Positions 1 through 48,865 of a stretch of DNA of 48,865 nt are shown one piece after another. The notes beneath the pieces are model-generated. The model made no database searches, had not been told where the DNA came from, and was given only the letters and a program-made list of their open reading frames with translations. The DNA lies in IMG/VR virus record IMGVR_UViG_3300025864_000500, positions 1 to 48,865 of that record, one strand, 5' to 3'. Source of the DNA: a virus. Positions within the stretch are counted from its first letter, which is position 1, and each line of letters opens with the position of its first letter. Position numbers and translations under genes: made by a program.

Positions 1-144
1 AATTAATGTTTTAAGGTTATAATATCGGATGTTATTCTACAGGGTGCCACATAACTGTACTGAAATACATTACTTTGTTACATCTTAACACTGATGAATT
101 ATGTAGTTTTTTCTTTGATGAATTTACAAGTGAACCAAAATGGC

Positions 145-218
145 TGGTTCTAGCCTTGCCGCTAACGGGTAGCTAGGGCCTGAGTGGCAGCCTGTGGCTT
201 AGCTGGTGTTATGGGCAG
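145..218 (-). repeat. Cassette-boundary repeat, copy A (attC-like stem)
   Basis: Directly follows the stop codon of the HEPN-like gene. Read on the minus strand it has TAAC, then AGCTA and GCC, a variable centre, then GGC, TAGCT and GTTA, so the arms pair with interior bulges. Two segments recur exactly in other copies: 193-211 (19 nt) is identical to 36565-36583, and 161-178 (18 nt) is identical to 34681-34698. The imperfect stem with outer TAAC/GTTA boxes resembles an integron attC site, but no integron integrase is in the window, so that identity is inferred. Confidence 0.6.
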
Positions 219-959
219 TTAATTTTTATTTTCTAATACTATCATGCTTTCCATTAATGATAGAAGCATATCAAAAACTTTTTTATCAACCATGCTAATT
301 TTTCCATGGAGTGCAAGATTTCTTATCTTATTAACTTCATTCATCTCATCAAAAGTATAATTATCAACTAATCCACGTTGATACATCGTTCTAAACAATG
401 CACTTAAGGCAGTTTTATTAAAATCACTCGAGTAACTCGATAATTCGAATTTTGAACAAATCAACCGAACTAAATTTTCGAAAGTAATGAACGTCTTTAC
501 AAATTCACTGATATTTACTTTCTGACTTTGGGTGTCTGAAAGATTACCTATAAATTCAACATCGTCCTTAATCAGTCGTTTTGCAGCCTTGTTAATCTTA
601 TTTGGATCAATTATACCAACTACAAATGATATTGCCCAAAGAATTGTTGCAACATTTATCAGGAATACAATTACTACAATTACATTTTTAGAATTAAAGT
701 CAAGACCATTAAAGTAGACCAAGAGTAAACTTGAAATGAGTGATATAGCAGTTAACGCACAAAGTATTTTAACTCTTACAAATTGATACCTCTGAATTTC
801 TTGATTGATTTCTTCGAGTGTTGGATCATTATCAGACTCACTGTTAACCCTACCTAATACAAAATAGTATCCTGCAGTTATAAATCCAATAAGTGCAGCA
901 ATAGATTGAGCAGAAGAGCTGAACAACCAATAGATGTTTTCAGGACCTTGGTAAACCAT
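219..959 (-). CDS. Membrane protein with HEPN-like Rx4H motif (possible abortive-infection gene)
   Basis: 246 residues. The N-terminal half has three hydrophobic segments (about 14-36, 60-84 and 92-116). The C-terminal half is soluble and ends with an RNLALH motif (R213 to H218), the Rx4-6H signature of HEPN RNase and HEPN-like domains, here in the 'RN-x3-HG' context seen in several HEPN families. It lies beyond the terminator of the late operon, between the lysis genes and the unseen attachment site, a usual place for lysogenic-conversion genes. It is AT-rich compared with the phage genes and bounded by repeats A and E. A membrane-anchored toxin or defence effector is plausible; an inactive HEPN scaffold is equally possible. 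No partner antitoxin is visible. Confidence 0.55.
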   Translation of the reverse strand: MVYQGPENIYWLFSSSAQSIAALIGFITAGYYFVLGRVNSESDNDPTLEEINQEIQRYQFVRVKILCALTAISLISSLLLVYFNGLDFNSKNVIVVIVFLINVATILWAISFVVGIIDPNKINKAAKRLIKDDVEFIGNLSDTQSQKVNISEFVKTFITFENLVRLICSKFELSSYSSDFNKTALSALFRTMYQRGLVDNYTFDEMNEVNKIRNLALHGKISMVDKKVFDMLLSLMESMIVLENKN

Positions 960-980
960 GATAGCGCGATTTTTTAATTG

Positions 981-1014
981 CCTATAACACCAGTGTAATG
1001 GCAGGGGCGTTAGG
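981..1014 (+). repeat. Cassette-boundary repeat, copy E (short, inverted relative to A)
   Basis: A 34-nt imperfect inverted repeat starting CCTATAACACC and ending GGCGTTAGG, just upstream of the HEPN-like gene. It shares the ATAACACCAG start of copies A and D and has the same outer TAAC/GTTA boxes, but is much shorter and in the opposite orientation to A. The rest of the 960-1287 gap (about 330 nt) is AT-rich, and I see no gene in it apart from the terminator at 1233-1261. Confidence 0.4.
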
Positions 1015-1232
1015 AATTGTGATTATGTATTTTAAAAGAAGTTCAATTCGAGGAGCAATCGCAGTTAAAGGTTAAGTAACCACATGTTTCTTACTTGATT
1101 GAGTGTGTTTTCAAGTTTTCAAATATACAAATAAATTTAAACTCCATATTACTTTGGACATAAAAAGCTATAACCCATCGTACTGCAGTTCTTGTACATA
1201 TAAAAAATTTAAAGCTTCTCAAGTCCTGACAT

Positions 1233-1261
1233 AAAAAAACGACCACCTTTACAGGCAGTCG
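1233..1261 (-). terminator. Intrinsic terminator of the late/lysis operon
   Basis: On the minus strand CGACTGCC pairs with GGTGGTCG (8 bp with two G-T wobbles, 6-nt loop), followed by seven T residues at 1239-1233. It lies 27 nt past the last gene of the lysis module and ends the long minus-strand operon that begins at 18956. Confidence 0.8.
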
Positions 1262-1287
1262 CATTGTATCTGAAAAAAGCAATTGCC

Positions 1288-1797
1288 TTACGGCTTCACA
1301 AAATTTTCGTAGTAGTCTTCACTTGCTGCTTTCAGTTCTTCCATAGTCAGCTTACCATCGGACAGGTAAAAGGACAGACGGGTAGCAAATTCAAGGCACT
1401 TGGCACCTTGACTCTGGTCGAGTTTGAGCCTATCGATAATTGTAGCAACTTTCATATCGGTACTTTGCAGATTGATAATGCTACTAACCAAATTCAATTC
1501 TCTTGCAATATTGGGCAGCTCGTCTTCAAGCCATTTCCGGACTGCATCAATGATTTTGTCATCGGTGGTTCCAGGAATGGCAATTTTGATGATCGTCTCG
1601 ACAACATTACTCACACCTGAGTTCATGTAGGTCTTCAATGCTTGTACAACATTGACAGCGACAGGAACTACCACTTTGCCGAGAACATCGAGTTGGTCGT
1701 ATGCTGAAGTGATTACTTTACCGGTTTTGGCACCGATATTACTTACAAACTTGGCAACATTCTTGGCTGCCGTAATAATCCATTTGATTAAACTCAT
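1288..1797 (-). CDS. Small phage protein after the lysozyme, function unknown
   Basis: 169 residues, last gene of the late operon, 10 nt after the lysozyme stop. The N-terminal third is amphipathic and rich in Val, Ala and Lys (MSLIKWIITAAKNVAKFVSN). The rest is predicted helical, with no transmembrane segment I would trust and no signal peptide. I do not recognise the family. Its place next to holin and lysozyme suggests a lysis accessory role (for example a spanin-like or membrane-perturbing helix), but nothing in the sequence proves this. Confidence 0.7.
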   Translation of the reverse strand: MSLIKWIITAAKNVAKFVSNIGAKTGKVITSAYDQLDVLGKVVVPVAVNVVQALKTYMNSGVSNVVETIIKIAIPGTTDDKIIDAVRKWLEDELPNIARELNLVSSIINLQSTDMKVATIIDRLKLDQSQGAKCLEFATRLSFYLSDGKLTMEELKAASEDYYENFVKP

Positions 1798-1807
1798 GAC
1801 TTACGTT

Positions 1808-2335
1808 TTAGTTGAAATACTTATTCTCTCCGAAAATATAGAGGTAGGCTTCGGAAGTCCTACGTGCTGTCAGGCCTTTCATGACCTGTTTTCTCCCTGC
1901 GACTGTTGCTTTGTTCCATGATCTGAACTCCTTGTCAATAAAGAATGGAGACGCATCACTGATGACAAGCTTAAGCAGGGTGCTGTGCTTCAAGGCATCG
2001 AAGCCAACATTGTAAGCGAAAGACACCAAGGCATCGTGCTGATTCTGTTTCAATGTCAGGTGCAAACTATCCACCCTTTCGGAGTAGTCTTCAAGGTCTT
2101 CCTGAAGTGCAACAATCGCTTGCTCCGTTGTCTTGATGACAGAAAGCTTGTAAGCATTGGCTGTGTTCTCTTTACCATGCAACATCGTTCCATCGGTATC
2201 ACGAATAACCCTGCCGTACCCTTCAGTCCAAAAACCGGCAGGACACATTTTAGGTTGGAGTCCGATAATTCTCATATCTCCGTCATGCAGACTTTCGTAG
2301 TGTGCAACCAAGGCCGTAAGTTCTTTGCTGATCAT
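1808..2335 (-). CDS. Phage endolysin, GH24 lysozyme (T4-type muramidase)
   Basis: 175 residues, single catalytic domain. The GH24 signature is clear: Glu14 in HYESLHDG, then CPAGFWTEGYG, where Cys31 takes the Asp/Cys position and Thr37 follows after five residues, completing the E-(D/C)-x5-T triad. Downstream are the family blocks NQHDALVSFAYNVG and GLTARRTSEAYLY. The gap between Glu14 and Cys31 is longer than the usual eight residues. There is no signal peptide or signal-anchor helix, so export to the peptidoglycan must depend on the holin encoded just upstream, whose stop overlaps this start by 4 nt. Confidence 0.93.
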   Translation of the reverse strand: MISKELTALVAHYESLHDGDMRIIGLQPKMCPAGFWTEGYGRVIRDTDGTMLHGKENTANAYKLSVIKTTEQAIVALQEDLEDYSERVDSLHLTLKQNQHDALVSFAYNVGFDALKHSTLLKLVISDASPFFIDKEFRSWNKATVAGRKQVMKGLTARRTSEAYLYIFGENKYFN

Positions 2336-2847
2336 TTTGTATCCTCCTTTTTTGATGGTTCATCATCAGGGAACAATCCTTCGGAAGAACCGCCAAGCTT
2401 GTTCTCAATCTCTCCCTTCAGCTGCTTCCTGAATATCTTCAGGAATGGCATGCCGGGGTTCACAATCAACATAGAAGCAGACATACTCCACAACTCACAG
2501 ACAGCAGCATAAACGGCAAGGACTCTAACACCAAGGAAACTACCATTTTCGTGTACAATCTTTTCAACAAAAAAGACACCGACCAAGGCAAAAGAATAGA
2601 TCCCAATTTTATTGACTGTGTTTCTCATCGACTTCGACAACACAAATTTTCCTTGTTTTTTTGCAGCACGAATGCCCCAATACAAGTCAAAGAATACCGC
2701 TATAAGAACGACAACAAAACTTACCCATTCAGGCTCGAAAATCGAAAACATAGTTGTAGCGGCTATCAGTACCCAACCCCAAACTGTTGACATTGCATCA
2801 CTCAGCTTGTAAAAGAATCCACTCCACCATTCATACATCATTTTCAT
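2332..2847 (-). CDS. Phage holin (holin_4 / TcdE-like family)
   Basis: 171 residues with three to four transmembrane helices (about 18-38, 40-58, 83-105 and 110-130) and a charged, hydrophilic C-terminus. The segment DLYWGIRAAKKQGKF followed by a polar stretch and KIGIYSFALVG matches the phage_holin_4_1 pattern (D-x-x-x-G, a Ser/Lys-rich loop, then a Lys-Ile-led helix). Larger than most holins in the family, mainly because of about 35 extra C-terminal residues. Translationally coupled to the lysozyme gene (ATGA overlap). Confidence 0.85.
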   Translation of the reverse strand: MKMMYEWWSGFFYKLSDAMSTVWGWVLIAATTMFSIFEPEWVSFVVVLIAVFFDLYWGIRAAKKQGKFVLSKSMRNTVNKIGIYSFALVGVFFVEKIVHENGSFLGVRVLAVYAAVCELWSMSASMLIVNPGMPFLKIFRKQLKGEIENKLGGSSEGLFPDDEPSKKEDTK

Positions 2848-2859
2848 TATTTACAATTT

Positions 2860-3690
2860 TTACGGTATCACGATAGTAACTTCATAATAATCAACCCCAA
2901 GAGTGGAACCGGTATTAAACTCATACTCGCATTCATCATTTGCCAAGTATATTGCTTGGAAATCATACGGAGTAGGCCCACACCAAGCCCCAATGTCATA
3001 GCCAGGCGTGGCATTAACTCCCCATATCGATATACTGAAGACATTATTAAATGGAATATTTTCAAAAGTGTATTCTGTTACACTGATTGCAGTTTGGTCA
3101 TAAACACTGCCCCATAAATGGATATTCATTGGTCTGAGGTCATCATTTTTCACCCTAATGCTTATCTTCATGGTTGAAACATACACATGGATATATTGTG
3201 TGCTTTTCTGCTGCGAACCTGAAATAAGAGTAGATTGTATGTAACCATAGCCGGTTACAGTTGAAACATAGGAGCCATTGATAAACCCGAACATATCTTG
3301 GGTATTTGAAGACTCCTGAATGTAAACCGCATAAGATGTACCTGAAGCTAAACCCTCAAGTACGAAAGTGTAGGTTTCATCAATTCCAGTTGTATGAAAG
3401 CCACACCAAGTGATTGGTTCTGGGCTGCCATATACTTTGAAACCGGCACGAAGGCTCCTGCTCTGACTGCCGTTGTTATGGAAGACAATCTCAGCGAACC
3501 TAATCTTGGTCAGATCATCGTAAGTCGGCATCTTGCCACCGGTGGTTGAACAGGATACATAGTAATTGGGAGTCATGGATGCATCGTTCAGGCATTTCTT
3601 TGCAGGAATGCTACCGGCTGCGTACGCTGGGCGTTTTTCACACCAAGAGTCCACCTGTTCCCTTGTCACCATGTGTCCTGCAGTTAGCAT
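2860..3690 (-). CDS. Putative phage appendage / receptor-binding-region protein
   Basis: 276 residues. The N-terminus (GHMVTREQVDSWCEKRP) resembles the short leader seen on Bacteroidota phage and surface proteins that start with a residue-counting 'SWCxK' segment. The rest is rich in Thr, Ser, Tyr and Gly and predicted to be mostly beta strand, with no catalytic motif. It sits between the fibre genes and the holin, where siphophages place minor fibre or tip accessory proteins. Function inferred from position and composition only. Confidence 0.55.
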   Translation of the reverse strand: MLTAGHMVTREQVDSWCEKRPAYAAGSIPAKKCLNDASMTPNYYVSCSTTGGKMPTYDDLTKIRFAEIVFHNNGSQSRSLRAGFKVYGSPEPITWCGFHTTGIDETYTFVLEGLASGTSYAVYIQESSNTQDMFGFINGSYVSTVTGYGYIQSTLISGSQQKSTQYIHVYVSTMKISIRVKNDDLRPMNIHLWGSVYDQTAISVTEYTFENIPFNNVFSISIWGVNATPGYDIGAWCGPTPYDFQAIYLANDECEYEFNTGSTLGVDYYEVTIVIP

Positions 3691-3691
3691 A

Positions 3692-4192
3692 TTAATAGAT
3701 TAAACTTTTTAAAATTGAGATACCTTGGGGATATAGGCCAATGAAACCCTGCGCTTTTGCTTCTTCAGGGCTGACTGCGTTCTTTTCGGCCAGCACATAA
3801 AAGTCTTCGTGTGAAATCTTTTCAAGGACCGGCATGTCAACCTTGACGGAATAATATTCAGCCTTGAATTTATTTAGTTCTCTTTCGGCTGTCATAACCA
3901 TTTCAGTGTTCGCTTCAATTGTTTTTTTGTCACCTTCCGACAGGTCTGTCTTATCCTTAAAGGATTCCATGATTTCGGATGCCTGTTTGACGGAATCTGT
4001 CTGTAAGGTCTTGATAAAGCGTTCTTCGGCTTCAACCATTGCTTTGGTAACTTTCCCAAGTGCTTCGATGTTGTCCATAATAATGCACTGTCCCTTGCCG
4101 GTAATGCCTGCAAAAGTCTTGATGTTCTGAAAGCAGTTCATGTACATTGAAATGGCACCTCTTTCGATTTGTTGTTCTTTTTCTTTTTTCAT
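3692..4192 (-). CDS. Small helical phage protein, possible fibre-assembly factor
   Basis: 166 residues, highly charged and predicted helical through residues 45-125, with a non-polar C-terminal tail. Lies directly after the large fibre gene and ends one base before the next gene begins. Small proteins in this position are often fibre-assembly chaperones, but I recognise no family. Start uncertain: internal Met codons at residues 16, 18 and 39 are possible alternatives. Confidence 0.6.
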   Translation of the reverse strand: MKKEKEQQIERGAISMYMNCFQNIKTFAGITGKGQCIIMDNIEALGKVTKAMVEAEERFIKTLQTDSVKQASEIMESFKDKTDLSEGDKKTIEANTEMVMTAERELNKFKAEYYSVKVDMPVLEKISHEDFYVLAEKNAVSPEEAKAQGFIGLYPQGISILKSLIY

Positions 4193-4215
4193 AATTGCGT
4201 GAGTATGTAAATTAT

Positions 4216-5985
4216 TTAGGCTTCGTAAAATGATGCTGCTGTTATTGAGCCGGTGACAACAAGTGTTCCACCAACGGTCAGGTTGCTTGTAAAGGCACCG
4301 ACTCCATTATTATTTATTCGGAATTTTTCAACAAAAGAGGCGCCAGTGCCTGTCCTAAAAATTAAATCACCCGTATTCCCTGAATTGATATAAAGGTGTG
4401 GAGTCCCATTTCCTCCGTGAAATCCAACGCCTATACCGTCAGCGGTGGTTCCATTTAGTGACATCATATTGTAATAGCCTGAAGGATTTTTATGGAAAAC
4501 GATATTTTGAGCTGTGCCTGTATTGATTTCAAAACTATGAGTGGGGGTTACTCCAATGCCAAGGTAGGTAGTGAAGGCACAAACAGTGTGACCAAGGCTT
4601 AACGGATAAACAGGAGTGTTGACTCCGCTTTGAGCATTCACCTTAAACCGTATCCATGTACCAGTAGTTGCGTTCGCTTCGTTCCCCCATTCGATCTCTG
4701 CGTGTAGTCCGCTGACGCCTCCAGCGAGAAATGTTGCAAAAAAAGGTGTCGTAGAGTCACCATATCCAACATACTGATTTCTTGCCCAAACCGATCCACT
4801 CGATACTATATCTCCTGAAAATGCACCTGTGGTTGCACCTGTGATTGAACCTGCAAGCGTCAGGTTTTTTGCACTCCAATCAACGGTGGTCAGATTGGAA
4901 TTATTTACGTGCCAAAGCCTTCTCCAAGGATAATAAGATGCTCCAGAACCGGACCATCCTCTAAAATATAAATCATCATTAGAATAACCCCCTGCAATTT
5001 GCAGCCCCGTATCACTATTTGCTGCTACGATCATAGCTCCATAAGTTTCCCCTGTTCCATTGGTTGGATTGTTGTTGAATCCATACATTCCTGGCACACG
5101 ATAGTCCGCATGGTTGCAATCTGAAACAACTCGACCTTGCACTCTGGCTGAACCAACTTCTGAATAGGTGTATGTCGGCTTCGTTCCAGCTTTTGCCCAT
5201 GCACTTACGTCTGAGGCAGGCCTACTATTGCTTAATCTTCCATCATTTCCCTGACAAAAAGTAAAGGCGGCAGTTCCAAAGGATCCTGTAGTTAGTACTC
5301 CACCATTAGTTGTTATAATTGGCGTATTACCATTTATACCTATAGCCCCTACATTTGTAATATTTCCATGAACATGGCTTGATGCTGCATACTTGGAAGC
5401 AAGGGTGACGCCACCTTCATATATTGTTGTTCCATACACGTATCTCCAAGGTGTTCCAGCTGTTCCAATGTCATACGATCCTCCGGATGTTGTTGGTAAG
5501 TTGCCATGCCATCCGGACGCTGCGCCAACATATCCACCAAGTTCTATATTTCCATCAACCGAAAAAGAATCGCCGATATTCATTGCGCCAGAAATCATCA
5601 AATTGCCACCAACATAGAAATTGCCGTTCGCACCGTAATTATATCCGGAATATGGCGCTGCGGTATAACCAAGCCAGCCCGTACCAGCTCCATTAGAGTA
5701 AAAGGGAGAATTAACAAGACCGGCTGCCGTATAGTAAGGCAGATACCCTGCTGTAAGGTTGCTCACCTTTAGAGTGGATGCTGTCAATAACCCCGAAATG
5801 GTCAGAGCCCCCGCCTTTGTCTGACCTGTGGCTGAAGTGTTCAATGTATTGCCGGAACGGACAATACAAATCGTACCAAGATAGATAGCCTGCTCGTCAG
5901 TGACATGATAGAGCGTGCCTGTGTCTTTTGTTCCGATAGCGGTGTATGCAGCAAGAAGACCGTACCAATGTTTAACTTTAGCCAT
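4216..5985 (-). CDS. Phage tail fibre with pyocin-knob-like domain
   Basis: 589 residues, rich in Gly, Thr, Ser and Asn. Residues about 281-362 match the pyocin-knob / fibre C-terminal pattern (DYRVPGMYGF, then AGGYSNDDLYFRGW and PWRRLWH). A SSHVHG segment near residue 205 is a His-x-His motif like the metal-binding sites on the threefold axis of trimeric fibres. Short repeating shaft-like blocks precede it. The C-terminus ends SITAASFYEA, which resembles the strand just before a peptidase S74 intramolecular chaperone, but no such domain follows. It starts with MAKV like its upstream neighbour, suggesting related attachment segments. Role: host recognition at the tail tip. Confidence 0.8.
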   Translation of the reverse strand: MAKVKHWYGLLAAYTAIGTKDTGTLYHVTDEQAIYLGTICIVRSGNTLNTSATGQTKAGALTISGLLTASTLKVSNLTAGYLPYYTAAGLVNSPFYSNGAGTGWLGYTAAPYSGYNYGANGNFYVGGNLMISGAMNIGDSFSVDGNIELGGYVGAASGWHGNLPTTSGGSYDIGTAGTPWRYVYGTTIYEGGVTLASKYAASSHVHGNITNVGAIGINGNTPIITTNGGVLTTGSFGTAAFTFCQGNDGRLSNSRPASDVSAWAKAGTKPTYTYSEVGSARVQGRVVSDCNHADYRVPGMYGFNNNPTNGTGETYGAMIVAANSDTGLQIAGGYSNDDLYFRGWSGSGASYYPWRRLWHVNNSNLTTVDWSAKNLTLAGSITGATTGAFSGDIVSSGSVWARNQYVGYGDSTTPFFATFLAGGVSGLHAEIEWGNEANATTGTWIRFKVNAQSGVNTPVYPLSLGHTVCAFTTYLGIGVTPTHSFEINTGTAQNIVFHKNPSGYYNMMSLNGTTADGIGVGFHGGNGTPHLYINSGNTGDLIFRTGTGASFVEKFRINNNGVGAFTSNLTVGGTLVVTGSITAASFYEA

Positions 5986-5988
5986 GAC

Positions 5989-7425
5989 TTATCCTACAAT
6001 CCAATCCTGTAACAATTCGATTGCTGTTGCTCTTGTTTCCAAGGCAGTGTTCCTGTTCTGCAGACGGTTTAAAGCGCCTTTCAGCGTGTCTCCTACAACG
6101 ATAGAACCAACATTGGCATCCGTTGTCCAGCCTGTCATGGCAAGCAAGAGAACATCGGTATATGTGGCTGTCAGAGCGTGGCCTGAACTTGTCATATTTA
6201 CCATGATCTTGTAGGCAGCCTGTGCGTTGGTAGTCAGACCTGACAGTACAGTTTCGCTCGGCATTGTCATCGTCTTGGTGTTGATGCCTGTTACTCGACC
6301 ATAGGAATCACGAGTGATGCTATCTACAATGGTAACTGTTCCACCATGAGCTAGTGTTGCGCTCCCTGTTGTAGTGTTGGTTTGGGAAATGGTAGGCATC
6401 TTTATCGTTTTACCACCTGCTCCTGCGTCTTCTGCAAGGCCGTTTCCAGCGGTAGTAAATATTCCAGCAAGGTCGAGATTGTTCTGAAGGACCATCCATG
6501 TCGTTGTTGCGGTTACGCCTGTTGTAACAGCGATTGCTACAATGACATCACCTATCTCACACACCTGACCTGAATATGTTCCAGCAACCGTAATTCGATA
6601 TGAATAACCAACCTTGATGCCGGTCAAGGCATTGAAGACAGCAACGGAAGCAGGGCTCGTTTGAAGCTTCATAAATGAAACGACGGTAGCATCGACATAC
6701 TGTTTTGTGGCAGCATGCATTGCAAGAGTTGGATCATGATCTAAATACAGGTCTCTTGCCCCAGACATGTACAAATCTTGATCATCATGCCAAAATTCAT
6801 TATCGACATACAACTTTGTAGCCTTTTCGCTTATCGAAGCACCCATATCATCCATGTTGTTCACAATACGTGCCAAAGCTATTTGCAACGAATCGCCTTG
6901 CTGAATCACACCGACAGGGAGAATTGTAGTGTTATTCTTTGCCCATGTGGGAGTTACAGCGGTGGCCTTGACGATATCACCAACAACCAAAACGACTCCT
7001 GAGTATGTTCCGGCAGTTACGCATTTGTAAAAATCATTCACACGAACGCCGGTTGTAGGCAAGGCGGTATTATCAGGACTGGCAGCTTCAGCTCCAAGCG
7101 TTCCCATGTATTGACCATCAGGATATGACAAAGGGAAAGAGCCTACTGCTGAACGATCTCCGACTGTCAGCGTGGACAGATCAATTATTTTAGTGGATCC
7201 AGTGCTATCCAAGTATGCAAGCTGATAGCCTTTTGAATTAAACTTAGGTCGAGATGCAATAGCATCCTCATACAAGGTGTCAACTGTATTTACTGACGTA
7301 CCCTTGACAATTGAAAAGGCCGAGCCTGTCAGCACAAAATAAATACGCCCAATAACGATAGCATTTGCCCCTTTTTTGGTGGCTAATTGGGTTGAATCGA
7401 GAGAACCAAATGATACTTTTGCCAT
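5989..7425 (-). CDS. Phage tail fibre / baseplate appendage protein
   Basis: 478 residues, beta-rich and Thr/Ala/Gly-rich, no catalytic motif. Contains two similar carbohydrate-module-like segments (DFYKCVTAGTYSGVVLVVGD and, about 150 residues later, YRITVAGTYSGQVCEIGD), an internal duplication seen in Bacteroidota phage fibre shafts. The C-terminus is a short coiled coil (NRNTALETRATAIELL) suited to trimerisation. The gene lies between the tail-tip protein and the knob-bearing fibre, so a structural link between tip and fibre is likely. Confidence 0.7.
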   Translation of the reverse strand: MAKVSFGSLDSTQLATKKGANAIVIGRIYFVLTGSAFSIVKGTSVNTVDTLYEDAIASRPKFNSKGYQLAYLDSTGSTKIIDLSTLTVGDRSAVGSFPLSYPDGQYMGTLGAEAASPDNTALPTTGVRVNDFYKCVTAGTYSGVVLVVGDIVKATAVTPTWAKNNTTILPVGVIQQGDSLQIALARIVNNMDDMGASISEKATKLYVDNEFWHDDQDLYMSGARDLYLDHDPTLAMHAATKQYVDATVVSFMKLQTSPASVAVFNALTGIKVGYSYRITVAGTYSGQVCEIGDVIVAIAVTTGVTATTTWMVLQNNLDLAGIFTTAGNGLAEDAGAGGKTIKMPTISQTNTTTGSATLAHGGTVTIVDSITRDSYGRVTGINTKTMTMPSETVLSGLTTNAQAAYKIMVNMTSSGHALTATYTDVLLLAMTGWTTDANVGSIVVGDTLKGALNRLQNRNTALETRATAIELLQDWIVG

Positions 7426-7458
7426 GATTTTAACTGTTTAATTGTTTTTTAATATTTC

Positions 7459-9678
7459 TTATTCATTCCAATACGCTTCTCCATGAAGTTCACCATTGAC
7501 GTTTGTAAGTATTGCTACATGCCCATCATTGATTGTGTCAACGGTGGCTTCCTCCAACTTAATCGAAAGGACTACCGAGTCACTGTTTGCAACTTTCGAG
7601 AGACCAACCATGTTTCCATTCAAATTTCGTGGGATTGAAAAATAATTTATCATCTCAAGACGAGCCCTTGCTGCCGAAAATGCGTTTCCATCTGTTGGCG
7701 GGGTAGCATCAAGCATCTTTATCAGATAGGGACCAGAGGAGCTTCCACCACCACCAACCGATACAGACTCTAATGCTGAAACGGATTCTTCAATCTTCCC
7801 AAGTCTGCTGTACTTTGAATTGTCAGCAACAACGAAGGTGCAATCGTATTTGTTTACTAGCTTTCTTTCAATGGAATAGACTCTGCTTGCAACACTTCCT
7901 CCATAAATGCGAACTTCATAAAGCATAACATTCTGACCAACCTTGAATGATGTATCATCATTGGCAAACTGTACAATATTTGGAACAATGGTATACGTGT
8001 TTCTTTTCCTTATTGACTCCAGGACATAATCTTCGGCAACGGTTTTCAATTCAAGTTCTGCTGTTGGAATGAATACACTGTTTACAGCTGAAATGTTATA
8101 ATTGAATAGGATGAAAGTATCACCTATTTCGGGCTTCAGAATGTCGTTAGGAATGTAAATACTGCTGAAGGTATTGATAACCTCAAACCATCCTCCGGAA
8201 CTATAAATGTCAGTGTGCGCTGCTTCGGACAGGCCACACATGATGTCGTATCCAGCATAAGCATTATCCCAAGACCAACTATAAGCATGGTTCCAATCAG
8301 AAACAGCACAGGCGGTAAGCATCGACTTCCACGAAGCAAAAGCTATCCTTGAAACATTATCAAAAGCACCGTCACTTGTGGTGTAATTGAACATCGTCGT
8401 GGATGGATTGGAGTCATTCCAAACAAGTCCAGCAACTCCTGCCCAATAGTCAAACATCTCATTAAAGAAGTCTGAAGCAGTGCCACCCCATGAAGGATTG
8501 TTATGGTACACCTTGCCATTTGCAACCAACAGGCTGGCTCTGGCGGTAAGCCATGCAGAAAAGGTTTGAGGCTTGTCCATTGAATGAATGTTCTCCCATT
8601 CGAGAATCTTAGCAATCCACTTCTCTAAAGCAATACTCTTGAAAAGAGAGAAAGCATTCGACGTACTAAGCGACTCACTTGCATTTACCTCAAAGGTCCG
8701 TCCTCCAAGGTTTCCGGATTGAAATGTAAGCTTAGGAGTTTGACCATCTAGCTTGTAGGTATCAGACCAAGGAAATTCAGTTTGCTTGACGAAATACCGA
8801 ATAAAAGAAATCGAATTTCTATCTATGTAGCCAACAGCCTGAACTCTAATGATGGTACAGGTCATTCTAGGGTAAACAGACTCGAACATCTTTACTGCAG
8901 GAATAATTTCATCAGGTAGCATGTCAGGCCTTGCATCGATAAAATAGGTGCCAAAGGGAAGCTTCAATCTGCGGTTGTATTCTGCGATAGCTATACCACC
9001 ATCCTCACTGCTGCGATAGTCTGAAGGAATATTTCTACTGGATCCAAAGGCATACAGACGATTGAAATTCTCATCTGCATTTGATTTGCCTATTTCTACT
9101 GAAGCAACGTTTGCGCCTGCGGTCAAAACGAGTGGAACTCCAAACTGACATTTAGTAAGGTTAAGCGTATGACCATCAAACCACCATTCAGAATCACATG
9201 CTTTTGCAAGGTCTGTCAAGGCATCTAAGGCTGAAGAACCATTGAAAGACAGCACAACTCCTTCTGACGGAAAGCATACGCCTAAAACCCATGTATTGAC
9301 TCCAAGCTTCGTGTTCAAAGCATAGAGAATCATATTCAGGAATATATTGGGAGTGGTTGTAAGTGACCATTCAGCTTCGTTGTTGAAAAGGAACATGACA
9401 TTTTTGAGAGTCATGTACTCAGCATCAAACTGAAGTTCGTATTTCCAATATGCACCTGGCTTCGGAAGCTGTTCTTCAGTAAGGACGAAAACTTCATTTT
9501 CAAAAACCAAGTATGCACCTAAACCAATTGGAAGAAATTCATCTGAATTGAATACAACTTTAATAAAATCTTCGGTCATAAGCTGAGAGCGTCTAACACC
9601 TTCATCTATAATTGGGAACTCGACAATAGGAATACCATCAGCACCGTAAATAACCGAACCACCACCAAGGTATTTCAT
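7459..9678 (-). CDS. Tail-tip / tail-associated hub protein (Tal-like)
   Basis: 739 residues, third gene in the order tape measure, distal tail, tip. The N-terminal 200 residues have the mixed beta pattern of siphophage baseplate-hub proteins. A Ser/Gly linker near residue 640 (VGGGGSSSG) separates the main body from a C-terminal segment of about 95 residues, likely an exposed domain. I see no clear endopeptidase motif. Assigned to the prophage-tail (Tal/gp44-like) group from position, size and fold pattern rather than from a diagnostic motif. Confidence 0.7.
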   Translation of the reverse strand: MKYLGGGSVIYGADGIPIVEFPIIDEGVRRSQLMTEDFIKVVFNSDEFLPIGLGAYLVFENEVFVLTEEQLPKPGAYWKYELQFDAEYMTLKNVMFLFNNEAEWSLTTTPNIFLNMILYALNTKLGVNTWVLGVCFPSEGVVLSFNGSSALDALTDLAKACDSEWWFDGHTLNLTKCQFGVPLVLTAGANVASVEIGKSNADENFNRLYAFGSSRNIPSDYRSSEDGGIAIAEYNRRLKLPFGTYFIDARPDMLPDEIIPAVKMFESVYPRMTCTIIRVQAVGYIDRNSISFIRYFVKQTEFPWSDTYKLDGQTPKLTFQSGNLGGRTFEVNASESLSTSNAFSLFKSIALEKWIAKILEWENIHSMDKPQTFSAWLTARASLLVANGKVYHNNPSWGGTASDFFNEMFDYWAGVAGLVWNDSNPSTTMFNYTTSDGAFDNVSRIAFASWKSMLTACAVSDWNHAYSWSWDNAYAGYDIMCGLSEAAHTDIYSSGGWFEVINTFSSIYIPNDILKPEIGDTFILFNYNISAVNSVFIPTAELELKTVAEDYVLESIRKRNTYTIVPNIVQFANDDTSFKVGQNVMLYEVRIYGGSVASRVYSIERKLVNKYDCTFVVADNSKYSRLGKIEESVSALESVSVGGGGSSSGPYLIKMLDATPPTDGNAFSAARARLEMINYFSIPRNLNGNMVGLSKVANSDSVVLSIKLEEATVDTINDGHVAILTNVNGELHGEAYWNE

Positions 9679-10115
9679 ATCGTTCCTCTGTTTGCAGGGT
9701 TTGGCTCATTAAACTTGATTGAAATCTTGCCTGCAACTAAGCCAAGGCCGACCATTTCAAGACAATCAGAATAAACAAGTTTGTAAACGACTCCAAGTTC
9801 TTTTGCCCCAAGTTCTAAAGGGTAGGTTTCACTACCTACTATTTTTCCAGCCTGAACAGTTGAAAGGAAGCTGGCGTATCTTGTAAGGAAGTCAGAACCT
9901 TTTTTGAAACAGAACGTCAATTGGACATCTCTTTCATCCATCTTTCTGCCTGTAAGGATGACATCTTTACCATTCTTCTGCGAAGACTTATTCTCAATGG
10001 CATCCTTGAAGGGTGCGCCCCTCAAAAGCCTTTCATAGCTGCCATCTTCAAATACAACACCCCATTGTGTCCAGGCATCTACTCCGTTTATGAATAATAT
10101 ATTTGTCATGGTCAA
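9675..10115 (-). CDS. Distal tail protein-like (Dit-like)
   Basis: 146 residues, compact mixed beta protein. It overlaps the start of the tip gene by 4 nt and the end of the tape measure gene by 4 nt, the invariant TMP-Dit-Tal order of siphophages. It is shorter than full-size Dit proteins (usually 200 or more residues), so it may be only the N-terminal ring-forming half. No enzymatic motif. Confidence 0.6.
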   Translation of the reverse strand: MTMTNILFINGVDAWTQWGVVFEDGSYERLLRGAPFKDAIENKSSQKNGKDVILTGRKMDERDVQLTFCFKKGSDFLTRYASFLSTVQAGKIVGSETYPLELGAKELGVVYKLVYSDCLEMVGLGLVAGKISIKFNEPNPANRGTI

Positions 10116-13100
10116 ATATTTTGAGTGTTCTTTTCAATCTTTGTAAGCTTGTCATTCATTTCAAACAACTGCTTGGTATTCTTGTTGATATCGGATAGCT
10201 GGAAGTAACTGTCGAGAGCAATATCCCTCATATCAGTTAGCTTGATGGCTGAAATATTTTGATTAGCATCAATGCGAGAAGACGTTTCAATAAGCATTCC
10301 AAGGCTTCCTTCGATATTTACCACAGACATTTGTATTGCTGTTGTACGTCCGTTCAGTTCATCGATTGAATCTTGGGATGCAGTAGCAAAGCCACTGCTG
10401 CTTCCAGAGACACTTGATGCCTTATTGCCGAAAAGGTCGTATCCGGAAAGAGAAGTGCTTGCTTGGTCCATCAATTGGTTGTATAAATCAAGGCCTTTCT
10501 GATAATCATTTTCAAACAAGGCAAGATTGTCGGCAATTGAGTTGTCTTTTTTGGATGGATCTGCAGCAACTCCGTCTGTCGGGAGTCCGAAACTGTCATT
10601 CATTCCTTTGGAAAGTTTGTCGAGATATGGCTGAATAGCTGTTGCGAATATCATCTGTGAAATGATGTCCTCAATCACTTTAGTCATGTATGCGTGGAAG
10701 TCATCGACTGCATTGAATAAATCGCCATTCCTGAAAGCATCAACCAAAGCATCGGACAACGTGGTTCCTACATCACCGGCAAGGTTCTTGAAGGTTTCCT
10801 CAACGGATGCTCTTGCTTCTTCTGACTTCTTCTTGATTTCATTCCAATTATCAACCATCTTTTTGGTTGTATCATCAAGCTTGTCGTAATCGGCAATAAT
10901 CTGAGGGTTCAGCTCATAAGTTGAAGTATCATAGATTTCTCCATATTTTTCTTTCAGTGAAGTGAAGGTAGCGACGGTCTTTGTGGTAACAGCACCAACG
11001 ACAGCACCAACAGCGCCACCAACGACTGCTCCGATCAATGTACCAACCCCAGGAATGATTGAGCCAATAGAAGCACCCGCTACTGCCCCTATGCCAACGT
11101 TCTTTCCACTCACTACTTGTTTTGTTCCGGTCTGTACTTGACCATTACCCAAAGCGGAAGAACTTAAAGCAAGTTCACCAATGGCTGCCTGATACTCCTT
11201 TGCAGAAGCAATAGCCTTGTCGTATGGATTTTCGGTTGAACTATAGATGTTCTTTTCCTTGTACGACTGCTCCTCTATACGAGCCAAAGCAAGCAAGTGT
11301 GAAGACTCAGCAATCTTTGCGTTCCAATCGGCCTGTGCTTGCTTGTTGGCTTCAATCTGATTTCCAATCATGCCAATGATGTTGGCAACACCATTCAATG
11401 CACTGATAGCTTTATCAGTGGAAGTTGCACCATACTTGAATACATTTGCAAGGTTATCGAAACCTGAAGCAACTCCGGTGATCATAGCACCAACGTCTCC
11501 AAGGGTTCCACCAAGCATTTCAAATGAGTTTCCAACGTTGCCAATTGCATAGACAACATCGGCAATATCCATGATGGCCCTGTTCGGGTTAATGTTTTCT
11601 GCCTTCTTTTGGTCTTTGCCGGTCAGGTCTTTTATTTTGTCCTGAAGGGCTTCAATCTGTTTGCGATAGATAGTTGCAGCTTCATCAGACAATACACCAC
11701 TACCAAGCAACTCCATGCTGTCATTCAGCAGGCTGTTGAGTTCTTTCAGCTTTAACCGGCCTATCTGCTCAACGAATGCAGAATATTCTTTGGACTTGTT
11801 GGCATAGTCATTATCTAACTGCTCAAGGCTGTGTGTGGTCATTGAATTGACCTCTGCGATGTTTCCATCATAGATCCCTCCGACATTTTTATCCTTGAAC
11901 GCCTGAATGGTTTTTTCACCATCGAGAATAATCTTGTTCCTTTTCTGCGTGAAGGTGGAATAGTCATTAAGCATCTGAACGAAGTGAGCATCTTGCTTGG
12001 TCTTGAAGATTGACTTTTCAGAATCAGTCATCATGGTAAAAATGCCGGCCTGCTCTGCGGTCAAACTAGCCTTGGTAGGGTTGGCACCCTTGCCACCTTT
12101 AGCAAGATATTCTTTATCGGATATCTCTTGCTTCTTAGTCAGGAGTTCTGATTGCTGTTTGGCAATTTCATCCATCTTTACCTTGTGGTCAAGCTTCATC
12201 TGCTCCAACTCCTTGAGGTCTCCTTCAGCCAAAGAGTCAATCTTAGCTTGCTGTGCCTTATTGGATAGGTCGAGAGCAACTTTGTCAACATCGGATTGCA
12301 TCTTGGCAATAGCCTTTTCTTCCTTGATTCTTTTCTGTGCTGCGGTTTCATTTTCAGTTGCCGGTGGAGTTACAACATCACCCTTGACAGCAAGCATTTC
12401 TTCCGTTGTTGCCTTCAACTCCTTTTCGTATAAATCAGAAACCTGATTCAGTTCTTTAATCTTTCCGTTTATTGAATGAAAAGCGACTGAGGTTAAGCCA
12501 TTTTCATAAGCAGCACGTTCGACAGTCAGTGTTCCGGACTGGTCAAAAGCCAAAGCGTTCTTGGTGGACAGATACTTGCCTGCATCTTTACCAAGACTTT
12601 CAATATATTGTGATCTAGCAAGGTCGGCTTCAGCAAGCTTAGTGCTTAAAACCTGTTGTCTTGCAGTGAGTTCAAGCTTCTTGACGTAAGTATCCAAGGC
12701 ATCACTGTTGTTGTTGATAAGCTTTCCTTCTTCAGTGAGCGAAGCATGATAATCAGGCACAATGGCTTGAATATCTTTAAGGGCAGCTGCTCTTACATCG
12801 TAGGACTTGCTTGAATCTTTCAGGATCTCCTTTAGTCTTTCAAGCTTTCCGATTTCAAAGCTTGTGGTTTTTTGGGATTCCTTGCTAACTTCATCGAGTC
12901 TTCCCTGGCTATCAACGGCCTTGTCAGTTGCATTGACATAAATCAACAACGCTGAAACAACAGCCATGATCAGTGTGGCTGCAAGAACGTATGGATTCTT
13001 CAGCATGGTCTTGTTCAGTAGATTCTGAGCAAATTCAACCATGACTAAAGCCTTGTACTGTAGCAATTCAGCAATAGTATATCCCTTGGAAGTGGCTGTT

Positions 13101-13957
13101 GCAACAATCAGGGCTGCTCTGTACGTTCCATAGGTAGCGACAAGTCCAACCAATACTTTGCCGATCATTTCATAATTAGCAATCAGGGTTGCAACACCTT
13201 CAACGCCTGCATAAAGGATTCCACTGTTAGCGGTGCCAATCGTATTGTACATGGCAGCAAGTTGGTCCTCCAAGTTGGAGATCTTGCCGGTCAGACTTGC
13301 AGATATTTTTGCATTCGCCCCCTGGACTCCTTCGAGTTCACCAAGAGACAGTATGTAACCACGAATGGCAGAATTGGTATTTTCAACGGTAGTCTGTTGT
13401 TCTTTGAAAGAGAAAGTCACCTTGCCGTTGTTGGAAGATGCTTTGATACCAAACTCCTTCAGACGTTCAAACTGACCGGTCTGAGCATCAAGGATTGCTT
13501 CAGTCAATTGGTCGAATGATTTACCTGTGGAGCTGGCTACATCACCAAGCTTTGTAAGTTCATCCCATGTGGGAGTGAAACCTTGGTTTGCCATCTTAAT
13601 AAAGGCGGCTGTAACTTCGTCAAGTTGAAAAGGGGTGGTGGCTGCGAACTTTGCAATCATGTCAAGGGCAGCTGCCCCTTCAACGTCACCAAGGGTATTT
13701 TTAAGGACAATGCCGAACTTCTCGAATTTAGCTGTGGTATCAAGTATCTGCTTGCCAAGTGCTGTGAGTGCGGTTATACCACCAATGGCAATAAGGCCCT
13801 TGCCTATGCTGTTAGAAAAACCTTCCATCTTTTTACCTTCGGTTTCAGCTGTGCCGCCAATCCCTTTGAGTATCTTCATGGAATGCTGTGCATCTTTGGT
13901 TAACTGGCTATTATCAATACCAGCTCCAAAGATTAATCTGCCTTTTTCGTCTTTCAT
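10112..13957 (-). CDS. Tail tape measure protein
   Basis: 1281 residues. Mostly helical and rich in Lys, Ala and Gln, with long coiled-coil stretches (about 350-780). It has a hydrophobic segment near 320-343 and a Gly/Ala-rich hydrophobic stretch near 952-990, features of tape measure proteins that line the tail tube and are later ejected into the host envelope. Its length predicts a tail of roughly 190 nm by the usual 1.5 angstrom per residue rule. Its ATG overlaps the stop of the frameshifted chaperone frame (ATGA at 13957-13954), so its translation is probably coupled to that of the fusion product. Confidence 0.93.
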   Translation of the reverse strand: MKDEKGRLIFGAGIDNSQLTKDAQHSMKILKGIGGTAETEGKKMEGFSNSIGKGLIAIGGITALTALGKQILDTTAKFEKFGIVLKNTLGDVEGAAALDMIAKFAATTPFQLDEVTAAFIKMANQGFTPTWDELTKLGDVASSTGKSFDQLTEAILDAQTGQFERLKEFGIKASSNNGKVTFSFKEQQTTVENTNSAIRGYILSLGELEGVQGANAKISASLTGKISNLEDQLAAMYNTIGTANSGILYAGVEGVATLIANYEMIGKVLVGLVATYGTYRAALIVATATSKGYTIAELLQYKALVMVEFAQNLLNKTMLKNPYVLAATLIMAVVSALLIYVNATDKAVDSQGRLDEVSKESQKTTSFEIGKLERLKEILKDSSKSYDVRAAALKDIQAIVPDYHASLTEEGKLINNNSDALDTYVKKLELTARQQVLSTKLAEADLARSQYIESLGKDAGKYLSTKNALAFDQSGTLTVERAAYENGLTSVAFHSINGKIKELNQVSDLYEKELKATTEEMLAVKGDVVTPPATENETAAQKRIKEEKAIAKMQSDVDKVALDLSNKAQQAKIDSLAEGDLKELEQMKLDHKVKMDEIAKQQSELLTKKQEISDKEYLAKGGKGANPTKASLTAEQAGIFTMMTDSEKSIFKTKQDAHFVQMLNDYSTFTQKRNKIILDGEKTIQAFKDKNVGGIYDGNIAEVNSMTTHSLEQLDNDYANKSKEYSAFVEQIGRLKLKELNSLLNDSMELLGSGVLSDEAATIYRKQIEALQDKIKDLTGKDQKKAENINPNRAIMDIADVVYAIGNVGNSFEMLGGTLGDVGAMITGVASGFDNLANVFKYGATSTDKAISALNGVANIIGMIGNQIEANKQAQADWNAKIAESSHLLALARIEEQSYKEKNIYSSTENPYDKAIASAKEYQAAIGELALSSSALGNGQVQTGTKQVVSGKNVGIGAVAGASIGSIIPGVGTLIGAVVGGAVGAVVGAVTTKTVATFTSLKEKYGEIYDTSTYELNPQIIADYDKLDDTTKKMVDNWNEIKKKSEEARASVEETFKNLAGDVGTTLSDALVDAFRNGDLFNAVDDFHAYMTKVIEDIISQMIFATAIQPYLDKLSKGMNDSFGLPTDGVAADPSKKDNSIADNLALFENDYQKGLDLYNQLMDQASTSLSGYDLFGNKASSVSGSSSGFATASQDSIDELNGRTTAIQMSVVNIEGSLGMLIETSSRIDANQNISAIKLTDMRDIALDSYFQLSDINKNTKQLFEMNDKLTKIEKNTQNI

Positions 13958-14651
13958 TTTTCGTCAAGATCAAACATTGATTTTCTGACATCATCCCGAT
14001 TAGCAGGATCATCACCACTGATGGAGTCCTCCTTTTCGGTTGAATCTGATAATAAAACTGTGCTGTAAAGAATCAGGTTTGCATAACTGACCTGATAAAG
14101 CACATAGTCAAATGATTGGTGAAAGGTTACTGCTGCGCTTGAAATTAACGCCCAGATGCTGTCGTTACCGCTTCCTTTGTTGGCTTTGTCACGTTTGCTG
14201 CGAGCAGGGAAGCGGTAAGCGCGAAAAAATCAGATATCTCCATCAGATTGAACAGCCTCACTGAAAGCTTGAACAGGTCGGAAGGAGTCATTCTTTCCAA
14301 TAACACCTTGGACAGAACGGCTACTTTATCGACTGTAACTTCGTGGTTGGTTTTCCATAATCCGAACAGATGTGATTTTTTCACAATCTTTGTTTCCTTC
14401 AAGCCTAAAGCCCCAAGCATCAGGGTTGCCACGATGTCGCCAACTGTGCGACAATGCCTTGCAACTCTGAGAACCTTGGTAAGCATGTCATCATTTCCCA
14501 GGTCAACTTGTGGAAGACTTGCGACAAGTTCTGAAACCAAAATCAAAGTCGCTGTTGAGGGCGGGGCGATTTCATATCTCACCCCGCATATTTCCTCAAC
14601 ATGCGGTCTTTGCAGTACAGCATCGGCTACCTTTGATTCAACCTTTGCCAT
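13954..14651 (-). CDS. Tail assembly chaperone, -1 frameshift fusion (gpGT-like)
   Basis: The upstream frame (14651 down to codon TTC at 14225-14223, 143 residues) continues after a -1 slip into a second open frame (14223-13957, 89 codons, stop TGA 13956-13954), giving a 232-residue fusion. The second frame has no usable ATG before residue 83 and is closed by a TGA at 14232-14230 immediately upstream of the slip site, so frameshifting is the natural way to express it. This is the lambda G/GT arrangement: major tail protein, chaperone, frameshifted extension, tape measure. The extension is polar with a non-polar core (SISSGDDP-like tail, DYVLYQVSYANLILY core). Confidence 0.85.
14145..14651 (-). 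CDS. Tail assembly chaperone, short unshifted form (gpG-like)
   Basis: 168 residues, the product of the ribosomes that do not slip. Sits between the major tail protein (start and stop share base 14651) and the tape measure gene. In lambda-like systems the short form coats the tape measure protein and the long form recruits the tail tube subunit; the ratio is set by frameshift efficiency. No sequence motif beyond helical character; function assigned from position and the frameshift signal. Confidence 0.85.
   Translation of the reverse strand: MAKVESKVADAVLQRPHVEEICGVRYEIAPPSTATLILVSELVASLPQVDLGNDDMLTKVLRVARHCRTVGDIVATLMLGALGLKETKIVKKSHLFGLWKTNHEVTVDKVAVLSKVLLERMTPSDLFKLSVRLFNLMEISDFFALTASLLAANVTKPTKEAVTTASGR
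14165..14229 (-). promoter_or_regulatory. Programmed -1 ribosomal frameshift signal
   Basis: Slippery heptamer T TTT TTC at 14229-14223, exactly in phase with the zero frame (GAT TTT TTC). After a 4-nt GCGC spacer comes TTACCGCTTCC (14218-14208), which is perfectly complementary over 11 bp to GGAAGCGGTAA (14175-14165) across a 32-nt loop that contains a small CTG/CAG hairpin. The spacer is slightly shorter than the usual 5-9 nt. No other canonical X XXY YYZ heptamer occurs in the overlap of the two frames. Confidence 0.88.
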
Positions 14652-15106
14652 TAAATAGCTGCCTTGGTATAGGATTCAATCATCGTACCGGAAACAGGCT
14701 TCAAGGAAGTGAAGGTGTACTTCAGGATCTTGCCTTTTGCAGAAGACCATGTTTCTTCAGCTTCAACATGACATTTGCGCATGACGAAACCTTCGAGAGT
14801 ATCATCTTCAGGAGTCAGGCGAACACTGTACTCGGATTCGATAACACCATCAACGTCAACAATCGGTGCGGTTACTCCGGACGGAATGAAGAAAGTAGCA
14901 TTCAGCTGCTTGTATGACTTTTGGGATTTTCTTGCTACCAATTCGTGGCCTTCTCCGAAAAGCTCCTTTGCAGTGCCTTTAACGGTGGTCAACTGTGCGG
15001 AATCTTCTTCTGCAGTAGGCATGGCTACAAAAACCAAAGGAACGACATCAAGTGCTCCGGTCAAGCCAAATTCGATTAAGGGTTTCCCCCATGTGATATT
15101 GCTCAT
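14651..15106 (-). CDS. Major tail tube protein
   Basis: 151 residues, beta-rich, directly upstream of the frameshifted chaperone as in lambda-like tails. The segment around residues 85-110 (VESEYSVRLTPEDDTLEGFVM) and the closing strand resemble tail tube subunits of siphophages. Its length is typical for Bacteroidota phages. It shares its last base with the first base of the chaperone gene. Confidence 0.75.
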   Translation of the reverse strand: MSNITWGKPLIEFGLTGALDVVPLVFVAMPTAEEDSAQLTTVKGTAKELFGEGHELVARKSQKSYKQLNATFFIPSGVTAPIVDVDGVIESEYSVRLTPEDDTLEGFVMRKCHVEAEETWSSAKGKILKYTFTSLKPVSGTMIESYTKAAI

Positions 15107-15108
15107 AA

Positions 15109-15546
15109 TCAGAATGTTTTAAAAGAAAATTTGATTCTAACATTTATGTAATACTGCTCAATTTCAGGTGACTGCTTCGACATAATCATAGCATCAAGCG
15201 AGAATTTGTAGTCAGTAGGTTTGAGCGAAGACAGCCAATCATTTGCTTTGATTTCAAGCTGCCTGCACCTTGAGTTGTTTTTAACTTTAACAGTTCCACC
15301 GTTGTTGATGTTCGGAACAAAAATGTTTACAATGACAATGCCATCTTGGAATTGACCATCAAGGCCACCAGCGAAAATGATAACAGCGTCTTCTGCATTT
15401 GAACCCACAGGCCTGAATCCATCTTTGTAGATAGCGCCACCTATCGTGTTTTTCAGACTGCTTGCCCCAATGAGGGCGTACAGATCATCTTCAATTGCAG
15501 AGCCGGTCTTCTTCATATCATTATGCTTTTTTGAAACCAACTTCAT
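15109..15546 (-). CDS. Tail terminator / completion-like protein
   Basis: 145 residues, alpha/beta, in the slot between the gp10-like connector and the tail tube gene where siphophages encode the tail terminator. Contains GGLDGQFQDGIVIVNIFVPN, a strand-rich core, and a following basic segment. Family not recognised from sequence alone. Overlaps the gp10-like gene by 26 nt. Confidence 0.6.
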   Translation of the reverse strand: MKLVSKKHNDMKKTGSAIEDDLYALIGASSLKNTIGGAIYKDGFRPVGSNAEDAVIIFAGGLDGQFQDGIVIVNIFVPNINNGGTVKVKNNSRCRQLEIKANDWLSSLKPTDYKFSLDAMIMSKQSPEIEQYYINVRIKFSFKTF

Positions 15547-15964
15547 TCAACATCTTGGGAACAATTCGTTCAGCGAGTAGTTCTGCTGTAGTTAGCACGT
15601 TTCTTCCCATGTCTTCAACATAGGCCGAGTAGTTCATTCCTGCAACAACCAAAAGGACTATGCCTTTAGAGTACTCAGACAGCTGACTTTCAATGAAAGT
15701 AGGACCATCCTTGATTCCTTCTTTGCCACTCTTGACAATTTGAAATCCACCCTTGTGCAAAACCCTTCCGTTCTTCATGACTACATAGCCAATAGAGCTT
15801 CTAAGGTTTCCTGTCTGATCAATATAATTTCCACTTGCCCTTGCTTCGTTCACACATGAAATACCAACATGAATCATTGCATTGATAATCTTCTTCTCAT
15901 TGCGTTCAAGCTGTTCTTCAATGAAAGAAGCAATCTCCCTTTCAGGTGTGACAAGCGTCATCAT
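15521..15964 (-). CDS. HK97 gp10-like neck / tail completion protein
   Basis: 147 residues. The family blocks are visible: an N-terminal helix, then DQTGNLRSSIGYVV, and near the C-terminus VAGMNYSAYVEDMGRNVLT, matching the 'TGnLr.Si... .a.YAayvE.G...' pattern of HK97 gp10-like proteins. Acts at the head-tail joint. Overlaps both neighbours, as do the other connector genes. Confidence 0.8.
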   Translation of the reverse strand: MMTLVTPEREIASFIEEQLERNEKKIINAMIHVGISCVNEARASGNYIDQTGNLRSSIGYVVMKNGRVLHKGGFQIVKSGKEGIKDGPTFIESQLSEYSKGIVLLVVAGMNYSAYVEDMGRNVLTTAELLAERIVPKMLNEVGFKKA

Positions 15965-16320
15965 ATTAGTATCTGGATTCTTTGGACAGCATCCAAGTAT
16001 TTGATGTTTTCTGGCAATACGGTTTTTTCACCAAGCAAGACGGATCTGCTGTCATAAAGCTTGAAGACTCTAAAGTCAATGTCCTGAACGGTATCTACTC
16101 CATCGATTACGAAAGTTGCCTGCTTGATGTTTCCAATCAGCACCCTGTATGACGAAGGAACAAATGTTCCACCTTCATACATTTTCAGAAATCCATAAGA
16201 GTTTTGAACAATCAGGCAAGGAATAGGATTGCTCCAAATTTCAGACACCGGTATGGGGTCTCCGAGTACATCGAAACCCCCTTGGGACATCTTTAATATT
16301 TCAAGCTTTCCTTTCATCAC
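15961..16320 (-). CDS. Head-tail connector / stopper-like protein
   Basis: 119 residues, small beta-rich protein in the second connector position between the adaptor and the gp10-like protein. Contains VLGDPIPVSEIWSNPIPC and, later, an FKLYDSRSVLLGEK strand pair, in keeping with stopper (gp16/gpFII-like) barrels. Assignment depends on gene order. Overlaps both neighbours by 4 nt. Confidence 0.55.
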   Translation of the reverse strand: MMKGKLEILKMSQGGFDVLGDPIPVSEIWSNPIPCLIVQNSYGFLKMYEGGTFVPSSYRVLIGNIKQATFVIDGVDTVQDIDFRVFKLYDSRSVLLGEKTVLPENIKYLDAVQRIQILI

Positions 16321-16622
16321 TCCAATCTCATCACAGTTGATTGCTTGATATAATTGGAGCTATCCAATCCGACCTCTTTGCATAGCCTTGTAATGTTCGA
16401 CTCAACTCCGTCTTTGTTGAAGGATAGGCTTACACCACCTTCACCGACATTGTTCATCATAATCATTTGGCTGAGAATTTCTATCACGATGAGATTCACC
16501 GTGCTTTCATCCGCAAGAGCATCAAGAGGACTGAGTCCGTGCTTGACACACTTACGGTTGATTAGAGATTCACCAACAGGGTAGGGCTGCAAGTCTTCTT
16601 GAATAGCTTCAATGTATGTCAT
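16317..16622 (-). CDS. Head-tail adaptor (gp6-like helical connector)
   Basis: 101 residues, all-helical, directly after the capsid gene. The start EAIQEDLQPYPVGESLINRKC followed by an Ala/Asp-rich loop and an amphipathic helix fits head-tail adaptors that dock on the portal ring. No motif that would settle the family. Begins 3 nt after the capsid protein stop. Confidence 0.6.
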   Translation of the reverse strand: MTYIEAIQEDLQPYPVGESLINRKCVKHGLSPLDALADESTVNLIVIEILSQMIMMNNVGEGGVSLSFNKDGVESNITRLCKEVGLDSSNYIKQSTVMRLE

Positions 16623-16625
16623 GGC

Positions 16626-17741
16626 TTACGCTGTCTGAGTTACGTCCAAAATGAATACATCATTCTTGCCAATGAAGGCAGGATACGCATACATTTCATA
16701 GGCAACAAAGCGACCTTGCTCACCTCTCCATTGAGAAATCAGGTTGTCATTGAACGAAGAATAAACTTTGTTCGGCAGCGGATCAATAGTCTCCAAGGAG
16801 TCGGAAACTTTCAGGACGGCAACACGGTTTGTGCATTGTGAAACAACACGACCATCTTTGAACATGCTGAAGGACGTACCATCTGCAAGGATCCCTTTCT
16901 CATTGACTACTTCGATAGGAGCAATACCTGAACCATTGATGTTCGACAGATAGGCATTGATAGTATCCAAGCCAATGCCAGGAGTGGTAAGAGTGGTATT
17001 CTTGCCAAAACTTGTACCAATCAATTTCTTGAATTGGTCACATTGACAAATCAGGGCAGCGGTGGCTTTCGAAACACGATGTTTCAGGACAGTCTTACCA
17101 GCTGCATCAGCAACATCTTCTGCATATTGCAGGACTGCGATTACGTCCATAGTGGTAAGGGTGGCAACACTCCAAACTACGTCAGTAGAACGAAGTACAT
17201 TCTTTGCAATACCATTAGGAATAGGAGCAGACCAGACAGTACCACCTACATTATTGACTTTGGTCAAAGTGACTTCACCATTGGAAAGTCCTTCAAGATA
17301 CTGAGCAAGGATACGTCTGTGAGGGGCAATAGCTGCCAACTCGTACGGATTAAACAAGTACTTGACAATCTTTGCAAACTGAACCTTCTTTTCTTCTTTG
17401 GTGAAGTTGACGGAGCGTTCACGGAAACGATTCTCCATGTAGTAATAACGCTCCAAGCGGTCATTATCAATTTGCCACTCGTCTCCCATGCGGGAAAGCG
17501 TACCTGACAATTCTCCGATGGAGGGCATGTCGTGTTTCGGTTTACCGGCATTCTTTCCAATGACAGTACCAAGCATTGCAGCAGCATAATCAGCGGTTGC
17601 TGCAGACCAGTTTTTCGAGGGTTCGTACTCAACGTCCATTTCAGCATTCCAACCAATTTTGTAGGTGGAAGTCTTCATGTTTTCATTGACGAAAGCATCG
17701 AAAGCGATGGGGTTTTGAATGAGTTCAATGATGTTTTTCAT
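16626..17741 (-). CDS. Major capsid protein
   Basis: 371 residues. Follows the scaffold-like and head-fibre-like genes and precedes the connectors, the usual head order. The pattern is that of a HK97-fold subunit: an N-terminal arm, a long spine helix near residues 95-140 (EEKKVQFAKIVKYLFNP), a central domain with AAIAPHRRILAQYLEG, and a C-terminal YEMYAYPAFIGKNDVF segment typical of P-domain strands in Bacteroidota phage capsids. No protease gene is evident nearby. Confidence 0.8.
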   Translation of the reverse strand: MKNIIELIQNPIAFDAFVNENMKTSTYKIGWNAEMDVEYEPSKNWSAATADYAAAMLGTVIGKNAGKPKHDMPSIGELSGTLSRMGDEWQIDNDRLERYYYMENRFRERSVNFTKEEKKVQFAKIVKYLFNPYELAAIAPHRRILAQYLEGLSNGEVTLTKVNNVGGTVWSAPIPNGIAKNVLRSTDVVWSVATLTTMDVIAVLQYAEDVADAAGKTVLKHRVSKATAALICQCDQFKKLIGTSFGKNTTLTTPGIGLDTINAYLSNINGSGIAPIEVVNEKGILADGTSFSMFKDGRVVSQCTNRVAVLKVSDSLETIDPLPNKVYSSFNDNLISQWRGEQGRFVAYEMYAYPAFIGKNDVFILDVTQTA

Positions 17742-17747
17742 CGTGGC

Positions 17748-18320
17748 TTACATTAAGAATTGACAATGAGGTAAAGAGGCTACAATTGCAGCGGTTACTC
17801 CGTTAGGCAGGGCAGTTGGTACAATACCTTCGACTGTCCAAAAGACGTCCACAGAGGGCTGTGCATCGAGCAGGGTTTCGGTGGTATTGAAACCACTTGG
17901 AGCAATCGCAACACCTTCAGCGGTATAAGACTGCAATACGTCACCAAGGGCAACGACACCAAGAGAGTCAGCAACAATCGTAATGCTGTCATAGTCAGCA
18001 TTGGTTGTGTCGATTACTCCGACGGTTACATACTTGTCAGCAATTCCGATAACATCGGTTTCGATGAGCAGTGCGTTTTTGTTGATTTTTACTGCGACTG
18101 CGATTGCAGTCAAGGCAGCGTACAGGACGGCAGTCTTGATCATGACGGCTTTACGTTCAACTAAGTCTATTTTCAAGAAAACACCTTTCGGCAGTTTCTC
18201 TGTACCGGCTGGTACGCAAGACAAATCAAACAAGAAGCCACCATCAAAAACTTTCGTCGAAGCTACGTCCCACATGTGGATATAGCTTTTACCGCTTTGC
18301 GGGGTTACTTTGTAGTCCAT
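17748..18320 (-). CDS. Head-fibre / capsid decoration-like protein
   Basis: 190 residues. Central repeat-like segment KTAVLYAALTAIAVAVKINK followed by a beta module with DTTNADYDSITI resembles the phage head-fibre family (phi29 gp8.5-like, Phage_fiber_2) widespread in Bacteroidota phages. It lies between scaffold and capsid genes. It may decorate the capsid surface; an alternative is a minor head protein. Confidence 0.6.
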   Translation of the reverse strand: MDYKVTPQSGKSYIHMWDVASTKVFDGGFLFDLSCVPAGTEKLPKGVFLKIDLVERKAVMIKTAVLYAALTAIAVAVKINKNALLIETDVIGIADKYVTVGVIDTTNADYDSITIVADSLGVVALGDVLQSYTAEGVAIAPSGFNTTETLLDAQPSVDVFWTVEGIVPTALPNGVTAAIVASLPHCQFLM

Positions 18321-18329
18321 TTGAAATTT

Positions 18330-18956
18330 TTAAAGAGTGGTTTGAGTATTGATATCAGAGAGCATTTTAACAAATTCATTCTCCTCTGTTTTTTCTGAAT
18401 CCCCGCTACCAGGCTTTGAGATTGCTGCGAGACCATTGTTTGCCAACTCCTGTGCGATTTCAGCTACACCTGCCTGCTTTTCCAAACGGTAGGCATCGAA
18501 GTCATCATTATCAGCAAAAGTCATACGACCAAAGTCTTTCAACGCTGCTTCTTTCTGCTTCGGTAGCAAGCCTTCGAGGTCTGCTGTAAAGAGTTTGGCA
18601 CGTTGTTCAGCGATTGATGCTTGGTTCAATACAGCGAACTTTGCTTCCTGTTCTTCTCTGTAAGTTTTGAACCAAGAGGGTTCATTGTCTGTTTTTGGGA
18701 TTACGACAGCACCTTCTTCGATAGTCTTAGGTTCTGTGGTTGTTTTGGGTTTCGCTGCATTGATCACTCTAGTGGCAAAGGTTTGCGACACCTGTAGGTA
18801 AGGGAGAATTTTATCGATCTCAGCGTCGATAATTTCGTCTGTTGCATCGTCTGCGAGGTTTCCGACAAGTTTGTCTGTGACACCTTCGAGTTCTTTTTCA
18901 TTGAACCCCAAGGATGCAGCTTTGGGTTTCAGTTTGAGAAGCACTTTTGTTTTCAT
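18330..18956 (-). CDS. Scaffold-like head protein
   Basis: 208 residues, highly charged and predicted helical, with a Thr/Pro-rich hinge near residues 70-90 and a long helix rich in Glu, Ala and Lys (about 95-150). First gene of the late operon, two genes upstream of the capsid gene, where scaffolds usually lie. No protease or nuclease motif. Assigned from composition and position. Confidence 0.65.
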   Translation of the reverse strand: MKTKVLLKLKPKAASLGFNEKELEGVTDKLVGNLADDATDEIIDAEIDKILPYLQVSQTFATRVINAAKPKTTTEPKTIEEGAVVIPKTDNEPSWFKTYREEQEAKFAVLNQASIAEQRAKLFTADLEGLLPKQKEAALKDFGRMTFADNDDFDAYRLEKQAGVAEIAQELANNGLAAISKPGSGDSEKTEENEFVKMLSDINTQTTL

Positions 18957-18976
18957 GGATACGTTTTTGATTGTTT

Positions 18977-19014
18977 AAAAAAAGAAGCCTGCAAGCATAC
19001 ACCAACAGACTTCT
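18977..19014 (-). terminator. Leader terminator before the late operon
   Basis: On the minus strand AGAAGTCTGT pairs with GCAGGCTTCT (10 bp with two wobbles, 12-nt loop), followed by a run of seven T residues at 18983-18977. It lies 21 nt upstream of the scaffold ATG and downstream of the operator at 19091-19107, so late transcripts starting there must read through it. That suggests antitermination control, as in lambda late genes, or a terminator for the preceding operon. Confidence 0.7.
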
Positions 19015-19079
19015 TCTTCATAACCAAAACCGATAGAACAACAATCTGCGGTATGAAGTCAGGGCTTCGGATATAAAGT

Positions 19080-19144
19080 AAAGCAAATAATGCGGGTATT
19101 GCCCACACTATTTGCTTTTAAAAATGGAGCATTAGAACAGCTCC
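19080..19144 (-). promoter_or_regulatory. Operator site a (degenerate) within a long hairpin, and weak terminator
   Basis: 19091-19107 reads TGCGGGTATTGCCCACA, the most divergent copy of the phage operator. It is flanked by perfect 10-bp arms (19080-19089 and 19109-19118), so in RNA the whole 39-nt block can fold as a stem of about 17 bp with a 5-nt loop. A TTACTTTA -7-like element follows at 9 bp on the minus strand. At 19126-19144 GGAGC/GCTCC plus a T run is a weak terminator for the operon that ends at 19240. The 18957-19239 gap contains no gene. Confidence 0.5.
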
Positions 19145-19239
19145 TATATATACTCTGATTATCAGATACTTTACTTCATCCCTTAAACCTTTCTTTTAAC
19201 AACTTTCTTCTATATGGCATTGAAGTAGGGTAACTCATG

Positions 19240-19515
19240 CTACTTGATTTCAAATGATTCACACAACAGGGCATCCCCTACAATGACATCGATGGGTCCA
19301 AACCAAGAGGTAAACACAACGGATGCTTCTGCATTGAAAGCGAGTCCATCGACTTTGCCTTCTTCATTGACAACCAACATCTGTCCATCTTTATGGGTTA
19401 CAATTTGAACGTATCCACCAACTGCATCCTGCAACTCTTTCAGATTAAATGCCTTTCTTCCATTCCCTGGCTTCAGCTCCGAGCGTTCACCTGATGTCTT
19501 TAATAATTTTGCCAT
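19240..19515 (-). CDS. DUF3846 family phage protein
   Basis: 91 residues. Matches DUF3846: LKELQDAVGGYVQIV, then a short hairpin, MLVVNEEGKVDGLAFNAEA, then the closing block DVIVGDALL. These proteins occur mostly in phages and plasmids; their function is unknown. Last gene of the small early operon, 10 nt after radC. Confidence 0.8.
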   Translation of the reverse strand: MAKLLKTSGERSELKPGNGRKAFNLKELQDAVGGYVQIVTHKDGQMLVVNEEGKVDGLAFNAEASVVFTSWFGPIDVIVGDALLCESFEIK

Positions 19516-19525
19516 AATCTATTTC

Positions 19526-20263
19526 TTATAATTTGCCTTCATCGGCGTATGAATAATAACTGCTTTCTGAAAATATCAGGTGGTCGGTCATCTGAATATC
19601 GAGGTTCTGACAGCCAAGCTTAAGTTTCTGAGTGATCTTGTCATCACAGCTACTTGGATAGGGATTGCCTGACGGATGGTTGTGTACAAGGACTACGGAC
19701 GATGCCAAACATTGAAGCGCTGCCTTCAGTACGATCTTTGGATCCACCGTTGTTTCGGATACTCCACCATGACTGATGCGAACTACATCAATGATTCGGT
19801 GCTGGTTGTTCATCAACATTATCCAACATTCTTCATGGTCAAGATCAGCCATTCTTGAGTGGAATGTTTCATAAATGTCTCTACTGTTCCGGATCTGCAC
19901 CCTTTTCTTGAAATCCTCACTTCTGCGTCGTTTGCCAAGTTCGACAGCTGCTACAATGGAAGTGGCTTTCTGCTTGCCAACGCTTGGGAACAAGAGCAAA
20001 TCATCAATAGTAAACTTGCCTAGTTCATTCAGGTTGTTGCCAGCCTTGGACAATATCAACTTCGCAATCTCAAGGGCATCGAGGTCTGCATTACCTGAAC
20101 CAAGCAAACAAGCAATCAACTCTGCGTTTGTGAGTGCTGCTGTACCTTTGCTTATCATCTTTTCCATAGGCCGGTCTTCTTCTGCCCAATCTTTCAACTT
20201 CAATCTAACTACTGGCTGTTCTTCGTACTTTTCCATTTTGGTATTGGTTTTTTTAGTTATCAA
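19526..20263 (-). CDS. radC: RadC-like JAB-domain protein
   Basis: 245 residues (or 236 if Met10 at 20236 is used). An N-terminal helix-hairpin-helix-like region (LTNAELIACLLGSGN and LLLFPSVGKQKA) precedes the JAB/MPN domain with the JAMM metal motif: VHNHPSGNPYPSS followed by Asp (H-x-H, then S and D). The full RadC domain set is present. RadC proteins are common on mobile elements; the molecular role is unsettled and the metal site implies a hydrolase. Lies within a set of small early phage genes. Confidence 0.92.
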   Translation of the reverse strand: MITKKTNTKMEKYEEQPVVRLKLKDWAEEDRPMEKMISKGTAALTNAELIACLLGSGNADLDALEIAKLILSKAGNNLNELGKFTIDDLLLFPSVGKQKATSIVAAVELGKRRRSEDFKKRVQIRNSRDIYETFHSRMADLDHEECWIMLMNNQHRIIDVVRISHGGVSETTVDPKIVLKAALQCLASSVVLVHNHPSGNPYPSSCDDKITQKLKLGCQNLDIQMTDHLIFSESSYYSYADEGKL

Positions 20264-20461
20264 TCAATTCATTTCTTCATCAAATACATATTCTTCAAAA
20301 TCTTCAAGGGAGTTGATCAGGCCATCGAAGTCTTCATTGTGTCCGAGAACTTCAGCCAAACAAAGGACTGTATCAAGCGATACTCCGTATTCTGATGCCA
20401 TACAATTCAGATAATCAGCTCTATTCAAATAGCCATTACTTACATAAACATTCTTTGCCAT
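20264..20461 (-). CDS. Small hypothetical phage protein
   Basis: 65 residues. The N-terminal YVSNGYLNRADYLNCMASEYG is followed by an acidic tail (DFEEYVFDEEMN). Resembles an N-terminal helical pair with a very acidic end, a common pattern in Bacteroidota phage early proteins. Stop abuts the radC start. No function recognised. Confidence 0.65.
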   Translation of the reverse strand: MAKNVYVSNGYLNRADYLNCMASEYGVSLDTVLCLAEVLGHNEDFDGLINSLEDFEEYVFDEEMN

Positions 20462-20480
20462 AATTCTTTTTATTTGGGGA

Positions 20481-20696
20481 TTAAAACTTAAAAGTCAAAC
20501 TTGCTCCATTGTCATAATTGAAACAGAGCCTTGCTCCTGATAGGTACGGTGCATCCATGAAATGGTAGATATCATTGATAGTCAGCCATTCATCAATCGT
20601 CCTCTCCTGACTACTTGAGTTCGGAAAGCCTACCGAGACAACAACCCCAAGGGTTTGTGCTGCCTTCACTACCTCAGCGGGTGTCAATGGTATCAT
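20481..20696 (-). CDS. Small hypothetical phage protein
   Basis: 71 residues, alpha/beta, in the radC operon. Starts MIPLTPAEVVKAAQ and ends in a strand-rich LCFNYDNGASLTFKF. No family recognised; four nucleotides separate it from the gene upstream, which supports cotranscription. Confidence 0.6.
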   Translation of the reverse strand: MIPLTPAEVVKAAQTLGVVVSVGFPNSSSQERTIDEWLTINDIYHFMDAPYLSGARLCFNYDNGASLTFKF

Positions 20697-20699
20697 ACT

Positions 20700-20894
20700 T
20701 CAATCTTTATTAAGGTTGCTCCAAATCTGATCCAACTCTGAAGTCTCGATTTCAACATCGGTGTTCGGGTACGTGATGACCAACTTCTTGACAAGGTTGA
20801 TACGGCTGAAAGCATCGACAGGGGAAGAAAGGTTCAACATCTCCTGTACGTCGGATAGGTGGCTCATGATAGCCATGTGGATGGATATTTTCAT
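20700..20894 (-). CDS. Small hypothetical phage protein
   Basis: 64 residues, no family recognised. Its ATG overlaps the stop of the upstream 55-residue gene (TAATG), so translation is likely coupled. Alternative starts at Met7 and Met10 would shorten it. Confidence 0.6.
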   Translation of the reverse strand: MKISIHMAIMSHLSDVQEMLNLSSPVDAFSRINLVKKLVITYPNTDVEIETSELDQIWSNLNKD

Positions 20895-21061
20895 TACTGT
20901 ACTTCTGTTACTGATACAACTTCCAAATCTTCAGGGAAACAATCAAGTTCCGGTGCAAGTGTTTCACGAGCATCAGCTTCAGCTTCTTCTGCATTTACTG
21001 CATCAAAAGTGTTGGTTAGAATCAAACCAAGGTCAAGGACTACTACTTCAAACTTCTTCAT
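20894..21061 (-). CDS. Very small acidic phage protein (55 aa)
   Basis: Reads MKKFEVVVLDLGLILTNTFD, then an Ala/Glu-rich helix (about residues 21-34) and a C-terminal LEVVSVTEVQ strand. The length and the beta-alpha-beta look suggest a small folded domain. First gene after operator b: the -7-like element lies about 30 nt upstream, giving a short leader. The good start and the coupled overlap with the next gene support it. Confidence 0.65.
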   Translation of the reverse strand: MKKFEVVVLDLGLILTNTFDAVNAEEAEADARETLAPELDCFPEDLEVVSVTEVQ

Positions 21062-21091
21062 TTTGTATTGTGTTTTGGTTATTATGATAGT

Positions 21092-21126
21092 ATGAAGGTA
21101 ATCATTAAGTGTGGGTATTGTACACA
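21092..21126 (-). promoter_or_regulatory. Operator site b with -7-like element (promoter of the radC operon)
   Basis: 21110-21126 reads TGTGGGTATTGTACACA on the plus strand. Nine bases beyond it on the minus strand is TACCTTCA (21099-21092), an approximate TAnnTTTG. Lies just past a terminator-like hairpin and 49 nt upstream of the first gene of the radC operon. Confidence 0.65.
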
Positions 21127-21192
21127 GTTATTTCATTGTTTTTCTGTCATTATAGATTATTAACTGATTCATATACAACAACATACAATAAA

Positions 21193-21218
21193 GGGGCAAC
21201 ACCTTTCGATGCTACCCC
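21193..21218 (-). terminator. Probable intrinsic terminator
   Basis: On the minus strand GGGGTAGCA pairs with TGTTGCCCC (9 bp, two wobbles, 8-nt loop) and is followed by TTTATTGT. Ends the small early operon that starts at 22576, just before operator b starts the next one. Confidence 0.6.
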
Positions 21219-21239
21219 CTATCCATTGGAGTAGAACAA

Positions 21240-21398
21240 TTACATTAGAACACTTGCTTTGTCAAGGGCAATCTGAATAGAACAGGTCTTCTCTTCAAGG
21301 CAAGAACAGCAGGATACTTGATACCTGTCTCTGCGACAAGAACTTGCCTTCTTGCATTGGAAATCAAACGACTTGGCAGCTTTCTCTTTCGTACTCAT
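21240..21398 (-). CDS. Cysteine-rich mini-protein (52 aa)
   Basis: Reads MSTKEKAAKSFDFQCKKASS and continues with a Cys-rich core. Six cysteines (15, 21, 30, 31, 33, 39) in 52 residues suggest a zinc-binding knuckle. Cotranscribed with the gene 5 nt upstream and followed by a terminator. No family recognised; small zinc proteins of this kind are common early in phage genomes. Confidence 0.6.
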   Translation of the reverse strand: MSTKEKAAKSFDFQCKKASSCRRDRYQVSCCSCLEEKTCSIQIALDKASVLM

Positions 21399-21403
21399 GG
21401 CTT

Positions 21404-21775
21404 TTAAAAATAACAGGTGGATACCAACATATCATTTTTTGCAAACAGCCTTCTGTTCTCAGGACATTTCTCAAACCTTACTTCTTCGTAGGAAAACAGA
21501 TAGTCTTCCATGATGGACACACGATGGAAGGGGGTGCAGTCAAGGCAGGTGGCACCAAGGTCGAGTTCATTGATTAGCTTGATGTCACAGACGTACTCAT
21601 AATAAACATTGCCATTGTTCAGCTTGAAATACTTTGTCTCAAGGTGCCTTCTCTTGTGGCGTTTGACAACATCTTGCCCATAAACATTGACCTGACCAAT
21701 CAGCATCTTGTTGGTCGGATCTGCAAGGACGGCCTCAATGGTGTCGTACCTTACTTCAATCTTGAATGTCTTCAT
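21404..21775 (-). CDS. Hypothetical phage protein
   Basis: 123 residues, alpha/beta with two Cys (CLDC, near residue 78) and many basic residues in the middle (KRHKRRHLETKYF). Overlaps the upstream gene by 4 nt. Family not recognised. Confidence 0.6.
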   Translation of the reverse strand: MKTFKIEVRYDTIEAVLADPTNKMLIGQVNVYGQDVVKRHKRRHLETKYFKLNNGNVYYEYVCDIKLINELDLGATCLDCTPFHRVSIMEDYLFSYEEVRFEKCPENRRLFAKNDMLVSTCYF

Positions 21776-21993
21776 CTTCTTGATATTTTAACTTTGATTT
21801 GAACATCTTTCATCTCATCCTCAATCTTCTTCAGGTCATCGACTGAGATCCCATAGATATGCGAAGTCATGTTCTGACTTGTATTCCGGAAACCATTGGC
21901 CCTTTCTTCTCCTTCAAATGCAAGGATTTCTTCATACTCGTAGCGGTTTTCGAGAATCCTCTGCTCAATTTTCTTTCTGTCTTTTTTGTTCAT
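21772..21993 (-). CDS. Small charged hypothetical phage protein
   Basis: 73 residues, very rich in Lys and Glu, predicted helical, with a strand-like basic end (VQIKVKISRR). In the same operon as its neighbours. No family recognised. Confidence 0.6.
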   Translation of the reverse strand: MNKKDRKKIEQRILENRYEYEEILAFEGEERANGFRNTSQNMTSHIYGISVDDLKKIEDEMKDVQIKVKISRR

Positions 21994-22008
21994 GACTTTT
22001 TTTTTAGT

Positions 22009-22242
22009 TCAAATCAATTTCAGGTGGTGCAAACTTCCAAACTCATCGGACTTTCTTGCCCAATTGCTGTCTTCTTTGTAATAGTCACCACCCCAATTCT
22101 GAGGCTCATCAAATCTGACTCTGACAAAGACTGCATCTTTCAGGTCTTGAACCAAAATAATCGTTCCTCTGACCATCATGCCGGTAAAGATGCAATCGCA
22201 CCTTTTACCAACTATTGCTTGGGTTGCTTCAGCGGTCTTCAT
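22009..22242 (-). CDS. Small hypothetical phage protein (beta-barrel-like)
   Basis: 77 residues starting MKTAEATQAIVGKRCDCIFT. This Met is preferred over a start 30 codons upstream, because the longer form would lie almost wholly inside the preceding gene. The pattern (IVGKRCDCIFTGMMVRGTI, later VRVRFDEPQNWGGD) looks like a small SH3-like barrel. Overlaps the upstream gene by 14 nt. Confidence 0.55.
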   Translation of the reverse strand: MKTAEATQAIVGKRCDCIFTGMMVRGTIILVQDLKDAVFVRVRFDEPQNWGGDYYKEDSNWARKSDEFGSLHHLKLI

Positions 22243-22576
22243 ATTCAATATTTCTTTTGATTGTGCGTAATGCTTCTTCATCTTCTTCTGACTCAACTCC
22301 ATCTTCATCAAAGAACCATGCAATACTTCCACTTGAGTTCGGGTTCAAGGAATGTCTGTTTGCTTCGGGATCTGCTTTGAACCTGTCAACTCTTTTATTC
22401 ATTTCCTCAGCTGCATATTCAAGTTCATCATCTTCTCTTGCTGTCAAGAGGACCAAGTTCAAAATGTTCAGCCTGAACCTTTCGATGGAGTCCTCACCTT
22501 CGTTGTACAAATTCGTAAACTCAACAGCCTTGCTGCGAGCGTCGGTCATGGTCATTAGATCTACTGCGTGTGTCAT
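22229..22576 (-). CDS. Acidic hypothetical phage protein
   Basis: 115 residues, helical and acidic, ending in a Glu-rich stretch (GVESEEDEEALRTIKR). First gene after operator c, so it heads this small early operon. No family recognised. Confidence 0.6.
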   Translation of the reverse strand: MTHAVDLMTMTDARSKAVEFTNLYNEGEDSIERFRLNILNLVLLTAREDDELEYAAEEMNKRVDRFKADPEANRHSLNPNSSGSIAWFFDEDGVESEEDEEALRTIKRNIEYEDR

Positions 22577-22613
22577 CTTCTTCTACTTTTAAATAGGTTG
22601 GTTTCTTATTGTA

Positions 22614-22650
22614 ATATAAAAGTAGTCATAAGGTGTGGGTATTACACACT
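22614..22650 (-). promoter_or_regulatory. Operator site c with -7 element (early promoter)
   Basis: 22634-22650 reads TGTGGGTATTACACACT. Nine bases beyond it on the minus strand is TACTTTTA (TAnnTTTA) at 22624-22617. The first gene starts about 45 nt downstream. This fits a Bacteroidota promoter whose -33 region is covered by the operator. Confidence 0.75.
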
Positions 22651-22706
22651 AAAAACCAAGTATTTTTCATTCATTATATGTTATTAACTTATACTTTTAC
22701 AGGCAC

Positions 22707-23759
22707 TTACATACTTTCTTTGATTGACCACCGGTTGTCCTCAAGGAAGTACGGCAACTTTCCTTTCTTAGTGGCATGGTCTATGTTGTCAGCATTCTCA
22801 TTAACCCATTTCTTGAAACCTTCAGGCAAGTCCTTGACAGTATCTTTGGGATTTACATTGTCTCCATTCTGCATCTGTACAAACTCATCAACAGTAGCAA
22901 GCACAGAAAGCGTGTAACACCTGCATTGTGGATGCCAACCGGTGAACTTGAAGTCCTTTGGATACTTTCCTTTCAGCGATTCACAGACATCACAACCAAA
23001 GACATGGTTGGAACGCTTCACTTCAATGCCAACTACAAAGTCAAGCTGTTGATTGCTTTCGTAATCGGATGCCCTGTATGCCATGTTTATCTCAGTTCTC
23101 GTGAGTCTCATGGCATTCTTGTAGGAACTTGCGTATCCACCTGACTGCCTGCTTACAAAGTAGTCCTTCATGCTTTTGGATGGAACAAGGTCTTTGTTCT
23201 TGTCTCGAACACGATGGAACAGCTTGTCCGGTTCCTGAAGGTATTGTCTTAGATCCCTACTCAGTTCAGCTGCAGACTTTCCTTCAGCCAGTCCAACATC
23301 GAGCCCCATTTCTATGTCTCCCTTGAATTGCTTGGAATATTTCCACACCCTGTCGGACAGGTTCAACCCTTTGGCCTTTCTTTTTTGGAAGGCAGCCAAG
23401 GCATCAAGGTTTCTTGCTTGGTATTTTGCCAACTGCTCTGCTGTAAGTTCAACCTTGTCAGCGAATACACCAACCAGCTTGTCATTCATCAGGCAAGCTT
23501 CGAGCCATTCTTCTCTAGTTGCTTCATTGATAACCATTGCAGTATTGGCATACAGTCCGGCTATCAGCTTGTCAATCCTTGCCTTGGTCTGAGGATAGTC
23601 CTTGAACTCAAACGGAATCTTGGAATCAACGGACGAAATAGACACACCAATCTTCGCTGCTTCTCTTGTTGCTAAAAGGTAAATCTGTTCAACTTTCTTA
23701 GCATAGAGGTCAGTTCTCTTGGCGTGATCTATTTCCGATTGTACGCTTATCTTGTTCAT
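22707..23759 (-). CDS. Phage head morphogenesis protein (MuF / SPP1 gp7-like)
   Basis: 350 residues. The start at 23759 (MNKISVQSEIDHAKR) is preferred over a TTG two codons earlier. The N-terminal two-thirds is helical. The C-terminal MuF module is clear: RLTRTEINMAYRASDYE, then FGCDVCESLKGKYP and GWHPQCRCYTL, with the Cys-x2-Cys and His-x2-Cys-x-Cys residues of the family. MuF proteins dock on the portal and are ejected or help assemble the head. Follows the portal gene as usual; operator d lies just upstream. Confidence 0.9.
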   Translation of the reverse strand: MNKISVQSEIDHAKRTDLYAKKVEQIYLLATREAAKIGVSISSVDSKIPFEFKDYPQTKARIDKLIAGLYANTAMVINEATREEWLEACLMNDKLVGVFADKVELTAEQLAKYQARNLDALAAFQKRKAKGLNLSDRVWKYSKQFKGDIEMGLDVGLAEGKSAAELSRDLRQYLQEPDKLFHRVRDKNKDLVPSKSMKDYFVSRQSGGYASSYKNAMRLTRTEINMAYRASDYESNQQLDFVVGIEVKRSNHVFGCDVCESLKGKYPKDFKFTGWHPQCRCYTLSVLATVDEFVQMQNGDNVNPKDTVKDLPEGFKKWVNENADNIDHATKKGKLPYFLEDNRWSIKESM

Positions 23760-23771
23760 AGTCAATTAAAT

Positions 23772-23788
23772 TGTGGGTAATACACGCA
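23772..23788 (-). promoter_or_regulatory. Operator site d without a promoter (stoperator-like)
   Basis: TGTGGGTAATACACGCA, 12 nt upstream of the MuF ATG, in the 48-nt gap after the portal gene. No TAnnTTTG/A element lies at 7-10 bp on either strand, and nothing else in the gap looks like a promoter. It therefore sits in the middle of the packaging operon, in the same orientation as the promoter-linked sites. A repressor bound here could block elongation, as at the stoperators of mycobacteriophage L5. Confidence 0.6.
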
Positions 23789-23807
23789 CTTCTTATCAAA
23801 AAAAGGG

Positions 23808-25247
23808 TTACAAACTTCCCTGTTCAAAAACATTCTTCTTGGAAGCCATGTCAGCTTCAGCAGATGCTTCGTCAGCAAGGGCTTTGATTTCTTCGTCAAT
23901 CTCTGCCTGCGTTTCACAGAAACCAACCATCTTGACAGCCTTGATCTGAGACATGATAGCCTTGCCACCGGTTGCCTTTGTGAACTTGTCGATGTCGGCT
24001 GCTTCGTCGTTCTGAATGAAAGGAGTGATTAAATGGGATACTTTCAGGTCTCTGATGGATTCTTTCCATTTGCTATTCATCTGCCCAAGGAAAGCCTTGA
24101 TAATATTGCACTCCCTGTCGAAAAATTCAATGATGTCACCGCTTTCGTCTCCTACCTTCAAGTGTGCATCTGTCAGCAGGGTTTTCCTTGATTCTCCTGA
24201 AACAACACCCATGCCTTTGATGTTTTCCATAGACAGGTTCGGAAGTTGCAGTTCTTCCTCTGTGTTCTGTTTCAGCGTTTGAATGAAGAATTTCATCGCA
24301 TCGATCTGTTGAGTCCAGGTCACATAGGAAACATCACCGTCTCCTTCAAGTTGATAGACTTCACGTGCTGCATCGGATTCCACATTGGCATTGTTCAGTA
24401 GCTTGCCCTTAACCTTGACAAGTGGTGCTGAGTTCTTCTTGATGATATCGGACTCTCTGGACAAAGCAAACTCAACCTCCTGTGTGTTGTTGGTCGTTCC
24501 TTCCCAAATGGGTATCGGTCTGCTCAGATAGGCCAATGGATGCTTACCAATCACGACAGGAGAAACATCACCTGTGTCCTCCCAACCATTGTTGCCCTTC
24601 TTATAAACGAACTTCTGCTCCTTGGTGTAAAGTTCAAAGTATTCCACCGTCTGTCCTTTTTCTGTGTACGTGTAACCAAAACCCATTGTGGTCATATCTC
24701 CATACTTGTCAAATATTGGAAAGAGTTCAGCACATTCAATCCTTGAGAACTTTTTCTGCATGGGGGTGAAGGTCTTGCATCTCAATTCAAATTCAGATTT
24801 AAAACCATAGTTATCATTCGGCTTCGGAACAGGGAACCAAACTGTTGCAATCTCACAGGAAGCGAAATAGGCATTCATCCTCTTGATGTTTTGACTGTTG
24901 ATCCTTGCTTCTCTGTAAATTGCTTCGAGAGCTTGAGCCTGAGCAATCTTTACAGGATCGGTGCCGGTGTCATACAAACGCTTGACAGGAATAGAGAAAG
25001 CCATCTGTGTCATTCTCCTGGCTGCAAGCTTCTGCTGTCCATAAGTAACCCTTGCAACCTTTTCATAACCACCTGTTGCTTTCTTCTTGTCAGGCCTGAG
25101 ACGTTTGTTGGTGACAATCTCATGGAGTGACGGATCATACTCACGAACCAACGTACCCCAAGGAATCAACTCAACTGTCTTGTTTTTCATTTCTGTGATA
25201 ATGTCCTCAATAGAACCAGATACCACGACAACTTCTTTTTCTTTCAT
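23808..25247 (-). CDS. Phage portal protein
   Basis: 479 residues, SPP1 gp6-like. Features in order: a conserved entry block (VTYGQQKLAARRMTQMAFSIP), a long middle region with strand-rich wing (GFGYTYTEKGQTVEYFELYT), then the helical stem and crown with NTEEELQLPNLSMENIKGMG, typical of portal crowns. Overlaps the terminase stop (ATGA at 25247-25244). Twelve copies would form the DNA channel at one capsid vertex. Confidence 0.88.
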   Translation of the reverse strand: MKEKEVVVVSGSIEDIITEMKNKTVELIPWGTLVREYDPSLHEIVTNKRLRPDKKKATGGYEKVARVTYGQQKLAARRMTQMAFSIPVKRLYDTGTDPVKIAQAQALEAIYREARINSQNIKRMNAYFASCEIATVWFPVPKPNDNYGFKSEFELRCKTFTPMQKKFSRIECAELFPIFDKYGDMTTMGFGYTYTEKGQTVEYFELYTKEQKFVYKKGNNGWEDTGDVSPVVIGKHPLAYLSRPIPIWEGTTNNTQEVEFALSRESDIIKKNSAPLVKVKGKLLNNANVESDAAREVYQLEGDGDVSYVTWTQQIDAMKFFIQTLKQNTEEELQLPNLSMENIKGMGVVSGESRKTLLTDAHLKVGDESGDIIEFFDRECNIIKAFLGQMNSKWKESIRDLKVSHLITPFIQNDEAADIDKFTKATGGKAIMSQIKAVKMVGFCETQAEIDEEIKALADEASAEADMASKKNVFEQGSL

Positions 25248-26761
25248 CGGAAATCATTTAAAATTTGTTCATCACTAATAGCACTCTTTGTATTCATCGG
25301 GTAAAAGGTTTGGGCAAGGGCATCGAAATAGTCGGTTGAACGTCCGAGCCTTTTCTTGATTTCATCTTTCTTTTCAATGATTATACTGCCGTTGGATTGA
25401 AACAACCACTTGACTTCAGTAGCTTCTTCCAACATCTTATCATTTGGGGGCAGACAGGCACCTGTCTTGTTTGCAGGGTTCAGCCAGTCTCTAACTGCCC
25501 AATACATGTAAGCTCTCATGTTTGCAAAGGAATAGACACCTGTCACATCAGTCAGGCCATTCGCACCTTCGGAGTTCTTACAGGAAATGGCATTGGTGTA
25601 CCCCAACTCAAGCAGGCGGGAATAGACACCGGCACCTTCGCCAATGGTATCAATGAAAGCCATTGTGCCTTTCCTCTTGAGAACAGGAACAGTCATGCCA
25701 GCAACGTGCATGTGGTCTGCCCTGCCACCTGATTGATGAGCTTCAATGTTCTTGACATAGTATCCGAACCTATGGAGAACGACACTTACATCTCTACCCA
25801 TTCCAGCCACATCGACACCAAGACGTTCATCAGCCGGTGGACAGCTGTTGGTCTCATTCATTATCTGCCAACGTTGGTTAGCAAGTTCAACCCATTCATA
25901 GGGTATAAGAACATCTTCAGCGACCTTCGGAAACATTCCAAGAACCTTTACCCTGAACAGGTCATTTGGCCTGTAAATACGTTCTTCCCAATGAAAATCA
26001 CCTTCACCTTCATTGAAATCACCCTGTAGTATAGGGGTGCACCATTCAGCAACTTTATCCTTGATCCAATTGTAATCGACCTGTCCGGGAATTACCATCT
26101 TCTTTCTGACAACATTCTCTGCATTCAGGGAGTTCAACCTGAACTTGTGGAATCGGGAAGCTTTCATGGCCTTGGCAGCATAGCCGGTGGTTACATTTGG
26201 ATTGAAGACAATCAGCAGGCGGGAATTGCCTTGCAGGTTTCCTTCGATGGCATTGTACACCGTCTCCGAGATCCCTGAAGCTTCTGTAACTACGAACATA
26301 GTATTGACAGCATGGAAGCCTGACCATGACTCTGTATTATCATCGGAAGCTTTAAAACCGGTAAGAAACCATTCTTCGTAATTTGTTCGGATATCTCCTG
26401 CAACTTGTCTGCCAGGTAACACCTTGGCATTTCTGAGTAGTCTCCTGACTTCAGGAACCATGATGTTCATAACCTGACGGCCTGTTGGTGCTGTCATGGC
26501 AACCTTGGTATTTTCGACCAATTCACCAGAAATTGGATTGAACTTTGGTGTTAGGTAGAAAAAACAAAGGGCAGCGCAAGCAGCGACAAAGTCTTTACCC
26601 CTTGCCGTTCCGCTTGCAACTGCCGTCATTGCATTGTACTGTACTGATGTGATTATTGCCTTCTGTTCTGCATCAAGTCGAGCATGAAGTACGTCACGGA
26701 CAAACAGGTTCCAATCCGCTTGCCATGCCTTGAATATGATTATCTGACGCTTGTCTGCCAT
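25244..26761 (-). CDS. Terminase large subunit
   Basis: 505 residues using Met at 26761 (MADKRQIIIFKAWQADWN), which reduces the overlap with the gene upstream. ATPase domain: Walker A-like ASGTARGKD near residues 50-57 and Walker B-like TMFVVTEASG near 155-164. Nuclease domain: RLGVDVAGMGRD near 316-327, with the first metal-binding Asp. The deviant P-loop (GTARGKD instead of GKS/T) is common in this phage group. Packages DNA into the prohead with the small subunit encoded two genes upstream. Confidence 0.93.
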   Translation of the reverse strand: MADKRQIIIFKAWQADWNLFVRDVLHARLDAEQKAIITSVQYNAMTAVASGTARGKDFVAACAALCFFYLTPKFNPISGELVENTKVAMTAPTGRQVMNIMVPEVRRLLRNAKVLPGRQVAGDIRTNYEEWFLTGFKASDDNTESWSGFHAVNTMFVVTEASGISETVYNAIEGNLQGNSRLLIVFNPNVTTGYAAKAMKASRFHKFRLNSLNAENVVRKKMVIPGQVDYNWIKDKVAEWCTPILQGDFNEGEGDFHWEERIYRPNDLFRVKVLGMFPKVAEDVLIPYEWVELANQRWQIMNETNSCPPADERLGVDVAGMGRDVSVVLHRFGYYVKNIEAHQSGGRADHMHVAGMTVPVLKRKGTMAFIDTIGEGAGVYSRLLELGYTNAISCKNSEGANGLTDVTGVYSFANMRAYMYWAVRDWLNPANKTGACLPPNDKMLEEATEVKWLFQSNGSIIIEKKDEIKKRLGRSTDYFDALAQTFYPMNTKSAISDEQILNDFR

Positions 26762-26987
26762 ACTTGCTTTCAATGATGCTAATGCAATCCTTCTTGATCT
26801 GTTCACAGTCAATGCCTACACTTTCATAGAATAGGCTATGACCGCACAGGCATTCGTATGTGATTGATATTTTTCTTCTTTCTTCTGTAGTGAATCCGAG
26901 TCTGAATGTCTTGACAATAGCAAGGGCCTCTTTGATCATACCGGCTTCCCAATATGCAACGGCCTTGCTAGTCTTGGTTTCCATCAA
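26694..26987 (-). CDS. Small phage protein next to terminase, function unknown
   Basis: 97 residues. KTSKAVAYWEAGMIKEALAI and FRLGFTTEERRKI match a short helical family that siphophages often encode beside the terminase genes. It overlaps the terminase large subunit by 68 nt (more if an earlier terminase start is used) and abuts the small subunit gene. Real given the conserved look, but the exact C-terminus and the overlap deserve checking. Confidence 0.6.
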   Translation of the reverse strand: MMETKTSKAVAYWEAGMIKEALAIVKTFRLGFTTEERRKISITYECLCGHSLFYESVGIDCEQIKKDCISIIESKYGRQASDNHIQGMASGLEPVCP

Positions 26988-27340
26988 TCAGCCGATGCTG
27001 CTTTCATCATCTCAAGGAAAGGATTGATGGAGACATCAGCTTGAATGCTTTCGATGTAACCCCTGGCTTTGCCCTGTGTCTTCAGGTAAAAGAAAATCGA
27101 TGCTTCCTTACCATCCATGATGTTCTGCTGTAGCTTGGTTTCAGCAAAGTCAATCTGCCCCTCCTTTTCGTTGTCAATGGCTTCCTTGAACTTGGCTATT
27201 CCATTATACCAATTGTAATATGAAGTCCTTCCCACTTTACACTTGTCGCAAGTGGCAGAGACGTTCCCTGCACACTTTTTGTAAGCTAAAAGGAAGTCCT
27301 TCTGCTGTTTGGTCATTCTTTTTTTAACTGCTTCATTCAT
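26984..27340 (-). CDS. Terminase small subunit
   Basis: 118 residues. An N-terminal helix-turn-helix region (QQKDFLLAYKKCAGNVSAT with GRTSYYNWYNG) is followed by helical oligomerisation segments (AETKLQQNIMDGKEASIFFYLK), typical of phage small terminase subunits of this size. Recognises the packaging start site. First of the packaging genes in transcription order. Confidence 0.8.
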   Translation of the reverse strand: MNEAVKKRMTKQQKDFLLAYKKCAGNVSATCDKCKVGRTSYYNWYNGIAKFKEAIDNEKEGQIDFAETKLQQNIMDGKEASIFFYLKTQGKARGYIESIQADVSINPFLEMMKAASAD

Positions 27341-27389
27341 AGCTTCCTTTTTTAATGTTCAACTTGTTCATAGGCGAGGGAACGATTTC

Positions 27390-28022
27390 TCAGAACAAGG
27401 TAGGGGTGCTGTCCACCTTCCTTGTTGGTGCAAAGTCCTGAAATTCAGCACAATCGACATCATGCCTTGATATTCCATCAACTCCGTCAACTGCCAATGC
27501 TTGTTCTTCCATATCTTCTTCGCCCTGTAATTTGTTTGCATTGTTTATCAACACACTTTCTTCATAGAAATACTTCAAGCCCCTTCCCATTGATTTACCC
27601 TTCCTTGTGTGCATGTCAAATGCGTAGTCAGGTATCTCCAAGTACTCCGTTTTCTGCATCTCCCAATAGACTGTGATTGCATGGTCCATGTATCTTGACT
27701 TCCTGCTTCTGACAAGAGCGATGACTGCTTGAGTGAAAGGCAACTTCTGCGGGTGGGATTTCTCCTGCTTCTCAGCCAACATGTCAAAGGCTTGCTTGAG
27801 GGCCATGATCTGAACAATCATGCTTGGTTCTCCGAGTCCACAATCCTCACTTGCCATGATGACCATACGCTTCCAGGCATACTTGGCATAATTGCTTTCA
27901 TACAACTCCGCTGCCCAATACATTGCATACTTTTCGTCACAACGTCTGATTGATTTTTGAAAGGCCGATGCCACTTGGAAAAAATCATAACCCTTCTTTG
28001 TCTTTACTTCATAATCTGCCAT
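27390..28022 (-). CDS. Stand-alone RarA/MgsA-like C-terminal domain protein
   Basis: 210 residues. SAFQKSIRRCDEKYAMYWAAEL and ASEDCGL match the helical C-terminal domain of RarA/MgsA clamp-loader-like ATPases, but the AAA+ ATPase half is absent: there is no Walker motif and the protein begins at this domain. In bacteria this domain tetramerises and helps RarA act at stalled forks. Here it may bind host RarA or replisome proteins. Sits between the modification operon and the terminase genes. The tail past about 150 is acidic and low complexity. Confidence 0.75.
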   Translation of the reverse strand: MADYEVKTKKGYDFFQVASAFQKSIRRCDEKYAMYWAAELYESNYAKYAWKRMVIMASEDCGLGEPSMIVQIMALKQAFDMLAEKQEKSHPQKLPFTQAVIALVRSRKSRYMDHAITVYWEMQKTEYLEIPDYAFDMHTRKGKSMGRGLKYFYEESVLINNANKLQGEEDMEEQALAVDGVDGISRHDVDCAEFQDFAPTRKVDSTPTLF

Positions 28023-28121
28023 AATGCTGTTCGTTTTTTGATTTATTAAATATAATCATAAAGAATAGGTTTCGAAAACATTAACTCTTTTATTATCAGA
28101 TATTTATGTAAATATATCAAC

Positions 28122-28862
28122 TCAATAAGGTATCTTGAGAGTCCTTTGATATTCGTGCTTCCTTGTGGCAAGTTTGGTGTCTTCCTTCAGGGCAATAGCA
28201 TCACCGAACATTTGCTTCAGAAAGAGGGTGTCTGCCCTCTCCTGGTCTTTCGTTCTCAGGTTGGCACAACCACCGGTGTTTCCAAAAGTCTTCTGAGCAA
28301 GTGCTGTGAATCTTTGGTCATTCCAGCTGTATCGATGCACATAGGCATTGTAAGCCGAAATCCAATAGTCATCAGTCACAACTGCCTTTTCATGGAAGTA
28401 TAGCTTGGAGCCTTCGAGCATCCCAAGGTCTCCATTAAGTATCCCTGTCAAGTGGATAGGGTGCATTTCATCGTAGGAAAGGGGGTTGGTTTCCTTGGAT
28501 AGTCCGAAAAGGAAAGCTCCTGCAAGCTTGGCACAGTTACCAACGTACTGAATGATGTCGTATGCTTCGTCGGGATCCATCTTGGCTTTTTCTCCTGCCT
28601 GAACGTAATTTCTTGAGATGGCTGTGATGTCATCGTCTATCATGAAGACATTAGGAAACTTTTCATGAATGAACTGACGTTTCAAGGTCAGGCCCTTCAA
28701 ACTGTCAGGGTGGGACAGAATTTCAATACCAGCATTGTGTTCAGCGTACAGGGCAACTTCAGCTTCCGGAACACACAGAATTACATTGCTGACGTTTTTC
28801 TTTGTGATTACCCTGTCGGCTCTACCCATTGAAGGGATTACTATTTTTATATCTACTGCCAT
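28122..28862 (-). CDS. Glycosyltransferase of the TET-associated (TAGT) type
   Basis: 246 residues. GT-A-like pattern: KIVIPSMGRADRVITKKNV at the start, HPDSLKGLTLKRQFI, the DxD-like acidic MIDDDI, then a Gly/Asn-rich block (TFGNTGGCANLRTK). The 'PSMGRADR' start and spacing match the TAGT family, predicted to glycosylate modified pyrimidines in phage DNA. Last gene of a five-gene operon of very tight overlaps. No C5-hydroxymethylase, TET or DNA methylase is in the window, so the acceptor could come from outside it or be something other than DNA. Confidence 0.75.
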   Translation of the reverse strand: MAVDIKIVIPSMGRADRVITKKNVSNVILCVPEAEVALYAEHNAGIEILSHPDSLKGLTLKRQFIHEKFPNVFMIDDDITAISRNYVQAGEKAKMDPDEAYDIIQYVGNCAKLAGAFLFGLSKETNPLSYDEMHPIHLTGILNGDLGMLEGSKLYFHEKAVVTDDYWISAYNAYVHRYSWNDQRFTALAQKTFGNTGGCANLRTKDQERADTLFLKQMFGDAIALKEDTKLATRKHEYQRTLKIPY

Positions 28863-28864
28863 GA

Positions 28865-29494
28865 CTATTCTTGGAAATGGTCTCTAAACTGATCAACGTC
28901 AATGATAATAGCCTTGCCTGTTCGAGAGTTTTTGTAGGACTGGGCCTTGGTTATTCCGAGGACTGTTTCAAGGTAGGCGGTGTCGATGGAGTTTTTGGAA
29001 ACAATGATTACAGCATCATACTTTTCCGAGAACTTGGGAACAAGAGGATAGGCACAATTCGTGTTGTCATACTGCTTGATCTGCTTTTCGTAGTCGGTAA
29101 CAAAAGCCTTGAGTTCATCCTCCCTAAAGCCGATGTCCTTCAGGAACTCCTTTTCAAAGTAAAGGGCAAGCATGGCTTGGTCGATGGCAGCTACATTCTT
29201 ACTCAAGCGAAGGTTCAATTCCTTTTCCTTTTCGAGTGGAAGATTGACTTCGGTGCAGGGAACTTCGGTGTAACCCATCTCCTTGGCTATCCGTACCCTT
29301 TGATGACCGGTCACAATTACATCGATGCGGTCTTCATGGATATTGACCACAATCGGATCCACGAAGCCAAACCGTTTTATTGAAGTGCGAATGTCTTCGT
29401 CTTCCTTTGGGGAAGCTTTCTTGGGATTGTACCCTGACTCCTTGAGTGAATAGATGTCCTTATAGACAATTTTTAATTGTTCCTTTTTTGCCAT
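28865..29494 (-). CDS. ParB/Srx-like domain protein
   Basis: 209 residues. ParB N-terminal signature: ESGYNPKKAS, FGFVDPIVVNI, then IVTGHQRVRIAKEMGY, the G-H-x-R box that binds and hydrolyses nucleotide in ParB-like folds. The C-terminal half is unlike partition proteins and there is no parA. Stand-alone ParB-like proteins often sit beside DNA-modification genes of phages. Overlaps the decarboxylase-like gene by 22 nt and precedes the glycosyltransferase by 2 nt. Confidence 0.85.
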   Translation of the reverse strand: MAKKEQLKIVYKDIYSLKESGYNPKKASPKEDEDIRTSIKRFGFVDPIVVNIHEDRIDVIVTGHQRVRIAKEMGYTEVPCTEVNLPLEKEKELNLRLSKNVAAIDQAMLALYFEKEFLKDIGFREDELKAFVTDYEKQIKQYDNTNCAYPLVPKFSEKYDAVIIVSKNSIDTAYLETVLGITKAQSYKNSRTGKAIIIDVDQFRDHFQE

Positions 29495-30528
29495 AGCTTA
29501 TTTAGTTTGCTGACGTTTTTGAAAATCTTGTGATAGATAGGCCTGTCTCCTGTGACGTTCATCAAGGAATACATGAGCATCTTGATACTCCTGACAGCCG
29601 TAAAGAAATAGAGGAACAGGGCCAACATGGAAGCGGTGAACAGCACTCCATGACCGAAAATCAAGGTGGCTATAAAGCAGACAAGCAGAACTTCAAAGAC
29701 TAGATTGTTGAAAGTAGAGAAGGTCTTTTTCAGGTTTTGGACAAACAGCTCAAACACACCATCGGGTATTGCTTGCTTGATCATGCTTAGGATTTCTTTC
29801 TTGTCAACGATAATCTTGTCAGCATTGTCATAAATGTAAGGACCGGCTATTGACTGATACAATTCAACCTTGTCTCCTTCATGAACAAGCAAGTGTCTTT
29901 TAGTGAAAATATCAACCTGACTGCCCCTGCAAATAAGGTATTCAAAACCCCATAGTTTTTTGTTGGCGGCAATCGCCCTTGAAATGTACTTGTCCATAGT
30001 GATAACAACAAACTCATCATCATAGTCAATGACAATGACTGTATTCTTGACCTCGTATCTTCCATTTTTCTTAGGAATCAATTCTCCAGGCTCAACCATT
30101 TCAAGGATCCCATCAGGGCCGACATTAGCACATAGGTAGGAATTTGATGTTCTACCAATATTGCCGACAACGTGCATGTTCAGCTTGTTGAGGAAAATCG
30201 TAACATGATTGTACACCTGATGATTGTTCTTCATACCTGTGAAACGGACGAACACTTCCTTTGTCAAGTTGTCATTCTTACTGATGTGCTCGAAAGGTTT
30301 GTTGTAAGCGACATTGGTTACAATGCCATTGGCAGGTGAAGCCATCCCTCCCCTGTAATTCTTTCCTGATGCAGCCAGGCTCCCATAGTAGAAAACAATG
30401 TCATCGAACCAATTGTTCAGGAACAATGTCAAAAAGATGGCAACCAATGCAAGCGTTATGTCGTAAAGGAAAAACAGAGGAACAATGAACGGTGCAACGA
30501 ACCTCAGAATATTGAATGCTTTAATCAT
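29473..30528 (-). CDS. Phosphatidylserine-decarboxylase-like membrane protein
   Basis: 351 residues. Hydrophobic segments near 8-40 and about 290-325 flank a soluble core. The core has PSD family blocks: GGMASPANGIVTNV (61-74, the 'SPaDG' block), NHVTIFLNKLNMHVVGNIG (the 'FLs.lDvH.n' block) and, later, HEGDKVELYQSIAG in place of the usual 'Ge.iG.f.fGS' autocleavage strand. The conserved Gly before the processing Ser is missing (Gln-Ser), so pyruvoyl formation is doubtful or altered. In this operon it might decarboxylate an amino acid attached by the ATP-grasp ligase; a lipid role is the alternative. Confidence 0.65.
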   Translation of the reverse strand: MIKAFNILRFVAPFIVPLFFLYDITLALVAIFLTLFLNNWFDDIVFYYGSLAASGKNYRGGMASPANGIVTNVAYNKPFEHISKNDNLTKEVFVRFTGMKNNHQVYNHVTIFLNKLNMHVVGNIGRTSNSYLCANVGPDGILEMVEPGELIPKKNGRYEVKNTVIVIDYDDEFVVITMDKYISRAIAANKKLWGFEYLICRGSQVDIFTKRHLLVHEGDKVELYQSIAGPYIYDNADKIIVDKKEILSMIKQAIPDGVFELFVQNLKKTFSTFNNLVFEVLLVCFIATLIFGHGVLFTASMLALFLYFFTAVRSIKMLMYSLMNVTGDRPIYHKIFKNVSKLNKLWQKRNN

Positions 30529-31369
30529 AGATTTGTCTTATTACATATTCGAGAATGTCTTCATACCTGTACCATGTGTTTTCCTTAATTTGCGAGGGAG
30601 CAATTCTTTCCACTTGATACCCTTCGAGATGGGCAAACGGATTAAAACCAAAAGGAATATTCACAAGGGCTGTTCCGCTTATCCTTTTCGATGCTTCAAC
30701 GTAATAAAGGACACCGGCCTGACCTTCTATCAACTGCAGGTGGAAAATACCATTGAATAATCCAATCAACTTAGTGAAATAGGCCTGCTCAATAATCTCC
30801 CTGGCTGCTTCGTACACAGGATGGTCCAATGGCAGAAACTTGACATACTGATCATAACCATCCTTCAGCTGTACTTCCCTAGCCCACATATCAGAACCGA
30901 TACAATCAACGACATACTCAGCTTTCTTGTCAACGAGTTCACTGATGCAGACATCGTCAAGCATCTGAAGTCCTTTAGAGCCGGCTGATTCTGAGTTTGG
31001 CCTGATGCAGACATTGCTATAACTAAACGTGGTTGGAATGCGAACCTTGAGATAATCAACTCTTTCAGCGAGGATTTCATTGACTCTAAGCTTGTCATAC
31101 CAAACAGAATTGACTCCGTACTTTTTGGGGTTTCTCTGTCTTGTCAGCTCGTCAGCAGGAAATACAATAAAATCATCAAAGGAGTCCATTTCGTTGGAAT
31201 TAATGACTGCTCCAATTGGCGACAAGTGAGTGAATATAGGGTTCGTGTCTGCCATAACCAAGTTACGACCATTTACTAATCCCCTTCTCTGAGCGTACAA
31301 GTAGCAAAGCTTGGCAGAATAACCGGCACGACCTCCTGATTCAAAAACAACATAGTCCTTGTCGCTCAT
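30521..31369 (-). CDS. ATP-grasp family ligase
   Basis: 282 residues. Starts SDKDYVVFESGGRAGYS and has the ATP-grasp features: VCIRPNSESAGSKGLQML (phosphate-binding loop region), YVVDCIGSDMWAREV and YVEASKRISGTALVN, the acidic-Asn-Arg type metal block (E-x-x-x-R-x-S-G-T). Such enzymes make amide or ester bonds between a carboxylate and an amine with ATP. Overlaps the deacetylase gene by 4 nt and the decarboxylase-like gene by 8 nt. A likely role is adding an amino acid to an amine freed by the deacetylase; that is inference. Confidence 0.75.
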   Translation of the reverse strand: MSDKDYVVFESGGRAGYSAKLCYLYAQRRGLVNGRNLVMADTNPIFTHLSPIGAVINSNEMDSFDDFIVFPADELTRQRNPKKYGVNSVWYDKLRVNEILAERVDYLKVRIPTTFSYSNVCIRPNSESAGSKGLQMLDDVCISELVDKKAEYVVDCIGSDMWAREVQLKDGYDQYVKFLPLDHPVYEAAREIIEQAYFTKLIGLFNGIFHLQLIEGQAGVLYYVEASKRISGTALVNIPFGFNPFAHLEGYQVERIAPSQIKENTWYRYEDILEYVIRQIYD

Positions 31370-32010
31370 CTGTATAATTTCTGAATATAGAACACTTCGG
31401 CAAATGGCATCCCTGATTCAAGTCCTCTCATGGCAGCAAGCGTCAGGATCCCTTTTTCATTAAGCGGGGATGGCGGTGCTTTCTGCTGTGTCAGATAGTT
31501 TTTGAATAGGCTGACTTTATCATTGATGACATCGGTAATTTCATGATACCATCTTCCCCCAGGAATACTTGTCATTTCACAACCGACAAACGGATACTCA
31601 TAAAGTGCAACAAGCGATGGCATGAAACCTTCCTTCAATCTCATGGAAGCAAGGAAGCAGTCGTACAATTTCTTGTGGTCTTGGTGGTGCGAAGGGTAGC
31701 AACAGAACACTTCGTCAGGTTCAAATTCAGTAATCTGCCGATCAATTGCACTTGTAAGACTTTGAGCATCAACAGTATCAAGGATACCATCATGACCTAA
31801 TACGAAAATATGCTGACTTGCATTTAGGGATTCAACCACAGCATCGAACTCAGCCATTCTGACGGCAATATCTTGCTTGATGTCGGTTCCACCGATGGTT
31901 GCTATGAACAACCGGATATCAGAACCTTTGGCTTTCTCGTGAAGCAAATAACCCCCGCATCCGAGTGTTTCATCGTCTGCGTGGGGTGCTATGACAAGTA
32001 TCTTCTTCAT
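31366..32010 (-). CDS. PIG-L family N-acetyl hydrolase
   Basis: 214 residues with the start at 32010 (MKKILVIAPHADDETLGCGG), which is preferred over a GTG 18 codons upstream that lies within the operator. Zinc residues are visible: His10, Asp12-Asp13 in APHADDE, and PSHHQDHKK (His108/109, Asp111, His112). PIG-L enzymes deacetylate N-acetylglucosamine-type sugars. First gene of the operon, controlled by operator e, and overlapping the ATP-grasp gene by 4 nt. Confidence 0.9.
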   Translation of the reverse strand: MKKILVIAPHADDETLGCGGYLLHEKAKGSDIRLFIATIGGTDIKQDIAVRMAEFDAVVESLNASQHIFVLGHDGILDTVDAQSLTSAIDRQITEFEPDEVFCCYPSHHQDHKKLYDCFLASMRLKEGFMPSLVALYEYPFVGCEMTSIPGGRWYHEITDVINDKVSLFKNYLTQQKAPPSPLNEKGILTLAAMRGLESGMPFAEVFYIQKLYR

Positions 32011-32031
32011 TTTTAGGTGGTCAATAAGGCT

Positions 32032-32063
32032 CAAATATACTAACAATGTGGGTAATACACACA
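32032..32063 (-). promoter_or_regulatory. Operator site e with TATATTTG -7 element (promoter of the modification operon)
   Basis: 32047-32063 reads TGTGGGTAATACACACA: both half-sites complete, with a single mismatched pair around the central base. Seven bases on, the minus strand has TATATTTG (32039-32032), a perfect TAnnTTTG. The deacetylase start is 22 nt further. Upstream (32064-32520) I see about 450 nt with no convincing gene. Confidence 0.85.
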
Positions 32064-32523
32064 CTTATGTAGCATATAAGTGCCATCTTCATGCTTTTCT
32101 TGTCAAATACTTTGCAATATCCAAACGACCTATTCCTTTCGGTCAGGTTGCTTTTTCTAATTTCATAAAGGGTTTAGGGAGTATCTACTGCTTAGGTTTA
32201 ACCTTCGAAAGCGAATTGAGAAGTGAAAATTTGGACAATAATCTGTAAGAAACTGAGGACTGCAACGGATGCATCGTCATGATGTCGACAGAATGATTCT
32301 GGGAGGCATCTATCAATGTTTCCACTCATTTGAAAGGGCAAGCAATGTTATTGATTATAAGGATTTTAGCAGCATGTCCCAAAACATGAATTTTTTGTAC
32401 ATAAATTAAAAATAAAGTTGTACATTGTTATGTTTTTTCTGCTCGGATTTCTGTGGGTTTTATAAGTTAGTGACTTAAAAAAAGCAAAGGAATGGATTTT
32501 TAAAACCCTAATTAGTAACTACT

Positions 32524-32580
32524 AAACCACTCAAAGCACATGCGCCTGAAGGCCTACACTGGCTACCCTTTATGGGCAAT
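32524..32580 (+). repeat. Cassette-boundary repeat, copy B
   Basis: Contains CACATGCGCCTGAAGGC (32537-32553), which matches 16 of 17 bases of copy C (34657-34673) and 15 of 17 of copy D (36580-36596), and a GGCTACCCTTTATGGGC segment resembling the right arm of copy C. Lies 43 nt upstream of the histidine kinase gene, at the left border of the plus-strand cargo block. Confidence 0.6.
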
Positions 32581-32622
32581 CCTAAGAGTGACACAACATT
32601 TAATTAATAAATAAACTTTGCT

Positions 32623-34629
32623 ATGGACATTCAGGACAAAACCAAGGAAGAACTCCAAAAGGAGTTAACGGAATTACTTTATGAGAATGATTCTTTAAAG
32701 GCATTAAAAGGGGAACGAGCAGCAGAGTTAATCCTTGCAAACAAGGAGCTTGCCTATCAAAACAAAGAGAAAGAAAAACGTGCAGATAAGTTGATCATTG
32801 CTAACAAAGAACTTGTCTTTCAGAACGAAGAGAAGGAAAAACGGGCGGCAGAACTGGTCATTGCAAACAAGGAACTTGCTTTTCAAAATGAAGAAAAAGA
32901 AAAGCGGGAAGCAGAATTAACAAGAAGTAAACACCTACAGGACGAGACTGGACGATTAGCAAGAGTTGGCGGTTGGGAATTTAGCCTTAAGAATAATGAG
33001 CTGAGTTGGTCGGAAGTGACATATGGGATATTTGAAGTCGAACCGGATTATCAACCAACAATCGAATCTGCTATCAATTTCTACGCTCCAGAATCAATAC
33101 CAGTTATCTCTGAAGCAGTGCGTCAAGCCATTGAGGAAGGCAAGTCTTTCGATGTAGACCTGCAATTGATTACAGCAAAGCAAAACAGCATTTGGGTTCG
33201 GGCTATTGGTCAAGCATATCGTGACAACGGGGAAATAGTGAAAATTGTTGGTGGGATCCAGGACATCAACGATCGCATTCTGACAGCACATAAATTAATA
33301 ATTGCAAACAAGGAACTTGCTATTCAAAATAATGAAAAGGAAAAACGGGCTGCAGAGTTAATCATTGCAAATAAAGAACTTGTCTTTCAGAACGAAGAGA
33401 AAGAAAAACGGGCGGCAGAACTGGTCATTGCAAATAAAGAACTTGTCTTTCAGAACGAAGAGAAAGAAAAACGGGCGGCAGAACTGGTCATTGCAAAAGA
33501 ACACGCTGAACAAAGCGACCGTTTAAAATCTGCCTTTTTAACCAATATGTCGCATGAAATTCGAACTCCAATGAACGGCATTTTAGGGTTTTCCGGATTA
33601 TTGAAAGAACCCGGGCTTACTGGTGATGAGCAGCAAGAGTATATCAGCATCATAGAGAAAAGTGGAGCTCGTATGCTCAATATCATTAATGACATTGTTG
33701 ACATTTCAAAAATAGAAGCTGGTCTGATGAACGTTAATATTACAGAAACTGATATAAACGGGAAAATCGAATCCGTTTATCTCTTCTTTAAACCCGAAGT
33801 TGATGGAAAAGGAATGCAGCTTCTCTTTAAAAAAACCTTACCGACAAAAAAAGCCATTATTAGAACAGACAATGAAAAAGTCTACTCAATTCTCACCAAT
33901 CTTGTGAAAAATGCCATTAAATACAGCGACGAAGGCATTATAGAATTTGGGTATCAAAAAAAGGACGAAACCCTTGAATTTTACGTGAAAGACACAGGAA
34001 TAGGGATTCCCAAAAACAGGCAGTCAGCCATATTTGAGCGTTTTATTCAGGCTGATATTACCAATAAAAGGGCTCACCAGGGAGCAGGATTGGGCTTGTC
34101 GATTTCAAAAGCCTATGTGGAGATGCTTGGCGGCAAAATTTGGGTAGAAAGCGAAGAAGGCATTGGCTCAACATTTTATTTCACCTTACCTTACAATGCT
34201 GAACCGAAAGAAAAAAATGTTGTTAGAAATATTGTTCCGATGCAAAACGAAAAGAATCAGATTAAAGCCCTGAAAATATTAATAGCCGATGATGATGAAA
34301 CATCGGAAATGTTTATTTCAATAACCACCAAAGAGTTTAGCAAAGAAGTTATAAAAGCAAGTACGGGCAATAAAGCCATCGAAATTTGCCATACCAATCC
34401 TGACCTTGATTTGATTCTCATGGATATTCAAATGCCTGATTTGAATGGTTATGAAGCAACCCGACAAATCCGTCAATTCAACAAGGACGTTGTCATAATA
34501 GCACAAACAGCTTTTGGACTGTCAGGTGACAGAGAAAAGGCAATTGAAGCGGGCTGCAACGATTATATCGCAAAGCCCATTGATAAAGATCAATTATTGG
34601 CATTAATTCAAAAGCATTTAAAGAATTAA
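32623..34629 (+). CDS. Soluble hybrid histidine kinase (coiled coil - PAS - HisKA - HATPase - REC)
   Basis: 668 residues with no transmembrane segment. Domains: N-terminal coiled coil of near-identical 21-residue units (about 30-105), PAS domain (about 115-215, GGWEFSLKNNELSWSE), a second block of the same units (about 225-300), HisKA with phospho-acceptor His311 (SHEIRTPMNGILGFS), HATPase with N-box near 427-432 and DTGIGIP near 457, and a receiver with Asp601 (LILMDIQMPD) and Lys651. All catalytic residues are present. It is on the plus strand against the phage genes, bounded by repeats B and C, and about 80 percent identical (by eye) to the kinase fragment at 48082-48865. Probably cargo that rewires host signalling; it does not look like a phage gene. 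Confidence 0.92.
   Translation: MDIQDKTKEELQKELTELLYENDSLKALKGERAAELILANKELAYQNKEKEKRADKLIIANKELVFQNEEKEKRAAELVIANKELAFQNEEKEKREAELTRSKHLQDETGRLARVGGWEFSLKNNELSWSEVTYGIFEVEPDYQPTIESAINFYAPESIPVISEAVRQAIEEGKSFDVDLQLITAKQNSIWVRAIGQAYRDNGEIVKIVGGIQDINDRILTAHKLIIANKELAIQNNEKEKRAAELIIANKELVFQNEEKEKRAAELVIANKELVFQNEEKEKRAAELVIAKEHAEQSDRLKSAFLTNMSHEIRTPMNGILGFSGLLKEPGLTGDEQQEYISIIEKSGARMLNIINDIVDISKIEAGLMNVNITETDINGKIESVYLFFKPEVDGKGMQLLFKKTLPTKKAIIRTDNEKVYSILTNLVKNAIKYSDEGIIEFGYQKKDETLEFYVKDTGIGIPKNRQSAIFERFIQADITNKRAHQGAGLGLSISKAYVEMLGGKIWVESEEGIGSTFYFTLPYNAEPKEKNVVRNIVPMQNEKNQIKALKILIADDDETSEMFISITTKEFSKEVIKASTGNKAIEICHTNPDLDLILMDIQMPDLNGYEATRQIRQFNKDVVIIAQTAFGLSGDREKAIEAGCNDYIAKPIDKDQLLALIQKHLKN
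32716..33500 (+). repeat. 63-bp in-frame tandem repeats in the kinase gene
   Basis: Units encoding ANKELVFQNEEKEKRAAELVI occur in two arrays, 32716-32930 and 33289-33500, on either side of the PAS domain. Units 33391-33453 and 33454-33497 are identical at the DNA level. 21 residues is three heptads, so the arrays form an extendable coiled coil. Recombination between units would change the length in steps of 21 residues without breaking the frame. Confidence 0.85.
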
Positions 34630-34640
34630 AAAAACGCTCC

Positions 34641-34713
34641 ATAACACCACCCAAACCACATGCACCTGAAGGCGTACGCGCCCTAGCTACCCGTTAGCTG
34701 CAAGGGTTGAACC
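34641..34713 (+). repeat. Cassette-boundary repeat, copy C
   Basis: Starts CCATAACACCACCCAAACC, 12 nt after the kinase stop, contains the CACATGCACCTGAAGGC core (34657-34673) and ends CCCTAGCTACCCGTTAGC (34681-34698), which is identical to the reverse complement of 161-178 in copy A. It separates the kinase cassette from the DUF488 cassette. Confidence 0.65.
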
Positions 34714-34789
34714 CGTTTCATGAAGTCTTCTCGTTAATTTTAACATCAAAAACCAAGAGAAGATTATTACATTTTCGTATTTTTGCAAT

Positions 34790-35674
34790 ATGTATTATAG
34801 ACGTAAGATCTTATTGGCTCTATTAGAGACATTTAATAACAAGCTTGACAAAATAAGTTTGCAAAAATTGTTATTGTTAATTGCTAAATATCAACAAAAA
34901 CCTGATTACTTTTTTGTACCCTATAAATTTGGTTGTTATTCCTTTCAAGCTAATGCAGACTTGACAACAATGATAAAATACAATCAGGTTAAATCTGAAA
35001 ATAATTGTTGGATTAAAACAGATTCTGATAATTATTTTTCAAGTTTGAAGGAAAATGACAAACAAGCTATTAATAAAGTTAAATCACTTTATGGTAATAA
35101 AAGTGCAGATGAGCTTATAAAGATTACTTATTTGAAGTACCCTTATTATGCTGTTAATAGCACAATTGCTAAAGACAGACTTAGTGATTCAGAATACAAG
35201 TTGGTTTTAGACGCACGACCAATATCAAATAAGACGATTTTATATACTATTGGATACGAGGGTGTTAGCTTAGAGGAATATTTGAACAAGCTTATATTGA
35301 ATGATATTAATGTTCTTTGTGATGTTCGTAAAAATCCTATAAGTATGAAGTTCGGCTTTAGCAAAGTCCAATTGAAAAAAGCTTGTGAAGGTCTTGGGAT
35401 TGAATATGTTCACATTCCCGATTTTGGAATAGATTCGGATAAGCGGCAAGAGTTAAATACCCAATTGGATTACAATAATTTGTTTGCTTTATATCGTTCA
35501 AGTACTTTGAATGAAACAAAAGAAAAGCAAGAAGCATTATTGGCTTTGTTAATTGAAAGGAAACGTGTTGCATTAACTTGTTTTGAGGCAAACGTATGCC
35601 AATGTCACCGGAAACATTTAGCCGATGCAATTGTAGGATTACCCGGATTTAAATACGAACTGAGACACATTTAA
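34790..35674 (+). CDS. DUF488 protein with N-terminal Panacea/SocA-like domain
   Basis: 294 residues. The N-terminal 90 residues (RRKILLALLETFNNKLDKIS, then SLQKLLLLIAKYQQ and VPYKFGCYSFQANADL) resemble Panacea/DUF4065-type domains. The C-terminal half is DUF488: LYTIGYEGVSLEEYLNKL, VLCDVRKNPIS, then CFEANVCQCHRKHLA with the conserved Cys-x-Cys-His. DUF488 proteins are of unknown function and frequent on mobile islands. AT-rich like its partner, which follows after 1 nt, and unlike the phage genes. Confidence 0.8.
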   Translation: MYYRRKILLALLETFNNKLDKISLQKLLLLIAKYQQKPDYFFVPYKFGCYSFQANADLTTMIKYNQVKSENNCWIKTDSDNYFSSLKENDKQAINKVKSLYGNKSADELIKITYLKYPYYAVNSTIAKDRLSDSEYKLVLDARPISNKTILYTIGYEGVSLEEYLNKLILNDINVLCDVRKNPISMKFGFSKVQLKKACEGLGIEYVHIPDFGIDSDKRQELNTQLDYNNLFALYRSSTLNETKEKQEALLALLIERKRVALTCFEANVCQCHRKHLADAIVGLPGFKYELRHI

Positions 35675-35675
35675 G

Positions 35676-36512
35676 ATGGCATTAATCAAGCTACTTATAA
35701 CTGTCACAACCTACCCATTGCCTTCGAGAAGTTATGATGAATTGGTTTGTACGGCTGGAGTAACAGAAAATGGTGACTGGATTCGTATATATCCTGTGCC
35801 ATTACAGTTTTTGAAAGGATTAAGAAAGGATGGAAAAGTTAAAACATTTAAGTACAACTGGATTGAGGTTGATTTAAAAAGAAGAACTGATGATTTTCGC
35901 CCAGAGAGTCATTCTCCAACCGATTATTCATTTAAAGATATCATAGTCCATGGCGATATTGGAACTGAGAATAATTGGGCGGAAAGAAAAAAGTTCTGTA
36001 CTCAGAATGTTTATACTGAAATATCACAACTAATTGCTGACTCTCAAGCACCTAGTAATATTTCACTTGCGACTTTTAAACCAAGTCAATTTATTAGCTT
36101 TGAAATTGAAGAAGACGATCGGGAATGGAAAAAAGAATGGAGAGAGCAGTTCAAGCAACTTCAACTTAATTTTGGAGAAACAGAAGAAGGTTCTCAACGA
36201 GAAATAATTTCAAAAATACCATATAAGTTTTTCTATAAATTTAAAGATTCTCAAGGTAGGATAAGTCGTTTAATGATTGAAGATTGGGAAATCGGAGCAT
36301 TATATTGGAATTGCCTGAGATCTTCTGATGGTGATGAAGAAAGAGCCTTGCAGAAAGTTAGAGAGCAATACGAATCAAACTTTTTTAATAATAAGGATCT
36401 CTATTTATTTCTGGGGACAACTAAGGAATGGCATATGCGCAGAGGTAGGAATCCATTTGTTATTATTGGAGTTTTCTATCCAAAAAAAGAGAACCAACTC
36501 AGACTTTTTTAG
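35676..36512 (+). CDS. Partner protein of the DUF488 gene, function unknown
   Basis: 278 residues. Starts LIKLLITVTTYPLPSRSYDE and VCTAGVTENGDWIRIYPVP, followed by charged, mostly helical regions (DDREWKKEWREQFKQLQ). I recognise it only as the usual neighbour of DUF488 genes, not as a family with known function. No membrane segment. The 1-nt gap to the DUF488 gene and shared AT-rich composition show that the two move and are expressed together; a toxin-antitoxin or defence pair is possible but unproven. Confidence 0.7.
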   Translation: MALIKLLITVTTYPLPSRSYDELVCTAGVTENGDWIRIYPVPLQFLKGLRKDGKVKTFKYNWIEVDLKRRTDDFRPESHSPTDYSFKDIIVHGDIGTENNWAERKKFCTQNVYTEISQLIADSQAPSNISLATFKPSQFISFEIEEDDREWKKEWREQFKQLQLNFGETEEGSQREIISKIPYKFFYKFKDSQGRISRLMIEDWEIGALYWNCLRSSDGDEERALQKVREQYESNFFNNKDLYLFLGTTKEWHMRRGRNPFVIIGVFYPKKENQLRLF

Positions 36513-36560
36513 CTTTATTGCGCGTTAAGGGATCTCAAACTATTCATCAAAAAAGCCCTG

Positions 36561-36602
36561 CAGCTAACACCAGCTAAGCCACATACGCCTGAAGGCGCAA
36601 GC
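36561..36602 (+). repeat. Cassette-boundary repeat, copy D
   Basis: Starts CAGCTAACACCAGCTAAGCC. Bases 36565-36583 are identical to the reverse complement of 193-211 in copy A, then CACATACGCCTGAAGGC matches the B/C core and ends in a small CGCC/GGCG hairpin. The right arm found in A and C is missing, so this copy is half an element. Marks the right border of the plus-strand cargo block, 48 nt after the last cassette gene. Confidence 0.6.
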
Positions 36603-36631
36603 GCTCAAATTTCAAAAAATCAACTCAACCT

Positions 36632-36657
36632 AAAAACTTGGACCGTTTTATCCAAGT
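36632..36657 (-). terminator. Intrinsic terminator of the replication operon
   Basis: On the minus strand ACTTGGA pairs with TCCAAGT (7 bp, 8-nt loop) and is followed by TTTTT at 36636-36632. It lies just past the NinG stop and ends the minus-strand replication operon. Confidence 0.8.
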
Positions 36658-36658
36658 C

Positions 36659-37063
36659 CTATAGTTCTTTGTACTTTTTCTTATAATATACGATTAGCAA
36701 GTCTAACTCTACAAGCGAAAGGCGACAGATATTATGCTTTTTGATTTCAAGCATATCTGTCGCCTTCAAGCCTATCTTTTTTATCAGTCCTCTGCGATAT
36801 CCCTGGATATTGCCTTCATCGAACCGATTACATGGAACACATTGAGCGTTGCAGTTGAACTCATCGAACCTTGTGGACATATGCTTCCTGTTAACATAGT
36901 GTCCGCAATCACAGGTGCTAAAAGTGACCATAGCATCACAGCTGATACATCTGCCGTAACCTTCCATCGTATCCCTTTTCCTGATAAACTTTGAGAATAT
37001 TTCATCGAGCCTTGCAACTTTTTTACTTTTGTCTGATTTTGGTTGTTGTCTCTGCCCCCACAT
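36659..37063 (-). CDS. NinG/Rap-like recombination protein
   Basis: 134 residues. Zinc/HNH-like pattern of the NinG (Rap) family: CISCDAMVTFSTCDCGHYVN, RFDEFNCNAQCVPCNRFDEG and then NIQGYRRGLIKKIG. In lambda NinG acts at Holliday junctions and recombination branch points. Last gene of the replication operon; its ATG shares one base with the SSB stop (37063). Confidence 0.85.
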   Translation of the reverse strand: MWGQRQQPKSDKSKKVARLDEIFSKFIRKRDTMEGYGRCISCDAMVTFSTCDCGHYVNRKHMSTRFDEFNCNAQCVPCNRFDEGNIQGYRRGLIKKIGLKATDMLEIKKHNICRLSLVELDLLIVYYKKKYKEL

Positions 37064-37521
37064 TAAAAGGGCAGGTCATCGGAACCTTCCGAGCCATCTG
37101 AGTGAGCGAAGTCATCCTTCGTAGCTGCATTGTCAGGTTTGGGTGCGCCACCTGAGTAGGTTGATTCTTCGGGGTTGTAACCACCTTCAGGCTTCTTGCC
37201 AAGCATCTGAATGACATCGGCAAGGATTTCGGTTCTGTACTGAGCAACTCCGTCCTTCTCCCATTTGCGGGTGACGATCTTTCCTTCGACATACAGCTGA
37301 CTGCCTTTCTTGATGTACTTTTCTGCGATTTCCGCAAGTCCTCGCCAAGCTACAAGATTGTGCCATTCGGTTCGATCAGGAATTACGACCCCTGCTTTGG
37401 TGGTGTACCCTTTTTCTGTTGTTGCAAGGGTTATGGAAGCAACGGCTGTTCCTCCGTCAAGGTAACGTACTTCGGGATTTTTGCCCACATTTCCGACTAA
37501 AATTACGCGATTTACTGACAT
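37063..37521 (-). CDS. ssb: Single-stranded DNA-binding protein
   Basis: 152 residues. OB fold: SVNRVILVGNVGKNPEVRYL, then VASITLATTEKG and YVEGKIVTRKWEKDG, followed by a disordered Gly/Pro-rich linker and an acidic tail ending SDDLPF, the SSB-type partner-binding tip. Full length for the family. Encoded with NinG and the replication genes. Confidence 0.95.
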   Translation of the reverse strand: MSVNRVILVGNVGKNPEVRYLDGGTAVASITLATTEKGYTTKAGVVIPDRTEWHNLVAWRGLAEIAEKYIKKGSQLYVEGKIVTRKWEKDGVAQYRTEILADVIQMLGKKPEGGYNPEESTYSGGAPKPDNAATKDDFAHSDGSEGSDDLPF

Positions 37522-37567
37522 ACTTTTGTTTTTATTGGTTACTTATTTTCAAAAATGAACTCTTGCA

Positions 37568-38131
37568 TTATATTGATTTTTTAAACTGCTTAACGAATAC
37601 CCGAAATTCAGGCCATGATGCCATCCAATTGTCATAAGTGTAAAGCATATTGTAAATGCTACATGGTCTCCGACCAACAATGGCAGCGATGTTATTGTGA
37701 TGCATATCAAGATTGTCCTTACAGTAGTTCGCCAATATTGCCCTGCCTGCTGTGTATGCAACTTCCCTTGATGCTGACTTGATATTGTTGATGCCAACAA
37801 CATCTTCAATTACCTTGATGATTCTATTCATCTCATCTTCTTCAAGAGCCGGCTGAAAGTTTACTGAGATCCCAATACTTTTAGCAATCATCATTAATGA
37901 CCTTGGTTCGGGGTGGGAGTTGTAGCCATGTATCATCAGGACTGAATCACACTTCTCAAGTTCAGGCAGGCATTTCCCAAGCCTTAATTCCCATTTCTCA
38001 GTGTTGTCAGACTTGGCTGAATTATACACTTCAAAGCCTTCCTTTATCAACATCGCTTCTGCTGTGTAAAACAGTCCTATCTGCTTCTGACTGGCACCTT
38101 CTATCTTCCCTGAAAGGAACACTTTACTCAT
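37568..38131 (-). CDS. DUF4406 domain fused to a DnaA domain IV-like DNA-binding domain
   Basis: 187 residues. The N-terminal 95 residues match DUF4406 (nucleoside-2-deoxyribosyltransferase-like): KVFLSGKIEGASQKQIGLFY, then CDSVLMIHGYNSHPEPRSLM. The C-terminal half looks like the DnaA helix-turn-helix: SREVAYTAGRAILANYC, IAAIVGRRPCSIYNMLYTYD. The fusion suggests a protein that binds a replication origin or host DnaA boxes and carries a nucleotide-handling domain. Second half assigned on pattern only. Confidence 0.65.
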   Translation of the reverse strand: MSKVFLSGKIEGASQKQIGLFYTAEAMLIKEGFEVYNSAKSDNTEKWELRLGKCLPELEKCDSVLMIHGYNSHPEPRSLMMIAKSIGISVNFQPALEEDEMNRIIKVIEDVVGINNIKSASREVAYTAGRAILANYCKDNLDMHHNNIAAIVGRRPCSIYNMLYTYDNWMASWPEFRVFVKQFKKSI

Positions 38132-38501
38132 AGCGAACGTAGGAATTGACAGTCATCTTTGCCACCTGGCTGACGATGTAGACAACATAGTTTCTCAAGA
38201 CACTTGGTAGGCCTGAAACTTCATTTCTACTGATCTTCAGGTACTCAGACTTGATAAAAGTGCTGTTCGTCAATCCCCTCTCGTGCATTCTGTCGAAAGT
38301 TGTCCGTCTCAATCTCTTGTCTTTGGCGAGTCCGGCTTTGAGTGACAACCTTTCCTTTACTGTTCCTTCCAACTCTGAGTCCAAAATCACACAGAACCTT
38401 TCGTCATGAACGATGTCCAAAAACGTTTTGAATTTTTCTCTTACTTCATCTGCGTTTATCGGTACTTTGGCCTGAACGGGCTGTTTAATTTCTTCAGTCA
38501 T
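38124..38501 (-). CDS. Hypothetical replication-region protein
   Basis: 125 residues, mostly helical and basic in the middle (LAKDKRLRRTTFDRMHERG). Overlaps both neighbours by 4-8 nt. No family recognised; its place suggests an accessory role in replication. Confidence 0.6.
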   Translation of the reverse strand: MTEEIKQPVQAKVPINADEVREKFKTFLDIVHDERFCVILDSELEGTVKERLSLKAGLAKDKRLRRTTFDRMHERGLTNSTFIKSEYLKISRNEVSGLPSVLRNYVVYIVSQVAKMTVNSYVRYE

Positions 38502-39070
38502 TTTTCCTTTGTATAAATGTTTCTAAGTGGTTGTTCGTCAATCGTCTTGGTCTCCTTGCACCGGATATGGTTTTGATAACTTGCATCATCAGCTTTGTCT
38601 GCCCGATCTGTGCAATACTTGTACAACCAACCGAAGACAATCTGAGTGTCGAGCCTGTCGTAAGCGATGCCATACTTGCCCATCAAGGCCCTATCGAAGC
38701 AAAGCCTGAAATCATCGGGCTTCAGAAAATAGAACTCATCCAATATCAGGTCTGCGGTCCTTGCAATCTGAATGTCGTTCATGGTCTTGCCTACGTTGAA
38801 AGCCTGAACGGTGTCTGTCAGAATGTAACCCATCAGTGCCTTGGCCTTCGTTTCTCCTGCTTCGGCCTTGAATTTGGCTATCGAGCAGGTAGGGCTGCTG
38901 AAGACATCTTCAATGGTTTTAGGGTGCATCGCTTGATAATATTGCAATGGCAAGGTTTTTAAGATTCTCAACGCTTGCTCTGCGTCCTTGGGCATCATCT
39001 CTGTAGGCACCTTTCCTGACTGACGTATCTGGGCTATTGCCAACTGCGGTAGTATTTCCATTTCTTTCAT
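38498..39070 (-). CDS. Replication-region protein, possible helicase-loader-like
   Basis: 190 residues, helical. Pattern YYQAMHPKTIEDVFSSPTCS, GYILTDTVQAFNVGKTM, FYFLKPDDFRLCFDRAL resembles a family encoded next to Lin1244-type initiators in Bacteroidota phages. No Walker motif, so not an ATPase. It overlaps the initiator gene by 152 nt if the first Met is used; Met25 (38998) would cut this to 80 nt. Confidence 0.6.
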   Translation of the reverse strand: MKEMEILPQLAIAQIRQSGKVPTEMMPKDAEQALRILKTLPLQYYQAMHPKTIEDVFSSPTCSIAKFKAEAGETKAKALMGYILTDTVQAFNVGKTMNDIQIARTADLILDEFYFLKPDDFRLCFDRALMGKYGIAYDRLDTQIVFGWLYKYCTDRADKADDASYQNHIRCKETKTIDEQPLRNIYTKEK

Positions 39071-39851
39071 TTTTCAAATAATTACCTTCGATTACTTTTG
39101 TGAAATTCGCTGACTTGAAAAGCCAATCGAAACTTGCCAGCCAACCCCTGTCGTTGTAACCCAACAACATCGGGCAGTTCAGGACGATGTTCAGCATCTC
39201 CTTTACACCGTCCTTCCCATGTTCCTTGATTCTTGCCCTCACTGCGGTCTTTCTTGCCTGTGACATCGGCAGGGTTACTTTGGGCAAAATCTGGCCGAGC
39301 TTAGTGTTGAAATTCGCTCCAAGAGCATTGAAATCAATTGCATCAAAATCGGGTGGATCCCCAATGGGGATTATAGGGGTACTTTTATTTACTATACTAT
39401 ACTTTACTCTGTCATTTTTTTCAGGAATAATGATCGATTCTTCCGGAATAATGATCGATTCTTCAGGAAGAATGACGTATTGTTTAGGAATAATAGCGTC
39501 TTTTCTCTTTGCCCTTACACACATTTCTTTAAATCTTTTCTGAATAGAAAACGATGTCAGAACATTGTGCTTCTTGAGGGTCGCTTCAGAAAACAAGCCT
39601 ATCTCACAGCAATAATTGACGATATTGATTACATCTTGCTCATCGATGCTGAAGTACTCGGCAATGTCAAAAGCAAGGTCATTGTTCCAATCAAGGAAAC
39701 AACCTTTCACCCTGTATATCTCGCACAGCAAATAATCATAAACAACTAATCCGTCACTCTTGAGGCGTTTCTTCAATCTTTTGATACGCATATCCTGATA
39801 CCGGTCGGTATCAATATTGTAGTATATGAATCCTGTTTTATTGGTTGCCAT
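38919..39851 (-). CDS. Lin1244/Lin1753-like (DUF4373) replication initiation protein
   Basis: 310 residues. The N-terminal domain (YNIDTDRYQDMRIKRLKKRL, YDYLLCEIYRVKGCFL, FSIDEQDVINIVNYC) is the Lin1244/Lin1753 winged-helix-like domain of phage replication proteins. The middle is a Pro/Glu/Ile-rich linker (repeats of SIIIPEE), and the C-terminal domain is DnaD-like (GYNDRGWLASFDWLFKSANF). Likely the phage initiator. The linker is encoded by 21-bp tandem repeats that could be origin iterons. Confidence 0.8.
   Translation of the reverse strand: MATNKTGFIYYNIDTDRYQDMRIKRLKKRLKSDGLVVYDYLLCEIYRVKGCFLDWNNDLAFDIAEYFSIDEQDVINIVNYCCEIGLFSEATLKKHNVLTSFSIQKRFKEMCVRAKRKDAIIPKQYVILPEESIIIPEESIIIPEKNDRVKYSIVNKSTPIIPIGDPPDFDAIDFNALGANFNTKLGQILPKVTLPMSQARKTAVRARIKEHGKDGVKEMLNIVLNCPMLLGYNDRGWLASFDWLFKSANFTKVIEGNYLKNERNGNTTAVGNSPDTSVRKGAYRDDAQGRRASVENLKNLAIAILSSDAP
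39424..39498 (-). repeat. 21-bp direct repeats within the initiator gene (candidate origin)
   Basis: Units 39424-39444 and 39445-39465 differ at one base; a third degenerate copy (39466-39486) and a part copy follow. They encode the SIIIPEE linker of the initiator. Iterons inside the initiator gene are the lambda O arrangement, so this is a candidate origin; a protein-level repeat with no DNA role is the alternative. Confidence 0.45.
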
Positions 39852-39853
39852 CT

Positions 39854-40288
39854 CTAAAAGTTTTGCAGATTTGCTTCAAATTCTTCTATGCTTATTTTGT
39901 TCAGATAGACAGCGAAGATCACGTCCTTCACTTTGTCATACAATTCCCTGAACTCAAACTCACCCATGCTGTCGAAAGAAATGCTTACAGGCTTCTCAAG
40001 CCATTCCCTCCTTGCGATGGAATAAGTCAAAGTGCAATATCCAGCAGCTACTTGAACTGTTTCTCTGAACATCTCCTTATTGTGGTGGAAGAACTCATCC
40101 TGTTCTTCATTCAGATACGCCCAAGAAGTATTTATCAAAGCAAAATACTTTCGAAGCAGTCTGATATTCCGAACCTTCGTGACCTTGACTTTGTAAAACT
40201 CATCAAGCTTCAACTTCTTCTTGTTGTCGAGATCTTCGTCATACAGGGGTACAAGACCTAAGAACGTGTTCTTTACAATTATTTCCAT
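39854..40288 (-). CDS. DUF1367 family phage protein
   Basis: 144 residues starting MEIIVKNTFLGLVPLYDED at 40288; a TTG two codons earlier is less likely. Matches DUF1367 blocks: KLKLDEFYKVKVTKVRNIRL, LRKYFALINTSW, then SISFDSMGEFEFRELYD. These proteins occur beside replication and recombination genes of phages; function unknown. First gene after operator f and its leader terminator. Confidence 0.8.
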   Translation of the reverse strand: MEIIVKNTFLGLVPLYDEDLDNKKKLKLDEFYKVKVTKVRNIRLLRKYFALINTSWAYLNEEQDEFFHHNKEMFRETVQVAAGYCTLTYSIARREWLEKPVSISFDSMGEFEFRELYDKVKDVIFAVYLNKISIEEFEANLQNF

Positions 40289-40296
40289 ATTCAATC

Positions 40297-40344
40297 AAAA
40301 AAGCCTACCCCAAGCAAGTGTGCAACCTTGCAAAGAGTAGGCTT
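40297..40344 (-). terminator. Leader terminator before the replication operon
   Basis: On the minus strand AAGCCTAC (40344-40337) pairs with GTAGGCTT (40308-40301), 8 perfect bp with a 28-nt loop, then six T residues. It lies between the operator-f promoter (start site near 40408) and the DUF1367 gene, so replication transcripts must pass it. Transcripts from operator f would be about 110 nt if they stopped here. Confidence 0.75.
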
Positions 40345-40414
40345 AATCGAACTTCGAGAGTCCGTATTACTTAAATCGTTTTGCACGACGATGGATTGAA
40401 GCTTTTTACTGCGG

Positions 40415-40448
40415 TAAAGATAAACTAAATATGTGGGTATTGCACACA
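40415..40448 (-). promoter_or_regulatory. Operator site f with TATCTTTA -7 element (replication promoter)
   Basis: 40432-40448 reads TGTGGGTATTGCACACA. Nine bases on, the minus strand has TATCTTTA (40422-40415). Followed by a leader of about 110 nt ending in a strong terminator rather than directly by a gene. Confidence 0.8.
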
Positions 40449-40501
40449 TCATGACAAAATAAATGGTTTTAAATTGTGTTTTATTCATCATGAATCCCAT
40501 A

Positions 40502-41227
40502 TTAAAACGGCTGATTGGTTACGTTCAACTTTACTCCTGGTCTTGCGATGGCAACCGGCCTGCCTATCGCACTTGCGATAACTTGGTGGAACTCACTCTC
40601 ATCTGCGTTCTTTTCAGACATATGGACCAACAAGACATTGTAAACATTGGTCAAGTCTTCAGCATTAAGCCAATTCTTACAGGTCTGCAATTCCATGTGG
40701 GAAACCATTACTCTTTCAGCGACCATTGGATGGGTGACACCGTTGGCGATACTTACAGCCATAGCTGCATCAGAATAATTACATTCAATTAAAATATGGT
40801 TGAGGTTCTTAAAATGGTATCCACACAGAAACGTATCTGTGATAAAAACCAAGTTTCCGATTTTCGGATGGTTGACTAGGAATCCAAGAACAGGAACATC
40901 ATGGGCGCCTGGGAACGGATACACTTTGAAGTTACCAACCATGAACCCCTTATCAGGCATGATTTCAGTCGTTCTCTTGAGGGGTTTCTTTTCAAGTACG
41001 TCACTATTGGCAAACACAGGAAACACAAACTCAAAATCTTTGGCGTATTTCGAGTGGTCTCCATGAGAGTGGGAAATGATACAGCCGGAAACCTTCCTGA
41101 CATTGAAGCCAAGGGCTTGCTTGACTTTCGCCAAACTAACCCCTGCTTCAATGATCAATGCTTCTGTATCATCCTGAAGGACGTAGCAGTTACCTGCGCT
41201 ATTGCTTCCAAGGACGATCAACTCCAT
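40502..41227 (-). CDS. Metallo-beta-lactamase-fold hydrolase (possible recombination nuclease)
   Basis: 241 residues. MBL features: GSNSAGNCYVLQDDTEALII, ISHSHGDHSKYA (the H-x-H-x-D-H motif), NLVFITDTF (Asp metal ligand) and VMVSHMELQTC (His). YycJ/RNase-Z-like size and order. Its ATG-stop joint with RecT and place before a Rad50-like gene suggest it provides the nuclease that phages with RecT otherwise encode as a RecE/YqaJ or lambda exonuclease type enzyme. Substrate not known. Confidence 0.85.
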   Translation of the reverse strand: MELIVLGSNSAGNCYVLQDDTEALIIEAGVSLAKVKQALGFNVRKVSGCIISHSHGDHSKYAKDFEFVFPVFANSDVLEKKPLKRTTEIMPDKGFMVGNFKVYPFPGAHDVPVLGFLVNHPKIGNLVFITDTFLCGYHFKNLNHILIECNYSDAAMAVSIANGVTHPMVAERVMVSHMELQTCKNWLNAEDLTNVYNVLLVHMSEKNADESEFHQVIASAIGRPVAIARPGVKLNVTNQPF

Positions 41228-42129
41228 TAGTAGGGCAGGTCTTCCTTTTTGGGAGCAGCATCATCAAAGGTTGTTTGCTTACTTTCATTTCCATCAACAG
41301 GGAAAAAAGCAACATCAGTGATATCGATATTCTTGTTCTCAAGGTTATCGATCTCATTGTCACGGGTGGTATGCGTTTCATCATTCGAGATCATTGTCTG
41401 CATCTCAATAGACAGATAGCCGTACTTACTCAACAGGTGTCGGATAGTGGTCTTCAAGGCCATATCAGAAAAGTTTCCTGTCCAACCAACAGCAGAAGAT
41501 TCCAAATTGGAATTGGAAAGCTTGATCAGACTTTCAACGGTTGTTTTTGCATCACCCTTCAAGCCAGGCGAAAACCTTTTAGCATGTTTTGCCATTTCTT
41601 CAACAGTCGAATAGAACGTCTTCTTGAATCCGTTCAGCAGCTCGAAGTAACAGAAATAACCGATGACTTTATCGGAAACCCTTTCTCCGTCAAAATTGAT
41701 TTCTCCTGAGAGTTTGTTCACCTTGTTGACTTCGCCTTCATAAACGATATCAGCATTGATGGTGCGGTACGAACCGGTTCTCATGGCCAGCTGTATGTAG
41801 CCTTTGTATCCGGGCATGAATGTGGGGGTAGGCACTTTCAGCCATGAGCCGTTTGCTTGCTTAACATTGTTGTTGAAACAGACAATGTAAGCAAAACCCA
41901 AAGCCTTGTTGATAGGCAACTTTAGGACGGCAGCTTTCAAAGCTTCCATAACTACTGCCTTGGGATCGCATCTCTGAAGCGAATTGTCGCTGTTGTAGAG
42001 GTCGATGACCGAGGCCACGAATGCACCTGAATTTTCATTCAAGGCATTCTTAAACTGTTCCTGAATTGAGGGTGCATTCATTACTGACTTCAGTACGTCA
42101 ATACCTCTTTTTGCAACTGTTTGTTCCAT
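41227..42129 (-). CDS. recT: RecT family single-strand annealing recombinase
   Basis: 300 residues. RecT pattern: PIQEQFKNAL-like start, LQRCDPKAVVMEALKAAVLK, INKALGFAYIVCFNN, TPTFMPGYKGYIQLAMRTG, then VIGYFCYFELLNGFKKTFY. Anneals complementary strands during phage recombination or replication. First gene after operator g; overlaps the metallo-beta-lactamase-fold gene by one base. Confidence 0.95.
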   Translation of the reverse strand: MEQTVAKRGIDVLKSVMNAPSIQEQFKNALNENSGAFVASVIDLYNSDNSLQRCDPKAVVMEALKAAVLKLPINKALGFAYIVCFNNNVKQANGSWLKVPTPTFMPGYKGYIQLAMRTGSYRTINADIVYEGEVNKVNKLSGEINFDGERVSDKVIGYFCYFELLNGFKKTFYSTVEEMAKHAKRFSPGLKGDAKTTVESLIKLSNSNLESSAVGWTGNFSDMALKTTIRHLLSKYGYLSIEMQTMISNDETHTTRDNEIDNLENKNIDITDVAFFPVDGNESKQTTFDDAAPKKEDLPY

Positions 42130-42152
42130 AATCGTTTTTGGTTTAGTGTTAT

Positions 42153-42184
42153 ATAAAGATAGTCAAAGTGTGTGTAATAACCAC
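42153..42184 (-). promoter_or_regulatory. Operator site g with TATCTTTA -7 element (recT promoter)
   Basis: 42168-42184; its complement reads TGTGGTTATTACACACA, so this copy is inverted relative to most others. Seven bases on, the minus strand has TATCTTTA (42160-42153). RecT starts 24 nt further. Sits between the Rad50-like and recT genes. Confidence 0.7.
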
Positions 42185-42215
42185 ACATACAGGCACATAG
42201 AAGTGTTAATGGTTG

Positions 42216-44162
42216 TCAATGCTCAACAATTTCAAGTTCGCTGTATCCCTTGTCAACGACTAGGTTGATAATCTGAGCATCCATTTCAGGAATAGAAGTG
42301 ATTGACTCGCGGTTATCTAGCCAAATCGGTGCAAACACATTGTAAAACCTTGAGATGGCATCAATGATGTCAAGTCCGGCTCCTATCTGCATGGCGTTGT
42401 TCAGCGTTCCATAGGGTACACCATCGACCATACATTCAAAGTCAGGTACAATCTGTCCATCGACTTGTTGCTTGAACAATCGGAACTTGGTGAACTTGAA
42501 CATTTCATTGATACGTTTCTGATACTCCGTACTTTTGGCAAATTCAAAGTTCTTTATAGTGAACTCCTGCTTTTCAAGGTCAGCCATCAGCTGGCTTGCA
42601 TCGGTAATCATCCCTTGGATCTGTTTTATCCGAGTGTTAGTGTTTTGAATGACTCCCTTCAGGGCAATCTTACTTTTCAAGGCATCTATTTCATTTCCGA
42701 CAGAGACCTTCTCAGCCTTGATATCATCGGTGGTCTGTTCCTGAGTAGGTGCATCAAGGTCAGCCTGAAGGTCTTCTATCTCCTTTTCAAGAGTCAAATA
42801 ACCATCGGACATCTTGTAGTCTCCGATTGCTGCCTGAAGTTCAGAAAGGGTAGTTGCCACCTTCAGCATGGCATCTTCCATTTCTAAGATGTCGATGTCA
42901 GGTGTTTCTTCGAGCAATCTCAAAGCTTCAACGATTTCAGCAACTCTTGTAACCTTTCCTTTGCCACCACCAATATTCGTTGTCAGCCTTTTTGCTTTTG
43001 CAGTATTGAAGTTCGAGGTAAGTTCAGCCTGCTTGCTTTCAATGTCTGAAATATCAAGAGGACGTTTACAGGTAGGGCAATCGAATGTACCATCAGGAAA
43101 GACAAGCGATTCAGCATTTATTTTCTTGTACTCCGTTCTCAAGATCCCAAGGTCTTGTTCAAGGGCCACTTTCTCTGATGTCAGATTGTGCTTAGTAATT
43201 GCTTTGCTGTTGTTGGTTCGGGCTGCTTCAGTCTTCGTTTCTTGCATTTTTGCAAGGCCAGTCCGGACTAAAGCAATAGCTTCCTTCCGTTTGGTTTCTT
43301 CATCAAAGCCGAATTTCTGAAGACTCAACTTCAGTTCGTTTATCTTGCCTTGGAATTCCATCCTGCCCTTGTTGGCTGAACTCATTCTTGTGGCAATGTC
43401 ACTCAACTCACTTTCGATTTCTACCAAGCGAGCTTTCTTCTTTTCGATGTCCGCTTCAATGGCTTTCAGATTGGGCATCTCAGGCATGTGCTGGACAAGT
43501 TCATCTACTCGTGGCTGAAGGTCTGCGAGTTCGTTTTTCAGCTTTAACTTCTTGGCATTGATGGTTTTCCTGAAAGCTTCAAAGGATGCACCGGAAGCAT
43601 CAAGGAGCAGTTTCTTGAAGTCTGCATTCTTACCGGCAATATCATCATCGGAAAGAGAAACCATCGAATACAGAATGTCACGTTGGGCATCAGGCTTCAA
43701 ACTTGGGAAGTAAGAAGGGTTGGTTATAACCCTGAAACGCTGTTGGTCACAAAGGCTTTCAATCTTGGCATCGTATTCTGACTTCTTGACTTCACAATTG
43801 TCAATGTAGTACTCCGTCATGTTTGACTCGAATACTTCCTCAATCATAGTTTTTGGCTTCACCCATTTTTCCTTGTACACACGTTTTAATAGTAGTTCGA
43901 CACCATCGATGTCGTACACACCCTCAACTTCACAAGCCAGACGGTGGGTAATCTCTCCGTCTGATTTATACTTCTTCAGCTGGTAGTCATTCCTGCCCAG
44001 GTGATCCTTGCCAAACTTCAACCAAAGGTCGGCATCATTAAGCGAGGTCTTTCCTGACCCATTTCTTCCATGAATAAAGGACTCCTTGCTATCAAAATCA
44101 AAGGTCGCATTCGCAATACCTTTGAAATTGGTCAAGGTCATCCTTTTGAGATACATTTTCAT
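42216..44162 (-). CDS. Rad50/SbcC-like SMC ATPase with zinc hook
   Basis: 648 residues. Head: MTLTNFKGIANATFDF, Walker A GRNGSGKTSL (about 32-41). Long coiled coils on either side of a zinc hook CPTCKRPL (about 361-368). The C-terminal head is degenerate: no clear LSGG signature, and the Walker B-like APIWLDNRES (about 614) lacks the usual Asp-Glu pair, so hydrolysis may be impaired. No Mre11/SbcD partner gene is present. Tethers DNA ends; likely part of the RecT recombination module, though recT has its own operator. Confidence 0.85.
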   Translation of the reverse strand: MKMYLKRMTLTNFKGIANATFDFDSKESFIHGRNGSGKTSLNDADLWLKFGKDHLGRNDYQLKKYKSDGEITHRLACEVEGVYDIDGVELLLKRVYKEKWVKPKTMIEEVFESNMTEYYIDNCEVKKSEYDAKIESLCDQQRFRVITNPSYFPSLKPDAQRDILYSMVSLSDDDIAGKNADFKKLLLDASGASFEAFRKTINAKKLKLKNELADLQPRVDELVQHMPEMPNLKAIEADIEKKKARLVEIESELSDIATRMSSANKGRMEFQGKINELKLSLQKFGFDEETKRKEAIALVRTGLAKMQETKTEAARTNNSKAITKHNLTSEKVALEQDLGILRTEYKKINAESLVFPDGTFDCPTCKRPLDISDIESKQAELTSNFNTAKAKRLTTNIGGGKGKVTRVAEIVEALRLLEETPDIDILEMEDAMLKVATTLSELQAAIGDYKMSDGYLTLEKEIEDLQADLDAPTQEQTTDDIKAEKVSVGNEIDALKSKIALKGVIQNTNTRIKQIQGMITDASQLMADLEKQEFTIKNFEFAKSTEYQKRINEMFKFTKFRLFKQQVDGQIVPDFECMVDGVPYGTLNNAMQIGAGLDIIDAISRFYNVFAPIWLDNRESITSIPEMDAQIINLVVDKGYSELEIVEH

Positions 44163-44446
44163 TCCTGATCTTTTTTATGGTTTATAAACAAATCCAAATT
44201 ACTTTTCTTGTAGGTAAGCAAGCCGCCAATCTTGTCAGCTCTAAGGACGTTGTCCTTTCTCCATCTGTAAAGGGTAGTAAGGCTCAACTTGATGTTTTTC
44301 GCCAACAAATAGCCTAGGGCTTCATTGGGAGTAAAATACATTTCTTCTGCAGTCTGAACTACTGAAGCAGGTTTGGTCAGTACAGCTGTCATTTCGAGAA
44401 ATTCACCAACTGTCAACATAAATAATGGTTTGCTATTATCAATCAT
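44159..44446 (-). CDS. Excisionase-like helix-turn-helix protein
   Basis: 95 residues. TTLYRWRKDNVLRADKIGGL and LLTYKKSNLDLFI match the HTH_17/MerR-like excisionase domain (a turn-helix then 'wing' with an arginine-led helix). In early lysis-region position. Excision factors work with the integrase; a transcription role is the alternative. Overlaps the next gene by 4 nt. Confidence 0.65.
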   Translation of the reverse strand: MIDNSKPLFMLTVGEFLEMTAVLTKPASVVQTAEEMYFTPNEALGYLLAKNIKLSLTTLYRWRKDNVLRADKIGGLLTYKKSNLDLFINHKKDQE

Positions 44447-44679
44447 AGCTGTTGGTCGGCTCTAGCAACAAGTATCAATACTCTTTCGTAATCAGCAAGG
44501 GTGAAAGAATCCTCAGTGAAGTCGATTTTAGCGACAACCTTTCCATCTTTCAGCGTGTTAATCAGGTTCAGCTTGAAATTCAGGACCACCTTCATCCCAT
44601 TCGGGAAATCGTGTGTCATGGTTTCATTTGCAGTTTCAAAACTAGTAATCCAATTGTAATTCAGTATTTCGTTATTCAT
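44443..44679 (-). CDS. Small hypothetical early phage protein
   Basis: 78 residues starting MNNEILNYNWITSFET; a start 12 codons earlier would lie inside the LuxR-type gene. Beta-rich (MTHDFPNGMKVVLNFKL), no family recognised. Located between the LuxR-type regulator and the excisionase-like gene. Confidence 0.5.
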   Translation of the reverse strand: MNNEILNYNWITSFETANETMTHDFPNGMKVVLNFKLNLINTLKDGKVVAKIDFTEDSFTLADYERVLILVARADQQL

Positions 44680-44686
44680 TGTGGAT

Positions 44687-45235
44687 CTATTCAAAAAGTT
44701 TATTTTCATGTGCAAAATTCAGAAACTCAACCATCGAGTGAAGGTTCAACTTCGAAAGGACATTCCGTCTGTGGTTACGGACAGTATGGATTGAAAGGTA
44801 CAGCTGGTCTGCGATGCTTTCGGTAGGGATGCTCATGATGTACAATTTCATTACCTCCAGCTCCCTGTTGCTCAACTCACAGCTGAACTTCGGTTGGCAG
44901 ATGGTTTTGAAATACTTGCACTCAGACTTCATTGGGCAGGCGATAGGCCCGTAACGCCTTCTTCCTGTTGGAAGTATTGGCTGATGTTTTTCGATGCCGA
45001 TACAGCAGTTTATTACCCTTCTTGCCATAAGAAAATGGTAGTAACCTTGGTTTGCGGAACTTTTAGCATAGGCTTTCATTAAAGCGCTGTACTGCTCAGG
45101 ATAAAAGGTTTTGCTATGTTCGAGAATGTCCTCAATAATATCGGTATCTTCTTCGGTAAGGGGCCTGACAGAATCCTCACTTACTTCCCGATACATCGCT
45201 TCCCCAGAGGTAGGATTGGAAAACAGTTCTTTCAT
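44687..45235 (-). CDS. LuxR-type regulator with Cys cluster (early regulator)
   Basis: 182 residues. The C-terminal LuxR/GerE helix-turn-helix is clear: LSNRELEVMKLYIMSI, ADQLYLSIHTVRNHR, LSKLNL. Ahead of it lie Cys77-Cys78 and then CPMKSECKYFKTICQPKFSC (Cys100, 106, 113, 119), a spacing that could hold zinc or an iron-sulphur cluster. There is no typical autoinducer-binding or receiver domain. Divergent from the cI-type gene with the Cro-like gene between; a candidate activator or antirepressor for the phage operators. Confidence 0.8.
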   Translation of the reverse strand: MKELFSNPTSGEAMYREVSEDSVRPLTEEDTDIIEDILEHSKTFYPEQYSALMKAYAKSSANQGYYHFLMARRVINCCIGIEKHQPILPTGRRRYGPIACPMKSECKYFKTICQPKFSCELSNRELEVMKLYIMSIPTESIADQLYLSIHTVRNHRRNVLSKLNLHSMVEFLNFAHENKLFE

Positions 45236-45441
45236 ACAAACAGCCTTTCTACTTCGATGCCGGTCTCCTCCGACAGAATGGTTAGAAACTCAGACTTGCC
45301 AGGCTTCGTCTTGCCTTTTACCCACAAACGGACAGTTCCGGCATCAATGCCACAGCGGTCTGCTATCTTTTTAATGAACTCCGTCTTAGGGGCTGAAGCG
45401 TGGGGCAGCCCCTCATAGAAACTTGTCAATGTCTTGTTCAT
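45232..45441 (-). CDS. XRE-type early regulator (Cro-like)
   Basis: 69 residues starting MNKTLTSFYEGLPHASAPK; a TTG three codons earlier is less likely. EFIKKIADRCGIDAGTVRLWVKG is a helix-turn-helix of the XRE/Cro class. Overlaps the LuxR-type gene by 4 nt, and is transcribed away from the repressor gene across operator h, the Cro position in lambda-like immunity regions. Confidence 0.75.
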   Translation of the reverse strand: MNKTLTSFYEGLPHASAPKTEFIKKIADRCGIDAGTVRLWVKGKTKPGKSEFLTILSEETGIEVERLFV

Positions 45442-45479
45442 AGCTTTCAAATGTCATTTTTATAAGTTATTACTATAAA

Positions 45480-45513
45480 TGTGTGAGAATACCACACCTT
45501 TTACCTATCTTTA
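45480..45513 (+). promoter_or_regulatory. Operator site h, divergent immunity promoter
   Basis: 45480-45496 reads TGTGTGAGAATACCACA; its complement aligns with the other operators at 12 of 17 bases. Nine bases on, the plus strand has TATCTTTA (45506-45513), aimed at the cI-type gene. On the minus strand a weaker TAACTTAT lies at 45469-45462, towards the Cro-like gene. A shared site between the two opposing regulators is what an autoregulatory immunity operator would look like. Confidence 0.7.
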
Positions 45514-45542
45514 CCTTAGTAGCATAGTAGGAACATGTAAAT

Positions 45543-45573
45543 ATAATGATAATAAATTATATAATATCATTAT
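45543..45573. repeat. AT-rich inverted repeat upstream of the repressor gene
   Basis: ATAATGATA (45543-45551) and TATCATTAT (45565-45573) are perfect 9-bp arms with a 13-nt centre in the repressor leader. In such AT-rich DNA it could be chance, or an additional operator. Confidence 0.4.
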
Positions 45574-45619
45574 TCAATATATATTATACAAATTAGTCCA
45601 TAATTTAACTTATACAGAA

Positions 45620-46054
45620 ATGATTGATTTCGGCGGTAGATTAAAGTCTATAAGGCAAAAAATGGGGCTTACTCAGCAAGAGTTTGCGGATAAATTGGGA
45701 TTAGCTCAATCGTTCTACTCTCTCTGTGAATCAAACAAGGCGTTTCTCGCTTTGTCTAAATCTGAGGTGCTTTTCAAGGAATTTGGGGTTTCTCCTCAAT
45801 GGTTCTTTTCTCCTGAAGACTATGAAAGTGTAATAATGGAAAAACCATTAGCAAAGTCGGATTTATCCTCGACACAAGGAATAGATGCTTTTCATAAACT
45901 TATAGAGCTATTCTATAATTCACAGGATCAGATAAAGACATTAACTGAGATATTACTTGACAAGGATGCTGTCATAAAGCAAAAGGACGAAGAAATTTTT
46001 AATCTTACAAACGAAATACTAAACTGTGGTTGTCGTACTAGAAATAAAAAATGA
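45620..46054 (+). CDS. cI-type repressor (XRE helix-turn-helix), candidate master repressor
   Basis: 144 residues starting MIDFGGRLKSIRQKMGLTQQ at 45620; an open frame 47 codons longer upstream begins inside the operator. XRE domain at about 6-60 with a clear helix-turn-helix, then a linker and a coiled-coil end (DKDAVIKQKDEEIFNLTNEI). There is no S24 protease domain, so induction would need an antirepressor or another route. Head of a plus-strand operon with two small genes. Confidence 0.85.
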   Translation: MIDFGGRLKSIRQKMGLTQQEFADKLGLAQSFYSLCESNKAFLALSKSEVLFKEFGVSPQWFFSPEDYESVIMEKPLAKSDLSSTQGIDAFHKLIELFYNSQDQIKTLTEILLDKDAVIKQKDEEIFNLTNEILNCGCRTRNKK

Positions 46055-46257
46055 TGGAAAACACCCAACTTTCAAAATTACTCATGCTGTATAAAGCAGC
46101 TATCGAACAGAACCTATCTCCTGGTGAATTTGCCAAGGAAGTTTTGGATGCAAAAATCCAACTCGACAAGGTTTTCACACTCACAGGCAGTGAGGACGAA
46201 AATCTGAAGGACTATTTGACAGAACTCGAACATTTAAACAAGTACACCAATGAATGA
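46051..46257 (+). CDS. Small hypothetical protein of the repressor operon
   Basis: 68 residues, helical and acidic (SPGEFAKEVLDAKIQLDK). Overlaps the repressor gene by 4 nt and the next gene by 8 nt, so the three are translated together. No family recognised; perhaps a partner of the repressor. Confidence 0.6.
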   Translation: MMENTQLSKLLMLYKAAIEQNLSPGEFAKEVLDAKIQLDKVFTLTGSEDENLKDYLTELEHLNKYTNE

Positions 46258-46513
46258 CCTGAACAGCGTTAAAGTTATCGAAAGATATTACGAAGCACTT
46301 GATCTTGTAGTAGCAAACAAAAAAATCAGAGGTGTTGCCACCTTCACGAATGCCCATGGCTTTGACCGTCGTGCAATGTACAACGTCAAAAAGAATCCAA
46401 AAAGCGACATGTTTCAGATGTCTTGGATGGCTGCCTTGATTTCGGATTTCGGTGTTTCGGCCAAGTGGCTAATGACAGGGGTGGGCGGTATGTTCGAAAG
46501 CGACTCAAAGTAG
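46250..46513 (+). CDS. Second repressor-like DNA-binding protein
   Basis: 87 residues. VANKKIRGVATFTNAHGFDR, RRAMYNVKKNP and SAKWLMTGVGGMF match a short Bacteroidota family with a helix-turn-helix and a 'WLMTG.G.MF' ending, often annotated as transcription regulators. End overlaps the integrase end (converging genes, 9 nt). Probably acts with the cI-type protein in lysogeny. Confidence 0.7.
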   Translation: MNDLNSVKVIERYYEALDLVVANKKIRGVATFTNAHGFDRRAMYNVKKNPKSDMFQMSWMAALISDFGVSAKWLMTGVGGMFESDSK

Positions 46514-47830
46514 CATATCAACCAACTCGTTCTTCATCTCTTCGTCAATCTCCCTATACCTTGCGAAAGCTTTGCTGCCTTCAACGTGACCACTCATTGG
46601 CGCTATCAGGTTTGGATCCTTGACTTGCTTATACAGATTACCAATAAATGCCCTTCGAGCCATGTGACTGCTTGCCACTTCGTTCAGAGGGCGTTTTTCT
46701 TCCACTCTTGTCGTGGAGTTCAGGACAGTAACAATCCTCGTCAACTTAGCAAGCGCGAAAGCATCCCTGATGGCATCATTGTACCTTGGCTCAGAGATAA
46801 ACGGAAACAGCTTCTCTCTATCATCGTCTTTGTACCTTTCATATATTTCCTTTGCCATAGCGTTCAACGGCACTCTGACAGTAACAGGGTTCCCTTCCTT
46901 GGTCTTGCTGGCAATATACTCGACGGCACCGGCTATCAGATTATTTTTCGTCATTCTGTAGAAGTCTCCAATTCTGCAACCAATCAGGCATTGGAATACA
47001 AAAATATCCCTCTGAACAGCAAGGGCCGGCCTTTCTGACAAATCATGCTTGTACAGCTTATTCCTTTCTTCTATTGTTATGTAGTAAGGCGTACCATAGA
47101 CAGCTTCGACAATTGTGTAATGTACGAAAGGATTGTTCTTGAAACGGCCTGTATCATTCCCCCATTTGATGAATGATCTGAACTTCTTCATTATGCCATT
47201 ACAGGTGTTCTGTCCTCTCGGTTCGGGTTTTCTTGATTCAGGAACTCTCTTGTAGATGTCGGGGTACAATTTGGACGTTTCGTGTTCTTTCTTCAGGAAT
47301 GTCTCAAATTCCGACAATGTGTCTTCATTCATAGTCTCAACATCGAGTACAAAGCTTTTGTCTGTCTTTTGCTTGTACATCTCAAACCTTTTCAATGACC
47401 GACCAAAAACATTGATTTGCCTGATCCTATCGTATGACACCTTCTTTTTGCTGACAAACTCATCGAACAGAACATGGATGGTAGGACCAACTTCATCGGC
47501 TAGAATGTACTTTTCAGGAAAGTGAAACTTATCAATGGTAGTCTCAAGCCACTCCTTAGTCAATATAGACTTGTCAGAGGACTCGTATGCTTTCAGGATA
47601 AACTTTATCAGGCGGTTGAGTTTTTCACTCAAAGTTATCAACTCTGTACGTTCGGCATTCTCAATCTTTGGAATAGAAATCTCGTTTTTCTTTGTCCATC
47701 TTTTAGAGGACACAAACAAGCCCGACTTTACTCTGTGCCTTTGGGTGGAACTTGCAGAAAAACGAATCAGGATCCCTGAACGCTGTAACTCATCCGTCTT
47801 GGCAGACAGACTCAAAGTGATTGTAGCCAT
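46505..47830 (-). CDS. int: Tyrosine site-specific integrase
   Basis: 441 residues using Met at 47830; a Met 11 codons earlier lies in the promoter. Arm-binding N-terminal domain (ITLSLSAKTDELQRSGILIR), SAM-like core-binding domain (about 120-240), catalytic domain with Arg286 (IGCRIGDFYR), Lys in SKTKEGNPVTV, His389-x-x-Arg392 (SHMARR), His in MSGHVEG and nucleophile Tyr425 (FARYREI). All catalytic residues present. It lies next to the tRNA-like attachment site, so it integrates and excises this element. Confidence 0.95.
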   Translation of the reverse strand: MATITLSLSAKTDELQRSGILIRFSASSTQRHRVKSGLFVSSKRWTKKNEISIPKIENAERTELITLSEKLNRLIKFILKAYESSDKSILTKEWLETTIDKFHFPEKYILADEVGPTIHVLFDEFVSKKKVSYDRIRQINVFGRSLKRFEMYKQKTDKSFVLDVETMNEDTLSEFETFLKKEHETSKLYPDIYKRVPESRKPEPRGQNTCNGIMKKFRSFIKWGNDTGRFKNNPFVHYTIVEAVYGTPYYITIEERNKLYKHDLSERPALAVQRDIFVFQCLIGCRIGDFYRMTKNNLIAGAVEYIASKTKEGNPVTVRVPLNAMAKEIYERYKDDDREKLFPFISEPRYNDAIRDAFALAKLTRIVTVLNSTTRVEEKRPLNEVASSHMARRAFIGNLYKQVKDPNLIAPMSGHVEGSKAFARYREIDEEMKNELVDMLL

Positions 47831-47850
47831 ACTTGAAAATTGTTGTCGGA

Positions 47851-47891
47851 CAAAGATAGTCATTCTTTATTTTTGTCCACCAATTGTCCAC
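47851..47891 (-). promoter_or_regulatory. Integrase promoter with direct repeats
   Basis: TATCTTTG (47858-47851, minus strand) is a perfect TAnnTTTG 20 nt upstream of the integrase start. Just upstream, TTGTCCAC occurs twice with an 11-bp period (47873-47880 and 47884-47891, plus strand), about one helix turn apart; possible integrase arm sites or an operator. Confidence 0.65.
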
Positions 47892-47975
47892 GAACTTTAA
47901 ACGTAACTGATTTGCATTGATTATATTTGGCGTACAAACTCTCGGAACCCCTCTGAAATGGAGGGAAGTGGCCTA

Positions 47976-47992
47976 TGTGGGTAATGCACACA
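47976..47992 (-). promoter_or_regulatory. Operator site i near the attachment site
   Basis: TGTGGGTAATGCACACA, a strong match to the consensus. No -7 element lies at the right distance on either strand, and it is about 145 nt from the integrase start and 20 nt from the tRNA-like sequence. Perhaps a stop site for transcription entering from the host, or part of the attachment region. Confidence 0.6.
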
Positions 47993-48011
47993 ATACCATC
48001 TTAATGCGTAT

Positions 48012-48031
48012 TTCAAGTCTCCACGGGATCA
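48012..48031 (+). other. tRNA 3'-end-like remnant (candidate attR core)
   Basis: TTCAAGT has the T-loop pattern of tRNA, followed by CTCCA (T-stem 3' strand) and CGGGATC plus A (acceptor strand and discriminator base). The 5' halves are missing: the five bases before the T loop (GCGTA) do not pair with CTCCA. A terminator follows at once. This fits an integration site at the 3' end of a tRNA with acceptor start GATCCCG, the intact gene lying left of the window. CCA is not encoded. Confidence 0.5.
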
Positions 48032-48037
48032 CGACCA

Positions 48038-48077
48038 AAAAAGGCTAACTGCTCTAAATGAAGCGGTTAGCCTTTTT
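48038..48077 (+). terminator. Bidirectional intrinsic terminator
   Basis: AAAAAGGCTAACTGC (48038-48052) pairs with GCGGTTAGCCTTTTT (48063-48077), 15 bp with one wobble and a 10-nt loop. Lies between the tRNA-like remnant and the host kinase gene and would stop transcription from both sides. Confidence 0.85.
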
Positions 48078-48081
48078 GCTA

Positions 48082-48865
48082 TTAATTCTTGAAATACTTT
48101 TGTATTAGTGAAAGTAATTCCCCTTTGTTAATGGGTTTTGCGATATAATCGTTGCATCCTGCATCCTTTGCCTTTTCTTTGTCGCCAGTTAGTCCATAAG
48201 CTGTTTGCGCAATTATGACAACATCTTTGTTGAATTCTCGGATTTGTCGGGTTGCTTCATGATGTTTCATCGTCTTCGGCAATCAATATTTTAAGGTTTT
48301 TAATCTCATTCTCTTTGTCTTCTGCAGAAATGGATTTTCCAACAACTTTTTTTTCTTCCGGTTCAGCATTATATGGTAATGTGAAATAAAATATGGAGCC
48401 AATGCCAACTTCACTTTCCACCCAAATATTTCCGCCAAGCATTTCCACATAGGCTTTAGAAATTGACAAGCCCAATCCTGCTCCTTGAAATGCCTTTTTA
48501 TCGGTAATATCAGCCTGTATAAAACGCTCAAAAATGACATCCTGTCTGTCTTTTGGAATCCCAATACCTGTGTCTTTCACGTAAAATTCAAGGGTTTCAC
48601 CCCTTTTTATATAGCCAAATTCTATTGTCCCTTCATTGCTGAATTTAATGGCATTTTTTACAAGATTGGTGAGAATTGAATAGACTTTTTCATTGTCTGT
48701 TCTAATAATGGCTTCTTTTGCCGGCAAGGTGTTTTTAAAGAGAAGCTGCATTCCTTTTCCTTCAACCTGGGGTTTAAAGAAGAGATAAATGGATTCGATA
48801 TTCTCGTTTATATAAGTTTCTGTAATATTAACGTTCATCAGACCAGCTTCTATTTTTGAAATGTC
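48082..48865 (-). pseudogene. Hybrid histidine kinase fragment, receiver domain deleted (host)
   Basis: Continues past the right edge. Minus strand: HATPase domain (DIS-KIEAGLMNVNITET, EFYVKDTGIGIPKDRQ, GAGLGLSISKAYVEMLGG) about 80 percent identical by eye to the prophage kinase. After AEDDETS the frame hits a stop, and the reading then resumes in another frame with EATRQIREFNKDVVIIAQ to the end. About 48 residues are missing, including the phospho-acceptor Asp, and the deletion is not a multiple of three. Thus a broken receiver: the kinase would lose its C-terminal output. Just beyond the likely attachment site, so probably host. Confidence 0.85.

Follow-up and report, generated by a model that had tools for sequence, protein, structure and literature searches.

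Dispersed 17-bp operators of a Bacteroidota phage and a candidate repressor of the PHROG 9710 family

The window, that is, the whole 48,865-base stretch of a virus record analysed here, is a Bacteroidota phage, judged from its promoters and its relatives. It contains eight 17-bp near-palindromes that stand far above chance, together with a weaker ninth site (h). We read the nine sites as operators of a single phage repressor. The most likely candidate is the XRE-fold protein of 87 aa encoded at 46250–46513, which would act by the mechanism set out below; we give this reading a probability of roughly 0.7. The sites, with their scores on a position weight matrix (PWM) built from all nine, are as follows.

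19091–19107, minus strand: operator a, 10 bp upstream of the -7-like element TACTTTAT, in the leftward head/tail gene cluster; 23.8 bits
21110–21126, minus strand: operator b, 9 bp upstream of TACCTTCA; 21.6 bits
22634–22650, minus strand: operator c, 9 bp upstream of TACTTTTA; 22.9 bits
23772–23788, minus strand: operator d, in the gap from the portal stop to the start of the minor head protein, with no clear -7 element; 24.1 bits
32047–32063, minus strand: operator e, 7 bp upstream of TATATTTG, at the head of the leftward late cluster; 26.4 bits
40432–40448, minus strand: operator f, 9 bp upstream of TATCTTTA; 25.3 bits
42169–42185, minus strand: operator g, 7 bp upstream of TATCTTTA, at the RecT promoter; 23.3 bits
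45480–45496, plus strand: operator h (weak), 9 bp upstream of TATCTTTA, at the promoter of the lysogenic operon (cI-46051-46250); 12.3 bits
47976–47992, no strand assigned: operator i, about 110 bp upstream of the integrase, with no -7 element; 25.3 bits

All nine sequences listed in an earlier note on this DNA were recovered as given, with site g properly placed at 42169–42185. Eight of them score 21.6–26.4 bits, and the top non-site of the window reaches 10.6 bits. A search of both strands allowing up to three mismatches returned 15 matches against 0.37 expected, with a maximum of 2 in shuffled sequence. Site h (TGTGTGAGAATACCACA) is non-significant on sequence alone, as shuffles attain about 15 bits; it was accepted because of its position, 9 bp before its -7-like element and in the interval separating cro and cI, in which at least 11 relatives place their own operator (syntenic operators in G001 and at least 10 class-D phages). 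The same site also sits inside the cro transcript leader. The earlier note had the sites always between genes, which holds once two over-long ORF starts (31366–32064 and 45479–46054) and one doubtful ORF (40291–40500) are discounted. The -7-like element that it described 7–10 bp from seven sites (a, b, c, e, f, g, and h) is present, and d and i are without one. In the 17-bp sites, 6–8 of 8 positions are paired, and the TACCCACA half is promoter-proximal in 8/9 sites of the window, the sites themselves being near-symmetric. The window has what marks a dispersed inverted-repeat operator system, namely conserved repeats at many intergenic positions of one phage.

Relatives were collected by homology to RecT, the LuxR protein, and the Cro-like protein, and at a later stage to the 46250–46513 protein. 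Unbiased searches for palindromes, controlled with shuffled sequence, yielded operator families for most of them. A dispersed 17-bp palindrome family of their own, with the same geometry and 2–10 sites each, is present in at least 26 further Bacteroidota phages or prophages. When 165 sites from 26 phages (the window and 25 relatives) were pooled, TAnnTTTR lay 6–9 bp away in 87 of them, compared with about 1.4 expected, and the distance from the site end peaked sharply, with 34 sites at 7 bp and 32 at 8 bp where 0.35 are expected per distance. The operator sequence itself varies by phage and includes TGTGGGTA, TGATTGTA, TGAGTGTA, CGTTTATA, ATTGCTTA, and TGTGTTTN, among others. By phage, the families are TGATTGTAWTACAATCA in G001, ATTGCTTAWTAAGCAAT in G002, G003, G004, and G018, CGTTTATAWTATAAACG in G005, TGAGTA-AWT-TACTCA in G006, TTTTGGAAWTTCCAAAA in G007, TGAGTGTAWTACACTCA in G008 and G009, and TGTGTTTNNNAAACACA in Bacteroides phage Versailles (ON453897) and at least 12 others. 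The RecT promoter has a palindrome at a matching position, but of different sequence, in the window, G001, G003, G004, G018, and G005. The architecture is conserved while the specificity diverges; the expectation that relatives keep these intergenic sites is thus borne out for position and architecture, but the TGTGGG sequence is not common to the relatives. A megablast of window positions 23900–48865 against phage records gave no relative, and the only member of the Cro family in 395 Bacteroidia genomes was the reference prophage itself.

The sites were also proposed to take the place of the -33 region. Against the SigABfr consensus, TAnnTTTG at -7 and TTTG near -33 (PMC7366714), this is partly right, for a -33-spaced TTG is kept in 30/87 promoter-linked sites, compared with 163/990 other TAnnTTTG elements.

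The name "stoperator-like" in the earlier note does not fit, as the eight or nine sites are palindromic promoter operators and not asymmetric, elongation-blocking sites. The stoperators of Cluster A mycobacteriophages such as L5 are 13-bp asymmetric sequences present in 20–30 copies per genome, and the L5-type repressor is a monomer with two DNA-binding domains that is thought to halt elongation (PMC6550527, PMC9283540). The window resembles Cluster A in having phage-wide sites, a motif that diverges with the repressor among relatives, and an autoregulatory site in the repressor promoter. However, its sites are 17-bp palindromes placed at promoters, and eight strong sites and a weak one fall short of the 20 or more per genome of Cluster A, as do the counts in the relatives. 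That the sites are true stoperators, stopping elongation rather than initiation, would accord with their dispersed, intergenic distribution, with d and i being without a promoter, and with the shared direction of the TACCCACA half in 8/9 sites, but they are palindromic, few, and mostly locked to -7 elements, and we regard this explanation as very unlikely.

The system of the window is best compared with the phiC31 repeats or with lambda-type operators, which it resembles more closely than it does stoperators. The phiC31 repressor binds conserved inverted repeats of about 17 bp at many intergenic places, including those of its autoregulation. phiC31 and the window thus agree in having inverted repeats of about 17 bp scattered between the genes of a single temperate phage, whereas the host phylum and the promoter class differ, and the proposed binder of the window is a separate 87-aa XRE-fold protein encoded downstream of a second, exchangeable cI. 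Lambda CI/Cro shares with the window 17-bp pseudo-palindromes, XRE-fold proteins, and divergent cI and cro genes. Unlike in lambda, the sites of the window are dispersed singly, Cro does not track them, and two lysogenic-side repressors are predicted; from homology and covariation, Cro would not be expected to bind the same sites.

Five genes around the switch are relevant here.

46250–46513, plus strand: XRE-fold DNA-binding protein, 87 aa, PHROG 9710, proposed repressor, with recognition helix residues 40–48 (RRAMYNVKK)
45620–46054, plus strand: cI-type HTH protein, lysogenic operon gene 1
46051–46257, plus strand: 68-aa lysogenic operon protein, which accompanies PHROG 9710 in most relatives
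45232–45441, minus strand: Cro-like HTH protein, lytic operon gene 1, not tracking the operators
44687–45235, minus strand: LuxR/GerE-type regulator, not present in several phages whose operators are of this kind

A lysogenic operon beside the integrase and ending in a homologue of the 46250–46513 protein was found in every site-bearing phage examined (G002 and G004 are truncated contigs). All 12/12 aligned members match phrog_9710, the window protein with an E value of 4e-28, and the family is annotated as "unknown function". The AlphaFold model has five helices (pLDDT 88) and fits an XRE fold, with PDB neighbours that are all weak, among them SinR and HipB. The best neighbour in both fold (E 0.32) and sequence (E 0.99), likewise weak, is the N-terminal domain of phage 186 CI (PDB 2fjr), from which the 87-aa protein differs in lacking an oligomerisation domain.

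Mantel tests on an initial 11 non-redundant phages did not separate the Cro-like protein from the 46250–46513 protein, and the search was then extended to phages with the latter but without a Cro homologue. Among 19 non-redundant phages, operator distance correlated with the HTH of the 46250–46513 protein at r = 0.75, compared with 0.54 for its own non-HTH part, 0.32 for the portal, 0.15 for SbcC, and 0.23 for the Cro HTH (n = 14), the Mantel and mutual-information values all being inflated by shared ancestry. Its partial correlation was 0.57 given Cro and 0.69 given the portal, and that of Cro given the 46250–46513 protein was 0.02. Across both proteins, the strongest residue–base pair joins residue 41, near the start of the predicted recognition helix, to base 3 of the half-site, where tryptophan goes with A in 8/8 cases and other residues with T in 11/11. 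A rule was fixed before the full Cro-less contigs were read, by which helix INRWN calls for TGA...TCA and IDRRN for TGT...ACA. As predicted, the Cro-less G434, G436, G437, G442, and G443 carry TGATT...AATCA families, and G439 and G441 carry TGTGT...ACACA families. A matrix trained on G001, G434, and G437 found 5, 2, and 1 matches in the untrained G432, G435, and G446 (0–0.33 in shuffles) and one weak match in G433; in phages of other helix types, leaving out G006, G008, and G444, which have similar operators, the mean was near 0.5. In the Paludibacter phages G013–G016 (helix INRRN), the predicted TGT family was not seen; a TGCTTAT palindrome was present there, but no more than once or twice. 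Palindrome searches of G438 and G440 gave no family. These six phages, together with G010b and G011, bear the protein without a matching operator family.

The binders named in the earlier note were the proteins at 45620–46054, 45232–45441, and 44687–45235, none of which tracks the operator sequence. It is the 46250–46513 protein that tracks the switch sequence and is therefore probably the repressor that silences the phage. The Cro-like protein was long the working hypothesis and was dropped once the larger phage set separated it from the 46250–46513 protein. It may be proposed as the binder, either alone or by sharing operators as lambda Cro and CI do, since it occurs in all phages of the first set, has an XRE-type helix and a gene near an operator, gave an early Mantel r of 0.42 for its HTH, and has helices related within operator class C and within class D. 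In the larger set, however, its correlation fell to the values given above, the class-D operator stays constant though Cro helix positions vary (STK, HTS, HPT, SEK, HEV, SEQ), and in G431 the Cro helix is different but the operators are still of class D. Furthermore, TGATT sites are present in G432, G434, G435, G436, G437, G442, G443, and G446, in which no Cro homologue was found in the contig part around the 46250 gene (five were searched whole). A role of Cro as binder is accordingly improbable.

The remaining two candidates are extremely unlikely regulators, although a cI is the usual repressor and LuxR-type dimers bind palindromes near -35. Under one operator class, class D, the cI is an XRE coiled-coil protein in G012, W01, and G019 and S24-type in G020, G021, and G022; G003 and G018 have no cI gene, and their operator class is likewise unaffected. 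The LuxR-type protein is absent from G003, G012, G018, and G020–G022, which keep their operators, so a cognate LuxR does not occur wherever the sites do, as a LuxR/GerE regulon would have it; in the window and G001, its recognition helix is nearly identical but the operators differ. A LuxR-type class II activator had been the first alternative and was ruled out on several operator-bearing phages without LuxR.

The sites might instead be class II activator sites over -33 that switch on middle and late promoters. They do cover -33, TTG is missing there in 57/87 promoter-linked sites, and late structural units carry them. Yet the protein that tracks the operators best belongs to the lysogenic operon beside the integrase, the geometry is identical at the lysogenic promoter itself, and many Bacteroidota promoters have no clear -33 (PMC7366714). 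Activation is thus unlikely, and repression by the 46250–46513 protein is favoured because of its predicted expression from the lysogenic operon and the placement of the sites over -37 to -20 of lytic promoters.

In the proposed mechanism, the repressor would be produced from the operon cI-46051-46250, of which 46250–46513 is the last gene. A dimer would occupy the 17-bp palindrome at about -37 to -20 from the start, overlapping the -33 of SigABfr promoters, and would obstruct RNA polymerase at the RecT/early, replication, late structural, and integrase-side units. Through operator h, it may hold down its own operon as well. Control by the cI protein would be confined to the early cro promoter and would run through another operator, one that is exchangeable. 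In class-D phages, the -7 elements of cI and cro face each other across a short variable segment, with the 17-bp operator just outside, which suggests a separate cI operator in that segment. This arrangement supports a putative division of labour, with the early promoter guarded by cI and all else by the 46250–46513 protein, which would also feed back on the operon that encodes it; that this protein binds the sites, dimerises, and represses rather than activates is likewise predicted from sequence. The suggestion that one repressor could shut the whole phage stands in so far as there is a single phage-wide, promoter-overlapping operator family, plausibly for one repressor, while sites d and i, which lack a promoter, count against it. 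A CI-like master repressor, RepC, has been reported for the Bacteroides phage Hankyphage, where its silencing raises most phage genes (PMC12135933, in the passages drawn on here); those passages describe no operator family.

It is about an even chance that this extends to Bacteroidota temperate phages as a two-layer switch, in which an exchangeable cI would act at the early promoter only, and a PHROG 9710 repressor with co-diverging phage-wide operators would silence the rest and set the immunity group by a readable residue–base code. The analysis gives a candidate function to a phage protein family annotated as "unknown function". It also maps the operators of some 27 phages of the Bacteroidota, in which phage gene regulation has received little study. 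The naturally occurring pairs of repressor and operator specificity may serve the prediction of superinfection immunity and, in gut Bacteroides, the design of orthogonal promoters. Among the relatives, Versailles, carried by Bacteroides caecimuris I48, has been induced as a prophage from a mouse-gut laboratory consortium (PMC10197239), which opens the claim to direct testing.

Some further features were observed. The transcript that would result at operator f would start with a strong hairpin leader. Two kinds of repeat array, TTTTGCYTARGCAAAA arrays close to the integrase and 21-bp CATTAAC..GTTAATG arrays, are separate features and were set aside.

The transcript predicted from the promoter at operator f, a 17-bp near-palindrome at 40432-40448 on the minus strand, would form a strong hairpin at its start, and a T run comes next; the folding energy of this leader is -41 kcal/mol over 131 nt.

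40285-40415, minus strand: leader of the predicted site-f transcript

The combination of hairpin and T run resembles an attenuator or a small RNA; a terminator pattern scan did not flag it in this interval. Elsewhere in the window, a gene whose neighbours lie on the other strand encodes a DUF488 protein, shows a weak SocA/Panacea-like match and is possibly an accessory or toxin-antitoxin-type gene.

34790-35674, plus strand: DUF488 gene

Repeat arrays were also observed in related phages. In class-D phages, which share one class of operator sequence, the 16-bp palindrome TTTTGCYTARGCAAAA forms arrays between the lysogenic operon and the integrase gene, possibly representing integrase arm sites.

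L008 1572-1961: TTTTGCYTARGCAAAA array; also in G020, G021, G022, G032 and G431, near integrase

Paludibacter-type phages (stretches L105-L110; phages G013-G016) carry CATTAACNNNGTTAATG arrays with a 21-bp period at two places. At the end of contig IMGVR_UViG_3300014728_000011, perhaps within host flank, a repeat occurring 37 times with a period of 76-77 bp (L080 465-3248) looks like a CRISPR array.

What the first reader, a model, noticed from the sequence alone, without database searches (positions are those of the whole stretch)
28122..32010. Five-gene biosynthetic operon: deacetylase, ATP-grasp, PSD-like decarboxylase, ParB-like, TAGT glycosyltransferase
The genes overlap by 4-22 nt, or are separated by 2 nt, and share one operator. 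PIG-L enzymes free an amine, ATP-grasp enzymes attach carboxylates, PSD-like enzymes decarboxylate, and TAGT enzymes glycosylate bases in phage DNA with ParB-like neighbours. Together they could make an aminoacyl-sugar or ethanolamine-like decoration on a DNA base that resists host nucleases. No hydroxymethylase or methylase is seen, so the acceptor is unknown.
Basis: partly seen in the sequence, partly recalled or inferred. Interest (0 to 1): 0.8.

Follow-up and report, generated by a model that had tools for sequence, protein, structure and literature searches.

The report
Phage amino-sugar tailoring gene cassette
A temperate Bacteroidota phage carries a five-gene operon that most likely trims and re-decorates an amino sugar, probably one fixed to its own DNA, using a three-enzyme module that also sits in bacterial envelope-type operons and that sister phages replace with a different enzyme.

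Summary
Five genes (28122-32010, minus strand) overlap by 4, 8 and 22 nt or lie 2 nt apart: PIG-L deacetylase, ATP-grasp ligase, membrane PSD-like protein, ParB-domain protein, TAGT glycosyltransferase. The same five genes in the same order occur in two other viral contigs at 30-74% protein identity.
(1) ParB-TAGT is a two-gene core beside the MgsA_C and terminase genes in over 20 phages. (2) The genes before it are swappable: nine contigs carry PIG-L plus WbqC where this phage has PIG-L plus ATP-grasp plus PSD-like. (3) PIG-L/ATP-grasp/PSD-like also forms a conserved chromosomal operon in Bacteroidales, with a GT4 glycosyltransferase and a small flippase-like gene. (4) PIG-L, a glycosyltransferase and ParB cluster independently in Vibrio, Arthrobacter and Stenotrophomonas phages; one of these, DLP3, has DNA resistant to 15 restriction enzymes.
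Best reading: a modular amino-sugar tailoring cassette. PIG-L frees an amine, ATP-grasp acylates it, PSD-like may decarboxylate the result. The sugar is probably on phage DNA (about 50%). A membrane glycolipid product is the serious rival (about 30%). The acceptor is unknown.

The parts
31366..32010 (-). PIG-L family de-N-acetylase, 214 aa (ATG start at 32010)
   Evidence: PF02585 E 2.7e-17; residues H10, D12, D13 and Q110-D111-H112 of the zinc-binding motifs invariant among aligned phage PIG-Ls
30521..31369 (-). ATP-grasp ligase, 282 aa
   Evidence: AF2 model pLDDT 76, pTM 0.80; Foldseek best match L-amino-acid ligase RizA E 8.9e-8, then PurK and biotin carboxylase; conserved Q212, E225 and SKRISGT motif in 12 relatives
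29473..30528 (-). PSD-like membrane protein, 351 aa: hydrophobic N- and C-terminal regions around a phosphatidylserine-decarboxylase-like core
   Evidence: hhalign with true PSD family, probability 95.8%, E 7e-9; His119 and Gly202-Ser203 invariant, Asn67 in place of the PSD Asp in all 12; hydrophobic segments
28865..29494 (-). ParB N-terminal-domain protein with a conserved C-terminal region, 209 aa
   Evidence: PF02195 E 9.5e-8; phrog_498 'DNA methyltransferase' 3e-28 and phrog_620 7e-28; paired with TAGT in related contigs long enough to show it
28122..28862 (-). TAGT-family (GT-A) glycosyltransferase, 246 aa
   Evidence: PF20691 E 1.9e-13; phrog_842 beta-glucosyl-HMC-alpha-glucosyltransferase E 1.1e-20; DDD76-78 and D165 invariant in 13 relatives
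27390..28022 (-). MgsA_C-domain protein, conserved syntenic neighbour; not needed for the proposed chemistry
   Evidence: PF12002 E 7.2e-15; lies between TAGT and the terminase genes in nearly all related contigs long enough to show it
32032..32082 (-). candidate promoter region: TATATTTG (32032-32039) and inverted repeat CACTTAT-N7-ATAAGTG (32062-32082)
   Evidence: sequence; not above chance; weak

Best explanation
The operon is a modular amino-sugar tailoring cassette joined to a ParB-TAGT pair, and it most likely hypermodifies the phage's own DNA. TAGT transfers an N-acetylhexosamine-type sugar to an unknown acceptor, with the ParB-domain protein helping it engage DNA. PIG-L removes the acetyl group and frees the amine. 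ATP-grasp then makes an amide on that amine, plausibly with an amino acid through a side-chain carboxylate. The PSD-like protein removes the alpha-carboxylate and leaves a terminal amine, such as a beta-alanyl or 4-aminobutyryl group. WbqC fills the acylation slot in sister phages. Shown here: gene order, homologies, conserved catalytic residues, WbqC exchange, and the chromosomal homologues. Inferred: DNA as target, the sugar, the order of steps, the acyl group and the decarboxylation.
For: The five-gene order is conserved. Genes upstream of ParB-TAGT are swappable: nine loci (L012-L016, L018-L020, L033) have PIG-L>WbqC>ParB>TAGT (WbqC PF08889 E 1.8e-64). The PIG-L tree joins an ATP-grasp-type phage with a WbqC-type phage (98/96), whereas the TAGT tree leans to joining the ATP-grasp types (91/93); this suggests the middle block was exchanged on its own. 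PIG-L, a glycosyltransferase and ParB recur together in Vibrio, Arthrobacter and Stenotrophomonas phages, several with WbqC. DLP3 DNA resists 15 restriction enzymes (PMC7326821). T6 TAGT glycosylates DNA (PMC13216743). ParB-domain genes often neighbour phage DNA cytosine carboxymethyltransferases (PMC12783734). E. coli PSD stays active with D90N (PMC7952604), so the conserved Asn does not rule out a pyruvoyl enzyme.
Against: No hydroxymethylase was found in the window or seven related contigs, and C5-methylase only in two; the TET/JBP search was uninformative because its control was silent. PSD-like keeps its membrane segments, which is odd for an enzyme acting on DNA. Its relatives lie in envelope-type operons. 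L017 has lost the PSD core in frame but keeps ATP-grasp, ParB and TAGT, so decarboxylation is dispensable there. The link between DLP3's cluster and its DNA resistance is correlation only.
Confidence: 0.5

Rival explanations
1. PIG-L, ATP-grasp and PSD-like remodel a membrane amino-glycolipid of the infected or lysogenic cell, as their chromosomal counterparts probably do, for example to block superinfection. ParB-TAGT is a separate DNA or other function that merely shares the operon.
For: Chromosomal operon OEP>GT4>EamA>PIG-L>ATP-grasp>PSD-like>DUF3108-like, found with this order in 11 Bacteroidales loci; PSD-like keeps hydrophobic segments at both ends; canonical PSDs act on membrane lipids (PMC7952604); the phage is temperate, with an integrase.
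Against: The phages lack the GT4 and flippase of the chromosomal operon. The block swaps with WbqC exactly between PIG-L and ParB, with translational overlap kept. Phages with PIG-L, a glycosyltransferase and ParB recur without a recognised membrane enzyme.
Confidence: 0.3
2. The triad builds a modified UDP-amino-sugar donor or lipid-linked donor before transfer, and TAGT then moves the finished sugar to DNA. The membrane step happens on a lipid carrier.
For: Reconciles the membrane PSD-like protein with a DNA glycosyltransferase. The same triad can serve different glycosyltransferases: GT4 in chromosomes, TAGT in phages.
Against: No carrier-lipid glycosyltransferase was recognised in the window proteins scanned. 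No direct evidence.
Confidence: 0.1
3. TAGT glycosylates a protein or an RNA, and the cassette tailors that glycan.
For: No base-hydroxylating enzyme was found.
Against: The closest characterised TAGT acts on DNA; ParB is a DNA-associated domain and is its constant partner.
Confidence: 0.07

Closest known systems
T6 TAGT / beta-glucosyl-HMC-alpha-glucosyltransferase (PF20691, phrog_842)
   Same: Same glycosyltransferase family; DDD motif kept
   Different: T-even TAGT adds a second glucose to glucosyl-hmC made with a hydroxymethylase and a first glycosyltransferase; neither was found here
Stenotrophomonas phage DLP3 sugar cluster (PIG-L, WcaG, WecE, methyltransferase, GT, ParBc, next to terminase)
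   Same: PIG-L plus a glycosyltransferase plus ParB beside terminase; no ThyA-type hydroxymethylase found; its DNA is restriction-resistant
   Different: A different glycosyltransferase family rather than TAGT; aminotransferase and epimerase instead of ATP-grasp and PSD-like
Bacteroidales chromosomal OEP-GT4-EamA-PIG-L-ATP-grasp-PSD-DUF3108 operon (L036-L038, L065-L072)
   Same: Same three homologous enzymes in the same order
   Different: No ParB or TAGT; has a GT4 and a small transporter instead; phage copies only 31-40% (ATP-grasp, PSD-like) and about 50-55% (PIG-L) identical
Phosphatidylserine decarboxylase (PSD)
   Same: Core homology by profile alignment; reactive Gly-Ser and His positions kept
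   Different: Asp replaced by Asn in all members; extra C-terminal membrane region; below Pfam detection
CmoX/CmoY 5-carboxymethylcytosine system of phage S-B43 and relatives
   Same: ATP-dependent amide ligase plus ParB-domain neighbours in phages
   Different: CmoY-type ligases are AMP-forming and act on a carboxyl handle on cytosine; no sugar involved
Mycothiol and bacillithiol pathways (from general knowledge)
   Same: Logic of glycosyltransferase, then PIG-L deacetylase, then amino-acid ligation on glucosamine
   Different: Small-molecule thiol products; the ligases are not ATP-grasp; no decarboxylase

Membership tests
TAGT DNA glycosyltransferases (PF20691) | sequence match over the curated cut-off | tested here: met
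   51.2 bits against a cut-off of 27.5
TAGT DNA glycosyltransferases (PF20691) | GT-A acidic motif conserved | tested here: met
   D76-D78 and D165 invariant in 13 sequences
TAGT DNA glycosyltransferases (PF20691) | hydroxymethyl-pyrimidine acceptor enzyme in the genome | tested here: inconclusive
   No PF00303 in the window or seven related contigs; TET/JBP search control silent; window may be incomplete
TAGT DNA glycosyltransferases (PF20691) | glycosylated DNA | not testable with these tools
   Needs LC-MS of nucleosides
PIG-L de-N-acetylases | PF02585 match and zinc-binding motif | tested here: met
   63.9 bits against 28.2; H10, D12, D13 and Q110-D111-H112 invariant
ATP-grasp ligases | fold | tested here: met
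   177 PDB matches at E up to 1e-3, the 50 listed being ATP-grasp enzymes or complexes that contain one
ATP-grasp ligases | metal-binding acidic/amide residues | tested here: met
   Q212 and E225 invariant; the usual Asn is Ser227; residue mapping by analogy with carbamoyl-phosphate synthetase, from general knowledge
Phosphatidylserine decarboxylase | homology of the core | tested here: met
   hhalign 95.8%, E 7e-9; no Pfam hit
Phosphatidylserine decarboxylase | reactive Gly-Ser and catalytic His | tested here: met
   G202-S203 and H119 invariant
Phosphatidylserine decarboxylase | Asp of the Asp-His-Ser maturation triad | tested here: not met
   Asn67 in all 12; E. coli D90N remains active, malarial Asp-to-Ala does not mature. 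So filed as PSD-like, not as a PSD
Phosphatidylserine decarboxylase | self-cleavage to a pyruvoyl enzyme and PS decarboxylation | not testable with these tools
   Needs protein biochemistry

The most novel reading that the evidence does not exclude
A membrane-anchored relative of phosphatidylserine decarboxylase, working after an ATP-grasp ligase, finishes a DNA-linked or carrier-linked amino sugar in phages: a lipid or envelope-type three-enzyme module re-targeted to viral DNA by coupling it to ParB-TAGT instead of a GT4 and flippase, and interchangeable with WbqC.
Probability: 0.35. Interest if true: 0.85.

Novelty: new variant of a known kind. Interest (0 to 1): 0.62.

Why it matters
Many phages carry a TAGT without the alpha- or beta-glucosyltransferase that normally makes its substrate, and what those TAGTs do is unknown (PMC13216743). 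This locus suggests one answer: they belong to ParB-TAGT units that take on exchangeable amino-sugar tailoring genes. The exchange of WbqC for ATP-grasp plus PSD-like predicts different end groups on a common amino sugar, which LC-MS can test. It also points to an unstudied chromosomal Bacteroidales operon whose product is unknown. If DNA is the target, it would be an unusual case of a lipid-enzyme family working in DNA modification.

Tried and rejected
Nucleotide search of phage records found nothing. Single-protein searches for ATP-grasp and PSD-like found no phage relatives except a 100% identical contig; relatives came through TAGT. The AF2 model of PSD-like was poor (pLDDT 60) and its fold search meaningless, so profile comparison was used instead. 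The PSD-like profile found no PDB sequence. Shared-operator claim: patterns not above chance. ThyA-type hydroxymethylase as acceptor source: absent. TET/JBP: the search rang nowhere, so absence is not shown. Paper searches gave no open paper linking WbqC or PSD-like to phage DNA modification; most subscription papers are not held. The idea that the whole triad moved between host and phage as one recent unit is not supported: the phage PIG-L falls among PIG-Ls of WbqC-type phages, with weak resolution at that fork.

Full report
OBSERVATION. The window is a 48,865-base IMG/VR virus record. Integrase, RecT, SSB, NinG, terminase, lysozyme and holin genes mark it as a temperate tailed phage. The five genes are present as described: PIG-L 31366-32010, ATP-grasp 30521-31369, PSD-like 29473-30528, ParB 28865-29494 and TAGT 28122-28862, all on the minus strand, overlapping by 4, 8 and 22 nt with a final gap of 2 nt. 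The operator claim is not supported beyond chance.

IDENTITIES. PIG-L, ParB and TAGT pass Pfam cut-offs. ATP-grasp and PSD-like match no family library. An AF2 model of ATP-grasp built from 12 relatives (pLDDT 76, pTM 0.80) matches ATP-grasp structures, best the L-amino-acid ligase RizA, then PurK and biotin carboxylase. The PSD-like family (12 members) aligns with seven Bacteroidales proteins whose sequences carry PSD motifs, at probability 95.8% and E 7e-9 over the core. The reactive Gly-Ser (202-203) and the His (119) are invariant. The Asp of the maturation triad is Asn in all 12. In E. coli PSD the D90N mutant is cleaved and stays active, with Asp142 able to stand in (PMC7952604), while in malarial PSD the Asp-to-Ala mutant fails to mature (PMC10172927). 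Activity is therefore possible but unproven. Hydrophobic segments at both ends are kept in phage and chromosomal members.

RELATIVES IN PHAGES. A scan with TAGT gave 25 viral contigs. Local tblastn showed ParB>TAGT>MgsA_C>TerS>TerL as the constant order wherever the contig is long enough, apart from larger gaps and undetected terminase genes in the more distant members. Upstream of ParB the content varies. The window, L010 and L011 have PIG-L>ATP-grasp>PSD-like. L012-L016, L018-L020 and L033 have PIG-L>WbqC (the WbqC ORF was read in the representatives L012, L014, L018, L020 and L033; L013, L015, L016 and L019 have the same gene spacing). L022-L030 show neither. L017 has ATP-grasp and an 84-aa form of the PSD-like gene in which the membrane N-terminus is joined in frame to the C-terminal tail and the whole core is missing. 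ParB-TAGT pairs near MgsA_C also occur in Bacteroidota genomes. The PIG-L tree joins L011 (ATP-grasp type) with L012 (WbqC type) at 98/96. The TAGT tree leans to joining L010 with L011 (91/93), and the ParB tree joins L012 with L014/L016 at 95/96. So the middle block has probably been exchanged independently of its flanks.

RELATIVES IN CHROMOSOMES. A profile of ATP-grasp found three Bacteroidales MAG contigs. There, and in eight more genomes, the order is outer-membrane efflux protein, GT4 glycosyltransferase, small EamA-type transporter, PIG-L, ATP-grasp, PSD-like, DUF3108-like. It is rare overall: one strong match in 393 genomes of the order, about ten in 200 of the family. This arrangement suggests an amino-glycolipid or other envelope product; that is inference.

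INDEPENDENT CLUSTERS. Phages unrelated to this one combine PIG-L, a glycosyltransferase and ParB: Vibrio V-YDF132 and PG28 (with WbqC), Arthrobacter DanielleIgnace (with WbqC), and Stenotrophomonas DLP3, where ParB is one gene away from terminase. KarBoss has PIG-L, a sugar epimerase, an aminotransferase, a glycosyltransferase and a ParB-like gene. DLP3 DNA resisted all 15 restriction enzymes tried, and its authors concluded that it is modified, chemistry unknown (PMC7326821). DLP3 has no ThyA-type hydroxymethylase by the search used. This is correlation, but it bears on the DNA reading. Escherichia phage IME392 carries PIG-L near a 5-hmdU kinase-type protein and a thymidylate-synthase-type gene.

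MECHANISM. Most likely, TAGT fixes an N-acetylhexosamine to phage DNA, PIG-L frees the amine, and either WbqC or ATP-grasp acylates it. PSD-like would then decarboxylate an amino acid attached through its side chain, leaving a free amine; PSD chemistry suits a free alpha-amino acid linked through its side chain. The L017 deletion form suggests that this last step is optional. The weak points are the unknown acceptor, the membrane location of PSD-like, and the envelope-type context of its chromosomal relatives. I put DNA at about 0.5 and membrane glycolipid at about 0.3.

VERDICT. Classed as a new variant of a known kind (phage TAGT-type glycosylation with sugar tailoring), interest 0.62.

Noticed in passing
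window 27390-28022: A stand-alone MgsA C-terminal-domain protein without the ATPase core lies between TAGT and terminase in this phage and nearly all ParB-TAGT relatives; its role is unexplained.
   Followed up: partly
L017 669-923: In-frame loss of the whole PSD core, leaving an 84-aa membrane mini-protein between an ATP-grasp gene and ParB.
   Followed up: partly
window 28865-29494, C-terminal third: The ParB-domain protein has a conserved C-terminal region (KFSEKYDAVIIVSKN...SYKN) shared across relatives, of unknown function.
   Followed up: partly
window 34790-36512 (+): DUF488 protein with a weak SocA/Panacea-like N-terminal match, followed 1 nt later by an unmatched 278-aa ORF; possibly a toxin-antitoxin or defence pair.
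   Followed up: no
window 32623-34629 (+): Hybrid histidine kinase-like ORF with repeated NKELAFQNEEKEKRA coiled-coil units, divergent from the operon.
   Followed up: no
window 48257-48838: HATPase_c-domain ORF just beyond the integrase at the right edge; may be host flank.
   Followed up: no
window 37568-38131: DUF4406 protein with weak similarity to nucleoside 2-deoxyribosyltransferases.
   Followed up: no
L102 (Stenotrophomonas phage DLP3): Its PIG-L/GT/ParB cluster lies next to terminase and holds the gene annotated Erm; the authors suggested LPS modification for the GT, yet the phage DNA is restriction-resistant.
   Followed up: partly
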